DNA of 64,000 nucleotides from NCBI RefSeq assembly GCF_012272835.1, contig NZ_JAAWWK010000001.1:806001-870000 (forward strand). Reading direction: 5' to 3'. Source of the DNA: Spongiibacter thalassae. Lineage in GTDB: Bacteria; Pseudomonadota; Gammaproteobacteria; Pseudomonadales; Spongiibacteraceae. Shown here one piece after another: positions 1 through 64,000 of the stretch (the stretch's first letter is position 1; every line of letters begins with the position of its first letter). A model generated the notes under the pieces. That model was not told the origin of the DNA and made no database searches. It was given only the letters and a program-made list of their open reading frames with translations. Position numbers and translations under genes: made by a program.

Positions 1-337
1 TACACCAGATCTGTCCTACACCGTTTCCGCCCGCTACGAGCGGCTAGTGAGTAACGCGCTCAGGGGATACTTGTTGCTTAACTGGAATTGGCGGGATGAA
101 GTCCAGTACACCCTTGAAGGTGATCCGTTGACGATTCAGAGGGCTTTTGGCTTGGCGGATGCCGTCCTGGGCATAGAGGATACCCAGGGTCGGTACGAAG
201 CCAGTTTGTTCGCAAAAAACCTGTTTGATACCCCTTTTTTATCTGACCGCAGGTATCAATTTGGCCGTGTGTCCACCGTGAATACGCCTCGCCAGGCCCG
301 TTTGTTTTGGGGAGCAAGATTCAAAGTCATGTTTTAG
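1..337 (+). CDS. TonB-dependent receptor, C-terminal fragment
   Basis: The reading frame is open from the left edge of the window (codons start at base 2) and ends at TAG 335-337, so only the last 111 residues are visible. They are the end of an outer-membrane beta-barrel: alternating polar and aromatic strands, the KNLFD motif typical of the last strands of TonB receptors, and a C-terminal Phe as needed for barrel insertion. The fragment is strikingly similar to the C-terminus of the receptor at 60320-62755; both share WRDE, GDPLT and a KNL(F/L)D segment in the same order. It would belong to energy-dependent uptake of a bulky substrate. The family assignment is firm, the substrate unknown. 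Confidence 0.85.
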   Translation, partial: TPDLSYTVSARYERLVSNALRGYLLLNWNWRDEVQYTLEGDPLTIQRAFGLADAVLGIEDTQGRYEASLFAKNLFDTPFLSDRRYQFGRVSTVNTPRQARLFWGARFKVMF

Positions 338-405
338 GAGGGGAGCTGGTAGAGGCATTCCGGTGGTGTTTTACCGCGACTTAAGCTCATTCAATACAAA
401 TTTAG

Positions 406-432
406 TGTGACAAAAAGGAAGATAGTGTCTAA
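406..432. promoter_or_regulatory. Operator site 1 (ACA-N13-TGT dyad) over a promoter
   Basis: Half-sites TGTGACA and TGTCTAA are separated by exactly 13 bp. The site lies over a possible sigma70 promoter: -35 GTGACA at 407-412, 17-bp spacer, -10 TAAATT at 430-435, which would serve the three-gene unit starting at 525. Nine other sites of identical geometry occur in the window. The binding protein is unknown. Confidence 0.55.
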
Positions 433-524
433 ATTATAGGGCGATTGCCCAATAGTCATTTATTACCGTCGTCATTGTGACGACTAAAACGTTGTTAACG
501 ATAAGACTAATACGAGGCAGCAAG

Positions 525-1538
525 ATGAATGCAATTTTAGAGCAGAACAATTATTTGGACGGCATGGGTGTGCCAGCCGTAGATTCGCTGGTTAGCTTGG
601 CGCCAGCTTCTGCAAAGCTCTACGACGAACTTACTAAAGGCTTCGCGCCCGAATCAGCGGCGCTGAATTCGCCGCAGTCTTATTGGATTGCCTTTAACGC
701 GTGGATAACCAATGAACTTTCGCGCCGCATCATGAAAACCGAGGTCAGTGATAGTGAGTTTGGCGGGTTTTTATGGGCTGCCTATGCCTCGTCATATTGG
801 GGTGGTATGGAATTGCGGGAAAACTGGGGAATGCCGCCGGCGATGGAGAGACTCGGGATCGCACTGGAGCCTCCGTATCTGGAGACTCTCGATAACCTTG
901 CGGCGACCTTTAATTCGAGATTATCGGTGATGGCCCAGGGCAATGACAAATGCCTCGACTATGTCGATGATCTACTCCACGAAGACCTGAACGCCGGGGC
1001 ACTGTGGAACACGGCCTATAACGCAGGGTGTCAGGTAATTAAAACCGAGGACGCGCCAATAGGCCAGCGGCGTCCCCATCGTCGCCCACAGCCATCGATG
1101 GTGCGTATCAACACCCGTGACTTTATGCGTGTTGACTACGAGCTGCCTGCGCCGGAATACCTGCGTGTACTCCGCTCGGCCTTTGAGGTTGCGGTCACCT
1201 CGCAGCCAGAAACCTACGAGCAAATTATCGTGGGTAAAGACGGACAGAAAGACCTTCGGGAAATCTGGGCCGGCGGCGTTGGGTTTGGTAACACTTCCTG
1301 GGGAGATGGCGCCAATGATGCGTGGACGGACGAATATTTCGACGACACCCTGCATTGGAGCACCGTGGTGAATTTTGGCCTTGAGGCGGTAAGTTTGGCC
1401 TGTTTCGCGGCGTTGATAAACAAGGACGCAGATCTGGCGCGGCGTGCGGTAATGGGCAATGCCATGTATGCCGGTATGGCGACCGGTTGGCTGTTGGGGA
1501 TGCTGAATGTCGAAGGCAGTCTTCCCGCACGTGGTTAG
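525..1538 (+). CDS. Hypothetical protein, no recognised family
   Basis: A 337-residue soluble-looking protein that I do not recognise. ATG 525 is preferred over the upstream GTG at 477 because GAGG stands 7 bases before it. There is no signal peptide. The protein is rich in Trp and Tyr, with an acidic WGDGANDAWTDEYFDDT stretch near residues 260-275, an Arg/Pro/His patch near residue 180, and a hydrophobic Ala/Gly/Met-rich C-terminus that could be one membrane-associated helix. It begins a unit with a small membrane protein (32 bp downstream) and an NTF2-like protein, and site 1 lies upstream, so it is probably co-regulated with the catabolic genes. The residues do not reveal an enzyme class. 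Confidence 0.8.
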   Translation: MNAILEQNNYLDGMGVPAVDSLVSLAPASAKLYDELTKGFAPESAALNSPQSYWIAFNAWITNELSRRIMKTEVSDSEFGGFLWAAYASSYWGGMELRENWGMPPAMERLGIALEPPYLETLDNLAATFNSRLSVMAQGNDKCLDYVDDLLHEDLNAGALWNTAYNAGCQVIKTEDAPIGQRRPHRRPQPSMVRINTRDFMRVDYELPAPEYLRVLRSAFEVAVTSQPETYEQIIVGKDGQKDLREIWAGGVGFGNTSWGDGANDAWTDEYFDDTLHWSTVVNFGLEAVSLACFAALINKDADLARRAVMGNAMYAGMATGWLLGMLNVEGSLPARG

Positions 1539-1569
1539 GTTTTTTATTAATAATTAGAAGGATAGAACA

Positions 1570-2085
1570 ATGATGGGTATTTCGTTACCAGTCGATTTAA
1601 ATCGCCACCTGCGCAAGGAGATGGTGACTAATTTTGCGATAAATTTGGTGATTAATGGCGCGATTGCTTGGTTTGCCTTTGGCGCCAGCCAGCGCGTACC
1701 GATGTGGGGTGAGCACGGCTACGGTGCCGACCTCGCCATTACCGCCTTTTTTCTGTGCTGGATTATCGGTGCCATTTTTGTGGCGATGCACCGCAGTAAA
1801 GTGCGCAAGGGCAAATTTGCGCCCCTGGCGATAACGGTGCCGGCCTGGTTGCCGCGAAATGCCCTGTTGTTTGGCCTGTTGCTTGGCATAGTCGCACTGT
1901 TGACTGTCTTCCCTATTACAGTCGGAGTGTTGTGGGTGTTCGGTCTAAGCAATATAGATTTGCTGGCCTTCAGTATTTTTAAAGGTGCCTGGGCTGGAGT
2001 GCTTGCTTGCATTGTGATTCCTCCGTCGGTGATTTTTGGTATGGCGACGGTAGACGCCGCAGCACCGGTGAGCGCCGGTTCATAA
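1570..2085 (+). CDS. Small integral membrane protein, unknown
   Basis: A 171-residue protein with about four hydrophobic membrane segments (roughly residues 20-42, 55-77, 97-125 and 132-158) joined by short basic loops such as HRSKVRKGK. Start ATG 1570 is preceded by AGAAGGA. I do not recognise a transporter or enzyme motif. It lies between the unknown protein at 525 and the NTF2-like protein at 2106, with 31- and 20-bp gaps, so the three probably form one transcript. A role as membrane partner of the 525 product is possible but is inference from position only. Confidence 0.8.
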   Translation: MMGISLPVDLNRHLRKEMVTNFAINLVINGAIAWFAFGASQRVPMWGEHGYGADLAITAFFLCWIIGAIFVAMHRSKVRKGKFAPLAITVPAWLPRNALLFGLLLGIVALLTVFPITVGVLWVFGLSNIDLLAFSIFKGAWAGVLACIVIPPSVIFGMATVDAAAPVSAGS

Positions 2086-2105
2086 TAACGATGAGGAGTG
2101 AGAGT

Positions 2106-2477
2106 ATGGAAACCCTGCAAGCCGAAGGCATCGAGCGATTTTTACGCGCCCAATACCGCCTGTGGAACGAACAGAAGTTTGACGAAATGATCGAGCTGTT
2201 TCGCTCGGTGGCGCCAGGCAAACTCACGATTGAGTATGTTGGTCTTCCACCGCTGGATGGATGGAAGGCGCTGGACGAAATGTGTGAAGCCTACGGTGGT
2301 AAAACCCGTACCGACGTGCAGGAGCTGCTGATTAATGGCAACGAGGCCGCAGTACACGTGTTGAATCATCGGGATAAGGCCTCCGGTATTCCACCGTCAC
2401 CGAGCATCGAGTTCTATCGCTTCGACAAGGGGAATCTGGAAATACGCTATTTTTACCGAGCGAATCATCCGGTGTAA
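2106..2477 (+). CDS. NTF2/SnoaL-like protein (paralogue 1 of 3)
   Basis: A 123-residue protein of the NTF2-like (SnoaL) fold, a small cone-shaped alpha+beta fold used by isomerases, cyclases and hydratases. ATG 2106 follows GAGGAGTGAGAGT, so the longer frame from 2007 is not used. It shares the pattern RFLRAQYRLWNEQKFDEM followed by a IEYVG strand with two other small proteins here, at 8483-8830 and 21761-22126, which I take as paralogues. It is the most diverged of the three. The family does not fix a reaction. Its co-transcription with unknown genes and its relatives beside flavin monooxygenase and P450 genes suggest work on a pathway intermediate. Confidence 0.85.
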   Translation: METLQAEGIERFLRAQYRLWNEQKFDEMIELFRSVAPGKLTIEYVGLPPLDGWKALDEMCEAYGGKTRTDVQELLINGNEAAVHVLNHRDKASGIPPSPSIEFYRFDKGNLEIRYFYRANHPV

Positions 2478-2488
2478 GGGTAATGACT

Positions 2489-2519
2489 GGCAGGTGGGCG
2501 CGGTCTGATCGTACCTGCC
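2489..2519. terminator. Hairpin between convergent genes
   Basis: GGCAGGT at 2489-2495 pairs with ACCTGCC at 2513-2519 across a 17-base loop, between the NTF2-like gene and the opposing gene at 2532. There is no clear T-tract, so it is a weak bidirectional terminator candidate. Confidence 0.3.
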
Positions 2520-2531
2520 TGCCTGCGAGTG

Positions 2532-3620
2532 CTATCGGCGCGGATCCTGACGCCAATTCAGGCTGGGGTCGAAGGAGTCCATCGGCCCGGGCGGTGCACT
2601 AACGACGTGAGGAATTGCTTGCACACAGGGGATAATGGTCGCGATATAGCTGGGTTCAACTTCCATATTGCCCATATTGAAAAAGCGCTCGTCGCTATTG
2701 TTGGACACACAGAAGTCGAGGGTCATACGCATTGAAGGGCGGCCTTCAATAGTGGCCACGTAGTACTGACCGGGTGCGGTTCCCTTGGGTAGCATGGTAT
2801 CGCCGATCAACCAATGGTATTCAATAGTGAACAGGGGGTCGGAGCCGATATTGTCGCAGAAGCCCTGCATACGGTGGGTGATACGTGCCACGGTGCCGGC
2901 TTTGATGGGAAAAGGTTTGTCAATATCGGCAGGCGTCGGCACATAATCATGGCTTTGCTCGATTCTGTCATAGCGTACCCCCAGCACCTTTTCTGCGGTT
3001 TTGACAATCGAACGCATAAAGTTGGCAGCCATGTTTTGCGATACTTCAATTTTTCGGGCCTGTTCAGGGGGCTGGCCAAAGCCGATATATTGCAGAGGGC
3101 CGGGGGCGGCTTCACTGCAGTCCCAATTCTCATGGAGGTGAATACTTTTGACGTCAGCGCAGCCGCCCGTCAGAGCCAGCAACACGCGATTGGGGATCAG
3201 GTCGGGGTCGATGCCACCGGAATAGAAGGTCGACTGGCCTTCCTCACAAGCGGCGTTGAGCTGTTGAATAAAACTTTCCTCGCGGAATAGCTGGGCGTTT
3301 TGATAGGGCAGGGGAGTGACCACGTTTTTACCTGCGCGCAATATGGCGAGTATTTCGTCGTCGGTATGGAAGGTGCCTTCGTCGTGGGCGGTGTAGACCA
3401 CACAGTCGCAGTCGAGCTGCAGCAGCGCGTCGCCGTCACAGGTTGCGATAACGCCGAGGGGGTCAATGCCGATCAGCTTTCCGGCATCGATGCCTTCCTT
3501 GGCGGGGGAATAGGCCTTGACGCCGACAACCTCAAAGGCGGGGGATTGCGACATCTCCCAAATACAAATACTGCCCATTCTGCCTGGGCCCCAGATAATG
3601 ACTTTATAGGGATCGCGCAT
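2532..3620 (-). CDS. Dihydrodipicolinate-reductase-like NAD(P)-binding oxidoreductase
   Basis: A 362-residue protein with an N-terminal Rossmann fold (VIIWGPGRMGS at residues 7-17), resembling the N-terminal domain of dihydrodipicolinate reductase and 2,4-diaminopentanoate dehydrogenase. Proteins of this type occur in catabolic clusters of actinobacteria and proteobacteria and probably reduce or oxidise a keto/hydroxy or imine group; the exact reaction is not established. The central part has YSGGIDPDLIPNR, a likely substrate-site segment. The gene stands alone on the minus strand, divergent from the flavoprotein at 3819 across about 200 bp. I see no copy of the ACA-N13-TGT dyad in that gap, so it may be regulated separately. 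Confidence 0.8.
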   Translation of the reverse strand: MRDPYKVIIWGPGRMGSICIWEMSQSPAFEVVGVKAYSPAKEGIDAGKLIGIDPLGVIATCDGDALLQLDCDCVVYTAHDEGTFHTDDEILAILRAGKNVVTPLPYQNAQLFREESFIQQLNAACEEGQSTFYSGGIDPDLIPNRVLLALTGGCADVKSIHLHENWDCSEAAPGPLQYIGFGQPPEQARKIEVSQNMAANFMRSIVKTAEKVLGVRYDRIEQSHDYVPTPADIDKPFPIKAGTVARITHRMQGFCDNIGSDPLFTIEYHWLIGDTMLPKGTAPGQYYVATIEGRPSMRMTLDFCVSNNSDERFFNMGNMEVEPSYIATIIPCVQAIPHVVSAPPGPMDSFDPSLNWRQDPRR

Positions 3621-3818
3621 GTTATTTCCTTATTCAAATTATTGGCGTCGGGCTAGTGTAGAAAGTATTGATAGCGATGGGATCGGTTGGGGGGAATATC
3701 GTGAATATTTCGTTGTACCGCGAGTCAAATGCAATCTTCTCTGGCTGCCCAAGGTGCCCTGCATTCGTGATAACGTGAGGCCGCGCGCTCACAACAATAA
3801 TATAGAGATCACAACACG

Positions 3819-5495
3819 ATGATGGTGAAAGATGTAATCGTTGTCGGCTCGGGTGGAGCCGGCATGACAGCGGCATTAGTCGCGGCCCGCAGCGGGCTGG
3901 ACGTGTTGCTACTGGAAAAAACCGAATATTTTGGGGGTACAACAGCCTTGTCTGGCGGGGGTATCTGGGTGCCTTGCAGTCCTCAGGCCAAGGCGGCGGG
4001 GATAGAAGACAGCATTGCCGAGGCCGAGAGCTATGTAACCGACGTCGTCGGCAGCGCGTTGCGGCGGGATTTACTCGACAGCTTTTTGCATAACGCGCCG
4101 GAAATGGTGCGCTTTCTCGATGATAACAGCGAGGTGAAGTTCACCCTGCAACCGGGATTCGCCGACTGGCACCCCGGCGTCAGAGGTTTTAAAGACAGTG
4201 GCCGCTTACTCTCTCCGCTGGTTTTTGACGGCCGAACGCTGGGGCCGTGGTTCCAGCGCCTGCGTCCGCCATTGACCGAATTCAATGCGCCGGGTGGCTG
4301 TATGGTGGGTATCAGCGATATGCCCCATATCGCCAATGCGCGACGTTCGCTGCGTTCCTTCGCCCATATTGTGCAACTGCTGCTTCGCTTCGGCCTCGAT
4401 CGGCTGCGCTATGCCAGAGGCACAAGGCTGACAATGGGCAATGCCCTGGCCGCGAGTCTGCTTAAGTCCTGTGTCGATGCCGGTGTCGAGATGTGGTCGA
4501 ATGCGCCTATGCATGAATTGCTCACCGAAACGGAAAGCGACGCCGTGGCGGTGAAAGGGGTGACCGTGCAGCGGGACGGCGCACAGTTAGAAGTGGTGGC
4601 CCGGCACGGAGTGATACTCGCCAGCGGTGGGTTTTCAGCCAACCCGGAAATGAGAAAGCGGTATATACCCTTTGCCGACCAACATGTGTCGATAGTGCCT
4701 GAGGGTAATACCGGCGATGGTATCACCCGTTCGCTGGAATTGGGTGCAGACTTCGATGGCGAAAACCTCAGCAACGCCGGGTGGGTGGTAGTCTCCGTTC
4801 ACCGTGAGCCCTCGGGAAATTTGCGAAAGTTTCCTCACCTGTTTCTGGATCGGGGAAAGCCCGGATGCATCACCATTAACAAGGCCGGAGAGCGCTTCGG
4901 CAACGAATCGGTGACCAACTTTGTCGACGCGATGCACCGCTCGGGGTCTGTCCCCGCCTATCTGATTTGCGATCACCGGTTTATAAAAAAGTATGGTCTT
5001 GGCCTGGTAAGACCGGGTGGCATCGGCCTGAAAAAAATGACGGAAGAGGGTTATCTGCAAACCGCTGATACCTTGGCTCAATTGGCTGAGGCGATTAGTG
5101 TTAACAGTGAGGGGCTTGTACAAACAGTGACACGCTTTAATCACTTTGCAGAGCAGGGGCACGATGAGGACTTTCAGCGCGGTGACAATCCGTCTGATTT
5201 TGGCTTTGGCGACCTTGCCCACGGGCCTAACCCCTGTCTTGGTAAGATTCTGCAGCCCCCGTTTTATGCGGTGAAGGTGTTTCCCGGTGATTCCACTACC
5301 ACTGTTGGTCTGCGGGTCGACGCGGAGGCGAGGGTGTTGGCTAAAGGGGACAGGCCGATTTCCGGTTTATATGCGGTGGGGCTGGATATGAATTCCCTAT
5401 GGAGGGGGCGGGCCCCGGGCAACGGCGCCAATAATACGCTAGGGATGACCTTCGGCTATATTGCGGCGCGCAGTGCGGCGGCACAGAAAACGTAA
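3819..5495 (+). CDS. KstD-like FAD-dependent dehydrogenase
   Basis: A 558-residue flavoprotein of the fumarate-reductase/3-ketosteroid-delta1-dehydrogenase superfamily. The N-terminus holds the dinucleotide motif VIVVGSGGAGMTAALVAARS followed by the acidic EKTEYFGGTTALSGGGIW region, and the C-terminus has GLYAVG and GNGANNTLGMTFGYIAARSA, the second FAD contact. Members introduce double bonds next to a ketone in steroids and related rings, or act as flavin reductases on other substrates. Two ATGs (3819, 3822) are adjacent. The gene heads a unit with an MFS carrier (42 bp) and an esterase (52 bp), which suggests that transport, ester hydrolysis and ring desaturation of one compound are coupled. 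Steroid as substrate is not proven. Confidence 0.85.
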   Translation: MMVKDVIVVGSGGAGMTAALVAARSGLDVLLLEKTEYFGGTTALSGGGIWVPCSPQAKAAGIEDSIAEAESYVTDVVGSALRRDLLDSFLHNAPEMVRFLDDNSEVKFTLQPGFADWHPGVRGFKDSGRLLSPLVFDGRTLGPWFQRLRPPLTEFNAPGGCMVGISDMPHIANARRSLRSFAHIVQLLLRFGLDRLRYARGTRLTMGNALAASLLKSCVDAGVEMWSNAPMHELLTETESDAVAVKGVTVQRDGAQLEVVARHGVILASGGFSANPEMRKRYIPFADQHVSIVPEGNTGDGITRSLELGADFDGENLSNAGWVVVSVHREPSGNLRKFPHLFLDRGKPGCITINKAGERFGNESVTNFVDAMHRSGSVPAYLICDHRFIKKYGLGLVRPGGIGLKKMTEEGYLQTADTLAQLAEAISVNSEGLVQTVTRFNHFAEQGHDEDFQRGDNPSDFGFGDLAHGPNPCLGKILQPPFYAVKVFPGDSTTTVGLRVDAEARVLAKGDRPISGLYAVGLDMNSLWRGRAPGNGANNTLGMTFGYIAARSAAAQKT

Positions 5496-5537
5496 GCATT
5501 AATATCGCTGTATCAGCATAAAAATAGAGAGAAAACC

Positions 5538-6770
5538 ATGAATTTGACTGAATTCCGCTCGGGCTGGAAAATTTTGATTCTCGCCGTGTTCGGTATTGCT
5601 GTGAGCATTAACGCTGTGCTGCTGTATGGCTTCGGTGCGCTGGTCATACCCTTTGAGCAGGCCTTCGGTTGGGATCGAGGCAGCCAGCAAATTGCCATCT
5701 CCTTTCTTTATGGTGGTGCGGTAATTGGTTTACAGGCGGTAGGCTGGGTGAACCTCGCGCTTGGTGTGCGTCGCACCACGATGATCTCCCTGGCCTTGAT
5801 GGGGCTGGGCTATCTCGCCTGTATTCCGGTATTGGGTGGCTCGATCTGGAGCTTGTATATCATGTTTGGCTTGCTGCCCATTGTCGGTATGGGCGCGCTG
5901 GCTATCACCTGGACCCAGCTAATCAATCTCTGGTACGTGGAGAACCGTGGCCTGGCTCTGGCAATTGGGCTGTCAGGAACGGGTCTGACAGCCGCGGTCA
6001 TTCCCTCGGCAATTGCAATTTGTGTTGAGCGGTGGGGCTGGCAGGGGGTGTTCGGGCTGTTGGCCGCACTGAATTTTCTGCTGATTCCGCTGACGCTGTT
6101 CTGGTTTCGAGTTCCCACGGCTACTGAACCCGAGGCCGGCGCTGAGGGCGATGTTGTACCCCTATCGGGAGTGGAGTTCAAAGAGGGGATCGTGGCCCGC
6201 AAATACTGGACATGTAACATCGCCATCGCGCTGGTGGTATCGGCGGTGATGGGGATGATTACCAACAGTATCCCCATGCTGCAGAACATGGGGTTCTCCG
6301 CGACAGAGGCCGGTGCGATATTCAGTGTTTTCGGAATATCACTGGTGGGAGGGCGGCTAACAGTCGGCTTTTTTCTCGATCGCTTCTGGCCTCCCGGCGT
6401 TGCGGCGGCCAGCCTGATGTTACCGGCGGTTGGCTGCATGCTCTTTCTCATGGGCAGTGACAGCATTCCCTTGATGATGCTGGCTGTGGCGCTGGTGGGT
6501 GTGGGCGCTGGCGCTGAATTTGATATCGCGGCCTTTCTGGTGGCCAAGTTCTTTGGCATGAAGGAATACGGCCGGCTTATGGGGTTTCATCAGGGGTTGA
6601 TTACTATCGCTTCGGCGGGAGCGCCGCTGTTATTTGCCACCATGTACAAGCTCACTGGCGGCTATGACGACATTCTTGTTTATTGTGTCTTTGCGACCTC
6701 TGTGGGCGGTGCCATGCTTCTCAGTCTTGGTCGGCCACCGGTATTCGGCGGTGAGAAAGTTCCCGCTTAA
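5538..6770 (+). CDS. MFS transporter
   Basis: A 410-residue major facilitator with about 12 hydrophobic helices and a central hydrophilic loop (near residues 190-215, with several Glu/Gly). It looks like the monocarboxylate/oxalate-formate type of carrier. It would move a carboxylic acid or related small product across the inner membrane. The start at 5538 is preceded by AGAGAGAAAACC. It is flanked in one unit by a KstD-like flavoprotein and a tannase-family esterase, so a product released by that esterase is the natural guess for its cargo (inference). Confidence 0.88.
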   Translation: MNLTEFRSGWKILILAVFGIAVSINAVLLYGFGALVIPFEQAFGWDRGSQQIAISFLYGGAVIGLQAVGWVNLALGVRRTTMISLALMGLGYLACIPVLGGSIWSLYIMFGLLPIVGMGALAITWTQLINLWYVENRGLALAIGLSGTGLTAAVIPSAIAICVERWGWQGVFGLLAALNFLLIPLTLFWFRVPTATEPEAGAEGDVVPLSGVEFKEGIVARKYWTCNIAIALVVSAVMGMITNSIPMLQNMGFSATEAGAIFSVFGISLVGGRLTVGFFLDRFWPPGVAAASLMLPAVGCMLFLMGSDSIPLMMLAVALVGVGAGAEFDIAAFLVAKFFGMKEYGRLMGFHQGLITIASAGAPLLFATMYKLTGGYDDILVYCVFATSVGGAMLLSLGRPPVFGGEKVPA

Positions 6771-6822
6771 CCGGCGTGTACTGGCGCGCTAAAACTATGG
6801 ATAACAGGGTTTCGGTAACATC

Positions 6823-8424
6823 ATGAATAAAAAGAAAGTATTTCTTCGCAGTATTGTTGGCGTGGTGGCGGCTTTTGTCGTGCTTGACTACTCCTTAACG
6901 GAAGAGCAGCCCGGCTGCAGTATGGATGAATTATCGGCAGTAGTTTCCGAAGACACGACCCTCACCAAAGTTGAGGCGAACTGGTTCCCTGTGCAGCACT
7001 GCCACGTTAAAGGCTATGTCACCACCAATGAGCCTACCCCCAATCGCGTTAACTTCCGGTTGCAACTCCCGCAGCCGGAGGTGTGGAACGGTCGTTACTA
7101 CTTTATCGGTCTGGGCGGAGGTGCAGGCCGAACGCCAATACTTTCCGAGTCTCCCTATGGCTACCCGTTGGCCGCTGGTTTTGCCGTTGCAGGCACAGAC
7201 ACCGGGCATGAGGCTTTTATGCTCAACTGGAGCTTTCTCGCCAACGAAGCCCAGGCGATTGACCATATTCACCGCGGAGGCCATGTGTCGGCTGTGCAAA
7301 CTCAGGCGATGACCAAGGCCTATTACAACACCGATTCAGTGTACCGCTATCATTCCGGTTGCTCCGGCGGTGGTCGCATGGGCGTGATGGCGGCAAATTA
7401 CCACCCTGAGGACTACGATGGTCTGTTGATCGGCGCGCCGGGAATCGACACCGCCAATATTCTTAATTTTATGTGGATTGCCAAGCAGCTGGACAAACTA
7501 CCTGAGAAGGAGCTCGACGAAGAAAAGCTGCTGACAATGGAGAAGTCTATACAGGCGCAATGCGATGCCACCGATGGTGTTGAAGACCAAATGGTCTGGG
7601 ACCCACGCAAGTGTGACTACGACCCGGCGCAATTGGTGTGCAAACCGGGGCAAGCTGCAGAGAGCTGTTTCACTGGACTGGAGCTTGAGGTGCTTAACAG
7701 TATTCTGGAAGGGCCGCGCTTGCCGAGCGGTGAAGTACTTTACCCGGGGCTGGTGGCGACCCACCCCACCGGCTGGGTAAGCTTTCTCGAGTTTGGTGCA
7801 GGCACTATTGCCAAATCATTTTCCCAGGCCTATTTCGGTGAGGACTATGACTTTATGGCCGAGTTTGATTTTAGCGACCCCGAGGACATCAAAGCGTGGC
7901 GTAACGCTGTAGCTCGAACCGGCTACGGTGTTCGCGCCTCTGCAGACTACAGTAAAGTGGCGAACGCCGGGGCCAAGGTGGTGTTTTGGCACGGCACCGG
8001 TGACTCGGCAATCTCCTTTCGGGATCAAATCGACTATTACGAAGCGATACGTGCGCAGACTGGCAGCGATGAGGCGCTGAACCAATTCGCCCGACTATAT
8101 ATTGCCCCTGGTTTGTACCACTGCTTTGGTGGTCCTGGCCCCGTCGATGTTCCGGACAGGTTGTTGGAGTCACTGATCGATTGGGTAGAAAAGGGCATCG
8201 CGCCGGCTGCTGTGGTCACCCACCGTGGCGACAAAGAGCAGGTCTTCCAGGCTGAGGGAATTGCGAAATTGCTTCCGAATCCCTACAGCTATCTCGATAA
8301 CCCGCCAAAGGGTACGCCGCCCAGAGAGTTTTTGTTGTGTCCCTACCCCCAGCAAGCAACTTATGTCGGGCAGGAAAATGCTTCCAAGGCGATCTACAAA
8401 GCTGAAAACTGGCAGTGTCAATAA
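6823..8424 (+). CDS. Tannase/feruloyl esterase family hydrolase
   Basis: A 533-residue alpha/beta hydrolase of the tannase/feruloyl esterase family. The family's CS-D-HC arrangement is complete: Cys180-Ser181 in HSGCSGGGRMG, Asp394 in HGTGDS, and His433-Cys434 in YHCFGG, where the two Cys would form the disulfide that holds Ser and His together. The N-terminus has a basic start and a hydrophobic stretch (residues 6-22), consistent with export to the periplasm or anchoring. The enzyme would cleave esters of aromatic or bulky acids. It is the third gene of the unit with the flavoprotein and MFS carrier and is followed by a strong terminator hairpin. Confidence 0.9.
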   Translation: MNKKKVFLRSIVGVVAAFVVLDYSLTEEQPGCSMDELSAVVSEDTTLTKVEANWFPVQHCHVKGYVTTNEPTPNRVNFRLQLPQPEVWNGRYYFIGLGGGAGRTPILSESPYGYPLAAGFAVAGTDTGHEAFMLNWSFLANEAQAIDHIHRGGHVSAVQTQAMTKAYYNTDSVYRYHSGCSGGGRMGVMAANYHPEDYDGLLIGAPGIDTANILNFMWIAKQLDKLPEKELDEEKLLTMEKSIQAQCDATDGVEDQMVWDPRKCDYDPAQLVCKPGQAAESCFTGLELEVLNSILEGPRLPSGEVLYPGLVATHPTGWVSFLEFGAGTIAKSFSQAYFGEDYDFMAEFDFSDPEDIKAWRNAVARTGYGVRASADYSKVANAGAKVVFWHGTGDSAISFRDQIDYYEAIRAQTGSDEALNQFARLYIAPGLYHCFGGPGPVDVPDRLLESLIDWVEKGIAPAAVVTHRGDKEQVFQAEGIAKLLPNPYSYLDNPPKGTPPREFLLCPYPQQATYVGQENASKAIYKAENWQCQ

Positions 8425-8426
8425 AC

Positions 8427-8463
8427 CACCGAGCGCCGCCATGTGGGTGGCGCTCGGTGTTTT
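8427..8463. terminator. Bidirectional rho-independent terminator
   Basis: A perfect 11-bp stem, CACCGAGCGCC (8427-8437) with GGCGCTCGGTG (8449-8459), is followed by TTTT. It sits exactly between the convergent esterase gene and the NTF2-like gene at 8483, and could serve both. Confidence 0.8.
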
Positions 8464-8482
8464 GGCGGGTCGAATACTATGC

Positions 8483-8830
8483 TCAGGGCCGCTGGATAAA
8501 AATTCTCGACTCCAGCCGTCCCTCGCTCAGGGTGTATAGCTCGATGGTTTCACTGCTGATGCTGCCATCTGCCAGCACATTGCGGTGGTGGCTGGCGGAT
8601 TGGTTGCCGATCTGAATACATTCAAGCACTTCGATTTTTACGCTCGCCTGGGCCTGCCACATCCCCTCCAGCATCTGCCACGGGTCGCCCGCCGCCATAC
8701 CTACATATTCGATTGACAAGCCCTTGGGGGCAATTTCACGATAGCTGGCCAGGAAGCCTTCCTTGTCTCCCTTGTTCCAGCAATCGATCTGGTGGTGGAG
8801 AAAATGCGCAAGTTTATCGTCGTCGGACAT
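8483..8830 (-). CDS. NTF2/SnoaL-like protein (paralogue 2 of 3)
   Basis: A 115-residue NTF2-like protein. It is clearly homologous to the one at 21761-22126: both share a CWN-GD-EGF segment, IAP(K/N)GL-IEYVG, a Q(M/I)LEGMW stretch and a final RYFI/RIFI-KP-like strand. Start ATG 8830 has GAGAGG upstream. It is probably a lyase, isomerase or small hydratase by fold, but no catalytic Asp/His pair can be named with certainty. It lies 27 bp downstream of the HsaA-type flavin monooxygenase on the same strand, so it may act on that enzyme's product. Confidence 0.85.
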   Translation of the reverse strand: MSDDDKLAHFLHHQIDCWNKGDKEGFLASYREIAPKGLSIEYVGMAAGDPWQMLEGMWQAQASVKIEVLECIQIGNQSASHHRNVLADGSISSETIELYTLSEGRLESRIFIQRP

Positions 8831-8857
8831 GGTGCTACCTCTCTATTATTTGTCGGG

Positions 8858-10084
8858 CTATTGGCTGATGTCCTGCAGCAGCTCAAGGTTGGATTCGGCG
8901 CCGAGTAGGGCGCGACCGTACAAGGCCATCGACAGGCGGCTGTTCAAGGCGTTGTGGCGGCTGCCCACATTGATGTCCCGCCACAGCCGCTGCATGGCAC
9001 TGCTTTGGGCGAAGCTGCCGGGGCCGGCGATATCCATCAGTTTTTCTGTGGCACTGCGCACCAGTTTCATTGCATACCCGCAGTCAGCTTGCATTTTTGC
9101 CTTCTCAAAACCCGTTAGGGCGCGTTGGGGAGAAACCTCGTCAACAAGGGCGACAGTGCGCTCGATATGCAGCCATGCCGACTCAATTTCCATTGTTGCT
9201 TCACCGAGAATACCGGCAAGAATTTCGGCGTCGGCCTGGCTGTCGTATTTCCAACCGATGATTTTGCGTTTGGCCATCGTTGAATTTACCGCCTCCTGCA
9301 AGCCCTGTGCGCCGCCGAGCATCGGCGCGAGCACCGTAAGCGGAAACAGGGGCTCAACAGGCCACAGGTCGCGGGGTTCCAGCGCGGCGCGTACAGCCGG
9401 GTCATCGCTGGTGCCGCTGCGCAATTTACTGAAAGAAAGGATTAGTTCGGGTGGAAGAACCAGCTTCTCGGCCACAACAGTGTTGCTTCCAGATGCACAA
9501 ACACCGGCGACCTGCCAGGTGTTTTTGATGTTCACCTGCGCGCTGTCTTTCAGCGGCATAATGGCAAAGCCGGCGTCTACCACATTGCCGTTATTGTCGA
9601 GAATGTTAATGCCGTTCATCGCCCAGTCAGCGTGCATGCATCCAGAGGCATAGGGCCAGCTACCGGTAATTTCGTACCCTTCGGAACAGGGTGTCGCGGT
9701 GCCGGTGCGGGCCGCTACGCTGCACACCAATTCATTTCCACGCTGAAATATTCGGTCGCGGGTCGGGACGGGAAGCGACGCCGCCGATGCCGATACACTG
9801 GACAATAGACCAAATGACCAGGCTGTGGCGGGATCGGCCTTGGCCAACTCTGCGACGGTTTTCAGATGGGTCAGCAGAGTATTGCCGACACCGCCGAAAC
9901 GCTTTGGGAACATCATTGTGAACAGGCCGCTTTCCTGTATTGCGGTAAACACTCTGGCGGACATTTTGCCCTGTGACTCGGCGTGTCCGGCTTCTTCGAG
10001 AAGAAGGGGCTTTAGAGCGGCAGCTGTGGCGATAGGATTCAGTGTTTGCGGCTTATTGCAGGCGTTAAGTTCGGTGTCATTCAT
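8858..10084 (-). CDS. HsaA/acyl-CoA-dehydrogenase-fold flavin monooxygenase
   Basis: A 408-residue protein of the acyl-CoA dehydrogenase fold in its two-component monooxygenase branch (group D: HsaA, HpaB-like, DszC). Evidence is the N-terminal helical domain (FPKRFGGVGN; KADPATAW), a beta domain with a GSWPYASGC segment (this branch uses GxWxxxSG rather than the CoA-type GSD motif), and the C-terminal domain ending RHNALNSR. It would hydroxylate an aromatic or enolised ring using reduced flavin delivered by a separate reductase, which is not in this window. The start is set at ATG 10084 (CGGAG upstream) rather than 10171. It is followed by the NTF2-like gene at 8830. Confidence 0.82.
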   Translation of the reverse strand: MNDTELNACNKPQTLNPIATAAALKPLLLEEAGHAESQGKMSARVFTAIQESGLFTMMFPKRFGGVGNTLLTHLKTVAELAKADPATAWSFGLLSSVSASAASLPVPTRDRIFQRGNELVCSVAARTGTATPCSEGYEITGSWPYASGCMHADWAMNGINILDNNGNVVDAGFAIMPLKDSAQVNIKNTWQVAGVCASGSNTVVAEKLVLPPELILSFSKLRSGTSDDPAVRAALEPRDLWPVEPLFPLTVLAPMLGGAQGLQEAVNSTMAKRKIIGWKYDSQADAEILAGILGEATMEIESAWLHIERTVALVDEVSPQRALTGFEKAKMQADCGYAMKLVRSATEKLMDIAGPGSFAQSSAMQRLWRDINVGSRHNALNSRLSMALYGRALLGAESNLELLQDISQ

Positions 10085-10184
10085 GCTATCTACTCCGTTA
10101 TTGGCGTTATTGAGAATAATCATGGCACTGATAGCGGAATATTTCACAAAGGGTGTTTGACCCGAGGCCAAACCAATTCAGGGG

Positions 10185-10745
10185 CTTTCGCGAGGGGCCT
10201 CGCTCTCACTGGCGGTTTGCTCGTGTTGTAGGAGCGAGTCCTGCTCGCCAAGGTGTTGGCGCAGGGTGGAATTCGCGAGGGAGCCTCGCTCCCACAGGGT
10301 TGGGGGTGGTTTGAGTGGTGGGAGCGAGCCCTGCTTGCGAAGGGTTTGCGCAGGGTGGGATTCACGAGGGAGCCTCGCTCCCACAGGGTTGGGGGTGGTT
10401 TGAATGGTAGGAGCGAGCCCTGCTCGCGAAGGGTTTGAGCAGGGTGGGATTCGCGAGGGAGCCTCGCTCCCATCGGGTTGGGGGTGGTTTGAATGGTAGG
10501 AGCGAGCCCTGCTCGCGAAGGTGTTGGCGCAGGGTGGAATTCGCGAGGGAGTCTCGCTCCCACAGGGTTGGGGGTGGTTTCAATGGTAGGAGCGAGCCCT
10601 GCTCGCGAGGGTGTTGGCGCAGGGCGAAATGCGCGAGGGAGCCTCGCTCCCACCGGGTTGGGGGGGGGTGAATGGTGGGAGCGAGCCCTGCTCGCGAAGG
10701 TGTTGGCGCAGGGAGGAGTTCGCGAGGGGGCCTCGCTCCCGCAGG
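10185..10745. repeat. Tandem BIME-like array of REP palindromes
   Basis: About six units of 89-90 bp repeat in tandem. Each contains a forward element GGAGCGAGCCCTGCTCGCGA, starting at 10231, 10321, 10410, 10499, 10589 and 10678, and an inverted partner TTCGCGAGGGAGCCTCGCTC in the second half. A seventh inverted partner opens the array near 10187. The element is itself an imperfect palindrome and closely resembles the REP element of Pseudomonas (GGGAGCGAGCCTGCTCGCGA type). Units differ by scattered substitutions. Such arrays are mobilised in trans by RAYT transposases; none is seen in this window. Open frames across the array are only translations of the repeat. Confidence 0.9.
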
Positions 10746-10916
10746 GTTTTTGTCCTATGTTATAGTGTTTTCGGTGATAACATGACGGCCGTCTTCGAGG
10801 GTATTGGTGAAGGGGGGGGGGCGCCGCAGGGGTATTTCCCCGATTTTCGGGTGAGTGCATGTCGCGAAGCCGATAAACAGCGGCCTTGATAACTATAGCT
10901 ATGAGAGAAACCCAAT
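10746..10916. other. Leader region before TonB receptor
   Basis: Between the REP array and the receptor at 10917 there is no gene. It contains the AT-rich stretch CCTATGTTATAGTGTTTTCG near 10753-10772 followed by an AACA, a possible promoter, and a run of nine G near 10812. I find no ACA-N13-TGT dyad here. Together with the array this accounts for the 832-bp gap from 10085 to 10916. Confidence 0.4.
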
Positions 10917-13451
10917 ATGAAAAATCCTGCATTTGCAGCGGTCCGTGCCGCAGCGTTGGTTCCCGCTGCATCATTGAGCCTTTTGTCCATGGCGACGATG
11001 CCTGTCTTTGCGCAGAGCAGCAGCAGTGCCATGCTCGAGGAGGTCGTGGTCACGGCCCGGCGCCGGGAGGAAAGTTTGCAGGATACGCCGATCGCGGTGT
11101 CGGCGATTGGTTCGGATATGTTGGACAATCTCGGTATCAGTGATATTGAGGATGTCGAACGGCTGGCGCCGAGTTTGCAATTCTCCCAGACCAACTACAA
11201 GGCTCCGGCGGTATTTATTCGGGGCATCGGCCAGCGATCGGGCAACCCGGTGCTCGACCCCGGTGTTGGAATGTACCTGAATGGGGTATACGTACCCCGT
11301 TCTGACGCTCAGCTGCTGGACGCGGTGGATGTGGCCAGTATTCAGGTGTTGCGTGGGCCTCAGGGCACATTGTTTGGCAAGAATAATATCGGTGGCGCGA
11401 TATTAGTGGATTCGAAAAAGCCCTTCACCGACACCTTTGAATTTGGTGCCAGAGTTGGTGCGGGGGATTTTGGTGACAAGAGCCTCAAACTCGATGCCAA
11501 TGTTCCACTGACAGACGCCCTGGCGATGCGCCTGGCACTGAATGTCAAACGCAGTGATGGTTCAATCGAGAATGTGAGCGCCGACCAGTCCCTGTTTGAT
11601 CAGGATCGTATGGCCCTGTCGTCGAGGGTGATCTGGTATGCGGACAATGATTGGGAAGTCGATATATTTGGCTTTCTAAGTCGTATTGATGAGCGGGGTT
11701 CGCCTTATAACTGTGCCTTCCAGAACGGCGACGCCATATTAACCAAGGGCTACTACCGAGGGCAGGGCGGCCCGGATCTGGAGGCCGCGTGTAACGAAAG
11801 TTCGGCACTGGCTGAGGACTTCAAGGTCAGCCAGACCGCTGAAGATGCGGTGTATGCCATCGACAACCATATGCTCGCGTTGACCCTGCGTGGTGCCCTG
11901 TGGGGACTGGATGTGGAAAGTATCACCAGTTACGCCTTGCAGGACAATATCCGCATCAGCGGCGACTCCGATGGCACCGCAATTCGCGGTGTTGCAGTGG
12001 GGCCTGATGCGGGCTATCAGGTGCTTCGCGGGGCCGGGGAATCGATTGCCGGGGCGACCCGGGATCAGTTTACCCAGGAATTCAAATTTAATGGCATGGC
12101 GTGGAATGACAACCTGACCTATACCTTCGGTGTGTTCTTTGCCCAGGAAAATCTCGATAACAGCATCGACGGCACCGAGGTGGGTGATAATGGTCTGGTC
12201 GCTGTCGGCTCTGACGCTGCGGTGAACCTGCCAGTGACTCCGCCCGATGCGATGGTGCTGCCAGTGCAGGCTAACGCGATAGCGCTGGCAGATTACGAAA
12301 ACCAGACCGCAGCCGTTTTTGCCCAGGGTAGCTGGGATATGTCGGAGTCCACCCAGCTGACACTGGGATTACGCTATACCGAAGAACAACGCAGCACGGT
12401 GCAAATTCAGGGCACGCCGGACTACGAGGAATACGCCAATCGCCTGAATGCCCAGATTGGTAGCAACCCTGCAATCGTCCAGCCGGTTACCCACGCTATG
12501 GACGGCATTTATTCTCCGGTCAGCTTGCAGCAGTACTACGCTTATCGGGCACCCGAGGTGCCCTTGACCTACGCTCCAGCCCTTAAAGGCGATACGACCT
12601 TCGCCGAATTCACCCCGAATATCACAGTGAATTACGTTGCTCAGGAGGAGATGTTAGAGGCGCTGAATCTGGACAGCTTTATGGCCTATGCCACGGTAAG
12701 CAAGGGCTTTAAATCCGGCGGTCTGGATGTGCGTTCGACCCAGACTGAGTCAAATATTCAGCAGTTTGAGCCAGAAGTGGTACTTAACAAGGAGCTGGGC
12801 TTTAAGTTGGATGCCCTCGATCAGCGACTGCGCTTCAATGTGGCGGTGTTTCAGATGGATTACACCAACCTGCAGGTCGCGCTGTATGAACGGGGCTCGA
12901 CGCAAACAGAGGTGGTCCAGTTTACCGGTAATGCCGGTGAAGCGGTGGTTGATGGTTTCGAATTTGAACTCACCGCGCTGCTCGGGGATTTCTCCGTTAC
13001 GGCCAATGCAGGCTATACCGACGGCGACTTCGTGGAGTATGACCTGGGCACCAATACCGCCGATGGCTTTGCCATTGTCGATCGCAGCAACGAGGCCTTC
13101 CCGCAGGTTCCCCAGAACGTTCGCGGTGTGGTGCTGGCCTATGACTGGCATTCCCCTGTCGGGCTGATTGTGCCCCAGCTGCAATACTACTACTCCGACC
13201 GGATCTTTATTGGCACTGACTATCTCAGCGGTGAATACGACAACTCAACCATTGGCCAGTACGAGCTTTATAACGCGCGCCTGCGCTGGGAAATTAACGA
13301 CCGCATGGGTGTGGCGGCCTATGTCGATAATCTGAAAAACGACCCCTATTTTGTCGGGGGGATCGCGGTAACGAGTGTTATCGGAGTAGCCAACCGGGTA
13401 CCCGGTACACCCAGAGAGATGGGTGTCGAATTCAGCTATAAATTCCAGTAA
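10917..13451 (+). CDS. TonB-dependent receptor
   Basis: An 844-residue outer-membrane receptor. It has a signal peptide (about residues 1-32, ending VFAQ), a TonB-box-like LEEVVVTARRR segment, a plug domain with PAVFIRGIGQRS, VLRGPQGTLFGKNNIGGAI (the last plug strand) and a 22-stranded barrel ending in SYKFQ. Receptors of this subclass import bulky or hydrophobic organic substrates as well as siderophores; the catabolic setting favours a carbon source. Start ATG 10917 has GAGAG upstream. It is co-transcribed with an M20 peptidase 27 bp downstream. No N-terminal signalling extension is present, so it does not report to an anti-sigma factor. Confidence 0.93.
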   Translation: MKNPAFAAVRAAALVPAASLSLLSMATMPVFAQSSSSAMLEEVVVTARRREESLQDTPIAVSAIGSDMLDNLGISDIEDVERLAPSLQFSQTNYKAPAVFIRGIGQRSGNPVLDPGVGMYLNGVYVPRSDAQLLDAVDVASIQVLRGPQGTLFGKNNIGGAILVDSKKPFTDTFEFGARVGAGDFGDKSLKLDANVPLTDALAMRLALNVKRSDGSIENVSADQSLFDQDRMALSSRVIWYADNDWEVDIFGFLSRIDERGSPYNCAFQNGDAILTKGYYRGQGGPDLEAACNESSALAEDFKVSQTAEDAVYAIDNHMLALTLRGALWGLDVESITSYALQDNIRISGDSDGTAIRGVAVGPDAGYQVLRGAGESIAGATRDQFTQEFKFNGMAWNDNLTYTFGVFFAQENLDNSIDGTEVGDNGLVAVGSDAAVNLPVTPPDAMVLPVQANAIALADYENQTAAVFAQGSWDMSESTQLTLGLRYTEEQRSTVQIQGTPDYEEYANRLNAQIGSNPAIVQPVTHAMDGIYSPVSLQQYYAYRAPEVPLTYAPALKGDTTFAEFTPNITVNYVAQEEMLEALNLDSFMAYATVSKGFKSGGLDVRSTQTESNIQQFEPEVVLNKELGFKLDALDQRLRFNVAVFQMDYTNLQVALYERGSTQTEVVQFTGNAGEAVVDGFEFELTALLGDFSVTANAGYTDGDFVEYDLGTNTADGFAIVDRSNEAFPQVPQNVRGVVLAYDWHSPVGLIVPQLQYYYSDRIFIGTDYLSGEYDNSTIGQYELYNARLRWEINDRMGVAAYVDNLKNDPYFVGGIAVTSVIGVANRVPGTPREMGVEFSYKFQ

Positions 13452-13478
13452 ACCGCAGTGACGTTGGCAGGCCATACC

Positions 13479-14942
13479 ATGAAGGTTTTTTTACGCACGA
13501 TTTCTCTCTCCCTGGTGATATTGCTGGGGGTGCTGGCCTGGCGCACTTACCAGTTCACGCCGCCGGAGCAGGGGGCGGTTGAACCCCTGAGCAAAGAGAG
13601 TTGGGACAGCGCCTATCTGGCCGAAGGACTGGCGGAGGCTATTCGTTATCCGACAGTATCCAACAAGGATTCGCAGCAGGTCGATCGGCAGGCCTTTGCG
13701 GATTTTCGCGCTTTTCTGACGGAGCGTTTTCCGCTGGTATTCCAGCGTATCCCTCATCAAGTTATGGCCGGCGACAGCCTGCTGTTTCGCTGGGCGGGAG
13801 ATAATCGCGATGCTGCTCCGATACTGCTGCTCGCCCATCAGGATGTGGTGCCGGTCATTCCAGGTACGGAGCAGGAGTGGGCGTATCCCCCCTTTGCCGG
13901 CGTTATCGCCGAAGGCCATATTTGGGGTCGGGGCGCGGTAGACGACAAAGCCAGCGTGATGGGGATTCTGGAGGCGGTGGAGCGACTGCTCAAGGAGGGG
14001 TTTACACCACCGCGTGATATCTACCTCGCTTTCGGCCACGATGAAGAAGTGGGGGGGCGTGGCGCTGTCGCGATGGCGCAGCATATTGCCGACAGTGGGG
14101 AAAAACTCGCCTTCTTACTGGATGAAGGCGGCGTGATTGCCCGAGGGATGATGGCGGGAGTGAGCCGCCCCATTGCGCTTATCGGGCCAGGAGAAAAGGG
14201 CTATGTCAGCTTGAAGCTCACCGCTAGAGGCACCGGGGGGCACTCCTCCATGCCGCCTCAGCAGACCGCTGCAGGTATTATCGCTGCGGCGGTGAGTCGT
14301 CTTGAAAACAATCCCATGCCGGCCAGGCTGGATATGATGGCTGACCTGATCCGCTATCTCGGCGATGAAATTCCCTGGTATCAACGGGTGCTGTTTGCCA
14401 ATGAATGGCTGTTCGCGCCGCTGCTCGACAGAATTCTTCGCGCGACCCCCACATTGAACGCCGGCATTCGCACCACTACAGCGGTAACGATGCTGGAGGG
14501 CAGTGTGCAGGACAACGTGCTGCCGATCACCGCCAGTGCCGTGGTGAATTTTCGAATCATTCCCGGTGAAACTGTTGAGCTGGTCACCCAGCGGGTGATC
14601 GACATTATCGACGACCCTCGAGTCAGTGTGAGTCCCTACGGTGGCTTTGGCAGCAATCCCTCCTCGGTCGCCGCGCCGGACTCCGCCGGCTTTAACGTAC
14701 TGAGTGACATTGTTCGTCAGGTAAACCCGAATGTTGTGGTAACGCCGCGTTTGGTTGTCGCGGCCACCGATGCCCGTCATTTCGAGGGTGTTGCCGAGAA
14801 CAGTTACCGCTTTATTGGTATAGAGCTGGGGCCGGAGGAAATCGCGGGCATTCACGGCACCAATGAGCGGGTGGCCGTAGACAGTTACCGCGATGCGGTG
14901 CAGGTGTATTACCAGCTGATAAGGCGCAGCCGGGAGCTTTAG
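13479..14942 (+). CDS. M20 family metallopeptidase (PM20D1-like)
   Basis: A 487-residue M20 zinc hydrolase with an N-terminal membrane anchor or signal (residues 4-20). The dimetal motif is visible in order: LLLAHQDVVPV, GRGAVDDK, GHDEEVGGRG and the late DARHF. The length and N-terminal anchor match the carboxypeptidase S/PM20D1 branch, which hydrolyses or forms N-acyl amino acids. In this position it could deconjugate an amide-linked substrate imported by the receptor upstream (inference). ATG 13479 is chosen over GTG 13458 because GGCAGG precedes it by 7 bases. Confidence 0.88.
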   Translation: MKVFLRTISLSLVILLGVLAWRTYQFTPPEQGAVEPLSKESWDSAYLAEGLAEAIRYPTVSNKDSQQVDRQAFADFRAFLTERFPLVFQRIPHQVMAGDSLLFRWAGDNRDAAPILLLAHQDVVPVIPGTEQEWAYPPFAGVIAEGHIWGRGAVDDKASVMGILEAVERLLKEGFTPPRDIYLAFGHDEEVGGRGAVAMAQHIADSGEKLAFLLDEGGVIARGMMAGVSRPIALIGPGEKGYVSLKLTARGTGGHSSMPPQQTAAGIIAAAVSRLENNPMPARLDMMADLIRYLGDEIPWYQRVLFANEWLFAPLLDRILRATPTLNAGIRTTTAVTMLEGSVQDNVLPITASAVVNFRIIPGETVELVTQRVIDIIDDPRVSVSPYGGFGSNPSSVAAPDSAGFNVLSDIVRQVNPNVVVTPRLVVAATDARHFEGVAENSYRFIGIELGPEEIAGIHGTNERVAVDSYRDAVQVYYQLIRRSREL

Positions 14943-15036
14943 GCATACCGGCGTAAGCGTCTCGCATCTTCCTGTCATGTCGGCGTCGCCACCGTACATG
15001 CAGGAGTCGCGCTGGTCCAGAGCGGTCCTTGCGGGA

Positions 15037-15960
15037 TTAACGAAGTCGTGCGGTAATTTTGGCGTGGGGGCCGTTTACCTGAGTTTCCCAAGCTGTAGCT
15101 GCGTCGTCGAAGTCAAAATCGAGGTAGTCGATTTCAATATTCTGCTCCGCCGAAATTGTCAGCAGGCGGCGCCAGATTTGTTCGCGATCCGCAGGGGGGC
15201 GCTGGCCGGTGCCTACGACCGAAAGCGTGCGGAAGAGCAGGTGGGCCATGTCCAGTTGAACTTCCCGCCCGGCTCCGGTGCCAATTGTCATAATCCGTGC
15301 GCCCCAGCGTGTAGCCTTGAGGGCATTGAGCATCGGCTGTCCGCAGACCAGATCCAGTACCACGTCGTAACCTTCCCCCGCGTCGGCTTTCAGTGCTGCG
15401 GCGTCATCCTCGGTGCCGAGGGCGACAACACTGTCGCAGATGCCTCGGGCCAATAGCTTGTCCAGTGAGGACTTGTCCCTGGCCGCGGCACTGACGTGGC
15501 CAGCGCCGAGATAGCGGGCCAGTTGCAGGGCGATCTGTCCAAGGGTGCCGGTGGCACCGAGAATCAATACTTTTTCACCTGCTTGAATATTGGCAGCTTC
15601 CAGGGGCACCAATGCGCCAGTCGCCGCGATACCCATAGCAATTGCTGTGCGATCGTCGACGCCGTCGGGAACTTCCCATACCTCTTCTTCCGGCACCAGA
15701 GTTTGTTCTGCCCAGGCCCCCCAGGGCAGAACGGAGCGCTCGCCAAAGTAGACTCGCTTGCCGTCAGTGGTATGGCCGACCCCTTCGCCACGGATTACAC
15801 AGGGATATTCAACACCAAGGCGATAGGCGCCCAATACGTCCCAGCCGCCGAGCCCGGCGGTGTCTACATTAATCAGAACCGCCCCCGCTTGTGGCTGGGG
15901 TGGTGCAAACTCCTGTATTTGTGGGGTTGCGCCGCGTTCGGTAATAACAGCCGCTTTCAT
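15037..15960 (-). CDS. Zinc-free quinone-oxidoreductase-like MDR enzyme
   Basis: A 307-residue medium-chain dehydrogenase/reductase without the structural zinc Cys cluster. It has an N-terminal GroES-like domain and a nucleotide domain with LILGATGTLGQIALQLAR, where the GATGTLG variant and following Ala/Arg residues suggest NADPH. Such enzymes reduce quinones or enones. The start is taken at ATG 15960, with GAGG upstream on the minus strand, not 16026. It is divergent from the TetR gene at 16120, and dyad site 2 lies in the shared gap, so it is a likely direct target of the same regulation. Confidence 0.87.
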   Translation of the reverse strand: MKAAVITERGATPQIQEFAPPQPQAGAVLINVDTAGLGGWDVLGAYRLGVEYPCVIRGEGVGHTTDGKRVYFGERSVLPWGAWAEQTLVPEEEVWEVPDGVDDRTAIAMGIAATGALVPLEAANIQAGEKVLILGATGTLGQIALQLARYLGAGHVSAAARDKSSLDKLLARGICDSVVALGTEDDAAALKADAGEGYDVVLDLVCGQPMLNALKATRWGARIMTIGTGAGREVQLDMAHLLFRTLSVVGTGQRPPADREQIWRRLLTISAEQNIEIDYLDFDFDDAATAWETQVNGPHAKITARLR

Positions 15961-16029
15961 GGAATACCTCGTAGTTTTATTGTTTGGCGAAATATATTGC
16001 CCGATAAGAGCTCTTAAATATGGCAATAG

Positions 16030-16056
16030 TTAAACAAAATACATCAAAATGTTCAA
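16030..16056. promoter_or_regulatory. Operator site 2 (ACA-N13-TGT dyad), divergent TetR promoter
   Basis: TTAAACA-N13-TGTTCAA in the gap between the MDR gene (minus) and the TetR gene (plus). A possible -10 hexamer TACAAT at 16065-16070 lies just downstream on the plus strand. If the TetR protein binds here it would regulate itself, which is a common arrangement for that family. Nine other sites share this geometry. Confidence 0.6.
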
Positions 16057-16119
16057 TTAAGTGTTACAATATATTCACTTTCGAGACACTTTGCCTCTGT
16101 GCTGGTGTATATTGTGTCG

Positions 16120-16752
16120 ATGTTCAATAGTTCTAATCGAGAGGCAGGTGTGGCAGCGAGCAGTTTAACGACAACGGTGGCCCGCAGGCGGAACAAGCGG
16201 TCTGAAAATACCATTGAGGCAATTCTGGCGGCGGCAGAGGTTGTGATTCTTGAGTCGGGTGTCGAGCGGGTATCCATACTGGATGTGTGCAATGAGGCCG
16301 GTATCTCCAGAGGCACATTTTACCGCTACTTCTCTTCCCAGGATGAACTTCTTGAGGCGTTTTCCCGCCATAAGCGTAGCCGTTTTCACCAGGCTCTCGC
16401 CGACGCAGTTGGCCCCTATGACGACCCTGATGAGCGGTTTGACGCGTTTATTCGCTATCTAGATAACTATCTGCAGGTGGGGCGCTCGCGAAAGCTGCTG
16501 ATGGTGGCCCCCGACTACGCAATGGGCTGGTTCTTGCGCATATTCCATGACTCGATTTCCCGTTTTCAGTCGGATTTGACGATTGTGTTCGATGCCTGGG
16601 AGGAGCGCTCAGGGGTGGTGATTGATCGGGAGTTGGTCTGTGAACTCATCATTCGCTACATCCTCAGCGAACAACTGGTGCCTTCGAGCAAGCAGGCACG
16701 CAAGGCCTTGCCGAACAGAATCAAGCGCCTGGTGTTGGCCTTTCGAGCATAG
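16120..16752 (+). CDS. TetR family transcriptional regulator
   Basis: A 210-residue TetR-type repressor. The N-terminal helix-turn-helix is seen as ERVSILDVCNEAGISRGTFYRYFSSQDELLEAF; the rest is a helical ligand domain without recognisable identity. Three starts are possible: GTG 16099, ATG 16120 and GTG 16150. The last has the best ribosome site (GAGAGGCAGG) and would give 200 residues; I list ATG 16120 as a compromise. Dyad site 2 lies about 60 bp upstream, so this protein is the best local candidate for the regulator that recognises all ten sites. That link is inference. Confidence 0.87.
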   Translation: MFNSSNREAGVAASSLTTTVARRRNKRSENTIEAILAAAEVVILESGVERVSILDVCNEAGISRGTFYRYFSSQDELLEAFSRHKRSRFHQALADAVGPYDDPDERFDAFIRYLDNYLQVGRSRKLLMVAPDYAMGWFLRIFHDSISRFQSDLTIVFDAWEERSGVVIDRELVCELIIRYILSEQLVPSSKQARKALPNRIKRLVLAFRA

Positions 16753-16924
16753 CTTCCAGGATGGTAAAGGTTTTGGTTTGACTGTGAGTAAAACCTTCCC
16801 ACTAAATTAATTGACGCTTGTCGTGGTTAAATCGTTGCCTTGAATAATTTTAACAAAATCTGGCACCGCAACCTGGGCTGAGCAGGCCCTGTGGACAGCG
16901 GTGCTGTGCAACCAGGGAAATATC
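16753..16924. other. Intergenic region with weak hairpin
   Basis: AAGGTTTT (16767-16774) can pair with AAAACCTT (16790-16797) downstream of the TetR gene; there is no T-tract. The remainder is AT-rich (AATTAATTGACGC, TTGAATAATTTTAACA) and may hold the promoter of the flavoprotein at 16925. No ACA-N13-TGT dyad is present. Confidence 0.3.
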
Positions 16925-18499
16925 ATGGATCAATCATCGTACGACGTTGCCATTGTTGGTGGCGGACACAATGGCCTGGCATCGGCCTGTTATTTAGCCA
17001 AAGCGGGTAAAAAAGTTGTGGTAGTCGAAGCATTGCCCCAGGTTGGCGGCATGTGCACCTCGGGCCCACTGATACCCGAGGCCCCCAATCACACGATCAA
17101 TCCCTGTGCCCTCGACCTGATGTCTCTGCGGGTGCACCCGATGATGATTGAGGAACTCGAGCTGGAGCGTCACGGCTTTGTTCAAAAGGAAATGAACCCC
17201 GGCTATGTCTACGTGCACCCCAACAAGGACACCCTGGTGTTCTTCCGTGACTACGAAAAAACCGCCGATGAAATTGCGCGTTACTCCACCAAGGACGCCG
17301 AGGCTTACCGAAAACTGATGCCAGTGGTGTTTGCCTTTGTCGATATGGCTTTGCCGCAAATGCGCGTTGACCCTGCGAGCTTTAACTTCAAGGCAAAATT
17401 GGCCTCACTGTTGGCGTTGATGAAAAACAGCGGCCGCAAAGATGAGATCATGGCGCTGGTCAGCAGCCCTGCCTACACCACAATTATGGAACGCTTTGAA
17501 CATCCGGTGGTGCGCTCCGCACTGTGCTGCTTGCTGGGGGCTGCTGGGCCAATTACCAACGAGGCGACCGGAATCTACTTTGTGCTGTTGGGCTTTATCC
17601 AGAAGTTCGGCCTGGGCCGTGCTATGGGTGGTATGCAGACCATCAGCGACGCGCTGGCTTCACGGTTGCGTGAGCTGGGGGGCGATATTCTGGTGAATGA
17701 GCCAGTTGCAGAAATCGTATCGAAAAACAAAAAAGTCAGTGGCATACGCCTGAAGAGTGGCAAAACCATTAGCGCCGCTGCGGTCGTTGCATCTATCCAC
17801 CCCAAGCAAGCCTTTGAAATGGTGACCGAGGGAGAAATGGACCGCGGTGCCCTGACCAAGGTACAGCTGGCGCCGGCGAACGCCCATGGTGGTTCGCCCA
17901 TCAAGATTGATCTGGCGCTCAGTGGTCAGGTCAATTATCACGAGCTGGAGGAAAAGCGGGGCGACGGTCTCAGTTTGCGCAAAAGTGTCTTGCTGATTGG
18001 CACCGAAGAGGCTGTGCTCGACAACTTTAAATGCGTTGGCCGTGGTCAGGTGTCGAAGCATCCGTATATGTGGATCACCGCCCCCACGGCGATGGACCCC
18101 AGTCAGGCCCCCAAAGGCCAGGATGTGGCCTATCTCTACCCGGTAGCGATGCCGCTTGATCCTGTAGAAGGCTGGGATGCTATCCGCGAGCAGGTTGCCA
18201 ACCAGGTTATTGATTGGGCGGCGGTATATATGAAAGGGCTCAAGGAGCTGGAAATTGGTCGCTGCATGGAGGTCGCACGGGACTGGGAGAAACGACTGAA
18301 TCTGCATAATGGCTGTGTGATTCATATCGACACCTGCACCACCCGTTCAGGGGGCATGCGCCCTGCGGCCGGCCTTGGTGGCGACCGGCTACCGGTGGAA
18401 GGCTTGTTTCTGGGTGGGGCGGGAATCCATCCCGGCGGCGGAGTGAATGGTATGCCAGGCCGTTTGGCAGCCGCGCGGGTTAAGCGTTACCTGCCTTAA
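16925..18499 (+). CDS. Phytoene-desaturase-like FAD oxidoreductase
   Basis: A 524-residue flavoprotein of the CrtI/CrtO type. It has the N-terminal VAIVGGGHNGLASACYLAKAG and EALPQVGGM motifs (FAD contacts) and the C-terminal GLFLGGAGIHPGGGVNGMPG segment that closes the FAD site. Members desaturate, isomerise or ketolate polyenes and terpenoid chains; many in catabolic clusters have no assigned substrate. ATG 16925 is preferred over 16901 because AGGGA stands just upstream. Its 3' end overlaps the 3' end of the convergent TetR gene by 20 bases. Confidence 0.87.
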   Translation: MDQSSYDVAIVGGGHNGLASACYLAKAGKKVVVVEALPQVGGMCTSGPLIPEAPNHTINPCALDLMSLRVHPMMIEELELERHGFVQKEMNPGYVYVHPNKDTLVFFRDYEKTADEIARYSTKDAEAYRKLMPVVFAFVDMALPQMRVDPASFNFKAKLASLLALMKNSGRKDEIMALVSSPAYTTIMERFEHPVVRSALCCLLGAAGPITNEATGIYFVLLGFIQKFGLGRAMGGMQTISDALASRLRELGGDILVNEPVAEIVSKNKKVSGIRLKSGKTISAAAVVASIHPKQAFEMVTEGEMDRGALTKVQLAPANAHGGSPIKIDLALSGQVNYHELEEKRGDGLSLRKSVLLIGTEEAVLDNFKCVGRGQVSKHPYMWITAPTAMDPSQAPKGQDVAYLYPVAMPLDPVEGWDAIREQVANQVIDWAAVYMKGLKELEIGRCMEVARDWEKRLNLHNGCVIHIDTCTTRSGGMRPAAGLGGDRLPVEGLFLGGAGIHPGGGVNGMPGRLAAARVKRYLP

Positions 18500-19142
18500 C
18501 GTCTGCGGGTGATGGCGGTGCGATCAGTGCCGCCAGCACAAAATCGGCAGTAAAGCGGCGCCAGACCTGCAAGTCTTCGCAATTGCGTGTGCTGATGGTG
18601 CTCAGTGAGTCAATCAGATAGCGGTTGGTATAGGCTCCTGCCACCATCAGGCAGGTGGTCACAAACACCAGCTCCGGATTCAGGTCTGAACGAAACTCAC
18701 CGCTGGCGCAGCCGCGATCAATCAGTTTTGTCATTTTTTCAGTGAGCTGCGGGCCGAGGTCAATAAAGCGGTTGGCCGGGGTAGTGTGGCTGTCATGGAA
18801 GCGAATGCCTTCGGTGGCAAGCTGTGCCATTTCCGGGTCTCGCTGGTAGGCATCGAATAAGTGTTCTATCAACACTCGCAGCCCCTCCACCGGCGGCAGG
18901 TGATCGAATTCCAGGGCGGTGAGGGCGGTCATGGTATTGTCTGAACTGACATCCAGAACACAGGCGAACAGCTGCTCCTTGCTGTTGTAGTAATGGTAGA
19001 CCAGTTGTTTGGTAACTCCGGCACGCTCGGCGATTTTCTTCACATTGGCCTTTTCCAGGCCGTGTTCGGCAAACTCTGCCTTTGCCGCCCGTAATATCAA
19101 CTCAATGGTCGCTGCCTTGCTTTGTTGCCTTGCGTTGGTCAT
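18480..19142 (-). CDS. TetR family transcriptional regulator
   Basis: A 220-residue TetR protein with a helix-turn-helix KANVKKIAERAGVTKQLVYHYYNSKEQLFACV and a longer ligand-binding domain, probably of the TetR_C branch that senses lipophilic molecules. Start ATG 19142 leads into the 185-bp divergent region shared with the P450 gene at 19328, where an inverted pair TCAAACAC/GTGTTTGA is found. It therefore probably controls itself and the P450 unit. Its end overlaps the convergent flavoprotein gene by 20 bases. Confidence 0.88.
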   Translation of the reverse strand: MTNARQQSKAATIELILRAAKAEFAEHGLEKANVKKIAERAGVTKQLVYHYYNSKEQLFACVLDVSSDNTMTALTALEFDHLPPVEGLRVLIEHLFDAYQRDPEMAQLATEGIRFHDSHTTPANRFIDLGPQLTEKMTKLIDRGCASGEFRSDLNPELVFVTTCLMVAGAYTNRYLIDSLSTISTRNCEDLQVWRRFTADFVLAALIAPPSPADVKAGNA

Positions 19143-19189
19143 GCCTTCCTTCCTGATTTACCGCTACGCGCCGCTGGTTAGACCGCGCG

Positions 19190-19244
19190 TCAAACACATT
19201 TTCGGAAAAAGTTTACCACTTTATCTACACTCATAGGTGTTTGA
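19190..19244. promoter_or_regulatory. Widely spaced inverted repeat in TetR-P450 divergent region
   Basis: TCAAACAC (19190-19197) and GTGTTTGA (19237-19244) form a perfect 8-bp inverted pair 39 bp apart. The arms contain the CAAACA/TGTTTG core but do not have the 13-bp spacing seen elsewhere. They could be two operators of the TetR protein at 18480. Confidence 0.4.
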
Positions 19245-19327
19245 TTGGCCAAGGTGATTTGCACCCGCCAGTGTTCGTGCCGGGGTATTGTCCTGGCTGA
19301 GCTTTAAATAATAATTGGATTCAAGTT

Positions 19328-20608
19328 ATGTCTGACTCTTCCGTTCAAGATATGAACCTGGAAACAGCCTATTCGGCGGTTTCCGACCTCTATAAAGGCA
19401 CCGACGTGGATATCCACGAGGCCTGTAAGCAAATGCGCGACAAGGCTCCGGTGTACGAGGGTAATTTTATCGCCCAGTTCGGGGTGCCGACCAACGCAGG
19501 TATCCATCAGGACAGCCGCCCCAACTACGCGGTGTTTCGCTACAACGATGTGATGAGTATTCTGCGGGATGCCGATACCTACACCAGCGGCTTTATCGCG
19601 CGGGGCTTTGGTGAAGCCTTCGACGGCTTGACCATTCTGGCGATGGACGGCGAGCAGCATCGCAATGTGCGTACCCTCTTACAACCCACTTTTATGCCCG
19701 CCACCGTCAACAAGTGGCGTGAGCGTATCGACGAAGTAATTCGTCGCGACTTTATTCGGCCCTTGGTGGACAAGAAAAAAGGCAATCTGATGGAGTTCGG
19801 TTTGGGCTTCCCGATCCGGATTATGTACGCCCTGATGGGTTTCCCCGAGGATGATCCCGAAAAATACCGCAAGTATGCCGCATGGGCGCTGGCAATGGTC
19901 GGTGGCAATCAGATTGACCCGGATAAATTGCAGGATGCCCGGGCGACCGCTCATCAGGCTGGCAAGGCGCTCTACGACGCGATCAATGAAATCGTTGTTG
20001 AACGCCGCGCCGGGGGCAGCGAAGGGGACGATCTGATTGGCCGCCTGCTGCGTGCCGAACATGAAGGCAGGATGCTGAACGACCACGAGGTGGTGACCTT
20101 TTGTCGCATGTTGTTACCCGCCGCCGGGGAAACCACAACCCGCACCCTGAGTACTGTGCTGGCGATGATGTTTAACACCCCGGGGCTGCTCGACCGTGTC
20201 CGCGACGACCGCTCGCTGGTCAGTCCGTTGATAAACGAAACCACCCGCTATGAGCCGGTTGCGACCTTTAAGGTGCGCGAAGTGGCCAAAGATGTGGAAT
20301 TGCACGGGGTGAAAATCGAAAAGGGCTCCTTTGTGCAGTGCATGGTCACCTCGGCCAACCGCGACGAGTCGGTGTTTGAAAACCCGGATGAATTCAATAT
20401 CGACCGCCGGCAGAAGCCGTCCTTCGGCTTTGGCTTTGGCCCGCATATGTGTATCGGCCAATTTGTGGCCAAGCTGGAGCTGAATTGTGCGGTGAACGCG
20501 ATATTGGATCTGCTGCCGAACATTCGCCTCGACCCCGATAAGCCTGCGCCGGTGATTCAGGGCGCACAGTTGCGCGAAGCCAAGGAAGTTCACGTTATCT
20601 GGGATTAA
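19328..20608 (+). CDS. Cytochrome P450 (paralogue A)
   Basis: A 426-residue soluble class I P450. The I-helix has AAGETT (residues 265-270, Glu in place of the usual Asp beside Thr269), the K-helix ExxR is Glu304-Arg307, and the haem loop is FGFGFGPHMCIGQ with Cys375 as the thiolate ligand. It would hydroxylate a hydrophobic substrate using electrons from a ferredoxin; a P450-type ferredoxin is encoded at 37367-37597, while no ferredoxin reductase is seen. It is closely related to the P450 at 29540. It heads a unit with an AttH-like protein and an NTF2-like protein. The start has no strong Shine-Dalgarno sequence. Confidence 0.93.
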   Translation: MSDSSVQDMNLETAYSAVSDLYKGTDVDIHEACKQMRDKAPVYEGNFIAQFGVPTNAGIHQDSRPNYAVFRYNDVMSILRDADTYTSGFIARGFGEAFDGLTILAMDGEQHRNVRTLLQPTFMPATVNKWRERIDEVIRRDFIRPLVDKKKGNLMEFGLGFPIRIMYALMGFPEDDPEKYRKYAAWALAMVGGNQIDPDKLQDARATAHQAGKALYDAINEIVVERRAGGSEGDDLIGRLLRAEHEGRMLNDHEVVTFCRMLLPAAGETTTRTLSTVLAMMFNTPGLLDRVRDDRSLVSPLINETTRYEPVATFKVREVAKDVELHGVKIEKGSFVQCMVTSANRDESVFENPDEFNIDRRQKPSFGFGFGPHMCIGQFVAKLELNCAVNAILDLLPNIRLDPDKPAPVIQGAQLREAKEVHVIWD

Positions 20609-20615
20609 TCATGCC

Positions 20616-20644
20616 GAGCGGGCGGCCTGTTGCGGCGCCCGCTC
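20616..20644 (+). other. Intercistronic hairpin
   Basis: GAGCGGGCG (20616-20624) pairs perfectly with CGCCCGCTC (20636-20644) around an 11-base loop in the 62-bp gap after the P450 gene. No T-tract follows, so it more likely stabilises or processes mRNA than ends transcription. Confidence 0.45.
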
Positions 20645-20670
20645 CATAACAATAACGACAGGAGCAAACA

Positions 20671-21705
20671 ATGCCCAAATTTTCGCACATCCCCAATCGC
20701 GGTGACTTTGCTTACCAGTGCCTTGTCGCACCGCAAAAGGTGAGCGGTGAAAAAATCGCCGACACCCGCGACCATTATGGTTTGAAATTTACCAAGCATA
20801 TGCCCTTTGGTACTCTGCGTGATGACGAAGGCCATATGTACTCCCTTGCCCGCGCGCTGAATTCGCCGGGTAGCACGCCCAATCCCACCAAGTTTCTGTT
20901 CTTGTCCACTCGGGTTGACGGCGAAACCCTGCGCATTGACCAGGACACGATGGCCACTCGCGCCACTACCATGTTTCCGGATCGCCGCCTGGAAGGTGAC
21001 ACCGTGACCTGGTCCAGTCTTGAGGGTGAGGACGGTGCGCCCTGGCATCTGAGCGCCTCTGGCGATGCCTTTTCCTGGTTTGAAGAGGGCCTGCTGAATC
21101 TTGAGGGGCGGTTGCTGGGTAACGGCACCCAGTTCTATATTCCCGGTGAAGAACTAGGCACCTTCTATGTGTCGCAGCTCTACGATGTACACGGCACCCT
21201 GAATGGGCGTCCGGTAAAAGGGGTGATCTGTCTGGATCAGGTCTGGTTGCCAGAGGGCGGTGCCATTCACTATTCCAAAGACATTGTTGTCGACAACAAA
21301 ATGCACGTACTGTGGTGGACCTTTGCCACGATTTATAAAGACGGCAGCTGGGACATGGGGTCCTTTATGCTGGGCCACGACAATCTGGGTTATGCGATTT
21401 TCCAGAACGATAAGGGCGAGCTGCATTGCAGCACCGATATTGAAGGCCTGGCGGTACACAAGGACGGCAGCTACTTTCTGGACACCGCTAAAATTGTTAT
21501 CGACGGCAAGGTGGAGTGGGAATTCTTGCCCGACCCCCGTGGCGATATGATCGATTTCGTGGGCGGCTTCCCTATTACCGCCCAGCAGGAAGGACGCTGG
21601 CGACGCGTGGGCGACAAGCGCGAGCCGGATCACTGGATCGCCTGGGGTGAGTCTGATCGACGCAACGGCTCGGCGCGGAATGTACGGGGCAGCGACCTTA
21701 AATAA
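20671..21705 (+). CDS. AttH/CrtC-like beta-rich protein (paralogue A)
   Basis: A 344-residue soluble protein, predicted mostly beta, with many Trp and Gly residues. It resembles the two-lipocalin AttH/CrtC type in character, but I cannot name the family with certainty. It is paralogous to the protein at 59240: both have an LL-LEG-(L/Y)-GN segment followed after about 20 residues by a Q-Y--(H/A)-GT-xGxxVxG pattern. The start is preceded by ACAGGAG. It lies between a P450 and an NTF2-like protein. A hydratase/cyclase or a binding protein for a hydrophobic intermediate are the obvious possibilities; neither is shown. Confidence 0.75.
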   Translation: MPKFSHIPNRGDFAYQCLVAPQKVSGEKIADTRDHYGLKFTKHMPFGTLRDDEGHMYSLARALNSPGSTPNPTKFLFLSTRVDGETLRIDQDTMATRATTMFPDRRLEGDTVTWSSLEGEDGAPWHLSASGDAFSWFEEGLLNLEGRLLGNGTQFYIPGEELGTFYVSQLYDVHGTLNGRPVKGVICLDQVWLPEGGAIHYSKDIVVDNKMHVLWWTFATIYKDGSWDMGSFMLGHDNLGYAIFQNDKGELHCSTDIEGLAVHKDGSYFLDTAKIVIDGKVEWEFLPDPRGDMIDFVGGFPITAQQEGRWRRVGDKREPDHWIAWGESDRRNGSARNVRGSDLK

Positions 21706-21706
21706 A

Positions 21707-21730
21707 CACCGCCAGCCCTTGGCGGCGGTG
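21707..21730 (+). other. Intercistronic hairpin
   Basis: CACCGCC (21707-21713) pairs with GGCGGTG (21724-21730) between the AttH-like gene and the NTF2-like gene. It is probably an mRNA stability element; there is only a short T-run after it. Confidence 0.4.
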
Positions 21731-21760
21731 GTTTACTTGACCAACACACAGGAGAGCGCA

Positions 21761-22126
21761 ATGGCAGCTTTGACGCCAGAGACGGTTGAAAAATTTATGC
21801 ACACTCAGGTGGCGTGCTGGAATGCGGGAGACAGAGAAGGCTTCTTTAACGCGTACCGAAGCATAGCGCCCAATGGCCTCCATATCGAGTATGTCGGCGC
21901 CCACAGTGGTGACGGTATGCAGATTCTTGAGGGCATGTGGGAGCAACAACGCGCTGCTATCGACATCGAAGAGGTGGCGCTGATTGTTATTGGTGACGAG
22001 GCCGTCGCCCACAACCGCAACAAGGTAAAGGGCAGCGACCTCGTGATAGAAACGATTGAGCAATATCACTTTGCGGATAACGGAACGGTCAGCGTGCGTT
22101 ACTTTATTAAAAAACCGCAGGGATAG
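21761..22126 (+). CDS. NTF2/SnoaL-like protein (paralogue 3 of 3)
   Basis: A 121-residue NTF2-like protein closely similar to that at 8483-8830. The shared features are a CWNAGDREGF segment near residue 20, IAPNGLHIEYVG, a QILEGMWEQQ helix and a C-terminal VRYFIKKP strand. ATG 21761 is used because AGGAGAG precedes it; the longer frame from 21647 overlaps the upstream gene. It ends the P450 unit. Having close paralogues beside a P450 and beside a flavin monooxygenase suggests that each handles the reactive product of an oxygenase (inference). Confidence 0.87.
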   Translation: MAALTPETVEKFMHTQVACWNAGDREGFFNAYRSIAPNGLHIEYVGAHSGDGMQILEGMWEQQRAAIDIEEVALIVIGDEAVAHNRNKVKGSDLVIETIEQYHFADNGTVSVRYFIKKPQG

Positions 22127-22219
22127 ACGGCCTGCATCTACGGAGCGGGGTCAACAGAAGTCCTGCCCGTAGCAGCGCTGAAACAGGCCGTCGCCGATCA
22201 AGGCCGGACTGACAGGAAA

Positions 22220-22237
22220 CCCCGCCTCGGCGGGGTA
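22220..22237 (+). terminator. GC-rich hairpin between convergent genes
   Basis: CCCCGC (22221-22226) pairs with GCGGGG (22231-22236) in the 231-bp gap between the NTF2-like gene and the opposing TonB receptor gene. It is followed by TACATTATCTC rather than a clean T-tract, so it is a probable but imperfect terminator. Nothing else is seen in this gap. Confidence 0.5.
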
Positions 22238-22357
22238 CATTATCTCTAATATTCCGCTATTTCCTCATACATTCCCAAGCGTTTTTCGCTCCCCGGCAAG
22301 CTGTCGAGTTTCGTGACTCAGGGCACCGTGGCGCGGCCCCTGGATCATCAACAGTCA

Positions 22358-24679
22358 CTAGAATTCGTAGCTCAGTTCCACGCCATAATTGCGCCCCGGG
22401 CCACTCACAATCCGCGATACAAAGTCAGGCCCTTGGCCAAGCACTACTGAGGTATAGCGAAACTCGTCGGTCAAGTTGCGTCCGTACAACGACAATTCCA
22501 GCCCGGAGGGCAGCGACAAACTGGTTCTCGCATTCAGGTTGCCGGTGGCGGGAAAGGTGGTTATCGGTTCCGGGTCGTAGCCCCGGTCGCGGAAGTACTT
22601 CAGGTTGCCCTGTTGGCTGGGAATGTCGTCTGCCCAGGAGTAGTCCAGCCGCGACATCCAGAGTGCACCGGCAACAAATTCCACTGTGTAGGTCGCCGAC
22701 AGGGAGTAGGTCATTTCGGGTACGTCATCGAACTTTTCATCGCTTTTGTCGGTGCCATCAAAGCCCAGAAATTCGTCGTATTCCGCGCTCAGCAAGCCCA
22801 GCGAGGCGCCAAGTTCCAGGCGATCGGTAGGCAATGCTGTCAGTTCCGCTTCAAGGCCGCTGATGGTTGCCGAAGCGGCGTTACTGGTGACTGTGGCGGG
22901 AACGCCGTTGACAGCAATAAATTGAGTGCGCTGAATATCGGTGTAATCCGCAAGGAAAACCGCGATATTGGCGCGAAGCAAACGATCAAACCAGTCTGAC
23001 TTCATGCCCAACTCCACCTGAGTGACGTTCTCCGGGTCGAAGGGGGCCAGGGTTTCGGGAGTCGTACCTCGCAGGTTCTGGCCGCCTGCCCGATAGCCGG
23101 TGGTGAGGGAGGCGTAAACCATCACATTGTCGTTAGGGGTGTAATCGATTCCCAGGGTGTAATTCACCTTGGAAAAGCTCTTCTCGAAGGTGCCCAGGCA
23201 ACTTTCTCCGGGGTCGCGATATTCCTCGGGAATGGAGCAATTGCCGGCAGTCTCGGCGGCGACGCGCAAATCCTTGTCGTCGGTGGAGTAGCGCAGGCCC
23301 GCCGTGATACCCCAATGTTCGCCGAGGCTATAGCTGGCCTGGCCGTAGATACCCTGGCTGAGATTTTCGATATAACCCCGGCTTACCACGTGCACTGAAA
23401 GAAAGGCGTCGGTCTCGCCGAGATCGAGCACATCTTCTTCAAAGTGATAGATCCCAGCGGCCCATTGCAGGCGGTCATCCAGCGACAGGCCGGTAAATTG
23501 CAGCTCGTAGCTGATTTGCTCTCCGTGGCCGGTTTGCTTGGTGTCGACAATTTTGTTGGGGGTGCCGTCGATATCGAGCCGGTTTATCAGGTCATCGTAA
23601 GAACGAACGCTGGCGATAAACTGGGTATCGAACCAGGGCGTTTGCCAGTCGTTGGTCAAAGTCAGACTGGTGATGGCGATGCCGGTTTCAGGCAGAAACC
23701 CGGGGTCGTAGGTTGTGTCGTAGCTATTGCCGCGTACGTAGTCGTAATAGTCGGGGGCCAGCGCAAAGGTCAGGCAGCAGGCCTCGGCGCGAAGGCCGTC
23801 ACCGTTGGCCAGCGCATCGATAAAACTCGCATCGCTGGGGCGCAGTGTAAACAGTGGCAGAATAGCGTTCTGGCGTTGATCGATTTTTATGTGTTGGCCG
23901 TTCAGGTCAAAGGACAGGTTGTCAGTGGCGTCCCAGCGCAGACGTGCACGGAAAAAGTCATGGTTCTTGGTGGCGTGCTGGTAGCCGTCGGTGAGGTCTT
24001 CACTATATCCCTTGGTCGACTGGGTTTGCGCAGCCAGCCGCAGCGCCAGTGTGTCGCTTATCAACGGCAGGTTGAGTACGGCGGTATATTGCTCGCTGCC
24101 GAAGGATGCCGCAGAGGCGCTTAGTGACCCGGAGAATTCGCTGGCGTCCGGAGCGTTGGAGGTGACTACAATCGCGCCGCCAGTGGTGTTGTGGCCGAAG
24201 AGCGTGCCTTGAGGGCCACGCAAGACCTGCACACTGCCAATATCGACAAAGGCGATGTTCACCCCGTGGGGACGGGCGATATAGACGCCGTCGTCGTAGA
24301 AGGCCACCGAGGTATCGAGGGTGGCAATCACCTCGTTCTGCACCTGGCCACGGATTTGAAACACCGCCGCTGTCGATTGGCCGCCTTGCTCTCGAGTGGT
24401 GATGTTGGGTACCTGGTACTGCAGGTCGACGGTGCTGAAAGTAGAAGTGTTCTTCAGGTTTTGCTCAGACAGGGCGGTGACTGCAACGGGGACATCCTGA
24501 ATGCTTTCCTCTTCTTTTCGAGCAGTGACCAGCACCTCTTCGATAACGCGAGAGCGGGTCTGCGTGCCGGAGTCGGGGGATGTACCGCTGGATAGGGTTT
24601 GCGCGGCGACCCCTGACGCCAGACCACCAAGAGCGGCGGCCAATACCAGACTGCGGCGGAGAGCTTTTCTTATTAGCAT
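22358..24679 (-). CDS. TonB-dependent receptor
   Basis: A 773-residue outer-membrane receptor: signal peptide (about residues 1-26, ending VAAQ), TonB-box-like IEEVLVTARKEE, plug segments VFQIRGQVQNE and VLRGPQGTLFGHNTTGGAI, and a barrel ending in a final SYEF with terminal Phe. Start ATG 24679 has CGAGG upstream on the minus strand. It is divergent from the SDR/aldehyde dehydrogenase unit; the 604-bp gap holds two dyad sites (24935 and 25182). It probably imports the growth substrate or a fragment of it. Confidence 0.93.
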   Translation of the reverse strand: MLIRKALRRSLVLAAALGGLASGVAAQTLSSGTSPDSGTQTRSRVIEEVLVTARKEEESIQDVPVAVTALSEQNLKNTSTFSTVDLQYQVPNITTREQGGQSTAAVFQIRGQVQNEVIATLDTSVAFYDDGVYIARPHGVNIAFVDIGSVQVLRGPQGTLFGHNTTGGAIVVTSNAPDASEFSGSLSASAASFGSEQYTAVLNLPLISDTLALRLAAQTQSTKGYSEDLTDGYQHATKNHDFFRARLRWDATDNLSFDLNGQHIKIDQRQNAILPLFTLRPSDASFIDALANGDGLRAEACCLTFALAPDYYDYVRGNSYDTTYDPGFLPETGIAITSLTLTNDWQTPWFDTQFIASVRSYDDLINRLDIDGTPNKIVDTKQTGHGEQISYELQFTGLSLDDRLQWAAGIYHFEEDVLDLGETDAFLSVHVVSRGYIENLSQGIYGQASYSLGEHWGITAGLRYSTDDKDLRVAAETAGNCSIPEEYRDPGESCLGTFEKSFSKVNYTLGIDYTPNDNVMVYASLTTGYRAGGQNLRGTTPETLAPFDPENVTQVELGMKSDWFDRLLRANIAVFLADYTDIQRTQFIAVNGVPATVTSNAASATISGLEAELTALPTDRLELGASLGLLSAEYDEFLGFDGTDKSDEKFDDVPEMTYSLSATYTVEFVAGALWMSRLDYSWADDIPSQQGNLKYFRDRGYDPEPITTFPATGNLNARTSLSLPSGLELSLYGRNLTDEFRYTSVVLGQGPDFVSRIVSGPGRNYGVELSYEF

Positions 24680-24934
24680 GATGTACCTCGTGCAAGGTGT
24701 TGGTGAAACGACAGCTTAAAAACAGTATTTCGGACCGAAATTGGCTGCTGGAGACACTAATATACGGTGTGGAATTATGGTGTTTGTCGCTGCATTTTTC
24801 GAGTTTTTCGGTTGATCTGATTACCTTGAGCAATGACTCTTTTAATTATCGTTATTGGATGCAGGCCTTTGCTACGGGGCGCCGCAAAATGTGACTGCGT
24901 AGCCGGGGAACATGGCGGGCCGCTACCACCTATA

Positions 24935-24961
24935 ATAGACATTAATATACATATTGTTCAT
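24935..24961. promoter_or_regulatory. Operator site 3 (ACA-N13-TGT dyad)
   Basis: ATAGACA-N13-TGTTCAT. On the plus strand it also reads as a promoter-like TAGACA-N17-CATATT. It lies 256 bp upstream of the TonB receptor start and 323 bp upstream of the SDR start. Confidence 0.5.
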
Positions 24962-25181
24962 ATTTGTGTAAACCGAAATTAGTTCGACCTGGTGTTCCAG
25001 CATGTGAGTACATGCCGTTTTTGGTCGGCTCGCCTCTAACTGTCGTGATATAAGGTATTCAGCGCCGTTTTTCGGCCCGGTAAAGCAAGGCGTCGGACGA
25101 CTTCCGGTAGCAAGGCGTCGCCCAGTAAGATGTGGGTATCCACAATTTTTTAGGTCGGTGAGGCGGGAAAATGAAAATTAA

Positions 25182-25208
25182 TTCAACACTATTGAATTAA
25201 ATGTATAG
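25182..25208. promoter_or_regulatory. Operator site 4 (ACA-N13-TGT dyad)
   Basis: TTCAACA-N13-TGTATAG, 75 bp upstream of the SDR gene at 25284. The right half-site is the weakest of the set beyond its TGT core, so this copy is less certain. Confidence 0.45.
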
Positions 25209-25283
25209 AACAAGTACTTTGGAGAAGCTTTGCCGTTAAGGCCGTGTTACCAGTAACTAGAATAAATAGAAGGGAATGACGTA

Positions 25284-26096
25284 ATGACTGTAAATCCGTT
25301 TAGCTGCGCAGGTAAGAAGGCCTTGATTATTGGAGGGGCCAGCGGCATGGGTGCGGCAGTAGCCAGAGCCTTTCGTGCCCTTGGTGGCCACACTATTGTG
25401 ATGGATATTGCCGAGATCAATTTTGATGCGGACCAGAGCATCAAGGTTAACCTGGCGGAAAGAGAAAGCGTCGATGCGGCACTGGCGGAGATCGATGGGC
25501 CGGTGGACACGGTGTTTGCCTGTGCCGGAATCGCCGGTGGGCCACCGATCATCTATGTGAATTTTATTGGCCAGCGCCACATTGTTGACACTCTTGTAGC
25601 CAATGACGGCATTGCTGCCGGTGGCTCGGTGGTGATGATCTCCTCGGTGGCGGGTATGGGGTGGATGGAGAATCTGCCGGAGCTACTGGATTTCCTTGCC
25701 TGTGACACCTGGGAGAGCGCGGCGGAGTGGATGGAGGGCCGGGAGGATAGCCACAATAACTATATGTTCAGCAAACAGGCCGTAAACGCCTATGTGGCGA
25801 ATCATTCGCTGCGCTTGATGAAGCAGGGTGTGCGGATTAATGCGGTGATGCCGGGGCCAACCGATACGCCTCTGGCCCGGGCAAACGCAGACGAGTGGCT
25901 GGGTTTCGGTACCGATTTTCGTCGAGCGGCGGGTATCGATGCGCTGACGCCTGAGCAAATCGCCGGGCCGATGATGTTTCTGGCCAGCGATGCGGCGAGT
26001 GGTATTAATGGTATTAGCATTCTGGTTGATGGCGGTCATCTTAGTGCCGTTGCCAGCGGCGCTTTCCACGACCCGGCCTTAAGCGGCTTACTGTAG
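25284..26096 (+). CDS. SDR family oxidoreductase (3-alpha-HSD-like)
   Basis: A 270-residue classical short-chain dehydrogenase. It has LIIGGASGMGAAVARAF for NAD(P) binding, Asp41 after the second strand (NAD preference), a CAGIAG segment, a catalytic Ser region MISSVAG and the YMFSKQA active-site Tyr/Lys. The insertion between strand 5 and the catalytic Tyr (ENLPELLDFLACDTWESAA) is typical of the 3-alpha-hydroxysteroid dehydrogenase-like group. It would oxidise an alcohol produced by a P450, and the aldehyde dehydrogenase 56 bp downstream could take the next step. Dyad site 4 stands in its promoter region. Confidence 0.88.
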   Translation: MTVNPFSCAGKKALIIGGASGMGAAVARAFRALGGHTIVMDIAEINFDADQSIKVNLAERESVDAALAEIDGPVDTVFACAGIAGGPPIIYVNFIGQRHIVDTLVANDGIAAGGSVVMISSVAGMGWMENLPELLDFLACDTWESAAEWMEGREDSHNNYMFSKQAVNAYVANHSLRLMKQGVRINAVMPGPTDTPLARANADEWLGFGTDFRRAAGIDALTPEQIAGPMMFLASDAASGINGISILVDGGHLSAVASGAFHDPALSGLL

Positions 26097-26152
26097 TTTT
26101 AGCGATTTTTGCGGCCTGTCCTGTGGTCGCGACAACAATAAGGAGTGTGACC

Positions 26153-27631
26153 ATGACGATATGTAATGTGCCGGCGAAGTTGTTTATCAACAATGAATGG
26201 GTGGCGCCGACAAATAATGCTACCGACGAAGTGATTAACCCCGCTACCGAGGAGGTGCTCGCCCTTGCGCCGGTGGGCAGTACCGAAAATCTTGAAGACG
26301 CGATCAGCAGCGCCAGGCAGGCCTTTGATAGCGGGCCGTGGCCGCAGATGAGCATGGCTGAACGGGTCGCCGTGATGCAGAAAATGCATGACTTCTTTCA
26401 GGATAACAAGGCCCGGGTGGTTGAACTGATTGTGAAGGAGGCCGGTTCCACGCAAATGCTGGCCGATGCCATGCAATTCGATATTCCGATGAAACACGCG
26501 CGCCGCTTAATGGTCGATGCGATGCGGGTGGAGCCCTCGCTCACGCCCATTGAGATTGTGCCCATGCCTCAGGGAAAGATACTGGCGACCTCGGAAACCA
26601 GCTATATGCCGATGGGGGTTGTGGCAGCGATTACCCCCTATAACTTTCCGTTTTTCCTCAATTTGGTCAAAGTCTTTCACGCGCTGTTAATGGGCAACAG
26701 TTGTGTGCTTAAGCCGTCGCCCTTTACCCCGTTCCAGGCGTTGATTTTTGGCGAAGCGGCGCTGGCCTGTGGCCTTCCCGCCGGGGTGCTCAATATTATT
26801 ACCGGCGATGTTGCGACGGGCGAGAGCCTGACCCGTGACGAGCGCATCGATATGGTGAGTTTTACCGGTTCCGACAATGTCGGCTCGCTGATTATGGCTC
26901 AGGGTGCACCGGGCTTGAAGAAAATGCACCTCGAGTTGGGGGGCAAGTCTGCGCTGATTGTGAGAGCCGATGCCGATATGCCGATGGCCCTGTATACCGC
27001 GCTGGGTAATTTCACCACTCACTGTGGACAGGGCTGTGCGCTGACAACGCGTATTTTGGTGGACAACCGGATTCGCAAGGAATTTGTCACTCAGTTGGCT
27101 GCGATGACCGCAGGACTGAAGGTGGGCGACACCAGTGATCCCACCGTGGCAATGGGGCCGCTGATCCGCGAGCAGGCCCGTCAGCGGGTAGAAAAATACG
27201 TTGATATCGGCGTGTCGGAAGGGGCGCGTTTGGTTGCGGGTGGCAAGCGCCCGGCGGGACTGGAAAAGGGCTTCTTCTACGAAGCCACACTGTTTGATGA
27301 CGTAGACAATCGCTCTCGCCTGGCGCAGGAAGAAATCTTTGGTCCGGTGGGGGTCGTCATTGGCTACGACACCGACGAAGAGGCTATCGCACTGGCTAAC
27401 GACTCCCGTTTTGGCCTGGGCGGCGGAATATTTTCTGCGGACGCCGGTCGCGCCTATGAAATGGCCCGGCAGATACGTACGGGCACAGTGGCCATTAATG
27501 GCGGGGCGTACACCATGCTGTCTGCCGCCCCCTTTGGCGGTATCAAACGCTCTGGCATTGGCCGCGAATACGGCGTCGATAGTCTGTTGGAGTTCGCCGA
27601 GGCCCGTTCGATCAGTTTCCACGCTGGCTAA
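26153..27631 (+). CDS. Aldehyde dehydrogenase
   Basis: A 492-residue NAD(P)-dependent aldehyde dehydrogenase. Catalytic residues are present: Asn164 in TPYNFP, Glu261 in ELGGKS and the nucleophile Cys295 in GQGCALTTR; the cofactor loop is FTGSDNVG. ATG 26153 follows AAGGAGTG, so the upstream 26123 start is not used. It is the second gene of the SDR unit and would convert an aldehyde, for instance from successive oxidation of a methyl or hydroxymethyl group, to a carboxylate ready for CoA activation. No CoA ligase is seen in this window. Confidence 0.92.
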   Translation: MTICNVPAKLFINNEWVAPTNNATDEVINPATEEVLALAPVGSTENLEDAISSARQAFDSGPWPQMSMAERVAVMQKMHDFFQDNKARVVELIVKEAGSTQMLADAMQFDIPMKHARRLMVDAMRVEPSLTPIEIVPMPQGKILATSETSYMPMGVVAAITPYNFPFFLNLVKVFHALLMGNSCVLKPSPFTPFQALIFGEAALACGLPAGVLNIITGDVATGESLTRDERIDMVSFTGSDNVGSLIMAQGAPGLKKMHLELGGKSALIVRADADMPMALYTALGNFTTHCGQGCALTTRILVDNRIRKEFVTQLAAMTAGLKVGDTSDPTVAMGPLIREQARQRVEKYVDIGVSEGARLVAGGKRPAGLEKGFFYEATLFDDVDNRSRLAQEEIFGPVGVVIGYDTDEEAIALANDSRFGLGGGIFSADAGRAYEMARQIRTGTVAINGGAYTMLSAAPFGGIKRSGIGREYGVDSLLEFAEARSISFHAG

Positions 27632-27721
27632 CTGGCTAAGGTAAGGCCTGTCAGCTCGCGCGCGGTGGCGTAAGCTGCCGCGCTTGGTCGCGGGCGCTGA
27701 TACGGTAAACCAGTGATATTA

Positions 27722-27748
27722 CTAAACACTATTGCTATAAATGTTCAA
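27722..27748. promoter_or_regulatory. Operator site 5 (ACA-N13-TGT dyad)
   Basis: CTAAACA-N13-TGTTCAA. Its right arm overlaps the likely -35 region of a plus-strand promoter whose -10 TATAAT lies at 27766-27771, 32 bp before the AhpD-like gene. Binding here would block RNA polymerase. Confidence 0.6.
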
Positions 27749-27803
27749 TAATAGTAGTTTGTCGCTATAATCTACACCATATAAACATAACAGTGGTGAC
27801 GAC

Positions 27804-28319
27804 ATGCCCCGATTAACTGCTATCGACAATGCCGATTTATCTCCAGCGTTTGTGGACGCTCTGGAGCGCGGGCTGAGCACGGGAGTGTTAAGCACCACAT
27901 TGCCGATTCGCGTATGGGCCCATTGTCCTGAAGCCGCTGCAGCGTGGCTGAAGTTGCTCCAGGTCCTGCAGGACACCGCACAGCTGAGCGCCCGGGAACG
28001 GGAACTGGCGCGGCTCAAGATTGCGTCGATCAACCAGTGCCAACCCTGCCAACTGGCCCGCAAATCCGACACCGTGAGTGAAGCCGACATCGCCTGTTTG
28101 CAAGGAGATGTGGCGTCATTTACCGAACGGGAACGGCTGGCCGTAGAGTTTGCAGAAAAATTGGCCGTTGACCACCGGGAGTTGGACGACACTTTTTATA
28201 TCGCTCTACAGCGCTGTTTTACTGCGGCGGAAATTGCCGAGCTGCATATGTATTGCGGGGTGATGCTGGCCGGAGGCAAGCTCACCTACGCGCTGAATGC
28301 CTACCCCAAAAGCGCGTGA
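27804..28319 (+). CDS. AhpD/carboxymuconolactone-decarboxylase-like protein
   Basis: A 171-residue AhpD-like protein with a CxxC pair in NQCQPCQLARK and a conserved ELHMYCG helix. The family includes peroxidase partners (AhpD) and gamma-carboxymuconolactone decarboxylase; the CxxC favours a redox role, for example protection against peroxide leaked by the P450 encoded two genes downstream. It opens a unit with an MFS carrier and a P450, under dyad site 5. Confidence 0.82.
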   Translation: MPRLTAIDNADLSPAFVDALERGLSTGVLSTTLPIRVWAHCPEAAAAWLKLLQVLQDTAQLSARERELARLKIASINQCQPCQLARKSDTVSEADIACLQGDVASFTERERLAVEFAEKLAVDHRELDDTFYIALQRCFTAAEIAELHMYCGVMLAGGKLTYALNAYPKSA

Positions 28320-28329
28320 ATCGGTGGAA

Positions 28330-29547
28330 ATGATGACATCCCCGCAGCGCCGCATATCCCATTTAATACTTGCACTGGTGGTGTGCCAGTGCGGCTTGCA
28401 CGCATGTATGGCCGGCATGCGGCTGGCGCTGCCACTGAACGCACTGAGTGTGGGGGCGAGCAAGCTGAGCCTGGGGATTCTGGTGTCGTGTTTCGCGATT
28501 TTCCCCGCTCTGGCAGCCCTGCGTTTTGGTGCATACACCGACAGGGTGGGACCTCGTGGCCCCGCGTTATTGGCGGCGGGGCTGTCCCTGGCCGGAGTGA
28601 TTTGCGCGTGGTGGTCATCGTCGTCGATAGAGTTGATGTGTTTGGCGGCGGGCCTGTGTGGCACGGGGTCGGGGCTGGGAATGATCGCCGTTCAGCGCGC
28701 TGCCAGCCGCGAAACCATGAGCCGCGAAGAGCGGCTGAAAGTTTTCAGTACCGTGGCACTGGCCCCCGCGTTGGGCAGCTTGATTGGCCCGATAGTGATG
28801 GGGCGGGTAATTGATGGCTGGGGTTATGGCAATGCCTACTTCACGCTGATGCTGTTTCCGCTGGCGTCGATTGTGCTGGCGTGGCTGGCGACCTCTGGCG
28901 CCAGCGCAGTTAGTTCCGTGGGCAAGGAGGGGGCGAAGCCGAACGGCGCGCTGTCATCGCTGTCGCTTTTAAAAAGCGGAGCGCTGCGTCAGGTAATGGT
29001 GCTGAACTTGCTGGTGGTGGCGAGCTGGGACCTGCACGGATTTGCCCTGCCTATATTGGGCCACGAGAAGGCCTTTAGCGCGACGGAGATCGGTAGCATC
29101 TTCGCGGCCTACGGCGCTGCTACCCTGGCAGTCCGGCTGGTGCTTCCCTTTGTCACCCGGTTTTTTACCCACCCGTTTTTGCCGGTTATCGCAATGCTGG
29201 TGCTGGCACTGATCTTTGCCAGTTACCCGCTGTTGCCCTTGTCCTGGTTAATGATGCTTGCCTCGGCGGCCTTTGGCATGGTGGTCGGCATAATACAGCC
29301 TACAATTATGGTGCTGCTGCACGACGCGGTGCCGTCCGAGCGCCACGGCCAGGCACTGGCCTTGAGGTCAATGTTCAATCAAACCGCGATTGCCGTGTTG
29401 CCACTGATGTACGGACTATTCGGGGTCTACGCCGGGGTGAACACGATGTTTTGGCTAATGGCCATACTGTTATTTGGCGGGGTTATCACCGCTATTCGAT
29501 TATCGAGTCGTAAGACGATTACTGTGGAGAGCTTAGCGCGTGGATAA
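28330..29547 (+). CDS. MFS transporter
   Basis: A 405-residue major facilitator with about 12 hydrophobic helices, a GAYTDRVGPRGP motif between helices 2 and 3 (the conserved MFS loop) and a central loop at SVGKEGAKPNG. Its start is uncertain: ATG 28297 overlaps the preceding gene, while ATG 28330 or 28333 follow GGTGGA. It would export or import a substrate or intermediate of the P450 pathway. Its end overlaps the P450 start by 8 bases, so the two are translationally coupled. Confidence 0.87.
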   Translation: MMTSPQRRISHLILALVVCQCGLHACMAGMRLALPLNALSVGASKLSLGILVSCFAIFPALAALRFGAYTDRVGPRGPALLAAGLSLAGVICAWWSSSSIELMCLAAGLCGTGSGLGMIAVQRAASRETMSREERLKVFSTVALAPALGSLIGPIVMGRVIDGWGYGNAYFTLMLFPLASIVLAWLATSGASAVSSVGKEGAKPNGALSSLSLLKSGALRQVMVLNLLVVASWDLHGFALPILGHEKAFSATEIGSIFAAYGAATLAVRLVLPFVTRFFTHPFLPVIAMLVLALIFASYPLLPLSWLMMLASAAFGMVVGIIQPTIMVLLHDAVPSERHGQALALRSMFNQTAIAVLPLMYGLFGVYAGVNTMFWLMAILLFGGVITAIRLSSRKTITVESLARG

Positions 29548-30817
29548 GAAATCATCGAGTCAACTGGAAACCTCCTTTAGCGGAGTGGCGGCCAACTACA
29601 AAGGCCAGGATGTCGATCTGTTCGAAATATATAAACAGATGCGTGCGCAAACCCCGGTAGTTGAGGGGGATTTCATGGGCAATCTCGGAGTGCCAAACAT
29701 CGCCGGCCACGAAGCGGGGCGCAAGACCTACACCCTGTTTAAATATAACGACGTGATGGCGGTGCTGCGGGACGCCGACACCTATACCAGCGGCTTTATT
29801 GCAGCGGGACTTGGCGCGTTTATGGACGGTTTGATCCTGACCGGTATGGATGGCGAGCAGCACAAGAAAATGCGCACCTTGTTACACCCGGTGTTTATGC
29901 CCAAGGTCGTCAACACCTGGCGCGGCAGCAAAATGGAGCCGATTGTGCGCGAGGAGTATATGAAGCCCCTGGCCCCTGAGGGCAAGGCCAATCTGATGGA
30001 CTTCGCGCTGCATTTTCCCGTTCGCTTGATCTATTCGCTGATCGGCTTTCCCGATGATGAACCCGAAAGCATTCAGCAGTACGCTTCCTGGGCACTGGAT
30101 ATTCTGGCGGGGCCGCAGGTCAAGCCAGAGGATGCCGCTGAGGCCAAGGCCCGGGCATTGAGTGCATCTGAATCGCTGTATAAAGCCGTGCGTGAACGAG
30201 TGGCCCAGGTGCGAGCCAAGGGCGAGCTGGGCGGTGACCTGATCAGCCGCCTGATCGAGGCAGAGTACGAGGGCAAACTTCTCGATGACCACGAAATTGC
30301 CACCTTTGTGCGCTCCTTGCTACCCGCTGCCGGGGAGACCACCACCCGTACCTTTGGCACAGCAATGACGCTGCTGCTGGAGCGGCCTGAGCTGCTGGCC
30401 CGGGTGCGTGAAGACCGCAACCTGGTGTCGTCGCTGATCGACGAGGCGGTTCGTTACGAACCGGTGGCCACCTTCAAGGTGCGTCAGGCGGCTAGAGATG
30501 TGGAAATTCGCGGCGTATCGATTCCCAAAGGATCGATGGTGCAGTGCATTGTGTCGTCGGCCAATCGCGACGAAGAGGTGTTTGAGCGGGCCGACGAATT
30601 TGATATCGACCGCAAGTCCAAGCCCTCTTTCGGTTTCGGCTTTGGTCCCCATGTTTGTATCGGCCAGTTTATCGCCAAAATCGAATTGTCGGTGGCTATT
30701 AACGGGGTGCTGGACTACATGCCGGGAATTCGCTTTGACCCCGATTACCCCGCACCGGTTATCCGCGGTGCGCAGTTGAGGGGGCCGGACAGCTTGCATG
30801 TGGTATGGGATAAATAG
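29540..30817 (+). CDS. Cytochrome P450 (paralogue B)
   Basis: A 425-residue soluble P450 very similar to the one at 19328 along its whole length. It has I-helix AAGETT (Glu266, Thr267), ExxR at Glu302-Arg305 and haem loop FGFGFGPHVCIGQ with Cys373. GTG 29540 overlaps the preceding MFS gene by 8 bases. Having two paralogous P450s under different operators (the dyad here, another element at 19190) suggests that they act on different positions or intermediates. The ferredoxin at 37367 is the probable electron donor. Confidence 0.93.
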   Translation: MDKKSSSQLETSFSGVAANYKGQDVDLFEIYKQMRAQTPVVEGDFMGNLGVPNIAGHEAGRKTYTLFKYNDVMAVLRDADTYTSGFIAAGLGAFMDGLILTGMDGEQHKKMRTLLHPVFMPKVVNTWRGSKMEPIVREEYMKPLAPEGKANLMDFALHFPVRLIYSLIGFPDDEPESIQQYASWALDILAGPQVKPEDAAEAKARALSASESLYKAVRERVAQVRAKGELGGDLISRLIEAEYEGKLLDDHEIATFVRSLLPAAGETTTRTFGTAMTLLLERPELLARVREDRNLVSSLIDEAVRYEPVATFKVRQAARDVEIRGVSIPKGSMVQCIVSSANRDEEVFERADEFDIDRKSKPSFGFGFGPHVCIGQFIAKIELSVAINGVLDYMPGIRFDPDYPAPVIRGAQLRGPDSLHVVWDK

Positions 30818-30837
30818 GCCGTAATAAAAAATATTTA

Positions 30838-30864
30838 TTAGACATAAAATAGAAAAGTGTTTAA
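30838..30864. promoter_or_regulatory. Operator site 6 (ACA-N13-TGT dyad) over a promoter
   Basis: TTAGACA-N13-TGTTTAA. It includes a plus-strand sigma70 promoter: -35 TAGACA (30839-30844), 17-bp spacer, -10 TAATAT (30862-30867), 86 bp before the amidohydrolase gene. Its left half and spacing match site 10 upstream of the other amidohydrolase almost base for base. Confidence 0.65.
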
Positions 30865-30953
30865 TATAACTGCCAGACAATGACAATAAACACCGATGTC
30901 GCAGTGACGCTTCCGTCGTCACTGCAGACGAATAGTCCAAGGAGATTTCAATA

Positions 30954-32261
30954 ATGAAATTTGAAGATGTAATTCTGGTTAGCGTAGACGATCACACTAT
31001 CGAACCCCCCAACTGCTTCGGCCGTCATATGCCGGAGAAATACAAGGGCCGCGAGCCCCGCGTAGAGCAGCGCAGCGGTCGTGATGTATGGGTATTCGAA
31101 GAGCAGGCGACCGGATACATGGGACTGAATTCGGTCGTCGGTCGCCCCAAGGAAGAATTCGGTATGGAGCCGCTGGGCTACGACCATATGCGCAAGGGCA
31201 CCTGGGACATCAAGTCCCGCGTTGATGATATGAACGCCAATGGGGTACTCGGCTCACTGTGCTTCCCAACCTTTCCCGGTTTTGCCGGGCAGCGTTTCCA
31301 GAATGTGGCCGACAAGGGTGTGAGCCTTGCGGCGATTCAGGCCTACAACGACTGGCATGTTGAGGAGTGGTGTAATGCCGCGCCGGGGCGGTTTATTCCG
31401 TTGATGGTTATTCCCTGGTGGGATCCCCAGGCGGCTGCGGTGGAAATCAACCGCATGGCCAAGCGCGGTGTTCATGCGCTGACCCTGTCGGACAACCCGA
31501 CGGTTCACGGCTATCCCTCGATTCACAACGATCACTGGGACCCCATCTGGAAAGCCTGCTCAGACAACAATGTGGTGATCTGCTGTCACATCGGCACCGG
31601 CGCCAAGGCGGTTCACGCCTCTGACGAGTCGCCCATTGACGCCTGGATTACCTCCATGCCGATTTCTATTGCCAACTCCGCTGCGGATTGGCTGTGGGCA
31701 CCGATGTGGAAAAAATATCCCAACCTGAAAATGGCCTTGTCGGAAGGTGGTATCGGCTGGATTCCTTACTTCCTTGAGCGCGCTAACTTTACCCACCACC
31801 ACCATCAGGCGTGGACCAATTCCAACTTCAATGGAATGGATCCCAGCGACTTCTTTAACAAGCATATTATCTGCTGTTACATCGAAGATGCCTTCGGCCT
31901 GCAAAACCTCGACAAGATTAACGTCGATATGGTGACCTGGGAGTGTGACTACCCCCACTCGGATTGCACCTGGCCGCGTTCCGCCGATATCTTCTGGGAG
32001 CAGGCGAAACACCTGCCAGACGAAACCATTAACAAGATCTCGCATTTGAACGCCATGCGTGAATTCTCCTACAACCCCTTTGAAATTCTGGGCAAAGAGA
32101 ATTGCACAGTAGGCGCGCTGCGCGCTCAAGCGACCCACGTCAGCACCGCACCGGAGCTGGGTATGGGTGGCGCTGCGCCGAAACGTGACCCGAACAAGCC
32201 GGTCACCTCAGGCGATATCAACAGCATGTTCGCGTCGGCTGACGCGCAGTCAGCCCTGTAA
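30954..32261 (+). CDS. Amidohydrolase family protein (ACMSD-like)
   Basis: A 435-residue metal-dependent hydrolase or decarboxylase of the amidohydrolase-2 family. Visible metal-site elements are Asp12-x-His14 at the N-terminus, His212 in CHIGTG, Glu264 in ALSEGGIGW and Asp332 in CDYPHSD. Proteins of this branch hydrolyse C-C bonds of vinylogous acids or decarboxylate ring acids; those in terpenoid and steroid clusters usually open rings or cleave diketones. It has its own promoter under dyad site 6 and is probably co-transcribed with the acyl-CoA dehydrogenase pair downstream, with a hairpin in between. Confidence 0.87.
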   Translation: MKFEDVILVSVDDHTIEPPNCFGRHMPEKYKGREPRVEQRSGRDVWVFEEQATGYMGLNSVVGRPKEEFGMEPLGYDHMRKGTWDIKSRVDDMNANGVLGSLCFPTFPGFAGQRFQNVADKGVSLAAIQAYNDWHVEEWCNAAPGRFIPLMVIPWWDPQAAAVEINRMAKRGVHALTLSDNPTVHGYPSIHNDHWDPIWKACSDNNVVICCHIGTGAKAVHASDESPIDAWITSMPISIANSAADWLWAPMWKKYPNLKMALSEGGIGWIPYFLERANFTHHHHQAWTNSNFNGMDPSDFFNKHIICCYIEDAFGLQNLDKINVDMVTWECDYPHSDCTWPRSADIFWEQAKHLPDETINKISHLNAMREFSYNPFEILGKENCTVGALRAQATHVSTAPELGMGGAAPKRDPNKPVTSGDINSMFASADAQSAL

Positions 32262-32295
32262 GGTTGCCTGCTACAAAACGTTGAAAGGCTGCGTG

Positions 32296-32315
32296 GGCCG
32301 GGGTGAAACCCGGCC
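32296..32315 (+). other. Intercistronic hairpin
   Basis: GGCCGGG (32296-32302) pairs with CCCGGCC (32309-32315) around a 6-base loop, between the amidohydrolase and the acyl-CoA dehydrogenase gene. It is a partial terminator or mRNA-stability element; the following bases (TTCGTGTATTT) are only partly T-rich. Confidence 0.45.
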
Positions 32316-32357
32316 TTCGTGTATTTGGGTTTCTATACAGCTTGTGTGGTCATCAAC

Positions 32358-33503
32358 ATGTTTATCGAGCAATTTCGCTATCATCCCATTCCTGCTGAAG
32401 CCGAGGCGCTCCGCGCAGAGGTACGCGCCTTTGTTGCCGAGCACACCGCCCATATGTCGCTGCGCCAACGCGCGGATTCATGGATGGGCTTCGACGCAGA
32501 CTTCAGCCGCAAACTCGGTGAGCGCGGCTGGTTGGGCATGGCCCTGCCGCGCCGCTATGGCGGGGCCGAGGCCAGTGCCTTTTCCCGCTACGTTGTTATC
32601 GAAGAATTGCTGGCCGCCGGAGCGCCGGTATCTGCCCACTGGTTTTCCGACCGGCAGAGCGGTTTGCAGATTCTCCATCACGGCAGTGAAGCCCAGCGTG
32701 AACAATTTCTGCCGGCGATCTGTCGCGGCGAGTGTTATTTCTGTATTGGAATGAGCGAGCCGGGATCGGGTTCAGACCTGGCGTCAATCAAGTCCAAGGC
32801 GGAAAAAAACGACCAGGGTTGGCTGCTTAACGGCCAGAAAGTCTGGACCACCAACGCCCATCGCTCCCACTATATGATCGCGCTGGTTCGCTCGGGCGAG
32901 TCGGAAAGTCGCCACGGTGATATGTCGCAATTTATCGTCGATCTCACCTTGCCTGGTATCACCGTCAGGCCGATCAAGGACCTCACCGGCAGCGAGCACT
33001 TCAACGAAGTCTTTTTCGACAATGTGCAACTGCCGCCGGAAGCCCTGCTCGGTAAAGAGGGCGAAGGCTGGTCGCAGGTGACCGGAGAGTTGGCGATGGA
33101 GCGCAGCGGCCCGGAGCGCTTTCTCAGCTGTCTGATTTTGATGCAAGCCATGATTGCTGAAATCGGTGCCAATGCTGACGCCTTGCAACAGCGAGAAGTC
33201 GGTCGGCTGACCGCACGGCTGATGACCCTGCGACAGATGTCTCTCGCCGTAACGCATTTGCTGGATCAGGGTGAAAACCCGTCTGTTGCGGCCTCCTGCG
33301 TCAAGGATCTTGGCGCGGTATTTGAACAGGAACTGCCGGAAATTGCCCAGTTGCTCTGCGACGTTGAGCCGACTCAATCCGGGGGGAGCGACTTGGCGCA
33401 GGTGATGGCCTATCTCACCCAACAGGCGCCGTCGTTTTCATTGCGAGGCGGCACGCGTGAAATCCTGCGGGGTATTATCGCCCGTGGTCTTGGGCTGCGA
33501 TAG
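32358..33503 (+). CDS. Acyl-CoA dehydrogenase, subunit 1
   Basis: A 381-residue acyl-CoA dehydrogenase with the flavin-binding CIGMSEPGSGSDLAS and VWTTNAH segments, and a C-terminus ending REILRGIIARGLGLR as in full-length family members. ATG 32358 is used; no strong ribosome site is seen. A second, diverged acyl-CoA dehydrogenase follows 17 bp downstream. Such paired genes make alpha2beta2 enzymes in steroid side-chain oxidation (ChsE1-ChsE2 type), which act on bulky CoA esters. The same architecture is expected here (inference). Confidence 0.9.
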   Translation: MFIEQFRYHPIPAEAEALRAEVRAFVAEHTAHMSLRQRADSWMGFDADFSRKLGERGWLGMALPRRYGGAEASAFSRYVVIEELLAAGAPVSAHWFSDRQSGLQILHHGSEAQREQFLPAICRGECYFCIGMSEPGSGSDLASIKSKAEKNDQGWLLNGQKVWTTNAHRSHYMIALVRSGESESRHGDMSQFIVDLTLPGITVRPIKDLTGSEHFNEVFFDNVQLPPEALLGKEGEGWSQVTGELAMERSGPERFLSCLILMQAMIAEIGANADALQQREVGRLTARLMTLRQMSLAVTHLLDQGENPSVAASCVKDLGAVFEQELPEIAQLLCDVEPTQSGGSDLAQVMAYLTQQAPSFSLRGGTREILRGIIARGLGLR

Positions 33504-33520
33504 CGGAAGGAGAGAGCACC

Positions 33521-34555
33521 GTGAGAGAACTTTTTGATAATACCATTCGCGCCATATTGGCCGATCAATTGTCGCCGGAACAGGTGATTGCAGCGGAAGG
33601 TGGGGAGTTTTCCCGAGCGCTGTGGAACAGCCTTGAAGAAAACGGTGTGCCGTTGGCGCTGGTGGCGGAAGACCACGGTGGCGTCGCTGCCAGCCTTACC
33701 GATGTCTGCGGTTTGATTATTACCTGTGGTGAATTCAGCGCACCCCTCCCCATAGTGGAGACCATGCTGGCCAACTATCTACTCGCCCGCAAGGGCTTGC
33801 CTCCGCTGAATGGCGTCGTCAGCTTTGCGGCGGGTGATGAGCTGGTGGTGAATGCGGGTGGCGTCAGTGGCAGTGTCGCCAATGTCCCCTGGGGGCGTCA
33901 TGCTGACCTGATACTGGCTCCGGCGGGGCAGTCCCTGGTGGTGTTGGCGACAGGCTCAGCAAGTCGTTGTGAGGAAATGACCAATACCGCAGGCGAAGCA
34001 CGGGACACCCTGTTTTTCGACGGTGCAACGCCGGAGCAGACGATTGTTCTGGATGGTCTGGCCAGCGAACTGTTGTTACTGACCGGCGCGCTGATACGCT
34101 CAGCGCAAACTACCGGCGCGATTATGCGGGTGCTGACACTGGCCAAGGATTACGCCAACGAGCGGGTGCAATTTGGCAAGCCCATTGGCCGGTTTCAGGC
34201 GGTGCAGCATCAAATGGCCTTGTTGGCAGAACAGGCGGCGATGGCCAAGGCTTCCTGCGAAGTGGCTTTTGCGCGGTCGGCGATGGAATTCCATGAAGAC
34301 AGTATCACTGCCGCGAAAATCTGCGCAGCGGACGCCGCCGGTGTTGCGGCGAGTGTCAGCCATGGCGTTCACGGTGCCATTGGTTTCACCCATGAGTACA
34401 CCCTGCATATTTCCACTCGCCGTTTGTGGTCCTGGCGCAGTGAGTTCGGTTCGGCGACGTATTGGTGCCGCCGCCTTGGCGACAAGGTATGCAAGAGTGG
34501 GGCGGAGCAGTTCTGGCCGGGTGTTGTCGAAGGGGGCTTCCCGTCGCCGGTGTAG
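33521..34555 (+). CDS. Acyl-CoA dehydrogenase-like, subunit 2
   Basis: A 344-residue partner of the preceding enzyme. It keeps the C-terminal helical domain (NERVQFGKPIGRFQAVQH; HGAIGFTHEYTLH, where the conserved hydrophobic face contacts FAD of the partner) but has lost the clear EPGSGSD flavin loop of subunit 1, as in the non-catalytic subunits of heteromeric acyl-CoA dehydrogenases. GTG 33521 has GGAAGGAG upstream. Loss of a full FAD site in one subunit makes the pair interdependent. Confidence 0.86.
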   Translation: MRELFDNTIRAILADQLSPEQVIAAEGGEFSRALWNSLEENGVPLALVAEDHGGVAASLTDVCGLIITCGEFSAPLPIVETMLANYLLARKGLPPLNGVVSFAAGDELVVNAGGVSGSVANVPWGRHADLILAPAGQSLVVLATGSASRCEEMTNTAGEARDTLFFDGATPEQTIVLDGLASELLLLTGALIRSAQTTGAIMRVLTLAKDYANERVQFGKPIGRFQAVQHQMALLAEQAAMAKASCEVAFARSAMEFHEDSITAAKICAADAAGVAASVSHGVHGAIGFTHEYTLHISTRRLWSWRSEFGSATYWCRRLGDKVCKSGAEQFWPGVVEGGFPSPV

Positions 34556-34566
34556 TGCCGCGCTAT

Positions 34567-34597
34567 TCAGTAACAGGCCCGCCGGGTCTGTTACTGA
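34567..34597. terminator. Bidirectional terminator hairpin
   Basis: TCAGTAACAG (34567-34576) pairs perfectly with CTGTTACTGA (34588-34597), with an inner CCC/GGG pairing in the loop. It lies in the 48-bp gap between the acyl-CoA dehydrogenase and LysR genes, which converge. Confidence 0.7.
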
Positions 34598-34603
34598 CAG
34601 GCT

Positions 34604-35536
34604 TCAGTTCGGTGGAGACAGCTCGTTGCTGTCGCTGGTGTCGATCAAAAACTGCTTGAACACTTCTATACATTCGTCCTGACCCCCGTCCTTCCAGATC
34701 AGTCCAACCTCCATTGGCGGCACCGGATCGAGTACCGGGACGCAGTCGATGCGCCGACCTTCCAGTGACCAGGGGCGAAATACCATGTCGGAAAGTATGG
34801 TGACACCAAACCCATGACCAATCAGCCCGCGCAGGGCCTCCATCGAACTGGTGCGAAATGCGATGTCCGGTGACAGTCCTGCGGCGGTTTTCCAGTAGCG
34901 CGCAGTGGAAACTTCGCCCTCATCGACGGTGATCTGGATATAGGGGTGCTCGCGAATATCGGCAAGGGAGGCACTGCCCTGATTGAGCAGCGGGTGGCCT
35001 GCAGCGGCCCACAGTTGGCGACGGGAGCGGATCAACACGCTGTGCTGAAAGTGCTCGCGCAGCTGGCTATTGGACAGAATTACCAATCCAAGGTCGATGC
35101 TGCCCTGTTCCAGCGACGACTCGATTTGCTCGCGATCAAGATCAAGCAGATCAAATTCCACCATTGGGTGGCGGGTGCGGAACCGCCCCATCAACGACGG
35201 TAGAAAATAGCCGAGCAGCGTATAGGAGGCCGCGAGACGAATCCTGCCACGCAGATCCTGTGCATTGCTCACCGGGTCGGCAACCGCATCTTCAAGTGCG
35301 TCGAGAATATGGCGAATACGAAGGAAAAAACGGTTTCCCTCTGCGGTGAGGGTCACGCCCTGGGCCTGGCGAAGAAACAGGCGGGTTTGCAGGGTTTCCT
35401 CGAGATTGAGAATCGCGGTGGTAATGGTCGATTGAGACACGTGCAGGCGGGTGGCGGCGACCGACAACCGGCCGCTCTCCGCTGCGGCGGCAAAATAGCG
35501 CAGTTGTTTTAGCGATATATTCTGAAGACCGATCAT
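34604..35536 (-). CDS. LysR family transcriptional regulator
   Basis: A 310-residue LysR-type regulator: N-terminal winged helix-turn-helix (LKQLRYFAAAAESGRLSVAATRLHVSQSTITTAI) followed by the two-lobed effector domain starting near residue 90. It lies 61 bp downstream of the extradiol dioxygenase gene on the same strand, so it is likely at the end of the ferredoxin-SDR-dioxygenase transcript. This is unusual, as LysR genes are more often divergent from their targets. Its effector may be a ring-cleavage intermediate. The ACA-N13-TGT dyads do not look like the T-N11-A box of LysR proteins. Confidence 0.9.
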   Translation of the reverse strand: MIGLQNISLKQLRYFAAAAESGRLSVAATRLHVSQSTITTAILNLEETLQTRLFLRQAQGVTLTAEGNRFFLRIRHILDALEDAVADPVSNAQDLRGRIRLAASYTLLGYFLPSLMGRFRTRHPMVEFDLLDLDREQIESSLEQGSIDLGLVILSNSQLREHFQHSVLIRSRRQLWAAAGHPLLNQGSASLADIREHPYIQITVDEGEVSTARYWKTAAGLSPDIAFRTSSMEALRGLIGHGFGVTILSDMVFRPWSLEGRRIDCVPVLDPVPPMEVGLIWKDGGQDECIEVFKQFLIDTSDSNELSPPN

Positions 35537-35597
35537 AGCTCAGTCGCCCGGAGAAGGAGTGATCGGCGCTGCCGCGAGTCGGCAGCGCCGTAGCGGC

Positions 35598-36530
35598 TTA
35601 CTTGCCGAACAGTTCCGGGTAGACCACGTCGGGGGCCTGTACGCTGGGGCCGACTATAGGGCCGACAATTTCATGTCCCCAGGTACTCATCGACTCAGGG
35701 TTGAGTTCAAAGGGGTCGCCTTCCCAGGGCTCCAGCTCGGTGATGGTCTCGAAGGCAAAGCCGGAGGGGTTAAAGTGGTAGAACGACATGTGGGGATCCT
35801 GGGTGTGCTGACCCAGGGTCATCATCATTGGCATCTCATGCTTTTTTACCAGGTCGTAGGTTTCGCCAACATCACGTACGCTCTCTACGAATAGGCCAAC
35901 GTGCTGCACCCCCATGCGTCCAGGGGCGATGCCATAGGCAATGTCATGACTGGTCTGGTGGTTGCTTTTCGTGCGCCAGAAGCTGGTTTTGCCCTTGCCC
36001 GCACCCCAGCCGTACCACTGGAACTGCATCACTTCGCGCAGGAAATGATCCAGTTCCGGACTTTCCTGGGGGGCCATCAATACCACGTGGCCCGCACCGC
36101 GATCGCCACAGACGAAACCGCCGTGGGGACGACCCGGGTTGAAGGAGCGCGGGCTCCACTTCTGGGCATAAAAGATTTCGTACTGATAGCCGACCGGGTC
36201 GCGGAAGCGAATCAATTCCTTCACTCCGCGGGTTTCACAAAGGGTGGCGTCGCCAATGGTAAATTCTATACCGTGGCTTTCCAGGTGTTTCAATGCGTCG
36301 AGATACGCCAGACGATTCCGCGCTTCCCAGCCGATGTAGCTGATGCGGTCGATCTTGCCGGGGTGAAGGGCGATGCGGTGACGACGGTCGTCCAGTTTGA
36401 AATACAGTGACTCGGGGTCGGACTCCGGGTTTTTGCCAAGCTGAAAACCCATCACCTCGGGACCGTAATGGCGCCACTCGTCCATTTTGGCGGTTTCAAA
36501 GCCCAGGTAGCCAATGCCAATTAAATCCAT
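35598..36530 (-). CDS. Type I extradiol (VOC fold) ring-cleavage dioxygenase
   Basis: A 310-residue two-domain vicinal-oxygen-chelate enzyme of BphC/HsaC/DitC type. The complete iron site is visible: His148 (GAGHVVL), His210 (GVQHVGL) and Glu261 (FAFETI), with catalytic His195, His242 and Tyr251 at the positions expected from BphC (His146, His210, Glu260, His195, His241, Tyr250). It should cleave a catechol next to the diol (meta cleavage). The start has CAGGAGAG upstream. With the Rieske dioxygenase at 45710 and an SDR as diol dehydrogenase it completes a ring-opening route; the exact catechol is unknown. Confidence 0.9.
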   Translation of the reverse strand: MDLIGIGYLGFETAKMDEWRHYGPEVMGFQLGKNPESDPESLYFKLDDRRHRIALHPGKIDRISYIGWEARNRLAYLDALKHLESHGIEFTIGDATLCETRGVKELIRFRDPVGYQYEIFYAQKWSPRSFNPGRPHGGFVCGDRGAGHVVLMAPQESPELDHFLREVMQFQWYGWGAGKGKTSFWRTKSNHQTSHDIAYGIAPGRMGVQHVGLFVESVRDVGETYDLVKKHEMPMMMTLGQHTQDPHMSFYHFNPSGFAFETITELEPWEGDPFELNPESMSTWGHEIVGPIVGPSVQAPDVVYPELFGK

Positions 36531-36564
36531 GATTCTCTCCTGACGATATTATTGTGAGATGCGC

Positions 36565-37320
36565 TCAGGTCGCCAGCATGCCGCCGTCAACAACAAAGTC
36601 TGAGCCGGTAAGAAATGACGCCTGATCCGAGGCCAAATAGAGAGCCATCGAAATAACGTCCGAGGGCTCGCCGAGGCGATCGAGCAATACGCCGCTGAGC
36701 AATTGTTCCTTTACCGCCGTGTTGGCAATAAAAGGTGCTGTGCCGGGAGTCTTGATAAAACCGGGGCTGATACTCACAGCCCTGATCCCCCTTTTAGCGC
36801 CCTCGGCGGCCAGCTGTCTGGTCATGGCCACGATCGCACCTTTGGTGGCGCTGTGGGCGACTTTGCCTGTCGCAGTGGTACCCCGCCATGCCGCCGTCGA
36901 ACCCATGTTGATTATCACTCCCCCGCGGGGGATATGGGGCCAGGCAAACTTGGTGGAAAAGAACACGTTGTCGAGCTCGTTGCGGGTGGTGAAGTACCAG
37001 TCGTCTACAGAATAGTCTTCGAGGTTGCCAAACCGGGCCGCAGACGCATTGTTAAACAGTATGTCTATGCGGCCAAATCTCGCTACGGCATCGTCGATCC
37101 ACTGAGCGGCCTGTTCGGGATCGCCAAGATCGACGCTGCCGCTGCCGTGGAGGGTGAGTCCGTCGGCGGCAAGGGCATCAACGGTGGCCTGTTGATTTTC
37201 GGCAGAGAGGTCGCAGCCGAAAACAACCGCCCCTTGCTCGGCGAAGCGGCGCGCGGCTTCCGAGCCGATGCCACCGCCACTGCCACTGATTAAAACAACC
37301 TTGTCTTGCAGGCTTTTCAT
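36565..37320 (-). CDS. SDR family protein with His in place of catalytic Tyr
   Basis: A 251-residue short-chain dehydrogenase. It has LISGSGGGIGSEAARRF for NAD binding, Asp37, an FNNAS segment and INMGSTAA with Ser141, but the usual YxxxK reads HSATK: His156 and Lys160. Other features (ISPGFIKTPG; VVDGGML at the end) are normal. His in place of Tyr is known in a minority of SDRs and could still act as an acid/base, but activity needs proof. It lies between the ferredoxin and extradiol dioxygenase genes, where a cis-diol dehydrogenase would be expected. Confidence 0.86.
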   Translation of the reverse strand: MKSLQDKVVLISGSGGGIGSEAARRFAEQGAVVFGCDLSAENQQATVDALAADGLTLHGSGSVDLGDPEQAAQWIDDAVARFGRIDILFNNASAARFGNLEDYSVDDWYFTTRNELDNVFFSTKFAWPHIPRGGVIINMGSTAAWRGTTATGKVAHSATKGAIVAMTRQLAAEGAKRGIRAVSISPGFIKTPGTAPFIANTAVKEQLLSGVLLDRLGEPSDVISMALYLASDQASFLTGSDFVVDGGMLAT

Positions 37321-37366
37321 TATTGTTTGCCCTTTAAGTTAAACAGATTTAGCTATTTTATCTCTT

Positions 37367-37597
37367 CTAGTCGATCAGGGTGACTTTGAGAACTTCCGCC
37401 GGACAGCACTCTGCGCCTTCTATAGCAGATTCTACGAGATCCCCGGAGACGGTATCGGTGGCGAGATAAACGATGCCGTTATCGTCTAGCTTGTAGATTT
37501 CCGGGCACATGGACGCGCACAGGCCGTAACCGCAGCAGTTGGGAATGTCTGCGGTAATTTTGTACGTACTTTTACTGATGTTCGCGGCATTTGACAT
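37367..37597 (-). CDS. P450-type ferredoxin
   Basis: A 76-residue acidic ferredoxin of the type that serves bacterial P450s. The cluster motif starts CCGYGLCASMCP (residues 21-32) and ends CCP near residue 64. In the C-x2-X-x2-C pattern of single-cluster 3Fe-4S ferredoxins the variable position X is Tyr24. Extra Cys residues next to the ligands (Cys22, Cys31 and one of the CCP pair) are unusual. It heads the minus-strand unit with the SDR and extradiol dioxygenase and probably donates electrons to one or both P450s. No ferredoxin reductase is encoded in the window. Confidence 0.88.
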   Translation of the reverse strand: MSNAANISKSTYKITADIPNCCGYGLCASMCPEIYKLDDNGIVYLATDTVSGDLVESAIEGAECCPAEVLKVTLID

Positions 37598-37669
37598 GAT
37601 TTTTTCTACTCCGAAATGGTCCTGGCTGCTTTTTCAGCCACTTTTTTATTGTTTAACACCGAAATTATT

Positions 37670-37696
37670 TTACACACAAATTAAAAATATGTCACT
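37670..37696. promoter_or_regulatory. Operator site 7 (ACA-N13-TGT dyad), divergent
   Basis: TTACACA-N13-TGTCACT in the 337-bp AT-rich gap between the ferredoxin unit (minus) and the TonB receptor (plus). It could control both. No gene is seen in the rest of this gap. Confidence 0.5.
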
Positions 37697-37934
37697 ATTA
37701 GCTCATGCCCGAATGTTTGGGTATGGCAATCGAAGGCTGGCGCCATGCCAGTTTCGATGGTTCGGTGATGAAAACATAATAAATGGATTGTCCGTACTGA
37801 ATTGCGTCGGCGTGCCCCAGGTTTTATGTCGACTGGTTGCTCCTAACGTTAGCACATTGTTGCCAGTCAACTATGCTACAAGAGCGATGAGTCCCGTCAC
37901 TGCATCTAAAAAAAATAACCAGAGAGGATAGAAA

Positions 37935-40400
37935 ATGGTATCCGTAACCAAGCGATCCAAGGTGTTCTATACGTCAGCCCTGAGCGCCGGCATTCTCGCA
38001 GCGTCCGGCTTGGCCTATGCGCAATCACCCGCGGAGACAACTAAAAAAGAGAGCCTGACTCTCGAAGAGGTGTTGGTTAGCGCTCGTCGCAGTGAAGAGG
38101 GCGCGCAGAATGTACCGGTCACGGTCGACGTTCTTGACACCGATGGCCTTCGCGAGGCGACCATTGTCAGCACCACAGACCTGCAACAAAATGTTCCCGG
38201 TATTTTTCTTGGTGGTAGCGGCGGCCCGCAGAATCCGCTGTATGTTATCCGCGGACAATCCAAGGGTTTGATCGGCACCACTTCTCCCGCGGTGGTCAGT
38301 TATTATGCCGAGGTGCCGCAACCTTCCTGGGGGAGTGCGGTGCCCCAGTACGATATGGCAAATATTCAGGTATTGAAGGGGCCGCAGGGCACCCTCTTTG
38401 GCCGCAATACTACTGGCGGCGCTATCCTCTATTCTCCCGCTGCGCCGGAGCACGAGTTTTCCGGTTTCATTAATGGCACGCTGGGACGTCACAAGCAAAC
38501 CCGCTTGCAGGGTGCGGTGAACATTCCTCTGATTAAAGATCAGCTTGCCGCAAGGGTGGCAGCGGATTTCCACAAACGCGATGGCTACGTCAAGAATATC
38601 GGCGAGGGGGATGATCTCGAAGCCATTGATACCGAGTCCTTCCGTATTTCACTGCTGGCGGACTACGGCGCACTGCGCAACACGTTTATCTACGACAGCT
38701 TCTCCAGCGACAACGACGGTTTTAATATTCATCCGCAAACCGTTTATGAGCCATCTGCACTGAACCAGCTGGGTATCGCGGAGGAGGTCAAGGCCGATGT
38801 GGAGCGCCTGAAAGCGCTTGGGCCCCTCGTTAACGATTCCGCCTTTGATCAGCATGAGCGCAACGACCGTATCACGATTGTTAATCGCACTGAGTTTGAC
38901 TTCAATGACAACGTCAGCCTGTTGAACCTGTTTGGTTATCAGGAAACCGATCTGGATTACGCGCCGAATATAGACGGTCTCGGGCTATATAAGAGCCCGG
39001 CAGTGGAGCAGGGGCTGATGCTCGCCTTCGGTCCGGCTTACCAGGATTCGCGTACCTCTATCGTGAAGGCGCGTTTGATTGACAAAACCAAGCAATTGAG
39101 CAACGAGCTGCAGCTGCGCGGCACCGCCTTTGACAGCCGCATGGAGTGGTTGCTGGGCGCCTTTTATTTGAAGAATGAGCCGGATGAAATCGGCCAGATC
39201 AACGGTACAACTGTGGCGCAGACCCAGTACGAAACCTCGATTCCCGGAATGGAAGTGGGCTATACCAACGGTGGTGCCCAGCATTTCTTCCTCACCGACG
39301 AATCCCGCGCGCTGTTCGCCCGTACTGAATACGATCTGTCTGAAACCCTTGCTGTCGAAGTTGGCGTGCGCTACACCGAAGACGAGTTTGAACTGTGTTT
39401 GGGTTCCGACACCAAGCCCCAGTGGTTGGGTTCTGATCCCACCTACTTTGACGAGGCGGCCTGTCGTCGCGGTGATACCGACGTCATCGTGAATTCGGCT
39501 GTGGTGACTGAAAGCTCGGAAGCGCTGACCTGGACGCTGGGCTTGAATTGGCAGGCGACTGACGACGTCTTCGCCTATGGTGTCCTGCGTCACGGCTACC
39601 GTGCCGGTGGCGCCAACGGCCCCATCTTCAGTGGTGATCTGGCCAGCTACCAGACCTTTAAGCCGGAAGAGGTCGATGACCTGGAGCTGGGGGTTAAAGC
39701 TGACTGGAATATCAATGAGATTCCCGTGCGGACCAATCTGTCTTACTTCTATGGCAAGTACGAAAATGCCCAGGCTGACCTTGCCGGTGGTGTGACAACT
39801 GCGCGCAACTGTACCCCCACGGGTTCGGCGCAGCCCGGGGTTGACCCAGATGGTGACTGCTCAAGCAGCAATGATCCTACCGGCGGCGCGATTGTGTTTA
39901 ACATTGGTGATACCAGTGTTAAAGGCGTCGATATGGAAGTGACGGCGCGCTTTACCCAGAGTCTGACGGTCAGTGTGAACGCTACCGTTCAGGACGCGGA
40001 TATCGACAAAATCTACGACCAGCCCAATGCCTACATTGACGCCAAGGTCAGCAGTGCGATTCCCTTCCTGTACTTCACCAATTCGGTGGTTCAGGCCAAC
40101 GTAAACTACAGCATCCCGATGGGTAAAACTGCTGAAGAGCTGTCGTTGAACATGAATTACTACAAGACTTCTGCGGCGGACAAGGGTGATACCGATATTC
40201 CCGCCTACGATCTGGTGAATGTGCGCGCGGACCTCTACAACATCGCCGCGGCAAATGTCGATGTCGGGGTGTTTGTTAATAATGTGTTCGACGAGGAGTA
40301 CGCGATTTCGTCGTCGATCTCCAGTCGCGCACTGGGTCTGGATTCCTTTGTGTTTGGTCCGCCACGTCTGTTCGGTGTTGACGTGCGCTACAACTTTTAA
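37935..40400 (+). CDS. TonB-dependent receptor
   Basis: An 821-residue outer-membrane receptor: signal peptide (about residues 1-30, ending AYAQ), TonB-box-like LEEVLVSARRSEE, plug strands YVIRGQSKG and VLKGPQGTLFGRNTTGGAI, and a barrel that ends VDVRYNF. A Cys-containing surface loop near residues 625-650 (RNCTPTGS...GDCSSS) may form a disulfide. ATG 37935 follows GAGAGGAT. It is divergent from the ferredoxin/extradiol unit across dyad site 7 and is followed by a strong terminator, so it is transcribed alone. Confidence 0.93.
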   Translation: MVSVTKRSKVFYTSALSAGILAASGLAYAQSPAETTKKESLTLEEVLVSARRSEEGAQNVPVTVDVLDTDGLREATIVSTTDLQQNVPGIFLGGSGGPQNPLYVIRGQSKGLIGTTSPAVVSYYAEVPQPSWGSAVPQYDMANIQVLKGPQGTLFGRNTTGGAILYSPAAPEHEFSGFINGTLGRHKQTRLQGAVNIPLIKDQLAARVAADFHKRDGYVKNIGEGDDLEAIDTESFRISLLADYGALRNTFIYDSFSSDNDGFNIHPQTVYEPSALNQLGIAEEVKADVERLKALGPLVNDSAFDQHERNDRITIVNRTEFDFNDNVSLLNLFGYQETDLDYAPNIDGLGLYKSPAVEQGLMLAFGPAYQDSRTSIVKARLIDKTKQLSNELQLRGTAFDSRMEWLLGAFYLKNEPDEIGQINGTTVAQTQYETSIPGMEVGYTNGGAQHFFLTDESRALFARTEYDLSETLAVEVGVRYTEDEFELCLGSDTKPQWLGSDPTYFDEAACRRGDTDVIVNSAVVTESSEALTWTLGLNWQATDDVFAYGVLRHGYRAGGANGPIFSGDLASYQTFKPEEVDDLELGVKADWNINEIPVRTNLSYFYGKYENAQADLAGGVTTARNCTPTGSAQPGVDPDGDCSSSNDPTGGAIVFNIGDTSVKGVDMEVTARFTQSLTVSVNATVQDADIDKIYDQPNAYIDAKVSSAIPFLYFTNSVVQANVNYSIPMGKTAEELSLNMNYYKTSAADKGDTDIPAYDLVNVRADLYNIAAANVDVGVFVNNVFDEEYAISSSISSRALGLDSFVFGPPRLFGVDVRYNF

Positions 40401-40423
40401 GTGATGGTGTAGTCCCCAAGCTT

Positions 40424-40454
40424 AACCGCCGGCCGAAAACCGGCGGTTTTTTTT
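40424..40454 (+). terminator. Rho-independent terminator
   Basis: AACCGCCGG (40424-40432) pairs with CCGGCGGTT (40440-40448), and the stem is followed by eight T (40447-40454). It lies 24 bp after the TonB receptor stop. Confidence 0.92.
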
Positions 40455-40532
40455 GGTTCGTTGGCGGTGTTGACTCGCACAAAGGCGAAGCGAGTGGACG
40501 GCGGCGAACCGCACAGCCTTAAAGGAATTGCT

Positions 40533-41888
40533 ATGGAACAGGATATTGATTACGCCGCGATGGAGGAAAAATTGCGCGCGCGAATAGAGGCATTACTCGA
40601 TGGTCGAGTGGTGACCATGGAACGCCAGGTGCGCTGGCGTCCGTCGTGGTTTGCCGATGTTGAAACCGCTGCTGGTATGAAAAAGGTGTATGTTCGCGGC
40701 GATCGCCAGAGCGATGTGGTGCCTTTTCCCGAACTGAAGCGCGAGGCAGATATTTTACGGGTGCTCGGCGAGCAGGGGATTCCAGCCCCTGAGATCTACG
40801 GGATGTGTGACGATCCCGTCGCGATTATTATGGAGGCGTCCCCCGGTACGCGGGATGTGATCAACGCACGCTCGGACGAGGAACGCCGCAGCGTTGCCCG
40901 GCAATATATTGAATCGCTGGTGAAAATGCATCGCCTGCCCCTGGCGCCCTTTGAGGAGATTGGTATTGAAGCGCCAGAGGGGGCGGAAGAAATCGCATTG
41001 GCCGGCGTGAAAGCCTATATGCCGCTCTACCAAAAAAACAAGGTCAGCCCCGAACCCCTGATCGAATTTTCGCTGAAGTGGTTGCGTGATAACGTTCCTC
41101 AGCAGCGTACCCGTGCCAGCTTTGTCGCCTTTGATGCAGGACAGTTTCTGTTCAGCGAGGGGCAGATTACCGCACTCTACGACTTCGAATTCGCCATGAT
41201 CGGCGATGCCATGACCGATATTGCGACAATGGCGATGCGCCATTCCTATGAGCCAACCGGTGACGCTATCTCATCGCTGATTGCCCACTACGAAGCCGTG
41301 TCCGGGGAGCCGGTAGATACCGCCGTGGTGCGCTATCACCACGCGGTGTTCGCCACCGTCGCCTGTATGCAGTTTGCCGGCGCGATCAAAAACCCCAAAC
41401 CGGGTGATCCCCACGATGTGTATATGGAATGGGATATCGCCCTGCGCAAAACCCTGATTAACGCGCTGTCAAAAAATCTGGGTGTGGCCTTAACCGAGCC
41501 GCAAGCCCTCACGACGGTAGAGAATAAAACCAGTGCACTTAATACCATGCTGCTCGACAGCGGGCGGCAGCTCCCTGCGGATACTCCCCTGCAACAGGCT
41601 GCGGTGTCAGCTCATCAGCGCCTGCTGGAATACAACGAAGCGATGCAGCGCTGTGGCGGCGAACTGGATATGTGGGCTGAACAGGAGGCGCGAGCCTTTG
41701 TCGGGGAATGTGGCTCACCCGGGGAGCTGGATGAGAAGCTGGAGGGCTATGTGCAGCAGGCGGGACCAGAGGATTACGGCCCCTTACTGCAGTACTTCTC
41801 AAGGCAGCTCGCTCGGCGGATGCAGGCCACTGCAAACATTGCTATTGGTGTTTCAGCCCAACATATTCAGGATGATATTCTGGATTGA
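40533..41888 (+). CDS. APH-like phosphotransferase family protein
   Basis: A 451-residue protein of the aminoglycoside phosphotransferase/choline kinase-like fold. The N-lobe has KKVYVRGDRQ and EADILRVLGEQGIPAPEIYG; the catalytic loop, normally HGDxxxxN, here reads FVAFDAGQFLF, and the metal loop is YDFEFAMIGD. The catalytic Asp is kept, but the canonical His-Gly and Asn are not. In ACAD10/ACAD11-type systems an APH domain phosphorylates hydroxyacyl-CoA so that an acyl-CoA dehydrogenase can eliminate phosphate. A similar partnership with the acyl-CoA dehydrogenases here is possible (inference). ATG 40533 follows AAAGGA. Confidence 0.82.
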   Translation: MEQDIDYAAMEEKLRARIEALLDGRVVTMERQVRWRPSWFADVETAAGMKKVYVRGDRQSDVVPFPELKREADILRVLGEQGIPAPEIYGMCDDPVAIIMEASPGTRDVINARSDEERRSVARQYIESLVKMHRLPLAPFEEIGIEAPEGAEEIALAGVKAYMPLYQKNKVSPEPLIEFSLKWLRDNVPQQRTRASFVAFDAGQFLFSEGQITALYDFEFAMIGDAMTDIATMAMRHSYEPTGDAISSLIAHYEAVSGEPVDTAVVRYHHAVFATVACMQFAGAIKNPKPGDPHDVYMEWDIALRKTLINALSKNLGVALTEPQALTTVENKTSALNTMLLDSGRQLPADTPLQQAAVSAHQRLLEYNEAMQRCGGELDMWAEQEARAFVGECGSPGELDEKLEGYVQQAGPEDYGPLLQYFSRQLARRMQATANIAIGVSAQHIQDDILD

Positions 41889-41965
41889 TTTACCGGGGTG
41901 GCGGTGACCCGCAGGGGGCGCCGCCGTACTTCAGGGGCAGTGTTCAGGTGCGCGTTGTTCAGGTA

Positions 41966-42787
41966 TTAGTCTTCGCCAACATAGGGGGCGGTGTGGGCCC
42001 AGCGCTCTACCAGTTCCTCCCGTCGCCTGGCGCCGAGGCCCGCCTGTTCTTCCTCGTCGGCGGGGTGGACGAAGGTGGGGCCATTGGGTAGCTCGCGCAG
42101 AGCGATACTGACAACAGTTTCCGCCGGGTAGACACCGGGTATCGTCGGCTGATCCCATCCGTCGATATTGGATGTCTGCATCTGCTTGCGCAGGGTCGGT
42201 GTATCCACCACCATAATCAGAAAGTTCAGCACATCGACATTTTTATCCTGCAGCTCCATCCACAGTGATTCACCGAAGTTCAGCATAAAACCTTTGGTGG
42301 CGGTGTACATTGCGTATTTCTTATTGCCACCCAGTGCGGCGTGAGACCCCATTAACAAGATGCCGCCGCGGCCGCGATTTACCAGTTGTTGACCGACGTG
42401 GTGGCTTATTTCCATCAGGCTGGATGCCCCCAGCGCCAGCAGGTTTTGCCAGTCCTGCAAGGGGGCGTTGAGGAAGGTGCTGGCGTAGGCGGGTGCGCCT
42501 GCGTTGTAGACCAGCAGCCCGATATCCAGGCCGTCGAGCTGTTGGCAAACTCCGGCAGGGCCGTCCGGGCTGCTTAGGTCAGTGGCAATAACTTTGCTTT
42601 CGACACCGTACTGGCCGGCCAGTTGCTCAGCGAGTTCGGCCATGGCGCTGGCATTGCGTGCGATGAGTACGCAGTTCAGCCCCTTGGCCGCAAGCTGGTG
42701 GGCGCAGGCGGCGCCGGTGCCGTGGGAGGCGCCTACAATTAATGCCCAAGGGCCGTACTTGTCCTTGAATTGCTGGTCAGTTTGCAT
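41966..42787 (-). CDS. SDR family oxidoreductase
   Basis: A 273-residue classical short-chain dehydrogenase with WALIVGASHGTGAACAHQL (NADP-type glycine motif; following basic residues), LLMGSHAA with Ser and YTATKGF as the active Tyr/Lys. It resembles the DitG/acyl-chain 3-ketoacyl reductase kind of SDR. The start is ATG 42787 (AAGGA upstream). It is the last gene of the minus-strand unit with the thiolase-like protein (45 bp) and DUF35 protein, so it probably prepares or removes the hydroxyl group next to the bond cut by that aldolase. Confidence 0.87.
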   Translation of the reverse strand: MQTDQQFKDKYGPWALIVGASHGTGAACAHQLAAKGLNCVLIARNASAMAELAEQLAGQYGVESKVIATDLSSPDGPAGVCQQLDGLDIGLLVYNAGAPAYASTFLNAPLQDWQNLLALGASSLMEISHHVGQQLVNRGRGGILLMGSHAALGGNKKYAMYTATKGFMLNFGESLWMELQDKNVDVLNFLIMVVDTPTLRKQMQTSNIDGWDQPTIPGVYPAETVVSIALRELPNGPTFVHPADEEEQAGLGARRREELVERWAHTAPYVGED

Positions 42788-42832
42788 GGTTTGTTCCTTG
42801 TTATTGTGTGGTGTAAACCGAGGCATTCAGGC

Positions 42833-44026
42833 TCAGTCTTTAACCAGCAGCAGACTGCTGGCGAGGGGGCCGCCCCCTGCCGCCGTCACGGCGACATTCT
42901 GGTTGGCAAGCTGCCGCGGGCCGCTGCGTCCCCAGAGCTGTTCGCAGGCTTCAACCACATAGCCCAGGCCGTGAGTTCTGCCCCCGGAGAGTTGCCCACC
43001 GTTGGTATTGATCGGCATTTCACCGCTGCGGGATATCCGCGTGCCGCCATCGACAAAGGCACCGCTTTCGCCCCGTGGACACAGCCCCAGAGCCTCCATC
43101 CAAATCAGCGCAAAAATTGAAAAGCCATCGTAAAGCTGGGCATTGTCGATGTCTTTGGGTTGCAGGTCGGTGCGCTGCCACATCATGTCAGCCGCGTCGA
43201 TTGCCGCCATGCCCGTCAGGTCGATTTGATCCCAGCTCCAGGCCTGTTTCAGCGCCGAGCCGATGGCGTCTATGCGAATAGGCGGGTTGCGCAGATCTTT
43301 GGCGATATCCTTGCGGGACAAAATAATGGCAATTGAGTTGTCGCAGTGGACATCGCAGTCAAACAGGCGCAGTGGCGAGGAAATCATTCGTGAGGACAGA
43401 TACTGGTCCATCGTCAATGGCGTGCGGAACACGGCATTGGGGTTCAGCTCGGCATTGCTGCGGCAGGTGAGGGCGATTTGCGCCAATTGCTCTTCGGTGG
43501 TGCCATATTCATGGAAGTGGCGCTGGGCGTACATTGCGGCAAGGTTAATTGCTGAGCGAACATTGAAGGGGGTATACCACTGCCAGAAGAAGCTGCTATC
43601 GCGGCCCACGGTTTTATTGTTCAAGGCCGAGGCGGTTTTATCGGTTTGACGACGGCTGGATTCGGTGATTGTGCGAAACACCAGCACGTGATCGCACAGG
43701 CCGGTGGCAATCGCCATGGCGCCATTAATAACCCCGGCCAGTGGGCCGGGGGCCTCGTAGCCCGCGCCAAACCAGTTGACCTTCAAACCGAGGGTAGAAA
43801 TCAGCGCGTTGGGGCCGATGGGAGAAAAGGCGTCGCCGTTATTGTTGTCTCCGGGCCAGCAGGCGACACCGTCAATATCGTCCTTGGTCAAGCCGGCATC
43901 GGCCAGCGCCTTGAAGCAGGCGTCGGAGGTCAGCTGCATAGCAGTTTTCGTTGATGGCCGACCGACTTCGGATTGGCCTACACCGGTAATAGCGACATTC
44001 TTCTCGCCGTAATGGGTTGTTTTCAT
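42833..44026 (-). CDS. Thiolase-like lipid-transfer/aldolase (Ltp2-type)
   Basis: A 397-residue protein of the thiolase superfamily, SCP-x/lipid-transfer branch. The N-terminal GVGQSEVGRP segment and C-terminal NGGQLSGGRTHGLGY and AAGGGPL segments are typical, but the nucleophilic Cys of true thiolases, expected near residue 90, is absent (this region reads GAGYEAPGPLAG). A QLYDGFS segment is present, as in Ltp2 where the equivalent Tyr is catalytic. Together with the overlapping DUF35 gene (4-base overlap) this points to a retro-aldolase removing a side chain, as in Ltp2-ChsH2, or to a DitF-like enzyme in abietane breakdown. Confidence 0.86.
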   Translation of the reverse strand: MKTTHYGEKNVAITGVGQSEVGRPSTKTAMQLTSDACFKALADAGLTKDDIDGVACWPGDNNNGDAFSPIGPNALISTLGLKVNWFGAGYEAPGPLAGVINGAMAIATGLCDHVLVFRTITESSRRQTDKTASALNNKTVGRDSSFFWQWYTPFNVRSAINLAAMYAQRHFHEYGTTEEQLAQIALTCRSNAELNPNAVFRTPLTMDQYLSSRMISSPLRLFDCDVHCDNSIAIILSRKDIAKDLRNPPIRIDAIGSALKQAWSWDQIDLTGMAAIDAADMMWQRTDLQPKDIDNAQLYDGFSIFALIWMEALGLCPRGESGAFVDGGTRISRSGEMPINTNGGQLSGGRTHGLGYVVEACEQLWGRSGPRQLANQNVAVTAAGGGPLASSLLLVKD

Positions 44027-44421
44027 ACCACCACCTCAAACTGGGGAATCCACACGTCCTCGACCTGAACAAAACCGACCTTAACGGCCTGGTCGATGGC
44101 GACTGAGTCGGGGTCTGTCCCCACAATATTGCTGACCAACCGCAACCCGGATTGTTCTTCAAGCTCGACAATGGCGATGACGTAGGGCACCTCCAGGTCT
44201 TTTGCCCAGGGCTGGTAGTTCACGGTATAGCTGACAATATGACCCCTTCCCGAGACAGCCCTGGCTTCGACCTGGCTGCCGTTGCAACGCTGGCAGATGG
44301 CGGCGGGGGGGTGAAAGTATTGGCTACAGTCGTTGCAGAAGTGGATCAGCAGCTGCTGATGTTCGCCACCTTGCCAAAATTGACAGTTGTCGTCGTTGAG
44401 TGCGGGGAGCTTTCTGCTCAT
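44023..44421 (-). CDS. DUF35 / OB-fold zinc-ribbon partner protein
   Basis: A 132-residue protein with an N-terminal rubredoxin-like zinc ribbon (CNDC...CQRC, residues about 29-48) and a C-terminal OB fold ending in EVVV. DUF35 proteins form complexes with Ltp2/SCP-x type thiolase-like proteins and supply substrate contacts. ATG 44421 is preferred over the upstream 44472 start. The stop overlaps the start of the thiolase-like gene, the standard arrangement for this pair. The gene reads away from the FAH gene at 44661, and dyad site 8 lies between them. Confidence 0.88.
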   Translation of the reverse strand: MSRKLPALNDDNCQFWQGGEHQQLLIHFCNDCSQYFHPPAAICQRCNGSQVEARAVSGRGHIVSYTVNYQPWAKDLEVPYVIAIVELEEQSGLRLVSNIVGTDPDSVAIDQAVKVGFVQVEDVWIPQFEVVV

Positions 44422-44492
44422 AGGATTTGCCTTTGTACAGCGGTTAACGATGATTTTTTTACTTATAGTCAAATGATCCGTGGATCAAGTAT

Positions 44493-44519
44493 GTAGACAG
44501 AATATACAAATATGTTTAG
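44493..44519. promoter_or_regulatory. Operator site 8 (ACA-N13-TGT dyad), divergent
   Basis: GTAGACA-N13-TGTTTAG in the 239-bp gap between the DUF35/thiolase-like/SDR unit (minus) and the FAH-Rieske unit (plus). It is one of the better matches and sits 72 bp upstream of the DUF35 gene start. Confidence 0.6.
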
Positions 44520-44660
44520 TATTTTCCAAGATAAATTCATAAAAACTGATTTCTGGCGTTTTCAGCAAGGCGTTAAAACAATGAAAACCCGCGATTTCAC
44601 GGCCTTTGCCGTCGTTATTGCACACCGCTGAAAATACCGACCTGTACTCAGGAGTATTAT

Positions 44661-45650
44661 GTGCGTTTAGTAACCTTTATCGACAGCGATGGTCGCCCCC
44701 GTGCCGGTGCCTTCATCGACAATGACCAGGCAGTAGTCGATCTGCAAGGCGCATCGCTGGCCGTGTCGCAGAAAGAGCATATGGCCTTTACCAGTGTGCT
44801 TGCCTTGCTCGAAGCCGGCGACGACGCCCTGAATCAGGCGAAAGCCCTGGTGGCCAAGGCGCCGTCAGCTGCGGTATTGCAGCGCAGCAACGTGAAATTG
44901 TTGGCGCCGATTCAGCCGCCGCCGCAAATTCGCGATTGCTCCTGTTTTGAACTGCACCTTCAACAGTGCTACGAATCGGCCCGTCGCGCCAAGGCATCCC
45001 GCGCGGCAGATCCGGAGGCCGCGCTGCGCGACATGGACACCAGTGAAGACGATCGCGTGCTGGAAACCTTTAATCGCCAGCCAATCTATTACAAGGCCAA
45101 CCGCTTTGCGGTGATCGGCCCCGATGAGCCGGTGATCTGGCCCTCCTACAGCCGGTTGATGGACTTTGAACTGGAGTTGGCCTGTTACATTGGCAAGGGT
45201 GGCAAGAATATTAGCCGGGATCAGGCCCGCGCCCATATCGCCGGCTTTACTATCTTCAACGATATGAGTGCCCGGGACGCCCAGGGGCGGGAAATGCCCG
45301 GCAAGCTGGGCCCCGCAAAGGGCAAGGATTTCGACACCGGTAACGTGATGGGGCCTTGCCTGGTCACCGCTGACGAAATAGAAGATCCCTATAACCTGAC
45401 CATGGTCGCCCGGGTCAATGGCGAGGAATGGGGGCGGGGCAGCACTGCGGATATGCGCTGGCAGTTTGAAGATCTGATTGAGCACATTTCCCGCGACGAA
45501 ACCCTCTACACTGGAGAAGTACTGGGTTCGGGTACCGTCGGTAACGGCTGTGGTCTTGAGCACCTTCGCTACCTCAAGCCCAACGATGTGGTTGAGCTGG
45601 AAATTGAGCAAATTGGCATATTGGCCAGCCAAATTATCAAGGCTGAATGA
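44661..45650 (+). CDS. Fumarylacetoacetate hydrolase family protein
   Basis: A 329-residue FAH-fold enzyme. It has the metal-site segments MDFELELACYIG (acidic ligands) and GFTIFNDMSARDAQ and the typical ending VVELEIEQIG. Family members hydrolyse C-C bonds of diketo acids, hydrate or decarboxylate dienoates (HpaG, DitH). The start is GTG 44661 with CAGGAG six bases upstream; an ATG two bases earlier is out of frame and opens only three codons (ATG TGC GTT TAG). The gene precedes the Rieske dioxygenase by 59 bp, so it likely acts after ring cleavage. Confidence 0.9.
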   Translation: MRLVTFIDSDGRPRAGAFIDNDQAVVDLQGASLAVSQKEHMAFTSVLALLEAGDDALNQAKALVAKAPSAAVLQRSNVKLLAPIQPPPQIRDCSCFELHLQQCYESARRAKASRAADPEAALRDMDTSEDDRVLETFNRQPIYYKANRFAVIGPDEPVIWPSYSRLMDFELELACYIGKGGKNISRDQARAHIAGFTIFNDMSARDAQGREMPGKLGPAKGKDFDTGNVMGPCLVTADEIEDPYNLTMVARVNGEEWGRGSTADMRWQFEDLIEHISRDETLYTGEVLGSGTVGNGCGLEHLRYLKPNDVVELEIEQIGILASQIIKAE

Positions 45651-45658
45651 ATAAAGAA

Positions 45659-45677
45659 TAACGTTCGTTATGTTGAA
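45659..45677 (+). promoter_or_regulatory. Palindrome and half-site before the Rieske gene
   Basis: ATAACG-TT-CGTTAT (45659-45672) is a perfect 6-bp inverted repeat with a 2-bp centre, immediately followed by a TGTTGAA half-site (45671-45677) like those of the ten dyads. The left arm expected at 45651-45657 reads ATAAAGA, so it is not counted as a full site. It could be a second operator within the transcript. Confidence 0.3.
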
Positions 45678-45709
45678 TAGCGACTGATGGTTTCAAAAGG
45701 AGAGTAACA

Positions 45710-47098
45710 ATGAGCGGCAACAATAATAGAAGATTGGCTGACGGATCGACGATTGCAGACCTCATTGATCTGGATCGCCGTGAAGTGCAACTGCGCACAC
45801 TGTCTGATCGGGAGATTTACGAGTGGGAGCAGGAGAAAATTTTCGGCAAAACCTGGCTGTTGCTGGGCCACGAGTCGGAGATTCCCAACGACGGTGATTT
45901 TGTGCAGCGTTTTATGGGTGACGACTCGGTGATTGTGGCCCGCCACAAGGGCGAGGTGTTTGTGTCACTCAACGTCTGCCCTCACCGGGGGATGAAAATT
46001 ACCACCCAGGACGCCGGTACTGCGTCAATCCACAAATGCATTTATCACGGCTGGGCCTTCCGTGGAAACGGCGATTTCCTCGGTTCGCCGGTTGCTGACC
46101 AGTGTATGCACGGCACCATCAGCACCAAGGAAGAGCTGGCCCTTAAACAGGCGCGGGTAACGCTCTACGGTGGTTTGATTTTTGCCACCTGGAATATCGA
46201 TGGTCCCTCCTTTGAAGACTTCCTGGGCGATGCCAAATGGTATTACGACATGCTGTTTTGCCGTTCAGACAAGGGTATGGAAGTGGCCGGGCCGCCGCAG
46301 CGCTTTGTGGTGCGGGCTAACTGGAAGGCCGCGGGTGAGCAATCTGCCGCCGATGGCTTCCACACCCTGACCTTGCACCGTTGGTTGGGCGAGGTGGGTA
46401 ACTACAAAAAAGACGATGGCGAAAGCGGCGACCTGACGCCTGAGATGTTCGGTGCCGAGGTCAGTTCGCCCCACGGTCACGCCCTGCGTTGTATCGACCT
46501 GAACCGCAAGATCCGCCGTCTGACCGGCAAAGACCCGGAAGAGTTGTCGACAGAAGAGAAGCTGCGTGTATTGCCGCCACCGGGAATGACCGGCGAGGCC
46601 TTTGAGCAGCTCAAGCGCAACCTGTCGCCGGAGCAGCTGGAAGTGATGGCGTGGATGCCGCCGCAGGTGGGCGGTATGTTCCCCAATGTGCTGTTCGGTT
46701 ATGTCTACATTCCCCAGGCCGACGGCTCGGTAGTGGGCTCGATGACCCTGCACGCTTACGTGCCCAAAGGCCCGGACAAGCTGGAATTCACCAACTGGAT
46801 TTTCGTCGAAAAAGACACGCCACCAGAGCTTCGCGAAAAAATGGTCATGCAGACGATTCAGCTGTTTGGCACCTCGGGCATGGTTGAGCAGGACGATTCC
46901 GACACCTGGCCCCATATGACCCTGACCGCCAAAGGTCCCCAGGGGCGCTTTTCTACCATGAAATACCAAGCGATGTACGAAACCGGCAAGCCCGAGGGTT
47001 GGCCGGGACCGGGTATCGTCAACGAAGGCTTTACCAAGGATGACACTCAGTGGCACTGGTGGAAGTACTGGTACGACCTGATGACTGCCGAAGATTGA
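45710..47098 (+). CDS. Rieske aromatic-ring-hydroxylating dioxygenase, alpha subunit
   Basis: A 462-residue catalytic subunit. The Rieske 2Fe-2S centre is Cys90-Pro-His92 with Cys110 and His113 (KCIYHGWAF). The mononuclear iron site has Asp215, His218 and His223 in AADGFHTLTLH, with the third ligand probably an Asp in the VEQDDSD region near the C-terminus. It would add both atoms of O2 to an aromatic ring to give a cis-diol. The beta subunit follows 41 bp downstream. Electron-transfer partners are not beside it; the nearest ferredoxin (37367) is of P450 type. Similarity to diterpenoid dioxygenase DitA1 is suggested by context, not established. Confidence 0.93.
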   Translation: MSGNNNRRLADGSTIADLIDLDRREVQLRTLSDREIYEWEQEKIFGKTWLLLGHESEIPNDGDFVQRFMGDDSVIVARHKGEVFVSLNVCPHRGMKITTQDAGTASIHKCIYHGWAFRGNGDFLGSPVADQCMHGTISTKEELALKQARVTLYGGLIFATWNIDGPSFEDFLGDAKWYYDMLFCRSDKGMEVAGPPQRFVVRANWKAAGEQSAADGFHTLTLHRWLGEVGNYKKDDGESGDLTPEMFGAEVSSPHGHALRCIDLNRKIRRLTGKDPEELSTEEKLRVLPPPGMTGEAFEQLKRNLSPEQLEVMAWMPPQVGGMFPNVLFGYVYIPQADGSVVGSMTLHAYVPKGPDKLEFTNWIFVEKDTPPELREKMVMQTIQLFGTSGMVEQDDSDTWPHMTLTAKGPQGRFSTMKYQAMYETGKPEGWPGPGIVNEGFTKDDTQWHWWKYWYDLMTAED

Positions 47099-47139
47099 GA
47101 TTGCGCTAATTTTAAAAAGAATTGAAAACAGGTGAAATC

Positions 47140-47700
47140 ATGACTAGTGAAAACGCATCCGTAGATTTTTTCGAGCAGTGCGGCGACGAACTTGCCATTG
47201 GCAGCGAAATCTACAACAAAGTGCTGGGCTTTTATCACAAGGAAGCCCGGCTGCTGGACAATCTGAAGTTTATGGAGTGGGCTGAAACCCTCGCCACAGA
47301 CATTCAATACAATGTGCCGATTCGCCAAACCCGTTTGGTGAAGGACTCCCAGTCCTCGGTGCTGTATTCCATGCGTCATATGTACGAGGACTATCGCTCG
47401 CTGATGGGCCGAGCGATGCGGCTGAGCGGCAACAGTGCATGGGCGGAAGACCCAGCCTCGCGCACCCGCCGTTTTGTCAGCAATCTGGCGGTGTTTGCAA
47501 CCGGCACCGAGGGGGAGTACGCGGCAGTCAGCTACTTGCTGATTACCCGTAACCGCTTTGATGACGACCACTTCGATCTGATTCCCTGCGAGCGTCGCGA
47601 TATTGTTCGTTTGGAAGATGGTGTGTGGAAGCTGGCCAAGCGCGATGTCATTCTCGACCAGGTGTTACTGGGTACGCCCAACCTGGCGATATTCCTCTAA
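47140..47700 (+). CDS. Ring-hydroxylating dioxygenase, beta subunit
   Basis: A 186-residue small subunit with the NTF2-like fold. It has FYHKEARLLDN, the VPIRQTRLVKDS segment and the strongly conserved C-terminal pattern RRDIVRLEDGVWKLAKRDVILDQ. It builds the alpha3beta3 dioxygenase with the protein at 45710. ATG 47140 is used (AGGTGA upstream). The last 46 codons and the stop are repeated directly downstream by a perfect 147-bp tandem duplication; the real gene ends at the first TAA (47698-47700), which gives the normal family length. Confidence 0.92.
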   Translation: MTSENASVDFFEQCGDELAIGSEIYNKVLGFYHKEARLLDNLKFMEWAETLATDIQYNVPIRQTRLVKDSQSSVLYSMRHMYEDYRSLMGRAMRLSGNSAWAEDPASRTRRFVSNLAVFATGTEGEYAAVSYLLITRNRFDDDHFDLIPCERRDIVRLEDGVWKLAKRDVILDQVLLGTPNLAIFL

Positions 47701-47852
47701 AGCACTGATGACGACCACTTCGATCTGATTCCCTGCGAGCGTCGCGATATTGTTCGTTTGGAAGATGGTGTGTGGAAGCTGGCCAAGCGCGATGTCATTC
47801 TCGACCAGGTGTTACTGGGTACGCCCAACCTGGCGATATTCCTCTAAAGCAC
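47559..47852 (+). repeat. Perfect 147-bp tandem duplication
   Basis: Bases 47559-47705 are repeated without a single difference as 47706-47852. Identity continues for 2 more bases (TG), which gives 2-bp junction microhomology. The unit holds the 3' end of the beta-subunit gene and its stop. The period equals 49 codons, so both copies are in the same frame. Confidence 0.95.
47706..47847 (+). pseudogene. Duplicated 3' end of the dioxygenase beta-subunit gene
   Basis: The second copy of the tandem duplication encodes the last 46 residues of the beta subunit (from DDDHFDLIP to AIFL) and a second TAA at 47845-47847, but has no start codon or ribosome site. It is in frame with the real gene, so stop-codon readthrough would add 49 residues. 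It is a fragment created by a recent duplication, or an assembly artefact. Confidence 0.85.
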
Positions 47853-47878
47853 TGTTGCCCGCCACGGCGGGCGACGCC

Positions 47879-47911
47879 AGGCGGTGAGGCTCAGCCTGCA
47901 CCGCCTTTTTT
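47879..47911 (+). terminator. Rho-independent terminator
   Basis: AGGCGGTG (47879-47886) pairs with CACCGCCT (47899-47906), followed by six T (47906-47911). A second hairpin, GCCCGCC/GGCGGGC, lies just before it near 47858-47873. Both stand after the duplicated beta-subunit end, so the duplication happened upstream of the original terminator. Confidence 0.85.
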
Positions 47912-47968
47912 ATACTCAGGCGTGCCGGTAAGTGTGCTGAGCCTGATTTGCCCCGCGTTCAACCGTTT

Positions 47969-48718
47969 TCAGATATCGAATTGTGCTGAATTCAGCCAAG
48001 CCATATCGGTAGCGCAGAGCACCTCAGGCCGTTCGCTGAAGTCCATTGTAGAACCCACGTTTCTCTGCGCAGAGCTGGCCCGCTCGGGCTGTTGTACAAA
48101 GCAGTTACCCAGTGGCTTGGCATGGGTTTCAACATCGAGGTTGCGCAGTCGTCCCCGTGAGATCATCGCTGCCCGGCGAAGTACCAGCGCGGCCTCGGCA
48201 GTTTGACTGTCCAGGGTCTGCCTGGCCCAGGAAGCCATACCCTTGAGCAGCGACACGCCGCTGAATGGGTCGGGGGCGGTGATGACACTGTTGTCGACCT
48301 GCCAGTGCAGCAGTTCTTCACCATTGCGCCACAGTGTTGCGCTGGTGCAGTTGTCGATATGCCGGGGCACTTCAACCCTGAAGCTGCATTTTTGTTCGTC
48401 GCGTGCGACAGCCGCGATGGCGAGCACTGCCATGTCCAATTGATGGGTGCATTGCAGGCGCGCGTCGACATGTTGCGGCAGGGTATCCATCACCTGGGCC
48501 ACGCTCAGGCCCCGCATTGTTTGCAGCTCGTCTCCGGCGCGGGCGCAGAGGGTATAGGGGGTTCGCAGGCCAGTGCTCAGTACCTGGTGTATCTGGTTCT
48601 GCTGCAGATTCAGTGCGACGCGAAAGTGATGGTAGTCATCCTCGAGCGCTGACTTGACGAGGGTCGCGGTGTTGTCGCGGTGAACTACAATTTCAATGCG
48701 TCGTAGAAAACTGGGCAT
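47969..48718 (-). CDS. DUF2889-like protein
   Basis: A 249-residue protein that resembles the DUF2889 family, seen in the ordered elements RRIEIVVHRD, TPYTLCARAGDELQTMRGLSV and CTHQLDMAVLAIAA. Members occur in many proteobacterial catabolic clusters, and the function is unknown. ATG 48718, with CGGAG upstream, is preferred to the TTG at 48736. It is divergent from the SDR at 48803 over an 84-bp gap containing dyad site 9 and converges on the dioxygenase unit, so it is probably part of the same regulon. Confidence 0.75.
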   Translation of the reverse strand: MPSFLRRIEIVVHRDNTATLVKSALEDDYHHFRVALNLQQNQIHQVLSTGLRTPYTLCARAGDELQTMRGLSVAQVMDTLPQHVDARLQCTHQLDMAVLAIAAVARDEQKCSFRVEVPRHIDNCTSATLWRNGEELLHWQVDNSVITAPDPFSGVSLLKGMASWARQTLDSQTAEAALVLRRAAMISRGRLRNLDVETHAKPLGNCFVQQPERASSAQRNVGSTMDFSERPEVLCATDMAWLNSAQFDI

Positions 48719-48744
48719 TCGAACTCCGGTAGGCAAACGCTAAA

Positions 48745-48771
48745 AGTTACATTATTATCCAAAGTGTCTAA
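48745..48771. promoter_or_regulatory. Operator site 9 (ACA-N13-TGT dyad) over a promoter
   Basis: AGTTACA-N13-TGTCTAA between the DUF2889-like gene and the SDR gene. Plus-strand promoter elements overlap it: GTTACA (48746-48751), 17-bp spacer, TAATTA (48769-48774). The right half and following bases are nearly the same as in site 1. Confidence 0.55.
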
Positions 48772-48802
48772 TTATAAATTATATATCAAGAGAGATAACA
48801 AT

Positions 48803-49603
48803 ATGGCGATGTTGGAAAACAAAGTGGCTCTGATTACCGGGGCCGGTGGTGGTATCGGTCAGGGCATCGCCCGTCGTTTTGCCCGCGAAGGCGCCTGCGT
48901 CATTGTAGCGGAAATTGATGAGGCCACCGGGCGGGCGACCGCCGAGCAGGTCAACGAACTCGGTGGCAAGGGCTTGTTTGTCGCCACGGATGTCACCGAC
49001 AAGGCATCGGTGGAGGCGGCGGTTGAGGCAGCTGTTGAGCACTTCGGCGGTCTGGATATTCTGGTGAACAATGCCTTTGTGCCCTCGGCTAACGTGTTGC
49101 TGGAGGACAAAACCGACGAGATGCTGGAGCGCACACTCACCTCTACGGTAAAAGCCTCCTGGTGGGCGATGCGAGCGGCGTTGCCCCATATGAAACAACG
49201 CGGCGGCGGCAAGGTCATTAACTTCTGCTCCATCGATGTCGAAGTCGGTGCCTGGTTGCATGCGGACTACAACACCGCCAAAGCTGGGGTGGTCGGGCTG
49301 ACGCGCAGCGCCGCAGCAGAGTGGGGCCGGTTCAATATCACCGTTAACGCCATTGCCCCCACAGCAATGGGCGCGACCTTCCATAAATTTGCCAAGGAAA
49401 ACCCGGGTTTTGCCGAGCGTGCGGCGGCGATGCGGCCAATGGGTCGCTGTGGCGACCCGGAACACGATATCGGGCCTGCGGCGTTGTTCCTTGCCAGTGA
49501 TCTCTCCTGTTACGTAACGGGCGAAACATTGCATGTAGATGGTGGCCTGCACCTGCCGGGTTATAACTCGCGGCCGGAAAATGTTCCGGTGAGGGAATAC
49601 TAG
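48803..49603 (+). CDS. SDR family oxidoreductase
   Basis: A 266-residue classical short-chain dehydrogenase with ALITGAGGGIGQGIARRF, VNNAF, INFCSIDVEV with Ser, YNTAKAG as catalytic Tyr/Lys and a normal LHVDGGLHLPG ending. ATG 48803 (AAGAGAG upstream) is preferred over 48764. It stands alone under dyad site 9, in the stretch between the Rieske genes and the seven-gene unit, so it could be the cis-diol dehydrogenase or a later 3-hydroxyacyl oxidation enzyme. Confidence 0.88.
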   Translation: MAMLENKVALITGAGGGIGQGIARRFAREGACVIVAEIDEATGRATAEQVNELGGKGLFVATDVTDKASVEAAVEAAVEHFGGLDILVNNAFVPSANVLLEDKTDEMLERTLTSTVKASWWAMRAALPHMKQRGGGKVINFCSIDVEVGAWLHADYNTAKAGVVGLTRSAAAEWGRFNITVNAIAPTAMGATFHKFAKENPGFAERAAAMRPMGRCGDPEHDIGPAALFLASDLSCYVTGETLHVDGGLHLPGYNSRPENVPVREY

Positions 49604-49661
49604 GGCCGGTAAGGCTCTGGGCTGAAGGTAAGTATTGCGAAGCGGTAAAAACAACAAAATA

Positions 49662-49688
49662 TTAGACATAAAAGCTATTAGTGTTTAT
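49662..49688. promoter_or_regulatory. Operator site 10 (ACA-N13-TGT dyad) over a promoter
   Basis: TTAGACA-N13-TGTTTAT, 110 bp upstream of the amidohydrolase gene. A plus-strand promoter overlaps: -35 TAGACA (49663-49668), 17-bp spacer, -10 TATATT (49686-49691). This would drive the seven-gene unit 49799-56521. Confidence 0.65.
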
Positions 49689-49798
49689 ATTCTGTTGTGC
49701 AGTATCGAAATGACGGGTGGCAACCTGTCTTAAATAACAATGATAGATAGCGCGGCCATAGCACGGTTATGTGACTGTCGCCCGGAGGAATTCTTCAA

Positions 49799-50881
49799 AT
49801 GCTTATAGATCTTCACGCCCATGCTCCCCATCCAGACTATTACAACCAGCACCCTCATTGGGGTCCGGCATTTGAGTTGCAAAACGATGGCGACATTAAA
49901 TTGCGCGTTGGTGAATGGATTTTGACCCTCGGTGCGCCCGAGCGCAAAGCCGCACTGCGCAAGGCCCATGCAGAGGGGAAAACCCTGGAAGTGCAGGAAT
50001 ACATGGAAAAATGGCGCGATCCCAAAACCCGTTTGGCGGGAATGGACGCGGCCGGCCAAAACGCCCAGGTGGTGTCGGTGCCGAGCCATTGCTACATGTA
50101 CTGGGCCGAGCCTGAATTCAGTGTTCCCTTTGCGCGCAAGGTTAACGACGTGCTGGCAGACTACTGTTCCGGCGCACCGGATCGACTGATGTTCTGGGCT
50201 CACGCGCCATTGAATGTTCCCCAGGAAGCGGCCAAGGAAATTCGTCGCGCGTGCACCGAACTGGGTGCCAAGGGCCTGGTGGCTGGCGGTTCCAACTTTG
50301 GCGGTCTGGAGTTTGACTCCCCGGAACTGGACTGCGTCTGGGCGACGCTTTGCGACCTCGACCTGCCAATATTTGTACACGGCTATAACCAATCCGTGAC
50401 CTGGGGTGCCGACGCCAATAAAGATCGCTACGAAACCACTGCGATTGTTGGTATGAACTACGACGAGAGCAAGTGTTTCTGGTATCTCATCAATGGCGGC
50501 GTGCTGGATCGCTTCCCTAAATTGAAGGTGTATATCACCCACGGTGGTGGTTTCGTGCCATACCAGTTGGGTCGATTCGCCCAGACCAACCCGAATCTGG
50601 ATACCTACCACAACAAAAAGCCCTTCCTGGACTATCTGAGAAACTTCTACTTTGATGTTGAGCTGCACGAACTGCCCATGCGTCAGGCGATGGTCGACAT
50701 CATCGGTGCAGACCGTGTGCTCTACGGTTCGAACTTTGGTGGCAGTGATGCGGTGCGCCATGACCTGACCGAGGGTCTGCGGTTATCCGATGAGGATCTG
50801 GATCGTATTCGCTGGAAGAATGCCTGCGAACTGCTGCACCTCGACCCGGCTAAAATTGGTAAGCCCGCCGGGAGTGTTTAA
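49799..50881 (+). CDS. Amidohydrolase family protein with altered metal site
   Basis: A 360-residue amidohydrolase of ACMSD type. Metal residues His6-x-His8 (LHAH), His194 (FVHG) and His248 (THGGG) are present, but the late Asp of this family (GSDFP-like motif) is Asn312 in YGSNFGGSD, with Asp317 five residues later. The family decarboxylates or hydrolyses ring acids through a metal-bound water that the Asp activates, so the substitution could change the chemistry. It opens the seven-gene unit, whose next gene starts 2 bases after its stop. Confidence 0.86.
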   Translation: MLIDLHAHAPHPDYYNQHPHWGPAFELQNDGDIKLRVGEWILTLGAPERKAALRKAHAEGKTLEVQEYMEKWRDPKTRLAGMDAAGQNAQVVSVPSHCYMYWAEPEFSVPFARKVNDVLADYCSGAPDRLMFWAHAPLNVPQEAAKEIRRACTELGAKGLVAGGSNFGGLEFDSPELDCVWATLCDLDLPIFVHGYNQSVTWGADANKDRYETTAIVGMNYDESKCFWYLINGGVLDRFPKLKVYITHGGGFVPYQLGRFAQTNPNLDTYHNKKPFLDYLRNFYFDVELHELPMRQAMVDIIGADRVLYGSNFGGSDAVRHDLTEGLRLSDEDLDRIRWKNACELLHLDPAKIGKPAGSV

Positions 50882-50883
50882 CG

Positions 50884-51747
50884 ATGAAGCTGGCCCGTTG
50901 TGAAATAGAAAACAAGGTGTTTTGGGCGAAGGTCGACGACCAGTCAGACACCCTCCATGTGATTGTCGGGGCGTTCAGCGAATGGGGCCCCGCATTGACC
51001 CGGTCTATGAGCGCGGGCCCTTGCGATGACAGCTTGCTGCCATTGTCCGGTGAAACGGTGCCGCTCTCTGCGGCACGGCTGTTACCACCCGTAGAACCGG
51101 TGAATCGGGTGGTGGTCGCTGGCGCAAACTATGCCAAACACCTCGCCGCCGATTTCGGCCTGTCTTCGCCGCCGCAGCCGGTGGCCTTTCTGAAGGCCTA
51201 CGGTGCCCTTATCGGAGCCAATGACGAACTGCGTTACCCGCCGCTGACCAGCAAGCTGGATCACGAAGTTGAACTGGTGGTGGTGATCGGCGACACCGAT
51301 ATCGATATCGAAAAGCCCCTCGACAGTGTGTTGGGTTACACCGTGGGCAACGATGTCAGCGCCCGGGACTTGCAGCATAGCGGCCCCAAGGGTATCGGTA
51401 TGGATCTGTTCGCTGCAAAGAGCCAGGACAAAACCACCGGTGTTGGCCCGTGGATTGTCACCCGGGATGAGTTCCCGGCGGGGAGTCCAGTGGTGCAACT
51501 CAAACTGTCTGTGGATGGCGATCTGCGTCAGGACGGCACGACCGGCGATATGACCTGGGATGTCGGCGAACTGATCAAGTTCGTTCAGGCGCGCTCAAGT
51601 TTTACCGCCGGCGACATTTTGTTCACCGGCTCGCCGGATGGTGTAGGGCAGGGCACCGGTAAATTCCTTAACCCCGGTGAGCTGGTTGAAGCAACGATTG
51701 AAGGTATAGGCACATTGGCCAATCGCGTGTCAGAGAAAAAAGCCTGA
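50884..51747 (+). CDS. Fumarylacetoacetate hydrolase family protein
   Basis: A 287-residue FAH-fold enzyme of the short type (fumarylpyruvate hydrolase, HpaG-like). It has LDHEVELVVVIG and GYTVGNDVSARDLQ for the divalent metal and TGSPDGVGQGTGKFLNPG near the C-terminus. It begins two bases after the amidohydrolase stop, which suggests that the two act in sequence on one intermediate: a C-C hydrolysis or decarboxylation followed by isomerisation or hydrolysis. It is only distantly similar to the other FAH protein at 44661. Confidence 0.9.
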   Translation: MKLARCEIENKVFWAKVDDQSDTLHVIVGAFSEWGPALTRSMSAGPCDDSLLPLSGETVPLSAARLLPPVEPVNRVVVAGANYAKHLAADFGLSSPPQPVAFLKAYGALIGANDELRYPPLTSKLDHEVELVVVIGDTDIDIEKPLDSVLGYTVGNDVSARDLQHSGPKGIGMDLFAAKSQDKTTGVGPWIVTRDEFPAGSPVVQLKLSVDGDLRQDGTTGDMTWDVGELIKFVQARSSFTAGDILFTGSPDGVGQGTGKFLNPGELVEATIEGIGTLANRVSEKKA

Positions 51748-51780
51748 CCGACACAAGCAAAGATTCAGTGGGTGAAAACA

Positions 51781-52686
51781 ATGATTAGTAAACGCAGTTC
51801 TGTGGTAGTAGTAGGGTCGGGATTAATGGGCACGGGTATTGCCCACGCCTTTGCCAGTAATGGTTTTCCGTGCCTATTGGTAGATACCAATGAGGCGGCG
51901 CTGGACAAGGCGGTGGCGACCATTGGCGGCATTCTCGACGGTGGTGTAAAGCTCGGCAAAATGAGCGCCGAAGACGCAGCAGCAGCAAAGGCCAGGCTGA
52001 CCACAGGCAGTGCTGTCAGTGCCGCGCCAAAGGATGCAGCTCTGCTGATCGAAACCGTGTCGGAAAACCTGGCGGTCAAGCAGGCGGTATTAAAAGAGGC
52101 GGAGGCGGTGCTCAATGAAGATGCCATTATCGCCACCAATACTTCCGCGCTCAGCGTGACCGAGATTGCCAGCGTACTCGACAAGCCCAATCGCGCTATT
52201 GGTATGCACTTCTTCAATCCGGTACACAAGATGAAGCTGGTGGAGCTGGTGTTGGGTTTGGCCACAGATGAAGAAACCGTCGCTATTACTCGCTCCTGGT
52301 GTGACAGCATCAAAAAAACCTCCATTCTGGTGAACGAATCCCCGGGCCTGACCACCAGCCGTATGTCGGCGATGCTCGGCAACGAAGCGATGTGGATGCT
52401 GCAGGAAGGCACGGCCAGTGCAGAGGACATCGACACCGCCCTGCGCATGGGTTTTAACCACCCGATGGGGCCGCTGGAACTGGGCGACCTGACCGGCTGG
52501 GATACCCGCTTGGCGGTATTGAAATACCTGCATTCGACACTCGGCGAAAAATTCCGCCCCTGTCCGTTAATTATCAAAATGGTCGCGGCCGGTCGCTATG
52601 GCCGTAAAACCGGTCATGGTGTTTACGAATACGACGCCGAGGGCAAACGTGTTCCCGGCTCAGGCATGAAGGGCAGTCTGCTGTGA
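51781..52686 (+). CDS. 3-hydroxyacyl-CoA dehydrogenase
   Basis: A 301-residue NAD-dependent enzyme of the HAD family (FadB-type domain, DitN-like). It has the Rossmann motif VVVGSGLMGTGIAHAFA, the catalytic HFFNPVHKMKLVE segment with His/Glu, and a C-terminal dimerisation domain with FNHPMGPLELGDLTG. ATG 51781 is the more likely start than GTG 51772. It oxidises the 3-hydroxyacyl-CoA formed by the enoyl-CoA hydratase of the same unit, and its end overlaps the thiolase gene by 4 bases. Confidence 0.92.
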   Translation: MISKRSSVVVVGSGLMGTGIAHAFASNGFPCLLVDTNEAALDKAVATIGGILDGGVKLGKMSAEDAAAAKARLTTGSAVSAAPKDAALLIETVSENLAVKQAVLKEAEAVLNEDAIIATNTSALSVTEIASVLDKPNRAIGMHFFNPVHKMKLVELVLGLATDEETVAITRSWCDSIKKTSILVNESPGLTTSRMSAMLGNEAMWMLQEGTASAEDIDTALRMGFNHPMGPLELGDLTGWDTRLAVLKYLHSTLGEKFRPCPLIIKMVAAGRYGRKTGHGVYEYDAEGKRVPGSGMKGSLL

Positions 52687-53855
52687 GTGAGACCTTTATA
52701 GTCGATGCCCTGCGTACACCAGTGGGGCGCTATACCGGCACCTTGGCGGGAATTCGCGCCGATCATCTCGGTGGTCACGTGCTCAAGGGCCTGTTGCAGC
52801 GCAACCCGACGATTGCCGCAGAATCGGTAGACGATGTTATTTTTGGCTGTGTGACCCAGGTGGGTGAACAGTCGGCCAACATCGCCCGCACAGCGCTGCT
52901 CAGCGCCGGTTGGCCGGAGTCGGTGCCGGGGCTGACCATCGACCGCAAGTGTGGCTCCGGTGAGGCCGCCGTGCATTTGGCCAAGGGCTTGATCGGGGGC
53001 GGTGACGCCGACCTGATTGTCGCCGGCGGCGCGGAAAATATGAGCCGCGTGCGCATGGGCGGCAACCGCGAGATCTACGGAGAGGCCTTTGGCTGGCAGA
53101 TCGAGCAGCGCTTTGAGCTAACCGGACAAGGTGAAGCGGCTGAACGGTTGGCAGACAAGTGGTCTCTTGAGCGGGGCCAGCTCGACGAGTTTGCCGTGCG
53201 CAGTCACCAGCGGGCCGCGCAGGCCGCAAGTGCCGGTTACTTTAACAATGAAATTCTTCCGGTAAGCGTAGCCGAACTGAAAGACTGCGATGCCGAATCA
53301 GACAAAGCAGAATTGCTCGCTGACGAAACCATTCGCCCCGGCAGCAATATGGAAAAACTGGCGACATTAAAGCCGAGCTTTCGCGAAGACGGACGTTTGA
53401 CGGCGGGTAACTCATCGCAGATTTCCGATGGTGCCGCGCTGCTGTTACTGGCCTCAGCCGAGGCCTGCCAGCGCTATGGGCTGCGCCCTCGGGCACGGAT
53501 AGTTACCTGCGTTACCGTGGGCTCTGACCCCACGCTGATGTTAACCGGGCCAATTGCGGCGACCCGCAAGGCGCTGGCGAAGGCGGGGCTGTCGGCGTCA
53601 GACATCGACCTGTTCGAGGTCAACGAAGCCTTTGCCTCAGTGCCGCTGGTTTGGTCACAGGAAATGGATATTGGTTTGGAACGACTTAATGTCAACGGTG
53701 GTGCGATTGCACTGGGCCACCCACTGGGGGCCAGCGGCGCGCGTATTATGACATCCATGCTGAACGAACTTGAACGGCGCGGTGCACGTTATGGCTTGCA
53801 GGCCATATGCTGTGCCGGCGGTATGGGTACAGCAACCATTATTGAGCGGCTGTAA
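52683..53855 (+). CDS. Acetyl-CoA acyltransferase (thiolase)
   Basis: A 390-residue catalytically complete thiolase. It has the nucleophile in TIDRKCGSGEAA, the NEAFA and GGAIALGHPLGASG segments and the second Cys in CCAGGMG. The start is GTG 52683, overlapping the dehydrogenase stop, so the two are translationally coupled. It performs the last step of a beta-oxidation cycle, releasing acetyl-CoA or another acyl-CoA. It contrasts with the thiolase-like protein at 42833, which lacks the nucleophile. Confidence 0.93.
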   Translation: MSETFIVDALRTPVGRYTGTLAGIRADHLGGHVLKGLLQRNPTIAAESVDDVIFGCVTQVGEQSANIARTALLSAGWPESVPGLTIDRKCGSGEAAVHLAKGLIGGGDADLIVAGGAENMSRVRMGGNREIYGEAFGWQIEQRFELTGQGEAAERLADKWSLERGQLDEFAVRSHQRAAQAASAGYFNNEILPVSVAELKDCDAESDKAELLADETIRPGSNMEKLATLKPSFREDGRLTAGNSSQISDGAALLLLASAEACQRYGLRPRARIVTCVTVGSDPTLMLTGPIAATRKALAKAGLSASDIDLFEVNEAFASVPLVWSQEMDIGLERLNVNGGAIALGHPLGASGARIMTSMLNELERRGARYGLQAICCAGGMGTATIIERL

Positions 53856-53892
53856 ACGCCGCCACCCATAACAATAACAGCAAGGCAAAAAC

Positions 53893-54735
53893 ATGCACAT
53901 TGATCTGAGTGACAAACGGGTGATCGTCACCGGTGCCTCACGGGGTATCGGTCTGGCAATTGCTTCGGCCTTTGCCCGGGAGGGAGCGCGGGTTGCCATT
54001 TGCGCACGCAATTGCGAAGCGATTGCCCGGGCGGGCGAAGTGCTTGGCGACCTCGGCGCCGAGGTCATCGCGCGGGCTGTTGACGTGACCGACACCACCG
54101 CCGTAGATGGATTTGTGGCGGAGATCACCACCACCTGGGGCGGCGTGGATGTGCTGGTGAATAACGCCGGGCAGGGCAAGGGTGGCAACCTCGATACTCT
54201 GACCCCCGAGGATATTCTCGAGCACGCCAATATCCTGCAAATGGGGCATTTTCGCTTTACCAAAGCCGTTGTGCCCCATATGCGCCGTCAGCGCTGGGGC
54301 CGCATTATCGAAATCAATGCGCTGGCGGGAACGATTCCCACCCCGGAGGGGATTCCCTCGGTCATCAACCGTGCCTCCTGTGTGGCGCTGTCGAAAAGCC
54401 TCGGAATGAACCTCGCCAAGGACAATATTCTGGTCAATAGCTTAAACATGGGCTGGATTGATACCGGTCAGTGGGATCGCCATTTTGCCGAAGTCGGGCC
54501 GGGGGTGAGTCGCGAGGAATTCGACGAAATGGTGTTGAAGGTCGTGCCCGTAGGGCGCTTTGGCAAACCCGAAGACGTCGCCGGCATGGCTCTGTTTCTG
54601 GCCAGCGACTACGCCGGTTTTATCAGCGCCGCCTCGATTGATATTGCCGGGGGAATGCAGGGCCAGATTGCCTATTACCCCACACTGAAAAAAGACTTTT
54701 CCGACATGGTCAAGGCCCGCGCCGAGACCCAATAA
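53893..54735 (+). CDS. SDR-fold protein lacking catalytic Ser, Tyr and Lys
   Basis: A 280-residue SDR-fold protein. NAD(P) binding looks intact (VIVTGASRGIGLAIA; VNNAGQG), but the catalytic residues do not: the Ser position is Asn142 (IEINALAG), and the YxxxK segment reads SVINR (Ser156, Arg160). The remaining order (SLNMGWIDTG; FLASDYAGF) is typical. SDRs with this SxxxR/NRAS arrangement exist, with undefined chemistry. It may bind its nucleotide and act as a lyase, dehydratase or regulatory protein. It lies between the thiolase and a VOC protein with small gaps. Confidence 0.84.
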   Translation: MHIDLSDKRVIVTGASRGIGLAIASAFAREGARVAICARNCEAIARAGEVLGDLGAEVIARAVDVTDTTAVDGFVAEITTTWGGVDVLVNNAGQGKGGNLDTLTPEDILEHANILQMGHFRFTKAVVPHMRRQRWGRIIEINALAGTIPTPEGIPSVINRASCVALSKSLGMNLAKDNILVNSLNMGWIDTGQWDRHFAEVGPGVSREEFDEMVLKVVPVGRFGKPEDVAGMALFLASDYAGFISAASIDIAGGMQGQIAYYPTLKKDFSDMVKARAETQ

Positions 54736-54753
54736 CCGAATAGGGAGTTACCA

Positions 54754-55716
54754 ATGTTTGACCTATTGATGAGCGCCGACATGATGCTGGAAGACCCGGA
54801 CGGCATGGCGGAACTGCTAAATGAAAAACTGGGCATCCACAAGCACGACAACTGGCGCCAGGCCTTTGACAACCATCCCTATATCGCCCATTTCCTACGG
54901 GTGCATAAGTCGCTGGCAGTGTCGCCGACGCGGATCGAGCCCCAGTGGCACCTTGACGCGCCGAACCCCGGCGACCCGATGTTCCATGACTTTCTTGAAA
55001 GCCTCAAAGACTACCAGGGACGTCATCGCCCGATGATGACCCACGCAGTGGTTATTACACTGCCCCAGGACAAGTTCAGCGCCTTTATCGACAAATTGAT
55101 GCGCCGCAAATTGCCCTTCCGCATGGCCCAGCGCACCCCGGAAATGCCCTTTGATCGCCTGTGGCTGGGTACGACACCGGAAAACCCCAGCTACTCACCG
55201 GAGGTGGATGGCGGCCTGTGTATAGAAGTGATGGGTACCGAGCCACTGCAAATGCCTGCAGAGGTTTTTGCCGACACCCCGACGCTGCCCAGAGATCCCA
55301 AACCCGCCGATATGGTGCGGGTCACTGCCCGTGGCTTCCTGGTGCGTGACCTGGACGATGTACTGTGGCGCCTGTCTACTAACTTGGACTGGGAGCCAGA
55401 GTCTATCGAGCAGTTTAATGACGAAGGCTACCGCCGCGCCCGTATGCCTTTCCGCGCGGTATCCAGTGCCAGTCTCGATATTATCCAGCCCACTCGCTGG
55501 GACGGTGAAGCAGGGCTGTATCTGAACAACTGGGGCCCGGGCCTTTACTACATTCGCATTTCCGTGAATAACCTCGAAGCCAAGGCCGAGGATCTGCGTG
55601 CACGCAATGTGACCTTCAGCTGGATTGAGTCCTCCGAGTCGGTGGGTGGCAAACCGTTGCTGCGAGTAGACCCCGCAGAACTGCGTGGCCAGCTGATCGA
55701 GTTTGAGGAGGCTTAA
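54754..55716 (+). CDS. VOC-fold protein, probable
   Basis: A 320-residue protein whose C-terminal half (residues about 190-320) looks like a vicinal-oxygen-chelate domain: VRVTARGFLVRDLDDVLWRL, GLYYIRISVNNLEAKAEDL and a final LIEFEEA. The N-terminal half has THAVVITLPQDKFSAF, which may be a second such domain. A full His-His-Glu iron site cannot be picked out; only His97 stands at a plausible place. It might be a hydrolase, lyase or isomerase rather than a dioxygenase. Its stop is one base from the enoyl-CoA hydratase start. Confidence 0.72.
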   Translation: MFDLLMSADMMLEDPDGMAELLNEKLGIHKHDNWRQAFDNHPYIAHFLRVHKSLAVSPTRIEPQWHLDAPNPGDPMFHDFLESLKDYQGRHRPMMTHAVVITLPQDKFSAFIDKLMRRKLPFRMAQRTPEMPFDRLWLGTTPENPSYSPEVDGGLCIEVMGTEPLQMPAEVFADTPTLPRDPKPADMVRVTARGFLVRDLDDVLWRLSTNLDWEPESIEQFNDEGYRRARMPFRAVSSASLDIIQPTRWDGEAGLYLNNWGPGLYYIRISVNNLEAKAEDLRARNVTFSWIESSESVGGKPLLRVDPAELRGQLIEFEEA

Positions 55717-55717
55717 T

Positions 55718-56521
55718 ATGGCGGTGGAAGCTCAGACGATCAACCCGTCGGTGCGCACTGAGCGCCAGGGCAATATTGGCATCATCGTGCTGACCCGCCC
55801 GACGCAGATCAACGCCATTAACGACGACATTCGCTTTGGTGTGCCCCAGGCCTTGCGCGACTTTGATACCGATCCCGACGTGCAGGCGATTATTATTCGT
55901 GGTGAAGGTGAGCGTGGTTTTTGTGCCGGGGCCGATATCAAGGAGCAGCGGCCGCCGGAAAGCGCGGTGGAACTGCGCCAGCGCATGGGTCGCAACCGCT
56001 GGATTGAGTCGCTCGATACCATTGAAACCACCGTGATTGCAGCGATACACGGCTACTGTATGGGTGGAGGGATGGAGCTGGCATTGGCCTGCGATATTCG
56101 CTTCGCCTCGCCGGATGTGGTGATGAGTCTGCCGGAAACTGCCCTGGGGCTGATTCCCGGCGGCGGCGGCACACAGCGCCTGCCACGGCTGATTGGCGAA
56201 GCAAAGGCACTGGACCTGGTGTTGACCGGCGATCGCCTGAAGGCGGACGAGGCCCTGTCAATCGGTCTGGTGACTCGGGTCGCGAGCGCCCCTGAATCAT
56301 TGTTGGAAGAAGCAACTGCGCTGGCAGAGCGCATTGCAAAGCGGCCGCCGCTGGCTACCCGCTATGCCAAACGCGCCATTAAAGCCGCGGCAGATATGGA
56401 TTTGCACAAGGGTTTTGACCTGGAGCTGGATCTGTTCGCCTTTCTTAAACAATCTGACGACGCAAAAGAAGCCGCCGTCGCGTTTAAGGAAAAGCGCACG
56501 CCGAACTTCTCCGGGCGTTGA
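55718..56521 (+). CDS. Enoyl-CoA hydratase/isomerase
   Basis: A 267-residue crotonase-family enzyme. It has the oxyanion-hole segments GFCAGADIKEQ and GYCMGGGMELALACD and the following LPETALGLIPGGGGTQRL, with its Glu as a catalytic residue. ATG 55718 follows GAGGAGG. It is the last gene of the seven-gene unit and provides the hydration step next to the dehydrogenase (51781) and thiolase (52683). Together with the acyl-CoA dehydrogenases at 32358 and 33521 this makes a complete beta-oxidation set within the window. Confidence 0.92.
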   Translation: MAVEAQTINPSVRTERQGNIGIIVLTRPTQINAINDDIRFGVPQALRDFDTDPDVQAIIIRGEGERGFCAGADIKEQRPPESAVELRQRMGRNRWIESLDTIETTVIAAIHGYCMGGGMELALACDIRFASPDVVMSLPETALGLIPGGGGTQRLPRLIGEAKALDLVLTGDRLKADEALSIGLVTRVASAPESLLEEATALAERIAKRPPLATRYAKRAIKAAADMDLHKGFDLELDLFAFLKQSDDAKEAAVAFKEKRTPNFSGR

Positions 56522-56927
56522 TTCCTCAGCGGCGCAGGGCTTTCCGGTAGCGGTTTAGCTCTGTTGTCGCTCCCCCCACCACGGCTCTCAGGGCTTTGCT
56601 GAGTCTACTGCCGCCGTATCTGGTGCTGGAGTGAAAACCTTCGGCAATTCTCCTTGTTTTGGTGCTGCTTTTCACCAAGCCACATATCGGACATACCGCC
56701 CGCAAGCCCCGACGACGATGTTTCAATCTGTGTTAACAGACCCTGACGCAAGACATTAATTAAATTTAATAAATATCCGTTGAGGGGTGCTTGTCTGCGC
56801 GCAGAATATGTCATAGTGTGACATATAGGTCTTAATAGGACTAAGTGTGCTTATGAAGACAGCGTGGGTTTCCGGTGACGACGCCCAGCAACAATAACAA
56901 TAAACCCATTCCAACAAGGAGAGGTCA
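56522..56927. other. 406-bp intergenic region
   Basis: No convincing gene. It is AT-rich near 56755-56780 and holds the perfect dyad at 56806-56826 (listed separately), an AC-rich leader with AACAATAACAATAAA near 56890-56904, and the ribosome site AAGGAGAGG before 56928. Confidence 0.4.
56806..56826. promoter_or_regulatory. Perfect palindromic operator candidate
   Basis: ATATGTCA (56806-56813) and TGACATAT (56819-56826) form a perfect 8-bp inverted repeat with a 5-bp centre, about 100 bp upstream of the esterase-like gene at 56928. Its geometry differs from the ten ACA-N13-TGT dyads, so a different regulator is expected for the right-hand unit. Confidence 0.5.
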
Positions 56928-59051
56928 ATGACTTCGGTGACCGACAGAATTTATGGCAACCCCGATATCAGCGCAGAGGGCTACGTTGTTGTCGATGACT
57001 ATTTTGGCAAGCCCTACATAGATCAGGATGAGATCCGCGAACGCCCCTCGCCACACCGCTTTGTACACGGCGGCTTCGAAAATACGGATACCCGTTTTGC
57101 CTTTTACTTTCCCAGCGCCGAATCTTATCGCGGGCGTATGTTTCAACCCCTGGAGGGCGGTCATGGCGGCAACGAGGTGTCTTTCGGCGGCGGCATACTG
57201 GGTGAAATGTTCCAGCGTATTGCGCTGAGTGAAAGTTTGGGCGGCTATATGGTGGAGTCCAACCAAGGCCATATCGGCGATGCCCTCGACCCCCGTGCGG
57301 GTGATGATCCCTCGCTATACGGGTGGCGGGCCAGCACAGAGTCGGCACGTTTTTCCAAGTTTATTGCCGAGCAGGTCTACGGTGCGGCGCCCCGTTATGC
57401 CTACATCTACGGCGGAAGTGGTGGTGGCCGCAGATCGCCGATGTGTCTGGAGAACGCTCCCGATGTGTACGATGGCTGTATGCCCTCAACCAGCGGTGGT
57501 GAAATCGCCGAACATGGCAATAACAAGCGGGTAAAAAGCGGCGGGCCAATCGGCTTCGGGCAGATGTTCAATGTGCAGCGCCTGCTGGGCCGGGAAAAGT
57601 TGATGGCGGTGGCGGATGCCATGTCGCCCGGCGGCAGCGGCAATCCCTTTGCCGGACTGTCGGTAAACGAGGCGGAAGAACTCGCCTTGCTTTATCGAAT
57701 CGGCTTCCCCCGTGGCAATGAGAGCATGATTCTCGAGCCTATGGGGCAGATCTGGTTGTGGACCTCTCTGGCCGACCAACTGCTGGAGGAAGATCCCGAG
57801 TACTTCAGCGATTTTTGGTCAAAGCCCGGCTATATCGGGTTTGACAAGCCTGAACTGGTCAACGGTGATTTGATTAATACCGAGGCCATGGTAAAGCGCA
57901 TCATTACCGCTCGAGACCTGAACGAGAAAGCCGAATACTCCGGTGCGGAGTTTCAGACTATGCGCATTTTTGCAGCGATGATTGGCAGTGCCGGTCCCGT
58001 CTACGACATGCCCTACGCTCTGGAGCTGGAAGGGATTGATGGCGGCTATCGCCTTGGCACCGGCGTGCGCATTGTCAGCGGTGATGCAGCGGGGCGGAGT
58101 ATGTATGCCTCCGGTGTTGCTGGCAATGTCTTTACCCTGGATGGACGCGGTGAAGCGAACACCAAGCGTTTGACTGGTGTGCAGGTCGGTGACCGGGTAC
58201 AGGTAGATAACCGCGCCTTTCTCGCCTTTTGCTACTACGCCCGTCACCACCTGCTTGAGGATGTGCAGTTCGACAGCCTGCGGGTGGATGGCCAACCGAT
58301 CTATCCTCAGAATTTTGTGCCAACCATGTCACCCCTCATGGGCAACTGCTATTCCGCCCAGTACGAGGGCAAATTACTGTGGATTCATCACACCCATGAC
58401 TCTTCTCTGTGGCCGGCGAATGGCCTGTTATACGCACAGGGTGTCGAGCGTGTTCAAGGTGCCGAGGCAGCGCGGAAGAAGTTCTGTATTCGCTGGACGG
58501 AAAACGCCGAGCACGGGCCGCCGTCCATTGTGCCCCCCGAACCCCGCCGCGCCAGTACCACGCGACTGGTCGATTTCACCGGCATTTATGAGCAGTCTCT
58601 GGCGGATCTGGTGGATTGGGTGGAGAACGATCACTATCCATTGGCCACGAAATACGAACACCTGGACGGCCGCATTATTTTGCCGGACACCGCCGAGGAG
58701 CGGGGCGGCATTCAGCCGGTAGTGAAGGTTACCGCTGGCGGAGGGGATCGAATCGAAATCCGCTGTGGCGAGGAAGTGGAGCTGACGGTTAAAGCCGCGC
58801 TGGCCGAGGGTGCCGGCAAGATTGTCAGCGTGCAGTGGGACTTTGATGGTTCCGGGAGCTACCCCTTTAGCCACAAGGATATCGACGGCAGCCAGTCCGC
58901 GGTGAGCCTGACAGTACGTCATCGCTTTGAACAACCTGGCACCTGGTTTGTTACCGCCCTGGTGCATTCGCACCGAAAGGGGGACTGCTCCGCAACCCGT
59001 GCGCGGGCAGCGAATCTGGCTCAGGCGAGGGTTGTCGTCACCCCGAATTAA
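56928..59051 (+). CDS. Esterase-like alpha/beta hydrolase with C-terminal PKD domain
   Basis: A 707-residue protein. The N-terminal two-thirds resemble the tannase-type alpha/beta hydrolase fold, with a nucleophile elbow YGGSGGGRRSP (Ser164), but without the Cys before Ser that marks the CS-D-HC group. The C-terminus (about residues 600-707) is PKD-like: VQWDFDGSG followed by VRHRFEQPGTWFV. No signal peptide is seen, which is odd for a PKD protein, so secretion by another route or a cytosolic role must be considered. ATG 56928 follows AAGGAGAGG. It may hydrolyse a bulky ester. A homologous relation to the enzyme at 6823 is weak at best. Confidence 0.8.
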   Translation: MTSVTDRIYGNPDISAEGYVVVDDYFGKPYIDQDEIRERPSPHRFVHGGFENTDTRFAFYFPSAESYRGRMFQPLEGGHGGNEVSFGGGILGEMFQRIALSESLGGYMVESNQGHIGDALDPRAGDDPSLYGWRASTESARFSKFIAEQVYGAAPRYAYIYGGSGGGRRSPMCLENAPDVYDGCMPSTSGGEIAEHGNNKRVKSGGPIGFGQMFNVQRLLGREKLMAVADAMSPGGSGNPFAGLSVNEAEELALLYRIGFPRGNESMILEPMGQIWLWTSLADQLLEEDPEYFSDFWSKPGYIGFDKPELVNGDLINTEAMVKRIITARDLNEKAEYSGAEFQTMRIFAAMIGSAGPVYDMPYALELEGIDGGYRLGTGVRIVSGDAAGRSMYASGVAGNVFTLDGRGEANTKRLTGVQVGDRVQVDNRAFLAFCYYARHHLLEDVQFDSLRVDGQPIYPQNFVPTMSPLMGNCYSAQYEGKLLWIHHTHDSSLWPANGLLYAQGVERVQGAEAARKKFCIRWTENAEHGPPSIVPPEPRRASTTRLVDFTGIYEQSLADLVDWVENDHYPLATKYEHLDGRIILPDTAEERGGIQPVVKVTAGGGDRIEIRCGEEVELTVKAALAEGAGKIVSVQWDFDGSGSYPFSHKDIDGSQSAVSLTVRHRFEQPGTWFVTALVHSHRKGDCSATRARAANLAQARVVVTPN

Positions 59052-59131
59052 AGACGGTCGGAGTGGGCTGATTCCCGCTTCGCTTACGGCGTTTGACATA
59101 ACAAACAAAATTGATCGCCGAAAGATGTGTA

Positions 59132-59162
59132 GCAATACCAAGGCCATTCGCCTTGGTATTGC
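59132..59162 (+). other. Perfect 13-bp hairpin
   Basis: GCAATACCAAGGC (59132-59144) pairs without mismatch with GCCTTGGTATTGC (59150-59162) around the loop CATTC. It lies in the 188-bp gap before the AttH-like gene. No T-tract follows, so a role in mRNA processing, attenuation or as a protein-binding site is more likely than termination. Confidence 0.5.
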
Positions 59163-59239
59163 CGACGCTGCCACCCGTGGTTACTACCCGTCCCAAACGG
59201 ATATCCACACATCATCGTGCAAAAATAAGGAGAAAAAGT

Positions 59240-60220
59240 ATGAGTATTCCCGTGTATCCCCGCGCTGATTTTGGCGCTGTGCCACTGGTGTCGGCTTGTG
59301 AAATCTCACCCGAGGCATTCCATCCGGAAAACAATTATGGTGGCGGCTGTGTGTTTGTACACCACGGCTTTTACGGTACCTTCCGCAACGAAAAAGGCGA
59401 AGCGTATACCGTGATGACCCGCCGGGTGGGTGTGCTGGGCGCTACCGAGATCACCGTGTTTTCCAATCGCGGCGGTCGAGCCAGAATGGAGGAAGTGCTG
59501 GAGTTTCGCGATGCCTTCAGCGGCATGACCTTTTTTAACAAGGCCGACAATAGCTTTTCCATTCAGAGTTGGGCGATTCCCCCGGCGCGTACCGACAAGC
59601 TGTTCAGCGCGACGGTGACCAAAGAAGGCAGCACCTGGAACGAGGGGGGTGACCTGCTGTCGCTGGAGGGCAAGTATGTCGGCAACTGTGCACTACAGTG
59701 GCTGACCCCTAACCCCAGCGGGAGTGATCTGCACATTTACCATATGCAGCGTGCTTCCGGAACCATCCTCGGCGAGAAGGTCGAGGGCTTCTACGATATC
59801 AACACCACGTACTCTGCACCCGGCTCCAGTTACTTTCATACCTTTGCGGCCAAGGCCCTGTCCTGGGTGTTCTTTGGCAATGAATACGATGACGGCACCA
59901 TGGAAGTGGGCCAGATCTGTATTGCCGAGGGCAACTGGAAATTTGCCATGATTGCCAATCAGGATGGCCCGCTGTTGATGAGCACTGACTTTTCCGTTCA
60001 GGGGCAGGCCGACGAAGACGGTTATCCCGGGATTGCGCGCTTTACCTTTAAGGATCAGCAGTGGGAGTGGCGTGCAGCTGAACGCTGTGGCATCGACCGG
60101 GGTATTGTGAATTCACCGATGCAGCAGGGGGAAGGCTATATCCAGCGGGTTGGCGATACCCGGAAGATCGTGGTGGGTATGGCAATGAACGGTGCCAAGG
60201 TGGCTTTGCCTCCGCTGTAG
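59240..60220 (+). CDS. AttH/CrtC-like beta-rich protein (paralogue B)
   Basis: A 326-residue soluble protein, predicted mostly beta with many Trp, Phe and Gly. It is paralogous to the 20671 product: both have the LLSLEGKYVGN/LLNLEGRLLGN segment and then Q-(V/R)-GT-xGExVxGF. It has no signal peptide with ATG 59240 (AAGGAGA upstream); a longer frame from 59111 runs through the hairpin and is not used. A lipocalin-like hydratase or binding role for a hydrophobic substrate is possible but unproven. It stands between the PKD esterase and a TonB receptor. Confidence 0.75.
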   Translation: MSIPVYPRADFGAVPLVSACEISPEAFHPENNYGGGCVFVHHGFYGTFRNEKGEAYTVMTRRVGVLGATEITVFSNRGGRARMEEVLEFRDAFSGMTFFNKADNSFSIQSWAIPPARTDKLFSATVTKEGSTWNEGGDLLSLEGKYVGNCALQWLTPNPSGSDLHIYHMQRASGTILGEKVEGFYDINTTYSAPGSSYFHTFAAKALSWVFFGNEYDDGTMEVGQICIAEGNWKFAMIANQDGPLLMSTDFSVQGQADEDGYPGIARFTFKDQQWEWRAAERCGIDRGIVNSPMQQGEGYIQRVGDTRKIVVGMAMNGAKVALPPL

Positions 60221-60319
60221 CGATGTCGCTCTGCCGTGCGGAGTGCAATGCTCCGCACAGACTACTGAACAGGCAGCTGGCTGGGGTCAGTTGCCGTCGA
60301 TGCCTAATGGAGTTGTGCT

Positions 60320-62755
60320 GTGAGCAGAAAGATAACAATAAAAAATGTCGCTGATTTCCCCCGGTTCGCATTGGTTGCCGCGTTAGCTGTCGGGAGCCAA
60401 TGGGGTATCGCGCAGGAAGCGACCTCAACCGAAATAAAGCTGGAAGAAGTGCTGGTGACGGCTCAAAAACGCACCCAGTCACTGCAGGATGTCCCGATTT
60501 CGATCAACGTATACAACGGCGAATTACTGGAGCGAATGAAGCTCGATCGCATTACCGACTTGCAAATTCAGGAGCCGTCACTGTCTTTTCGTGCCGGGGG
60601 CGGGCCGAATCAGGTGCGCTTGGGAATGCGGGGCTTTAGCAGCCTGGTGTCGGGACTCGGTATACAGTCGGCCGTGGCCGTGGTCGTAGACGGCGTAGCA
60701 CTGGCCATGGATACCGAATACGCCCTGGAAATGGCCGATGTCGAACGGGTCGAGGTGCTGAAAGGGCCGCAGGGAACGTTGTTTGGTGGTAACTCTGTGG
60801 GGGGTTTGATCAATGTGGTGCGCAAATCAGCGAGTAAAGAGTTTGAGGCATCGCTCGATTTGCAGATCAGTGACGACGATGAGCAGCTCTACCGGGCGAT
60901 GGTGAGCGGTCCGCTCAGTGACAGCATTGGCGCACGGATTTCCGCCTATTACAAAGACCGCGACGGCCATGTGAAAAACCTCTACGCCGGTGCCGAGAAT
61001 GCCGGGGGAGAGGAGTCGGTGGGTCTGGTGGGTAAATTCAACTTCGATTTTTCCGACGACCTGAGTCTTATACTCACCGCCGACTACCGGGATTTCGTCA
61101 GCTATACCGCATTGATTACCACGGTGAATGACGTTCCCGAGCGTGCCGCCGCCGTCGGCGGGGAACATGTGTTCGCCGATCCGTTTCTGATTAACCAAAA
61201 CGCTGACCCGATCGCAACCTTTGAAATCAAGGGCATTTCTGCCGAGTTTGATTACCAGCTTAACGAGCAAAACAGTCTGGCATACATCCTCAGTTACCGG
61301 GAAATGAACAATCAAACGCTGATTGAAGTGGACTCGTCGCCGGCGCGAGCGGCAGACCCTATGGCCTTGCCTGTGGTCAGCCTGCGCATGTCCAATCTGG
61401 GGTATACCCCCCATGCCGAGGGGCCGTCGGCGGTGATCGATAGCGAGTACACCACCCACGAGCTGCGCTTCCACCACTCGTCGGAAAAATCACAGTGGGT
61501 AGCCGGACTGTATTACCGGGACTTTTATCAGCGTTCGCCCAACGATATTTCCCTGCTGGCGAAGGACAGTTTTATCGCCGGTTCGGCGGCGGGGCTTCCT
61601 GACCTTGGTGTGGGCGTGGGCGTGCCGTCGACCGGAGAATATATCGCAATCGCGATTATTTCTGACGCCGTGGTGGAACGCACGGAAGCGGCGGCTTTTG
61701 GCGATCTCACTTTAAGGCTTGGCGAGGAATTTGAGGTTTTCGGTGGCTATCGTTATCACCGCTCGAACCTCGATCTGTACAACAACTCCCGGCAGATTCT
61801 GACCCCGGCAAGAGAGCCTTTCTTCAGGGTAAACGGAGACAGCGGCGAGTTTCTGGTGAATGCGGTGGACCAAACGATTCTGGTTGAGGACGACAAATCC
61901 TCGGTGACCTGGGCGGGGCGATTGGGAATGTCCTGGTTCCCCACGGAAAGCGTCAATCTGTATTCGACCCTGTCGCGGGGCTTTGTCGGCGTGGGCGCCG
62001 ATATGAGTGCGGCGGTTGACCCCGCGAGCCCCTTCCTTGACCCCACTGCCTCTGTCTCGATGGAAGTCGGAATAAAATCCAGTTGGCTGAACAACCGTTT
62101 GAGCGTTAACGCGGCGCTGTTTCATCAGGACAGCAAGAATATCCAGATCGCGGTTATTCCACCCGGTGGCCTCACCGCGAGGGCGCGAAACGCCGGTGAG
62201 CTGGAAAGCCAGGGCATAGAACTGTCTACCGCGTTTCAGATCAATCGCTATTTGTCGGTGAATGCCTCGCTCACAGCGCTGGATACCCGTCGCGGCGGGC
62301 TGCTGGAGAAATGCTATTTCGAGCAGACCAGCGAGCAGGGCTGCAATATCGACCAGGATGAAGACGGCGTGGCAGAAATGCAGGATGTCGATGGCTATCC
62401 CTCGGTGGGCACCCCGGATCTGGCCTACAGCCTCTCCTTGCGTTACGACGGCGACACCCTTTGGAAGTCCTACTCCCTGTTCGGGATGATGGGCTGGAGC
62501 TGGCGCGACGAAATCCAGTTTCAGTTGGATGGCGATCCGCTCACCGTGCAGGAGGCCTACGGCCTGCTCGATGGGGTAATCGGCATTACCAACACCGACG
62601 AAACCTTCGAACTGTCGTTGTTCGGTAAAAACCTGCTTGACGATTATTTCTCCGCCGACAAAAAGCAATTGGTGAACATTGCCGGCCGTGTGGCGGTGAG
62701 CAGCGGGCGTGAAGCGCAGCGCTATCTCGGCCTGCGTTTGGTCAAGCGATTCTAG
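60320..62755 (+). CDS. TonB-dependent receptor
   Basis: An 811-residue outer-membrane receptor: signal sequence (about residues 1-32), TonB-box-like LEEVLVTAQKRT, plug strands VRLGMRGFSS and VLKGPQGTLFGGNSVGGLI, and a barrel ending VKRF. The start is GTG 60320 (TGGAG upstream). Its C-terminal 110 residues closely resemble the fragment at the left edge of the window, so the two receptors are recent paralogues. It is followed 30 bp later by a DUF1214-like protein. Confidence 0.92.
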   Translation: MSRKITIKNVADFPRFALVAALAVGSQWGIAQEATSTEIKLEEVLVTAQKRTQSLQDVPISINVYNGELLERMKLDRITDLQIQEPSLSFRAGGGPNQVRLGMRGFSSLVSGLGIQSAVAVVVDGVALAMDTEYALEMADVERVEVLKGPQGTLFGGNSVGGLINVVRKSASKEFEASLDLQISDDDEQLYRAMVSGPLSDSIGARISAYYKDRDGHVKNLYAGAENAGGEESVGLVGKFNFDFSDDLSLILTADYRDFVSYTALITTVNDVPERAAAVGGEHVFADPFLINQNADPIATFEIKGISAEFDYQLNEQNSLAYILSYREMNNQTLIEVDSSPARAADPMALPVVSLRMSNLGYTPHAEGPSAVIDSEYTTHELRFHHSSEKSQWVAGLYYRDFYQRSPNDISLLAKDSFIAGSAAGLPDLGVGVGVPSTGEYIAIAIISDAVVERTEAAAFGDLTLRLGEEFEVFGGYRYHRSNLDLYNNSRQILTPAREPFFRVNGDSGEFLVNAVDQTILVEDDKSSVTWAGRLGMSWFPTESVNLYSTLSRGFVGVGADMSAAVDPASPFLDPTASVSMEVGIKSSWLNNRLSVNAALFHQDSKNIQIAVIPPGGLTARARNAGELESQGIELSTAFQINRYLSVNASLTALDTRRGGLLEKCYFEQTSEQGCNIDQDEDGVAEMQDVDGYPSVGTPDLAYSLSLRYDGDTLWKSYSLFGMMGWSWRDEIQFQLDGDPLTVQEAYGLLDGVIGITNTDETFELSLFGKNLLDDYFSADKKQLVNIAGRVAVSSGREAQRYLGLRLVKRF

Positions 62756-62785
62756 GCTTTCAATGTATCGGGCAGAGGGTGGCAA

Positions 62786-63895
62786 ATGAGTGAGCTGAAA
62801 ACACTGACAACAAACTGGGAAGTATTTTGCGACTCGATCAAGGCGACCGGGGTGTCGGTGCTGGAATCTGCCGAGACCGCCGACAGTTTCGAACGGGGGG
62901 AGGGGCTGCGTTACCTGACTCGACTGCTGAAGGTCAGCATCAATCGTTTTGTGGAATACGCCGATGTTGAAACACCGGAGTTGTTCGCGGTTTGTGATAA
63001 CCGCAGCGGTTTTGGTGGCGATAACCCCGACAATCTGTATTCCTCCTGCCTGATTCGTGACACATCCTGCTACCGGGTGGTCGCCGAGCGGGGCAGTATC
63101 TGGCAGTTTGCCTTTACCGTATTTCGCACCGGGCCGGGGTCGGAAAAAGTACTATTGGCGCGCCTCGATCAGGATGATATTGCCGTCGATGAAAAAGGGC
63201 GTTTCGTGCTTTATGTGGGCGGCCCGGAAAGAGCAACGAACTGGTTGCCGCTGGGTGACGGCGCCAATCAGCTGCATTTACGGCAGACTTTTCGCGACCG
63301 CAAAACCGAGCAGCCCCTTGTGGCGAAGGTCGAAAAATTGGACAGCACGGCCGCCGCGCCGCGCACCAGCGACCGGGAAATGTCAGCGCGACTGGCCAGT
63401 GCCGAGCAGTTCTACGGAAAAACCGCGCGGCTGATGGCGGGGTGGTCGAAAAACTTTTCCGACACCGCGGTGAATGTGCTGCCGCCGGTTTCAAAGGAGT
63501 TTGTGGCGTCGGTTGGGGGCGACCCCAGCGCCCATTTCTTTATCGCTGCATGGAAGCTGGAAGCGGGAGAGGTGTTGCGGGTGCATATCCCTCATTATGC
63601 CAATCTGCGCCTGTGGAACTTTGCGCTGTACAACTACTGGCTGGAGTCGTTGGACTATGAAAATTACGTCGTCCACACCAATAGCGAAATCTGCACATTG
63701 AATCCCGACGGCAGTGCCACCCTTTTCATCGGGGGGGAAAGCCCCAACCACAGCAGCAATATTCTTGATACCACCGGACACCATCGCGGACACATGATGC
63801 TGCGGGTGTGGAGCGACGACGCACCGCTGCAACCCACGGTAGAGCGGATTAGCGGCACCGGGATCATCACCCACAGGAGCGACAATAATGGATAA
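62786..63895 (+). CDS. DUF1214-like protein
   Basis: A 369-residue soluble protein whose C-terminal half has the DUF1214 signature (a LWNFALYNYWLESL strand-helix, NPDGSATLFIGG and a late aromatic segment). The family has no settled function and is often linked to lipid or aromatic metabolism genes. ATG 62786 has GAGGG upstream, and the stop overlaps the next gene by 8 bases (63888-63895), so translation is coupled. It is transcribed after the TonB receptor at 60320. Confidence 0.75.
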   Translation: MSELKTLTTNWEVFCDSIKATGVSVLESAETADSFERGEGLRYLTRLLKVSINRFVEYADVETPELFAVCDNRSGFGGDNPDNLYSSCLIRDTSCYRVVAERGSIWQFAFTVFRTGPGSEKVLLARLDQDDIAVDEKGRFVLYVGGPERATNWLPLGDGANQLHLRQTFRDRKTEQPLVAKVEKLDSTAAAPRTSDREMSARLASAEQFYGKTARLMAGWSKNFSDTAVNVLPPVSKEFVASVGGDPSAHFFIAAWKLEAGEVLRVHIPHYANLRLWNFALYNYWLESLDYENYVVHTNSEICTLNPDGSATLFIGGESPNHSSNILDTTGHHRGHMMLRVWSDDAPLQPTVERISGTGIITHRSDNNG

Positions 63896-64000
63896 AAAAT
63901 ACCTTGATGAAGACGATATTATCACCCGCAATGCCCGGCAGGCCGGGTTGAGCGAATACCTTGACCCTGAGTTGGAAGGCCGCATGCGCTGGGCGGTGAG
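63888..64000 (+). CDS. Unknown protein, N-terminus only
   Basis: ATG 63888 opens a frame that runs off the window edge after 37 codons, reading MDKKYLDEDDIITRNARQAG and continuing acidic. CACAGGAG precedes the start. It overlaps the DUF1214-like stop by 8 bases. The N-terminus vaguely resembles that of sulfotransferase-family proteins, but the visible part is too short to assign. Confidence 0.65.
   Translation, partial: MDKKYLDEDDIITRNARQAGLSEYLDPELEGRMRWAV

Follow-up and report, generated by a model that had tools for sequence, protein, structure and literature searches.

A 27-bp palindrome that recurs between the genes of a catabolic cluster in Spongiibacter thalassae is a genuine control site that has been conserved in evolution. 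Most probably these dyads are the operators of TetR-A, a TetR-type protein encoded amid them, which would control its own promoter and promoters in as many as 16 further intergenic gaps. The cluster, probably acquired by horizontal transfer, would serve the catabolism of a polycyclic compound. The analysed stretch, referred to as the window, comprises 64,000 nucleotides (contig NZ_JAAWWK010000001.1, positions 806,001 to 870,000). Its sites and the gene of the proposed regulator are given in Table 1.

Table 1. Dyads and proposed regulator gene in the window. Scores are from a matrix trained on other genera.
Feature	Coordinates	Strand	Context	Score (bits)	Remark
dyad	406..432		upstream of gene 477/525 (no Pfam family)	13.9	-35-like GTGACA at site positions 2-7, 17-bp spacer
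dyad	16030..16056		divergent gap, zinc-binding dehydrogenase (15037-15960, -) / TetR-A (+)	21.6	putative autoregulatory site
TetR-A	16099..16752	+			proposed regulator; true start may be ATG at 16120
degenerate dyad	19190..19216		between TetR-B (18480-19142, -) and cytochrome P450 (19328-20608, +)	13.2
dyad, first of overlapping pair	24935..24961		upstream of TonB receptor (22358-24679, -)	20.4	10-bp offset
dyad, second of overlapping pair	24945..24971			19.1	overlaps predicted - strand promoter
dyad	25182..25208		upstream of short-chain dehydrogenase-like gene (25284-26096, +)	16.7
dyad	27722..27748		upstream of carboxymuconolactone-decarboxylase-family gene (27804/27852-28319, +)	22.7
dyad	30838..30864		upstream of amidohydrolase (30954-32261, +)	23.3
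dyad	37670..37696		between ferredoxin (37367-37597, -) and TonB receptor (37935-40400, +)	17.7	- strand -35-like GTGACA in arm
dyad	44493..44519		between DUF35/thiolase genes (-) and FAA hydrolase-Rieske genes (+)	18.9
dyad	48745..48771		divergent gap, DUF2889 gene (-) / SDR (48803-49603, +)	15.2
dyad	49662..49688		upstream of amidohydrolase (49799-50881), with a series of + strand catabolic genes further downstream	21.0

The first-pass annotation had described ten dyads of the type ACA-N13-TGT between 406 and 49688, and all ten were recovered at exactly the same positions, together with an eleventh that overlaps one of them. The window as a whole contains 23 matches, in comparison to 11.94 on average and never more than 21 in 100 shuffles. 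According to these shuffles one match is expected about every 5.4 kb, so that the annotated chance rate of one per 4 kb was slightly too high. The remaining 12 of the 23 matches are background; a short gap holds one of these (34573), and the other 11 fall within called genes. The non-coding segments add up to 6,166 bp and not to roughly 2 kb as assumed earlier, and they hold 12 dyads, 34573 included, versus 1.86 expected (p 6.5e-7). Among 1600 inverted dyads the motif ranks sixth in this non-coding DNA, where the first rank is due to a tandem-repeat array. The core of 27 bp has A/T-biased flanks and carries A/T-rich inner boxes at positions 9-12, between the ACA and TGT boxes that lie 16 bp apart. 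There is almost no information in the centre of the spacer or in the flanks past about 5 bp.

The genome scan suggested along with the first ten sites gave 15 matches to the exact consensus in 4.40 Mb, 13 of them within one 96-kb stretch, and a single match for the reversed control. With 15 bp between the cores three matches were found (control: one). At a threshold of 12 bits, the matrix trained solely on other genera finds 12 non-coding and no coding sites in the window, 8 and 1 in 120 kb of flanking DNA, and one of each kind in control DNA taken elsewhere in this genome (280 kb). The idea of one regulon is thereby supported, with the correction that it reaches past the window: the element extends about 46 kb further upstream and comprises 20 non-coding sites over ~96 kb.

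It might be argued that AT-rich intergenic DNA yields such dyads by its composition, since 12 of the 23 raw matches in the window are background and a genome-wide count with two mismatches shows no excess (25 versus 30 in the reversed control). However, in the control DNA (280 kb, of which 41,657 bp are non-coding) the dyad stays at background with 7 seen and 9.3 expected, and the signal recurs beside TetR-A in GC-rich loci of other genera (62-69% GC). Chance was rejected due to the control DNA and the cross-genus data, and we regard it as extremely improbable. The two-mismatch count is uninformative when taken alone; only the clustering of good matches is useful. An equally negligible probability is assigned to a dispersed mobile repeat. 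The many copies within one cluster speak for such an element, but they occupy gaps before genes and have no flanks in common, for which reason this explanation was dropped.

Conservation was the second point on which the regulon had been said to depend. In other genera the dyad takes rank 1 of 1600 inverted dyads in the DNA between the genes of orthologous clusters, with 27 seen versus 4.2 expected in 7 representative loci. If the cluster's own promoter scores at least 12 bits, the same holds for 23 of 50 promoters in other loci, and for 8 of 50 if it does not (Fisher p 0.001, for pairs that are not all independent). Conservation at orthologous promoters is partial, as 27 of the 50 fall below 12 bits. 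The TetR-A promoters of Aestuariicella (19.9 bits), Massilia timonae (22.2) and Telluria (23.1) carry a site, but not every cluster has this putative autoregulatory dyad (Glaciimonas -1.9, Azohydromonas -3.2, Colwellia 5.1, Paraburkholderia 11.5). The gap orthologous to 19190 scores 20.0 bits in Massilia timonae, 23.0 in Paraburkholderia and 13.9 in Telluria, with misses in Aestuariicella (0.2) and Colwellia (6.2). Promoters orthologous to that at 27722 reach 15.7-24.5 bits in Massilia timonae, Telluria, Massilia putida and Colwellia, and miss the site in Aestuariicella (-10.2) and Glaciimonas (-7.6). For 30838 the Colwellia ortholog has a site of 22.4 bits, while within 250 bp none was found in Aestuariicella (-0.5) and Azohydromonas (-26.0). 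The Aestuariicella gene has a dyad further upstream, at L045:1024. The FAA-hydrolase promoter orthologous to 44493 scores 22.7 bits in genome G163 and -3.3 in Glaciimonas. The orthologs of 48745 score 19.3 (Glaciimonas), 12.2 (Paraburkholderia) and 1.8 bits (Azohydromonas), and those of 49662 lie at 16.4-21.4 bits in Azohydromonas, Glaciimonas and Paraburkholderia, with misses in Caulobacter (-6.0) and G163 (-13.2).

TetR-A comprises an N-terminal helix-turn-helix (PF00440, TetR_N, E 1.4e-13, 50.8 bits versus a cut-off of 24), which is the only Pfam family above cut-off. Its AlphaFold2 model is all-helical (pLDDT 76.2, residues 1-30 disordered), and many TetR-family titles are found among the 50 best Foldseek hits (E 1e-4 to 1e-3, TM by query 0.41-0.66). 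Related gene clusters of Aestuariicella, Colwellia, Massilia/Telluria, Azohydromonas, Glaciimonas and Paraburkholderia have orthologs. Twelve orthologs were found, every one in a site-bearing locus. These twelve loci used for comparison were retrieved by TetR-A itself, and the co-occurrence of protein and site is therefore partly built in. Only a search based on the Rieske protein, on short loci, is independent of TetR-A; here each of 5 further genomes, with TetR-A proteins of 53-66% identity, carries the site upstream of the Rieske gene or of the gene preceding it. Two divergent clusters gave no non-coding site, one in pieces of 3-4 kb (G060, TetR-A relative with 25% identity) and one from Novosphingobium in 31 kb (28.5%). 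Matches to TetR-A in 37 relatives were not counted as orthologs; outside this genome the best of them had 49 bits and 23% identity.

Of the regulators named in the first-pass annotation, the TetR protein at 16099/16120 is favoured over the TetR protein at 18480 and the LysR protein at 34604, each of which is absent from some site-bearing genomes. That the sites belong to TetR-B, to the LysR protein (34604-35536) or to another TetR protein encoded upstream of the window is unlikely. TetR-B adjoins the 19190 site and its orthologs adjoin strong sites in Massilia, but it has no close ortholog in the site-bearing Azohydromonas and Glaciimonas (best identity 30-31%). Most cluster genomes keep the LysR protein (12 of 14 records at 1e-40), but at that threshold it is absent from the site-bearing Massilia timonae and Caulobacter plasmid; moreover, LysR sites usually follow T-N11-A and not a 27-bp palindrome. 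Besides TetR-A four TetR-type genes were identified in the stretch, namely TetR-B, L028:5278-5919, L027:17995-18588 and L028:16586-17290. L028:5278-5919 is a relative of TetR-B; wherever both were searched, its matches elsewhere coincide with the TetR-B orthologs, and it has no match in Azohydromonas and Glaciimonas. No ortholog of L027:17995-18588 was found in 10 of 10 genomes, an absence that shows nothing without a positive control.

TetR-A as a repressor would act as follows. Without inducer it would occupy the palindrome, perhaps as two dimers, and where the palindrome coincides with the -35 to -10 stretch, which is the case for part of the sites, RNA polymerase would be blocked. The protein would then be released by an intermediate of the pathway, which may be an acyl-CoA or some oxidised terpenoid. 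The overlap of at least four sites with sigma70-like promoters, already reported in the first reading, was confirmed for 406, 30838, 37670 and 49662, all with a -35-like hexamer at positions 2-7 and a 17-bp spacer. In the whole stretch 6 of 20 sites have such a hexamer inside the arm with this spacer. The arm is itself similar to TTGACA, which makes the comparison of promoter scores circular in part. TetR-A could also bind these sites and activate, or both activate and repress, like LuxR of Vibrio. TetR-type dual regulators exist, and the distances from site to gene start are variable (31 to over 500 bp), but the hexamer in the arm is at the classic position of a repressor, and we consider activation, alone or together with repression, improbable.

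The genes said to follow the sites mostly do so, with reservations for the P450 gene 19328, which has the weak site 19190 only, and for the Rieske gene 45710. Directly upstream of the latter the best site is poor (6.7 bits), and it would be reached via the preceding gene 44661. The ferredoxin at 37367-37597 matches single-cluster 4Fe-4S families and is followed by an SDR and an extradiol dioxygenase. The cluster probably breaks down a polycyclic, probably terpenoid, compound; the P450 look-ups did not pin down a substrate. By enzyme type it resembles the dit cluster for abietane diterpenoids of Pseudomonas abietaniphila and Paraburkholderia xenovorans, with which it shares P450s, Rieske alpha and beta subunits, an extradiol dioxygenase, a CoA ligase, thiolases and SDRs. 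P450, both Rieske subunits, extradiol dioxygenase and ferredoxin of dit type are all present, and such enzymes occur in other pathways too. The roles of some dit genes are described in parts of PMC10710418 and PMC13063091, in which no TetR-type dit regulator with this operator was seen.

Operators of TetR-family members that bind as a single dimer have 15-17 bp and those bound by a dimer of dimers 22-32 bp, as with QacR (28), CgmR (32), Ms6564 (31) and CprB (22), according to passages of PMC4150764. The predicted operator with its 27-bp core falls in the latter range, and by the same passages an operator of such length is common enough in the family at large, although arms centred 20 bp apart had been annotated earlier as unusual for a simple TetR operator. 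With QacR, CgmR and CprB, which bind as dimers of dimers, TetR-A shares the TetR_N domain, an all-helical model and, as a predicted operator, the long palindrome. The A/T-rich boxes at positions 9-12 would fit the geometry of QacR-like inner half-sites. TetR-A would control a catabolic cluster and not an efflux pump. Its best phmmer hit in the PDB is RolR of Corynebacterium glutamicum (3aqs, E 7.1e-11, query residues 11-123), a TetR-type resorcinol regulator of ring-compound catabolism according to parts of PMC3086911. The match is limited to the N-terminal half, and the GxGxFY recognition motif of RolR is replaced by GISRGTFYRYF. KstR of actinobacterial cholesterol catabolism is likewise TetR-type and has a large regulon for a polycyclic compound, but its operator is a shorter palindrome, and it matches TetR-A weakly and in the HTH only (22.5 bits versus a cut-off of 280). 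A literature search found no description of this regulon or its regulator, and to that extent the term undescribed used for it at first holds.

The finding provides a candidate regulator, an operator and a target list for a large catabolic cluster, all of them testable. The operator may be used to find more pathway genes in other genomes and for a substrate sensor. It is also a DNA site kept together with its TetR protein through apparent horizontal spread. More tentatively, and with somewhat less than even confidence, we propose that a catabolic module for polycyclic terpenoids moves horizontally among Proteobacteria with TetR-A as its master repressor, and that the operator has been kept across gamma-, beta- and weakly alphaproteobacteria despite diverged surrounding promoters. 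In Glaciimonas the regulator would have become one chain of some 710 residues, built from three TetR units in tandem. If true, this three-unit chain would be an unusual form in a family that is normally dimeric.

All ten inverted repeats which the first-pass annotation had placed between the genes are found at their positions, with a spacer of exactly 13 bases separating ACA from TGT in every case, and an eleventh dyad at 24945 overlaps one of them. The whole window contains 23 ACA-N13-TGT matches (shuffled sequence: mean 11.94, maximum 21), of which the remaining 12 are background, 11 inside called genes and one (34573) in a gap. The same annotation had assumed too little non-coding DNA: our own gene calls, made on the window and repeated on longer DNA, give 6,166 bp in 42 segments, three times its figure. 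Here 12 matches, including 34573, were counted versus 1.86 expected. In an unbiased count of the 64 trinucleotides against their own reverse complements at spacings of 0-24 (1600 dyads) ACA-N13-TGT ranks sixth in this non-coding DNA; GAG-N5-CTC, which ranks first, arises wholly from an unrelated tandem array (10228-10748). Control DNA from elsewhere in this genome, 14 stretches totalling 280 kb with 41,657 bp non-coding, shows no excess of the dyad (7 matches versus 9.3 expected, rank 1231). The intergenic DNA of these stretches (L031-L044) is strongly enriched in CTA-N12-TAG and related dyads (29 versus 4.6 expected), perhaps another repeat family or regulon.

Features of the window and of related loci (window positions unless a locus is named; cluster genes annotated with Pfam and NCBIfam)
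Feature	Position	Remarks
Dyads of the first-pass annotation	406, 16030, 24935, 25182, 27722, 30838, 37670, 44493, 48745, 49662	
Sites with -35-like hexamer in arm	406, 30838, 37670, 49662	plus two upstream of window
Overlapping dyads	24935-24971	two full dyads offset by 10 bp (one helical turn), upstream of TonB receptor gene
TetR-A	16099-16752 (+)	TetR family, proposed regulator
TetR-B	18480-19142 (-)	TetR family
LysR	34604-35536	
Tandem array	10228-10748	89-bp unit repeated 5.8 times (90% matches) in front of TonB receptor 10989; carries GAGC...GCTC palindromes; reminiscent of Pseudomonas-type REP elements
Tandem duplication	47559-47854	perfect, two copies of 147 bp over 3' end of Rieske beta-subunit gene; either recent or an assembly artefact
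344-residue protein	20671-21705	no Pfam match; 65-84% identity in five related clusters; predicted structure of low confidence (pLDDT 61), similar to AttH-like protein, fungal [4+2] pericyclases and kievitone hydratase
P450		two in window, one upstream
Rieske alpha subunit		nearest model HcaE, far under cut-off (225 of 830 bits)
Rieske beta subunit		136.5 bits with one HcaF-like model, just under its cut-off of 145
Extradiol dioxygenase		BphC-like
Ferredoxin		4Fe-4S-type
Further cluster genes		FAA hydrolases, CoA ligase, thiolases, acyl-CoA dehydrogenases, SDRs, amidohydrolases, several TonB receptors
Burkholderiales TetR-A orthologs	L046, L047, L050, L052: ~9730-10000	long Lys/Ala/Pro-rich N-terminal tails, histone H1 tail-like; absent from window's TetR-A
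Glaciimonas immobilis ORF (NZ_JAAOZT010000017.1)	L048: 9146-11275	single open reading frame of ~710 codons; composed of three TetR-A-like units in tandem, all with a helix-turn-helix of their own

A search of the genome_contigs collection with TetR-A revealed 12 loci with 59-74% identity, from Aestuariicella, Massilia, Telluria, Azohydromonas, Glaciimonas, Colwellia and Paraburkholderia/Burkholderia. The seven loci inspected encode enzymes related to those of the window. Of the 1600 dyads, ACA-N13-TGT ranks first both in the non-coding DNA of seven representatives (27 versus 4.2 expected, p 1.3e-13) and in that of all twelve loci (37 versus 6.6 expected).

A weight matrix was built from 30 non-coding sites of eight loci outside this genome, with the genome's own non-coding DNA as background. 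These sites were picked by the ACA-N13-TGT core, a choice itself prompted by the first-pass annotation, and the invariance of the core in the logo is therefore built in; the flanking and inner base preferences are not. At 12 bits or more the matrix finds 12 non-coding and no coding sites in the window, eight and one in 120 kb of flanks, and one and one in the 280 kb of control DNA. All eight non-coding flank sites lie upstream of the window, 46,320 to 2,568 bases before its start. At the same threshold the 12 related loci show none in 211,058 fully coding positions versus 53 in 31,574 non-coding ones, of which up to 27 are training sites and many more their sister-species counterparts; partly coding positions, with two matches at 13.9 bits, were counted in neither class.

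The strict form TTNRACA-N13-TGTYNAA occurs at four places, three of them sites discussed here and one within a gene at 39897. With up to two mismatches TTARACA-N13-TGTYTAA is found at 25 places in the whole genome versus 30 for the reversed control, so this count alone proves nothing; with up to one mismatch all four places fall within the site-bearing stretch of about 96 kb. The pattern T-NN-ACA-NN-WW-N5-WW-NN-TGT-NN-A, picked after viewing the logos of both data sets, occurs 15 times in the genome, 13 of them in contig positions 759,681-855,687 (C1), versus one for the reversed control; its 15-base-spacer version gives three versus one.

TetR-B and LysR, which had also been proposed for binding tests, are each missing from some site-bearing genomes, whereas the sites accompany TetR-A, which is therefore, on comparative grounds, the best candidate for the regulator of the predicted operators. 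Relatives of TetR-B reach only 30-31% identity in the Azohydromonas and Glaciimonas genomes (43-65% in the other 12 of 14 records). For LysR a search at 1e-40 gave none in Massilia timonae or the Caulobacter plasmid record, and its best match in Azohydromonas has 45% identity. Strong sites are present in Azohydromonas, Glaciimonas and Massilia timonae; the Caulobacter plasmid, with a TetR-A of 38.6% identity, has two weaker ones, between Rieske alpha and ferredoxin (15.8 bits) and between an amidohydrolase and an MFS gene (12.6 bits). Within this genome the next best match to TetR-A has 33% identity over the helix-turn-helix region.

The Rieske alpha subunit was also used as query, so that genomes were not fetched by TetR-A. 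At 1e-130, it matched four of 390 genomes of the order, and five of 398 of the family of Paraburkholderia aspalathi (G045); of the nine, six were new. A TetR-A (53-66% identity) is encoded in five of them, together with a site of 19.8-23.3 bits. This site lies directly upstream of Rieske in G547, which has two Rieske genes, and in G700 and G720; in G163 and G353, whose match scores are identical, it precedes the gene before Rieske, which encodes an FAA hydrolase, as it does in the window. In the sixth, G060, a TetR of 25% identity adjoins one of three Rieske genes; four pieces of 3.3-4.4 kb contain no non-coding site of at least 10 bits and one 10.4-bit position within a called gene. A Novosphingobium plasmid region (TetR 28.5%; 31 kb, 1,767 bp called non-coding) likewise has no site of at least 10 bits.

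Orthologous promoters were scored with matrices which left out the clade being scored and included this genome's own sites. Where the own site has at least 12 bits, the orthologous promoter does so in 23 of 50 cases, versus 8 of 50 for all other promoters, where the own site is weaker or non-coding DNA is lacking upstream; the Fisher p of 0.001 is optimistic, since some divergent genes sharing a gap and several loci from one family make the pairs not all independent. Conservation is clear for the carboxymuconolactone-decarboxylase-family gene 27852, amidohydrolase 49799, P450 19328, TetR-A and the CoA ligase upstream of the window. Among the clear misses at 12 bits are the TetR-A promoters of Azohydromonas, Glaciimonas and Colwellia; that of L057 is missed because the gene call begins inside the gene.

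Symmetrised logos of 19 own and 24 other sites show, outside ACA (positions 5-7) and its mirror image, a preference for T at 2 and for A/T at 9-11. The latter holds in all own sites and, elsewhere, in 40 to 46 of 48 half-sites; an A/T bias also extends 1-3 bases outside the 27-bp element. Measured between their centres, the ACA and TGT boxes are separated by 16 bp. According to PMC4150764, operators span 15-17 bp for single-dimer and 22-32 bp for two-dimer TetR proteins; the 27 bp fit the latter class, and TetR-A may bind as two dimers. In six of 20 sites a -35-like hexamer occupies positions 2-7, with a 17-bp spacer. The higher mean promoter score of the sites, 9.4 versus 7.7 at 300 composition-matched non-coding positions (p 3.6e-4), is partly built in, as the arm resembles TTGACA.

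The Rieske gene was found at 1e-130 in none of the 16 congeners listed, which suggests a recent gain. In gene content the cluster is similar to the dit genes for degradation of abietane diterpenoids, as described in PMC10710418, PMC13063091 and PMC3570484, and a polycyclic, terpenoid-like compound is our guess for the substrate. Catabolic regulons under a TetR repressor that binds a palindromic operator are well known. Our literature search, which covered few subscription papers, found no description of this regulator or of its operator, and we rate the pair as an apparently new representative of these systems. In the simplest reading, TetR-A would repress at the predicted sites and then be released by a pathway intermediate.
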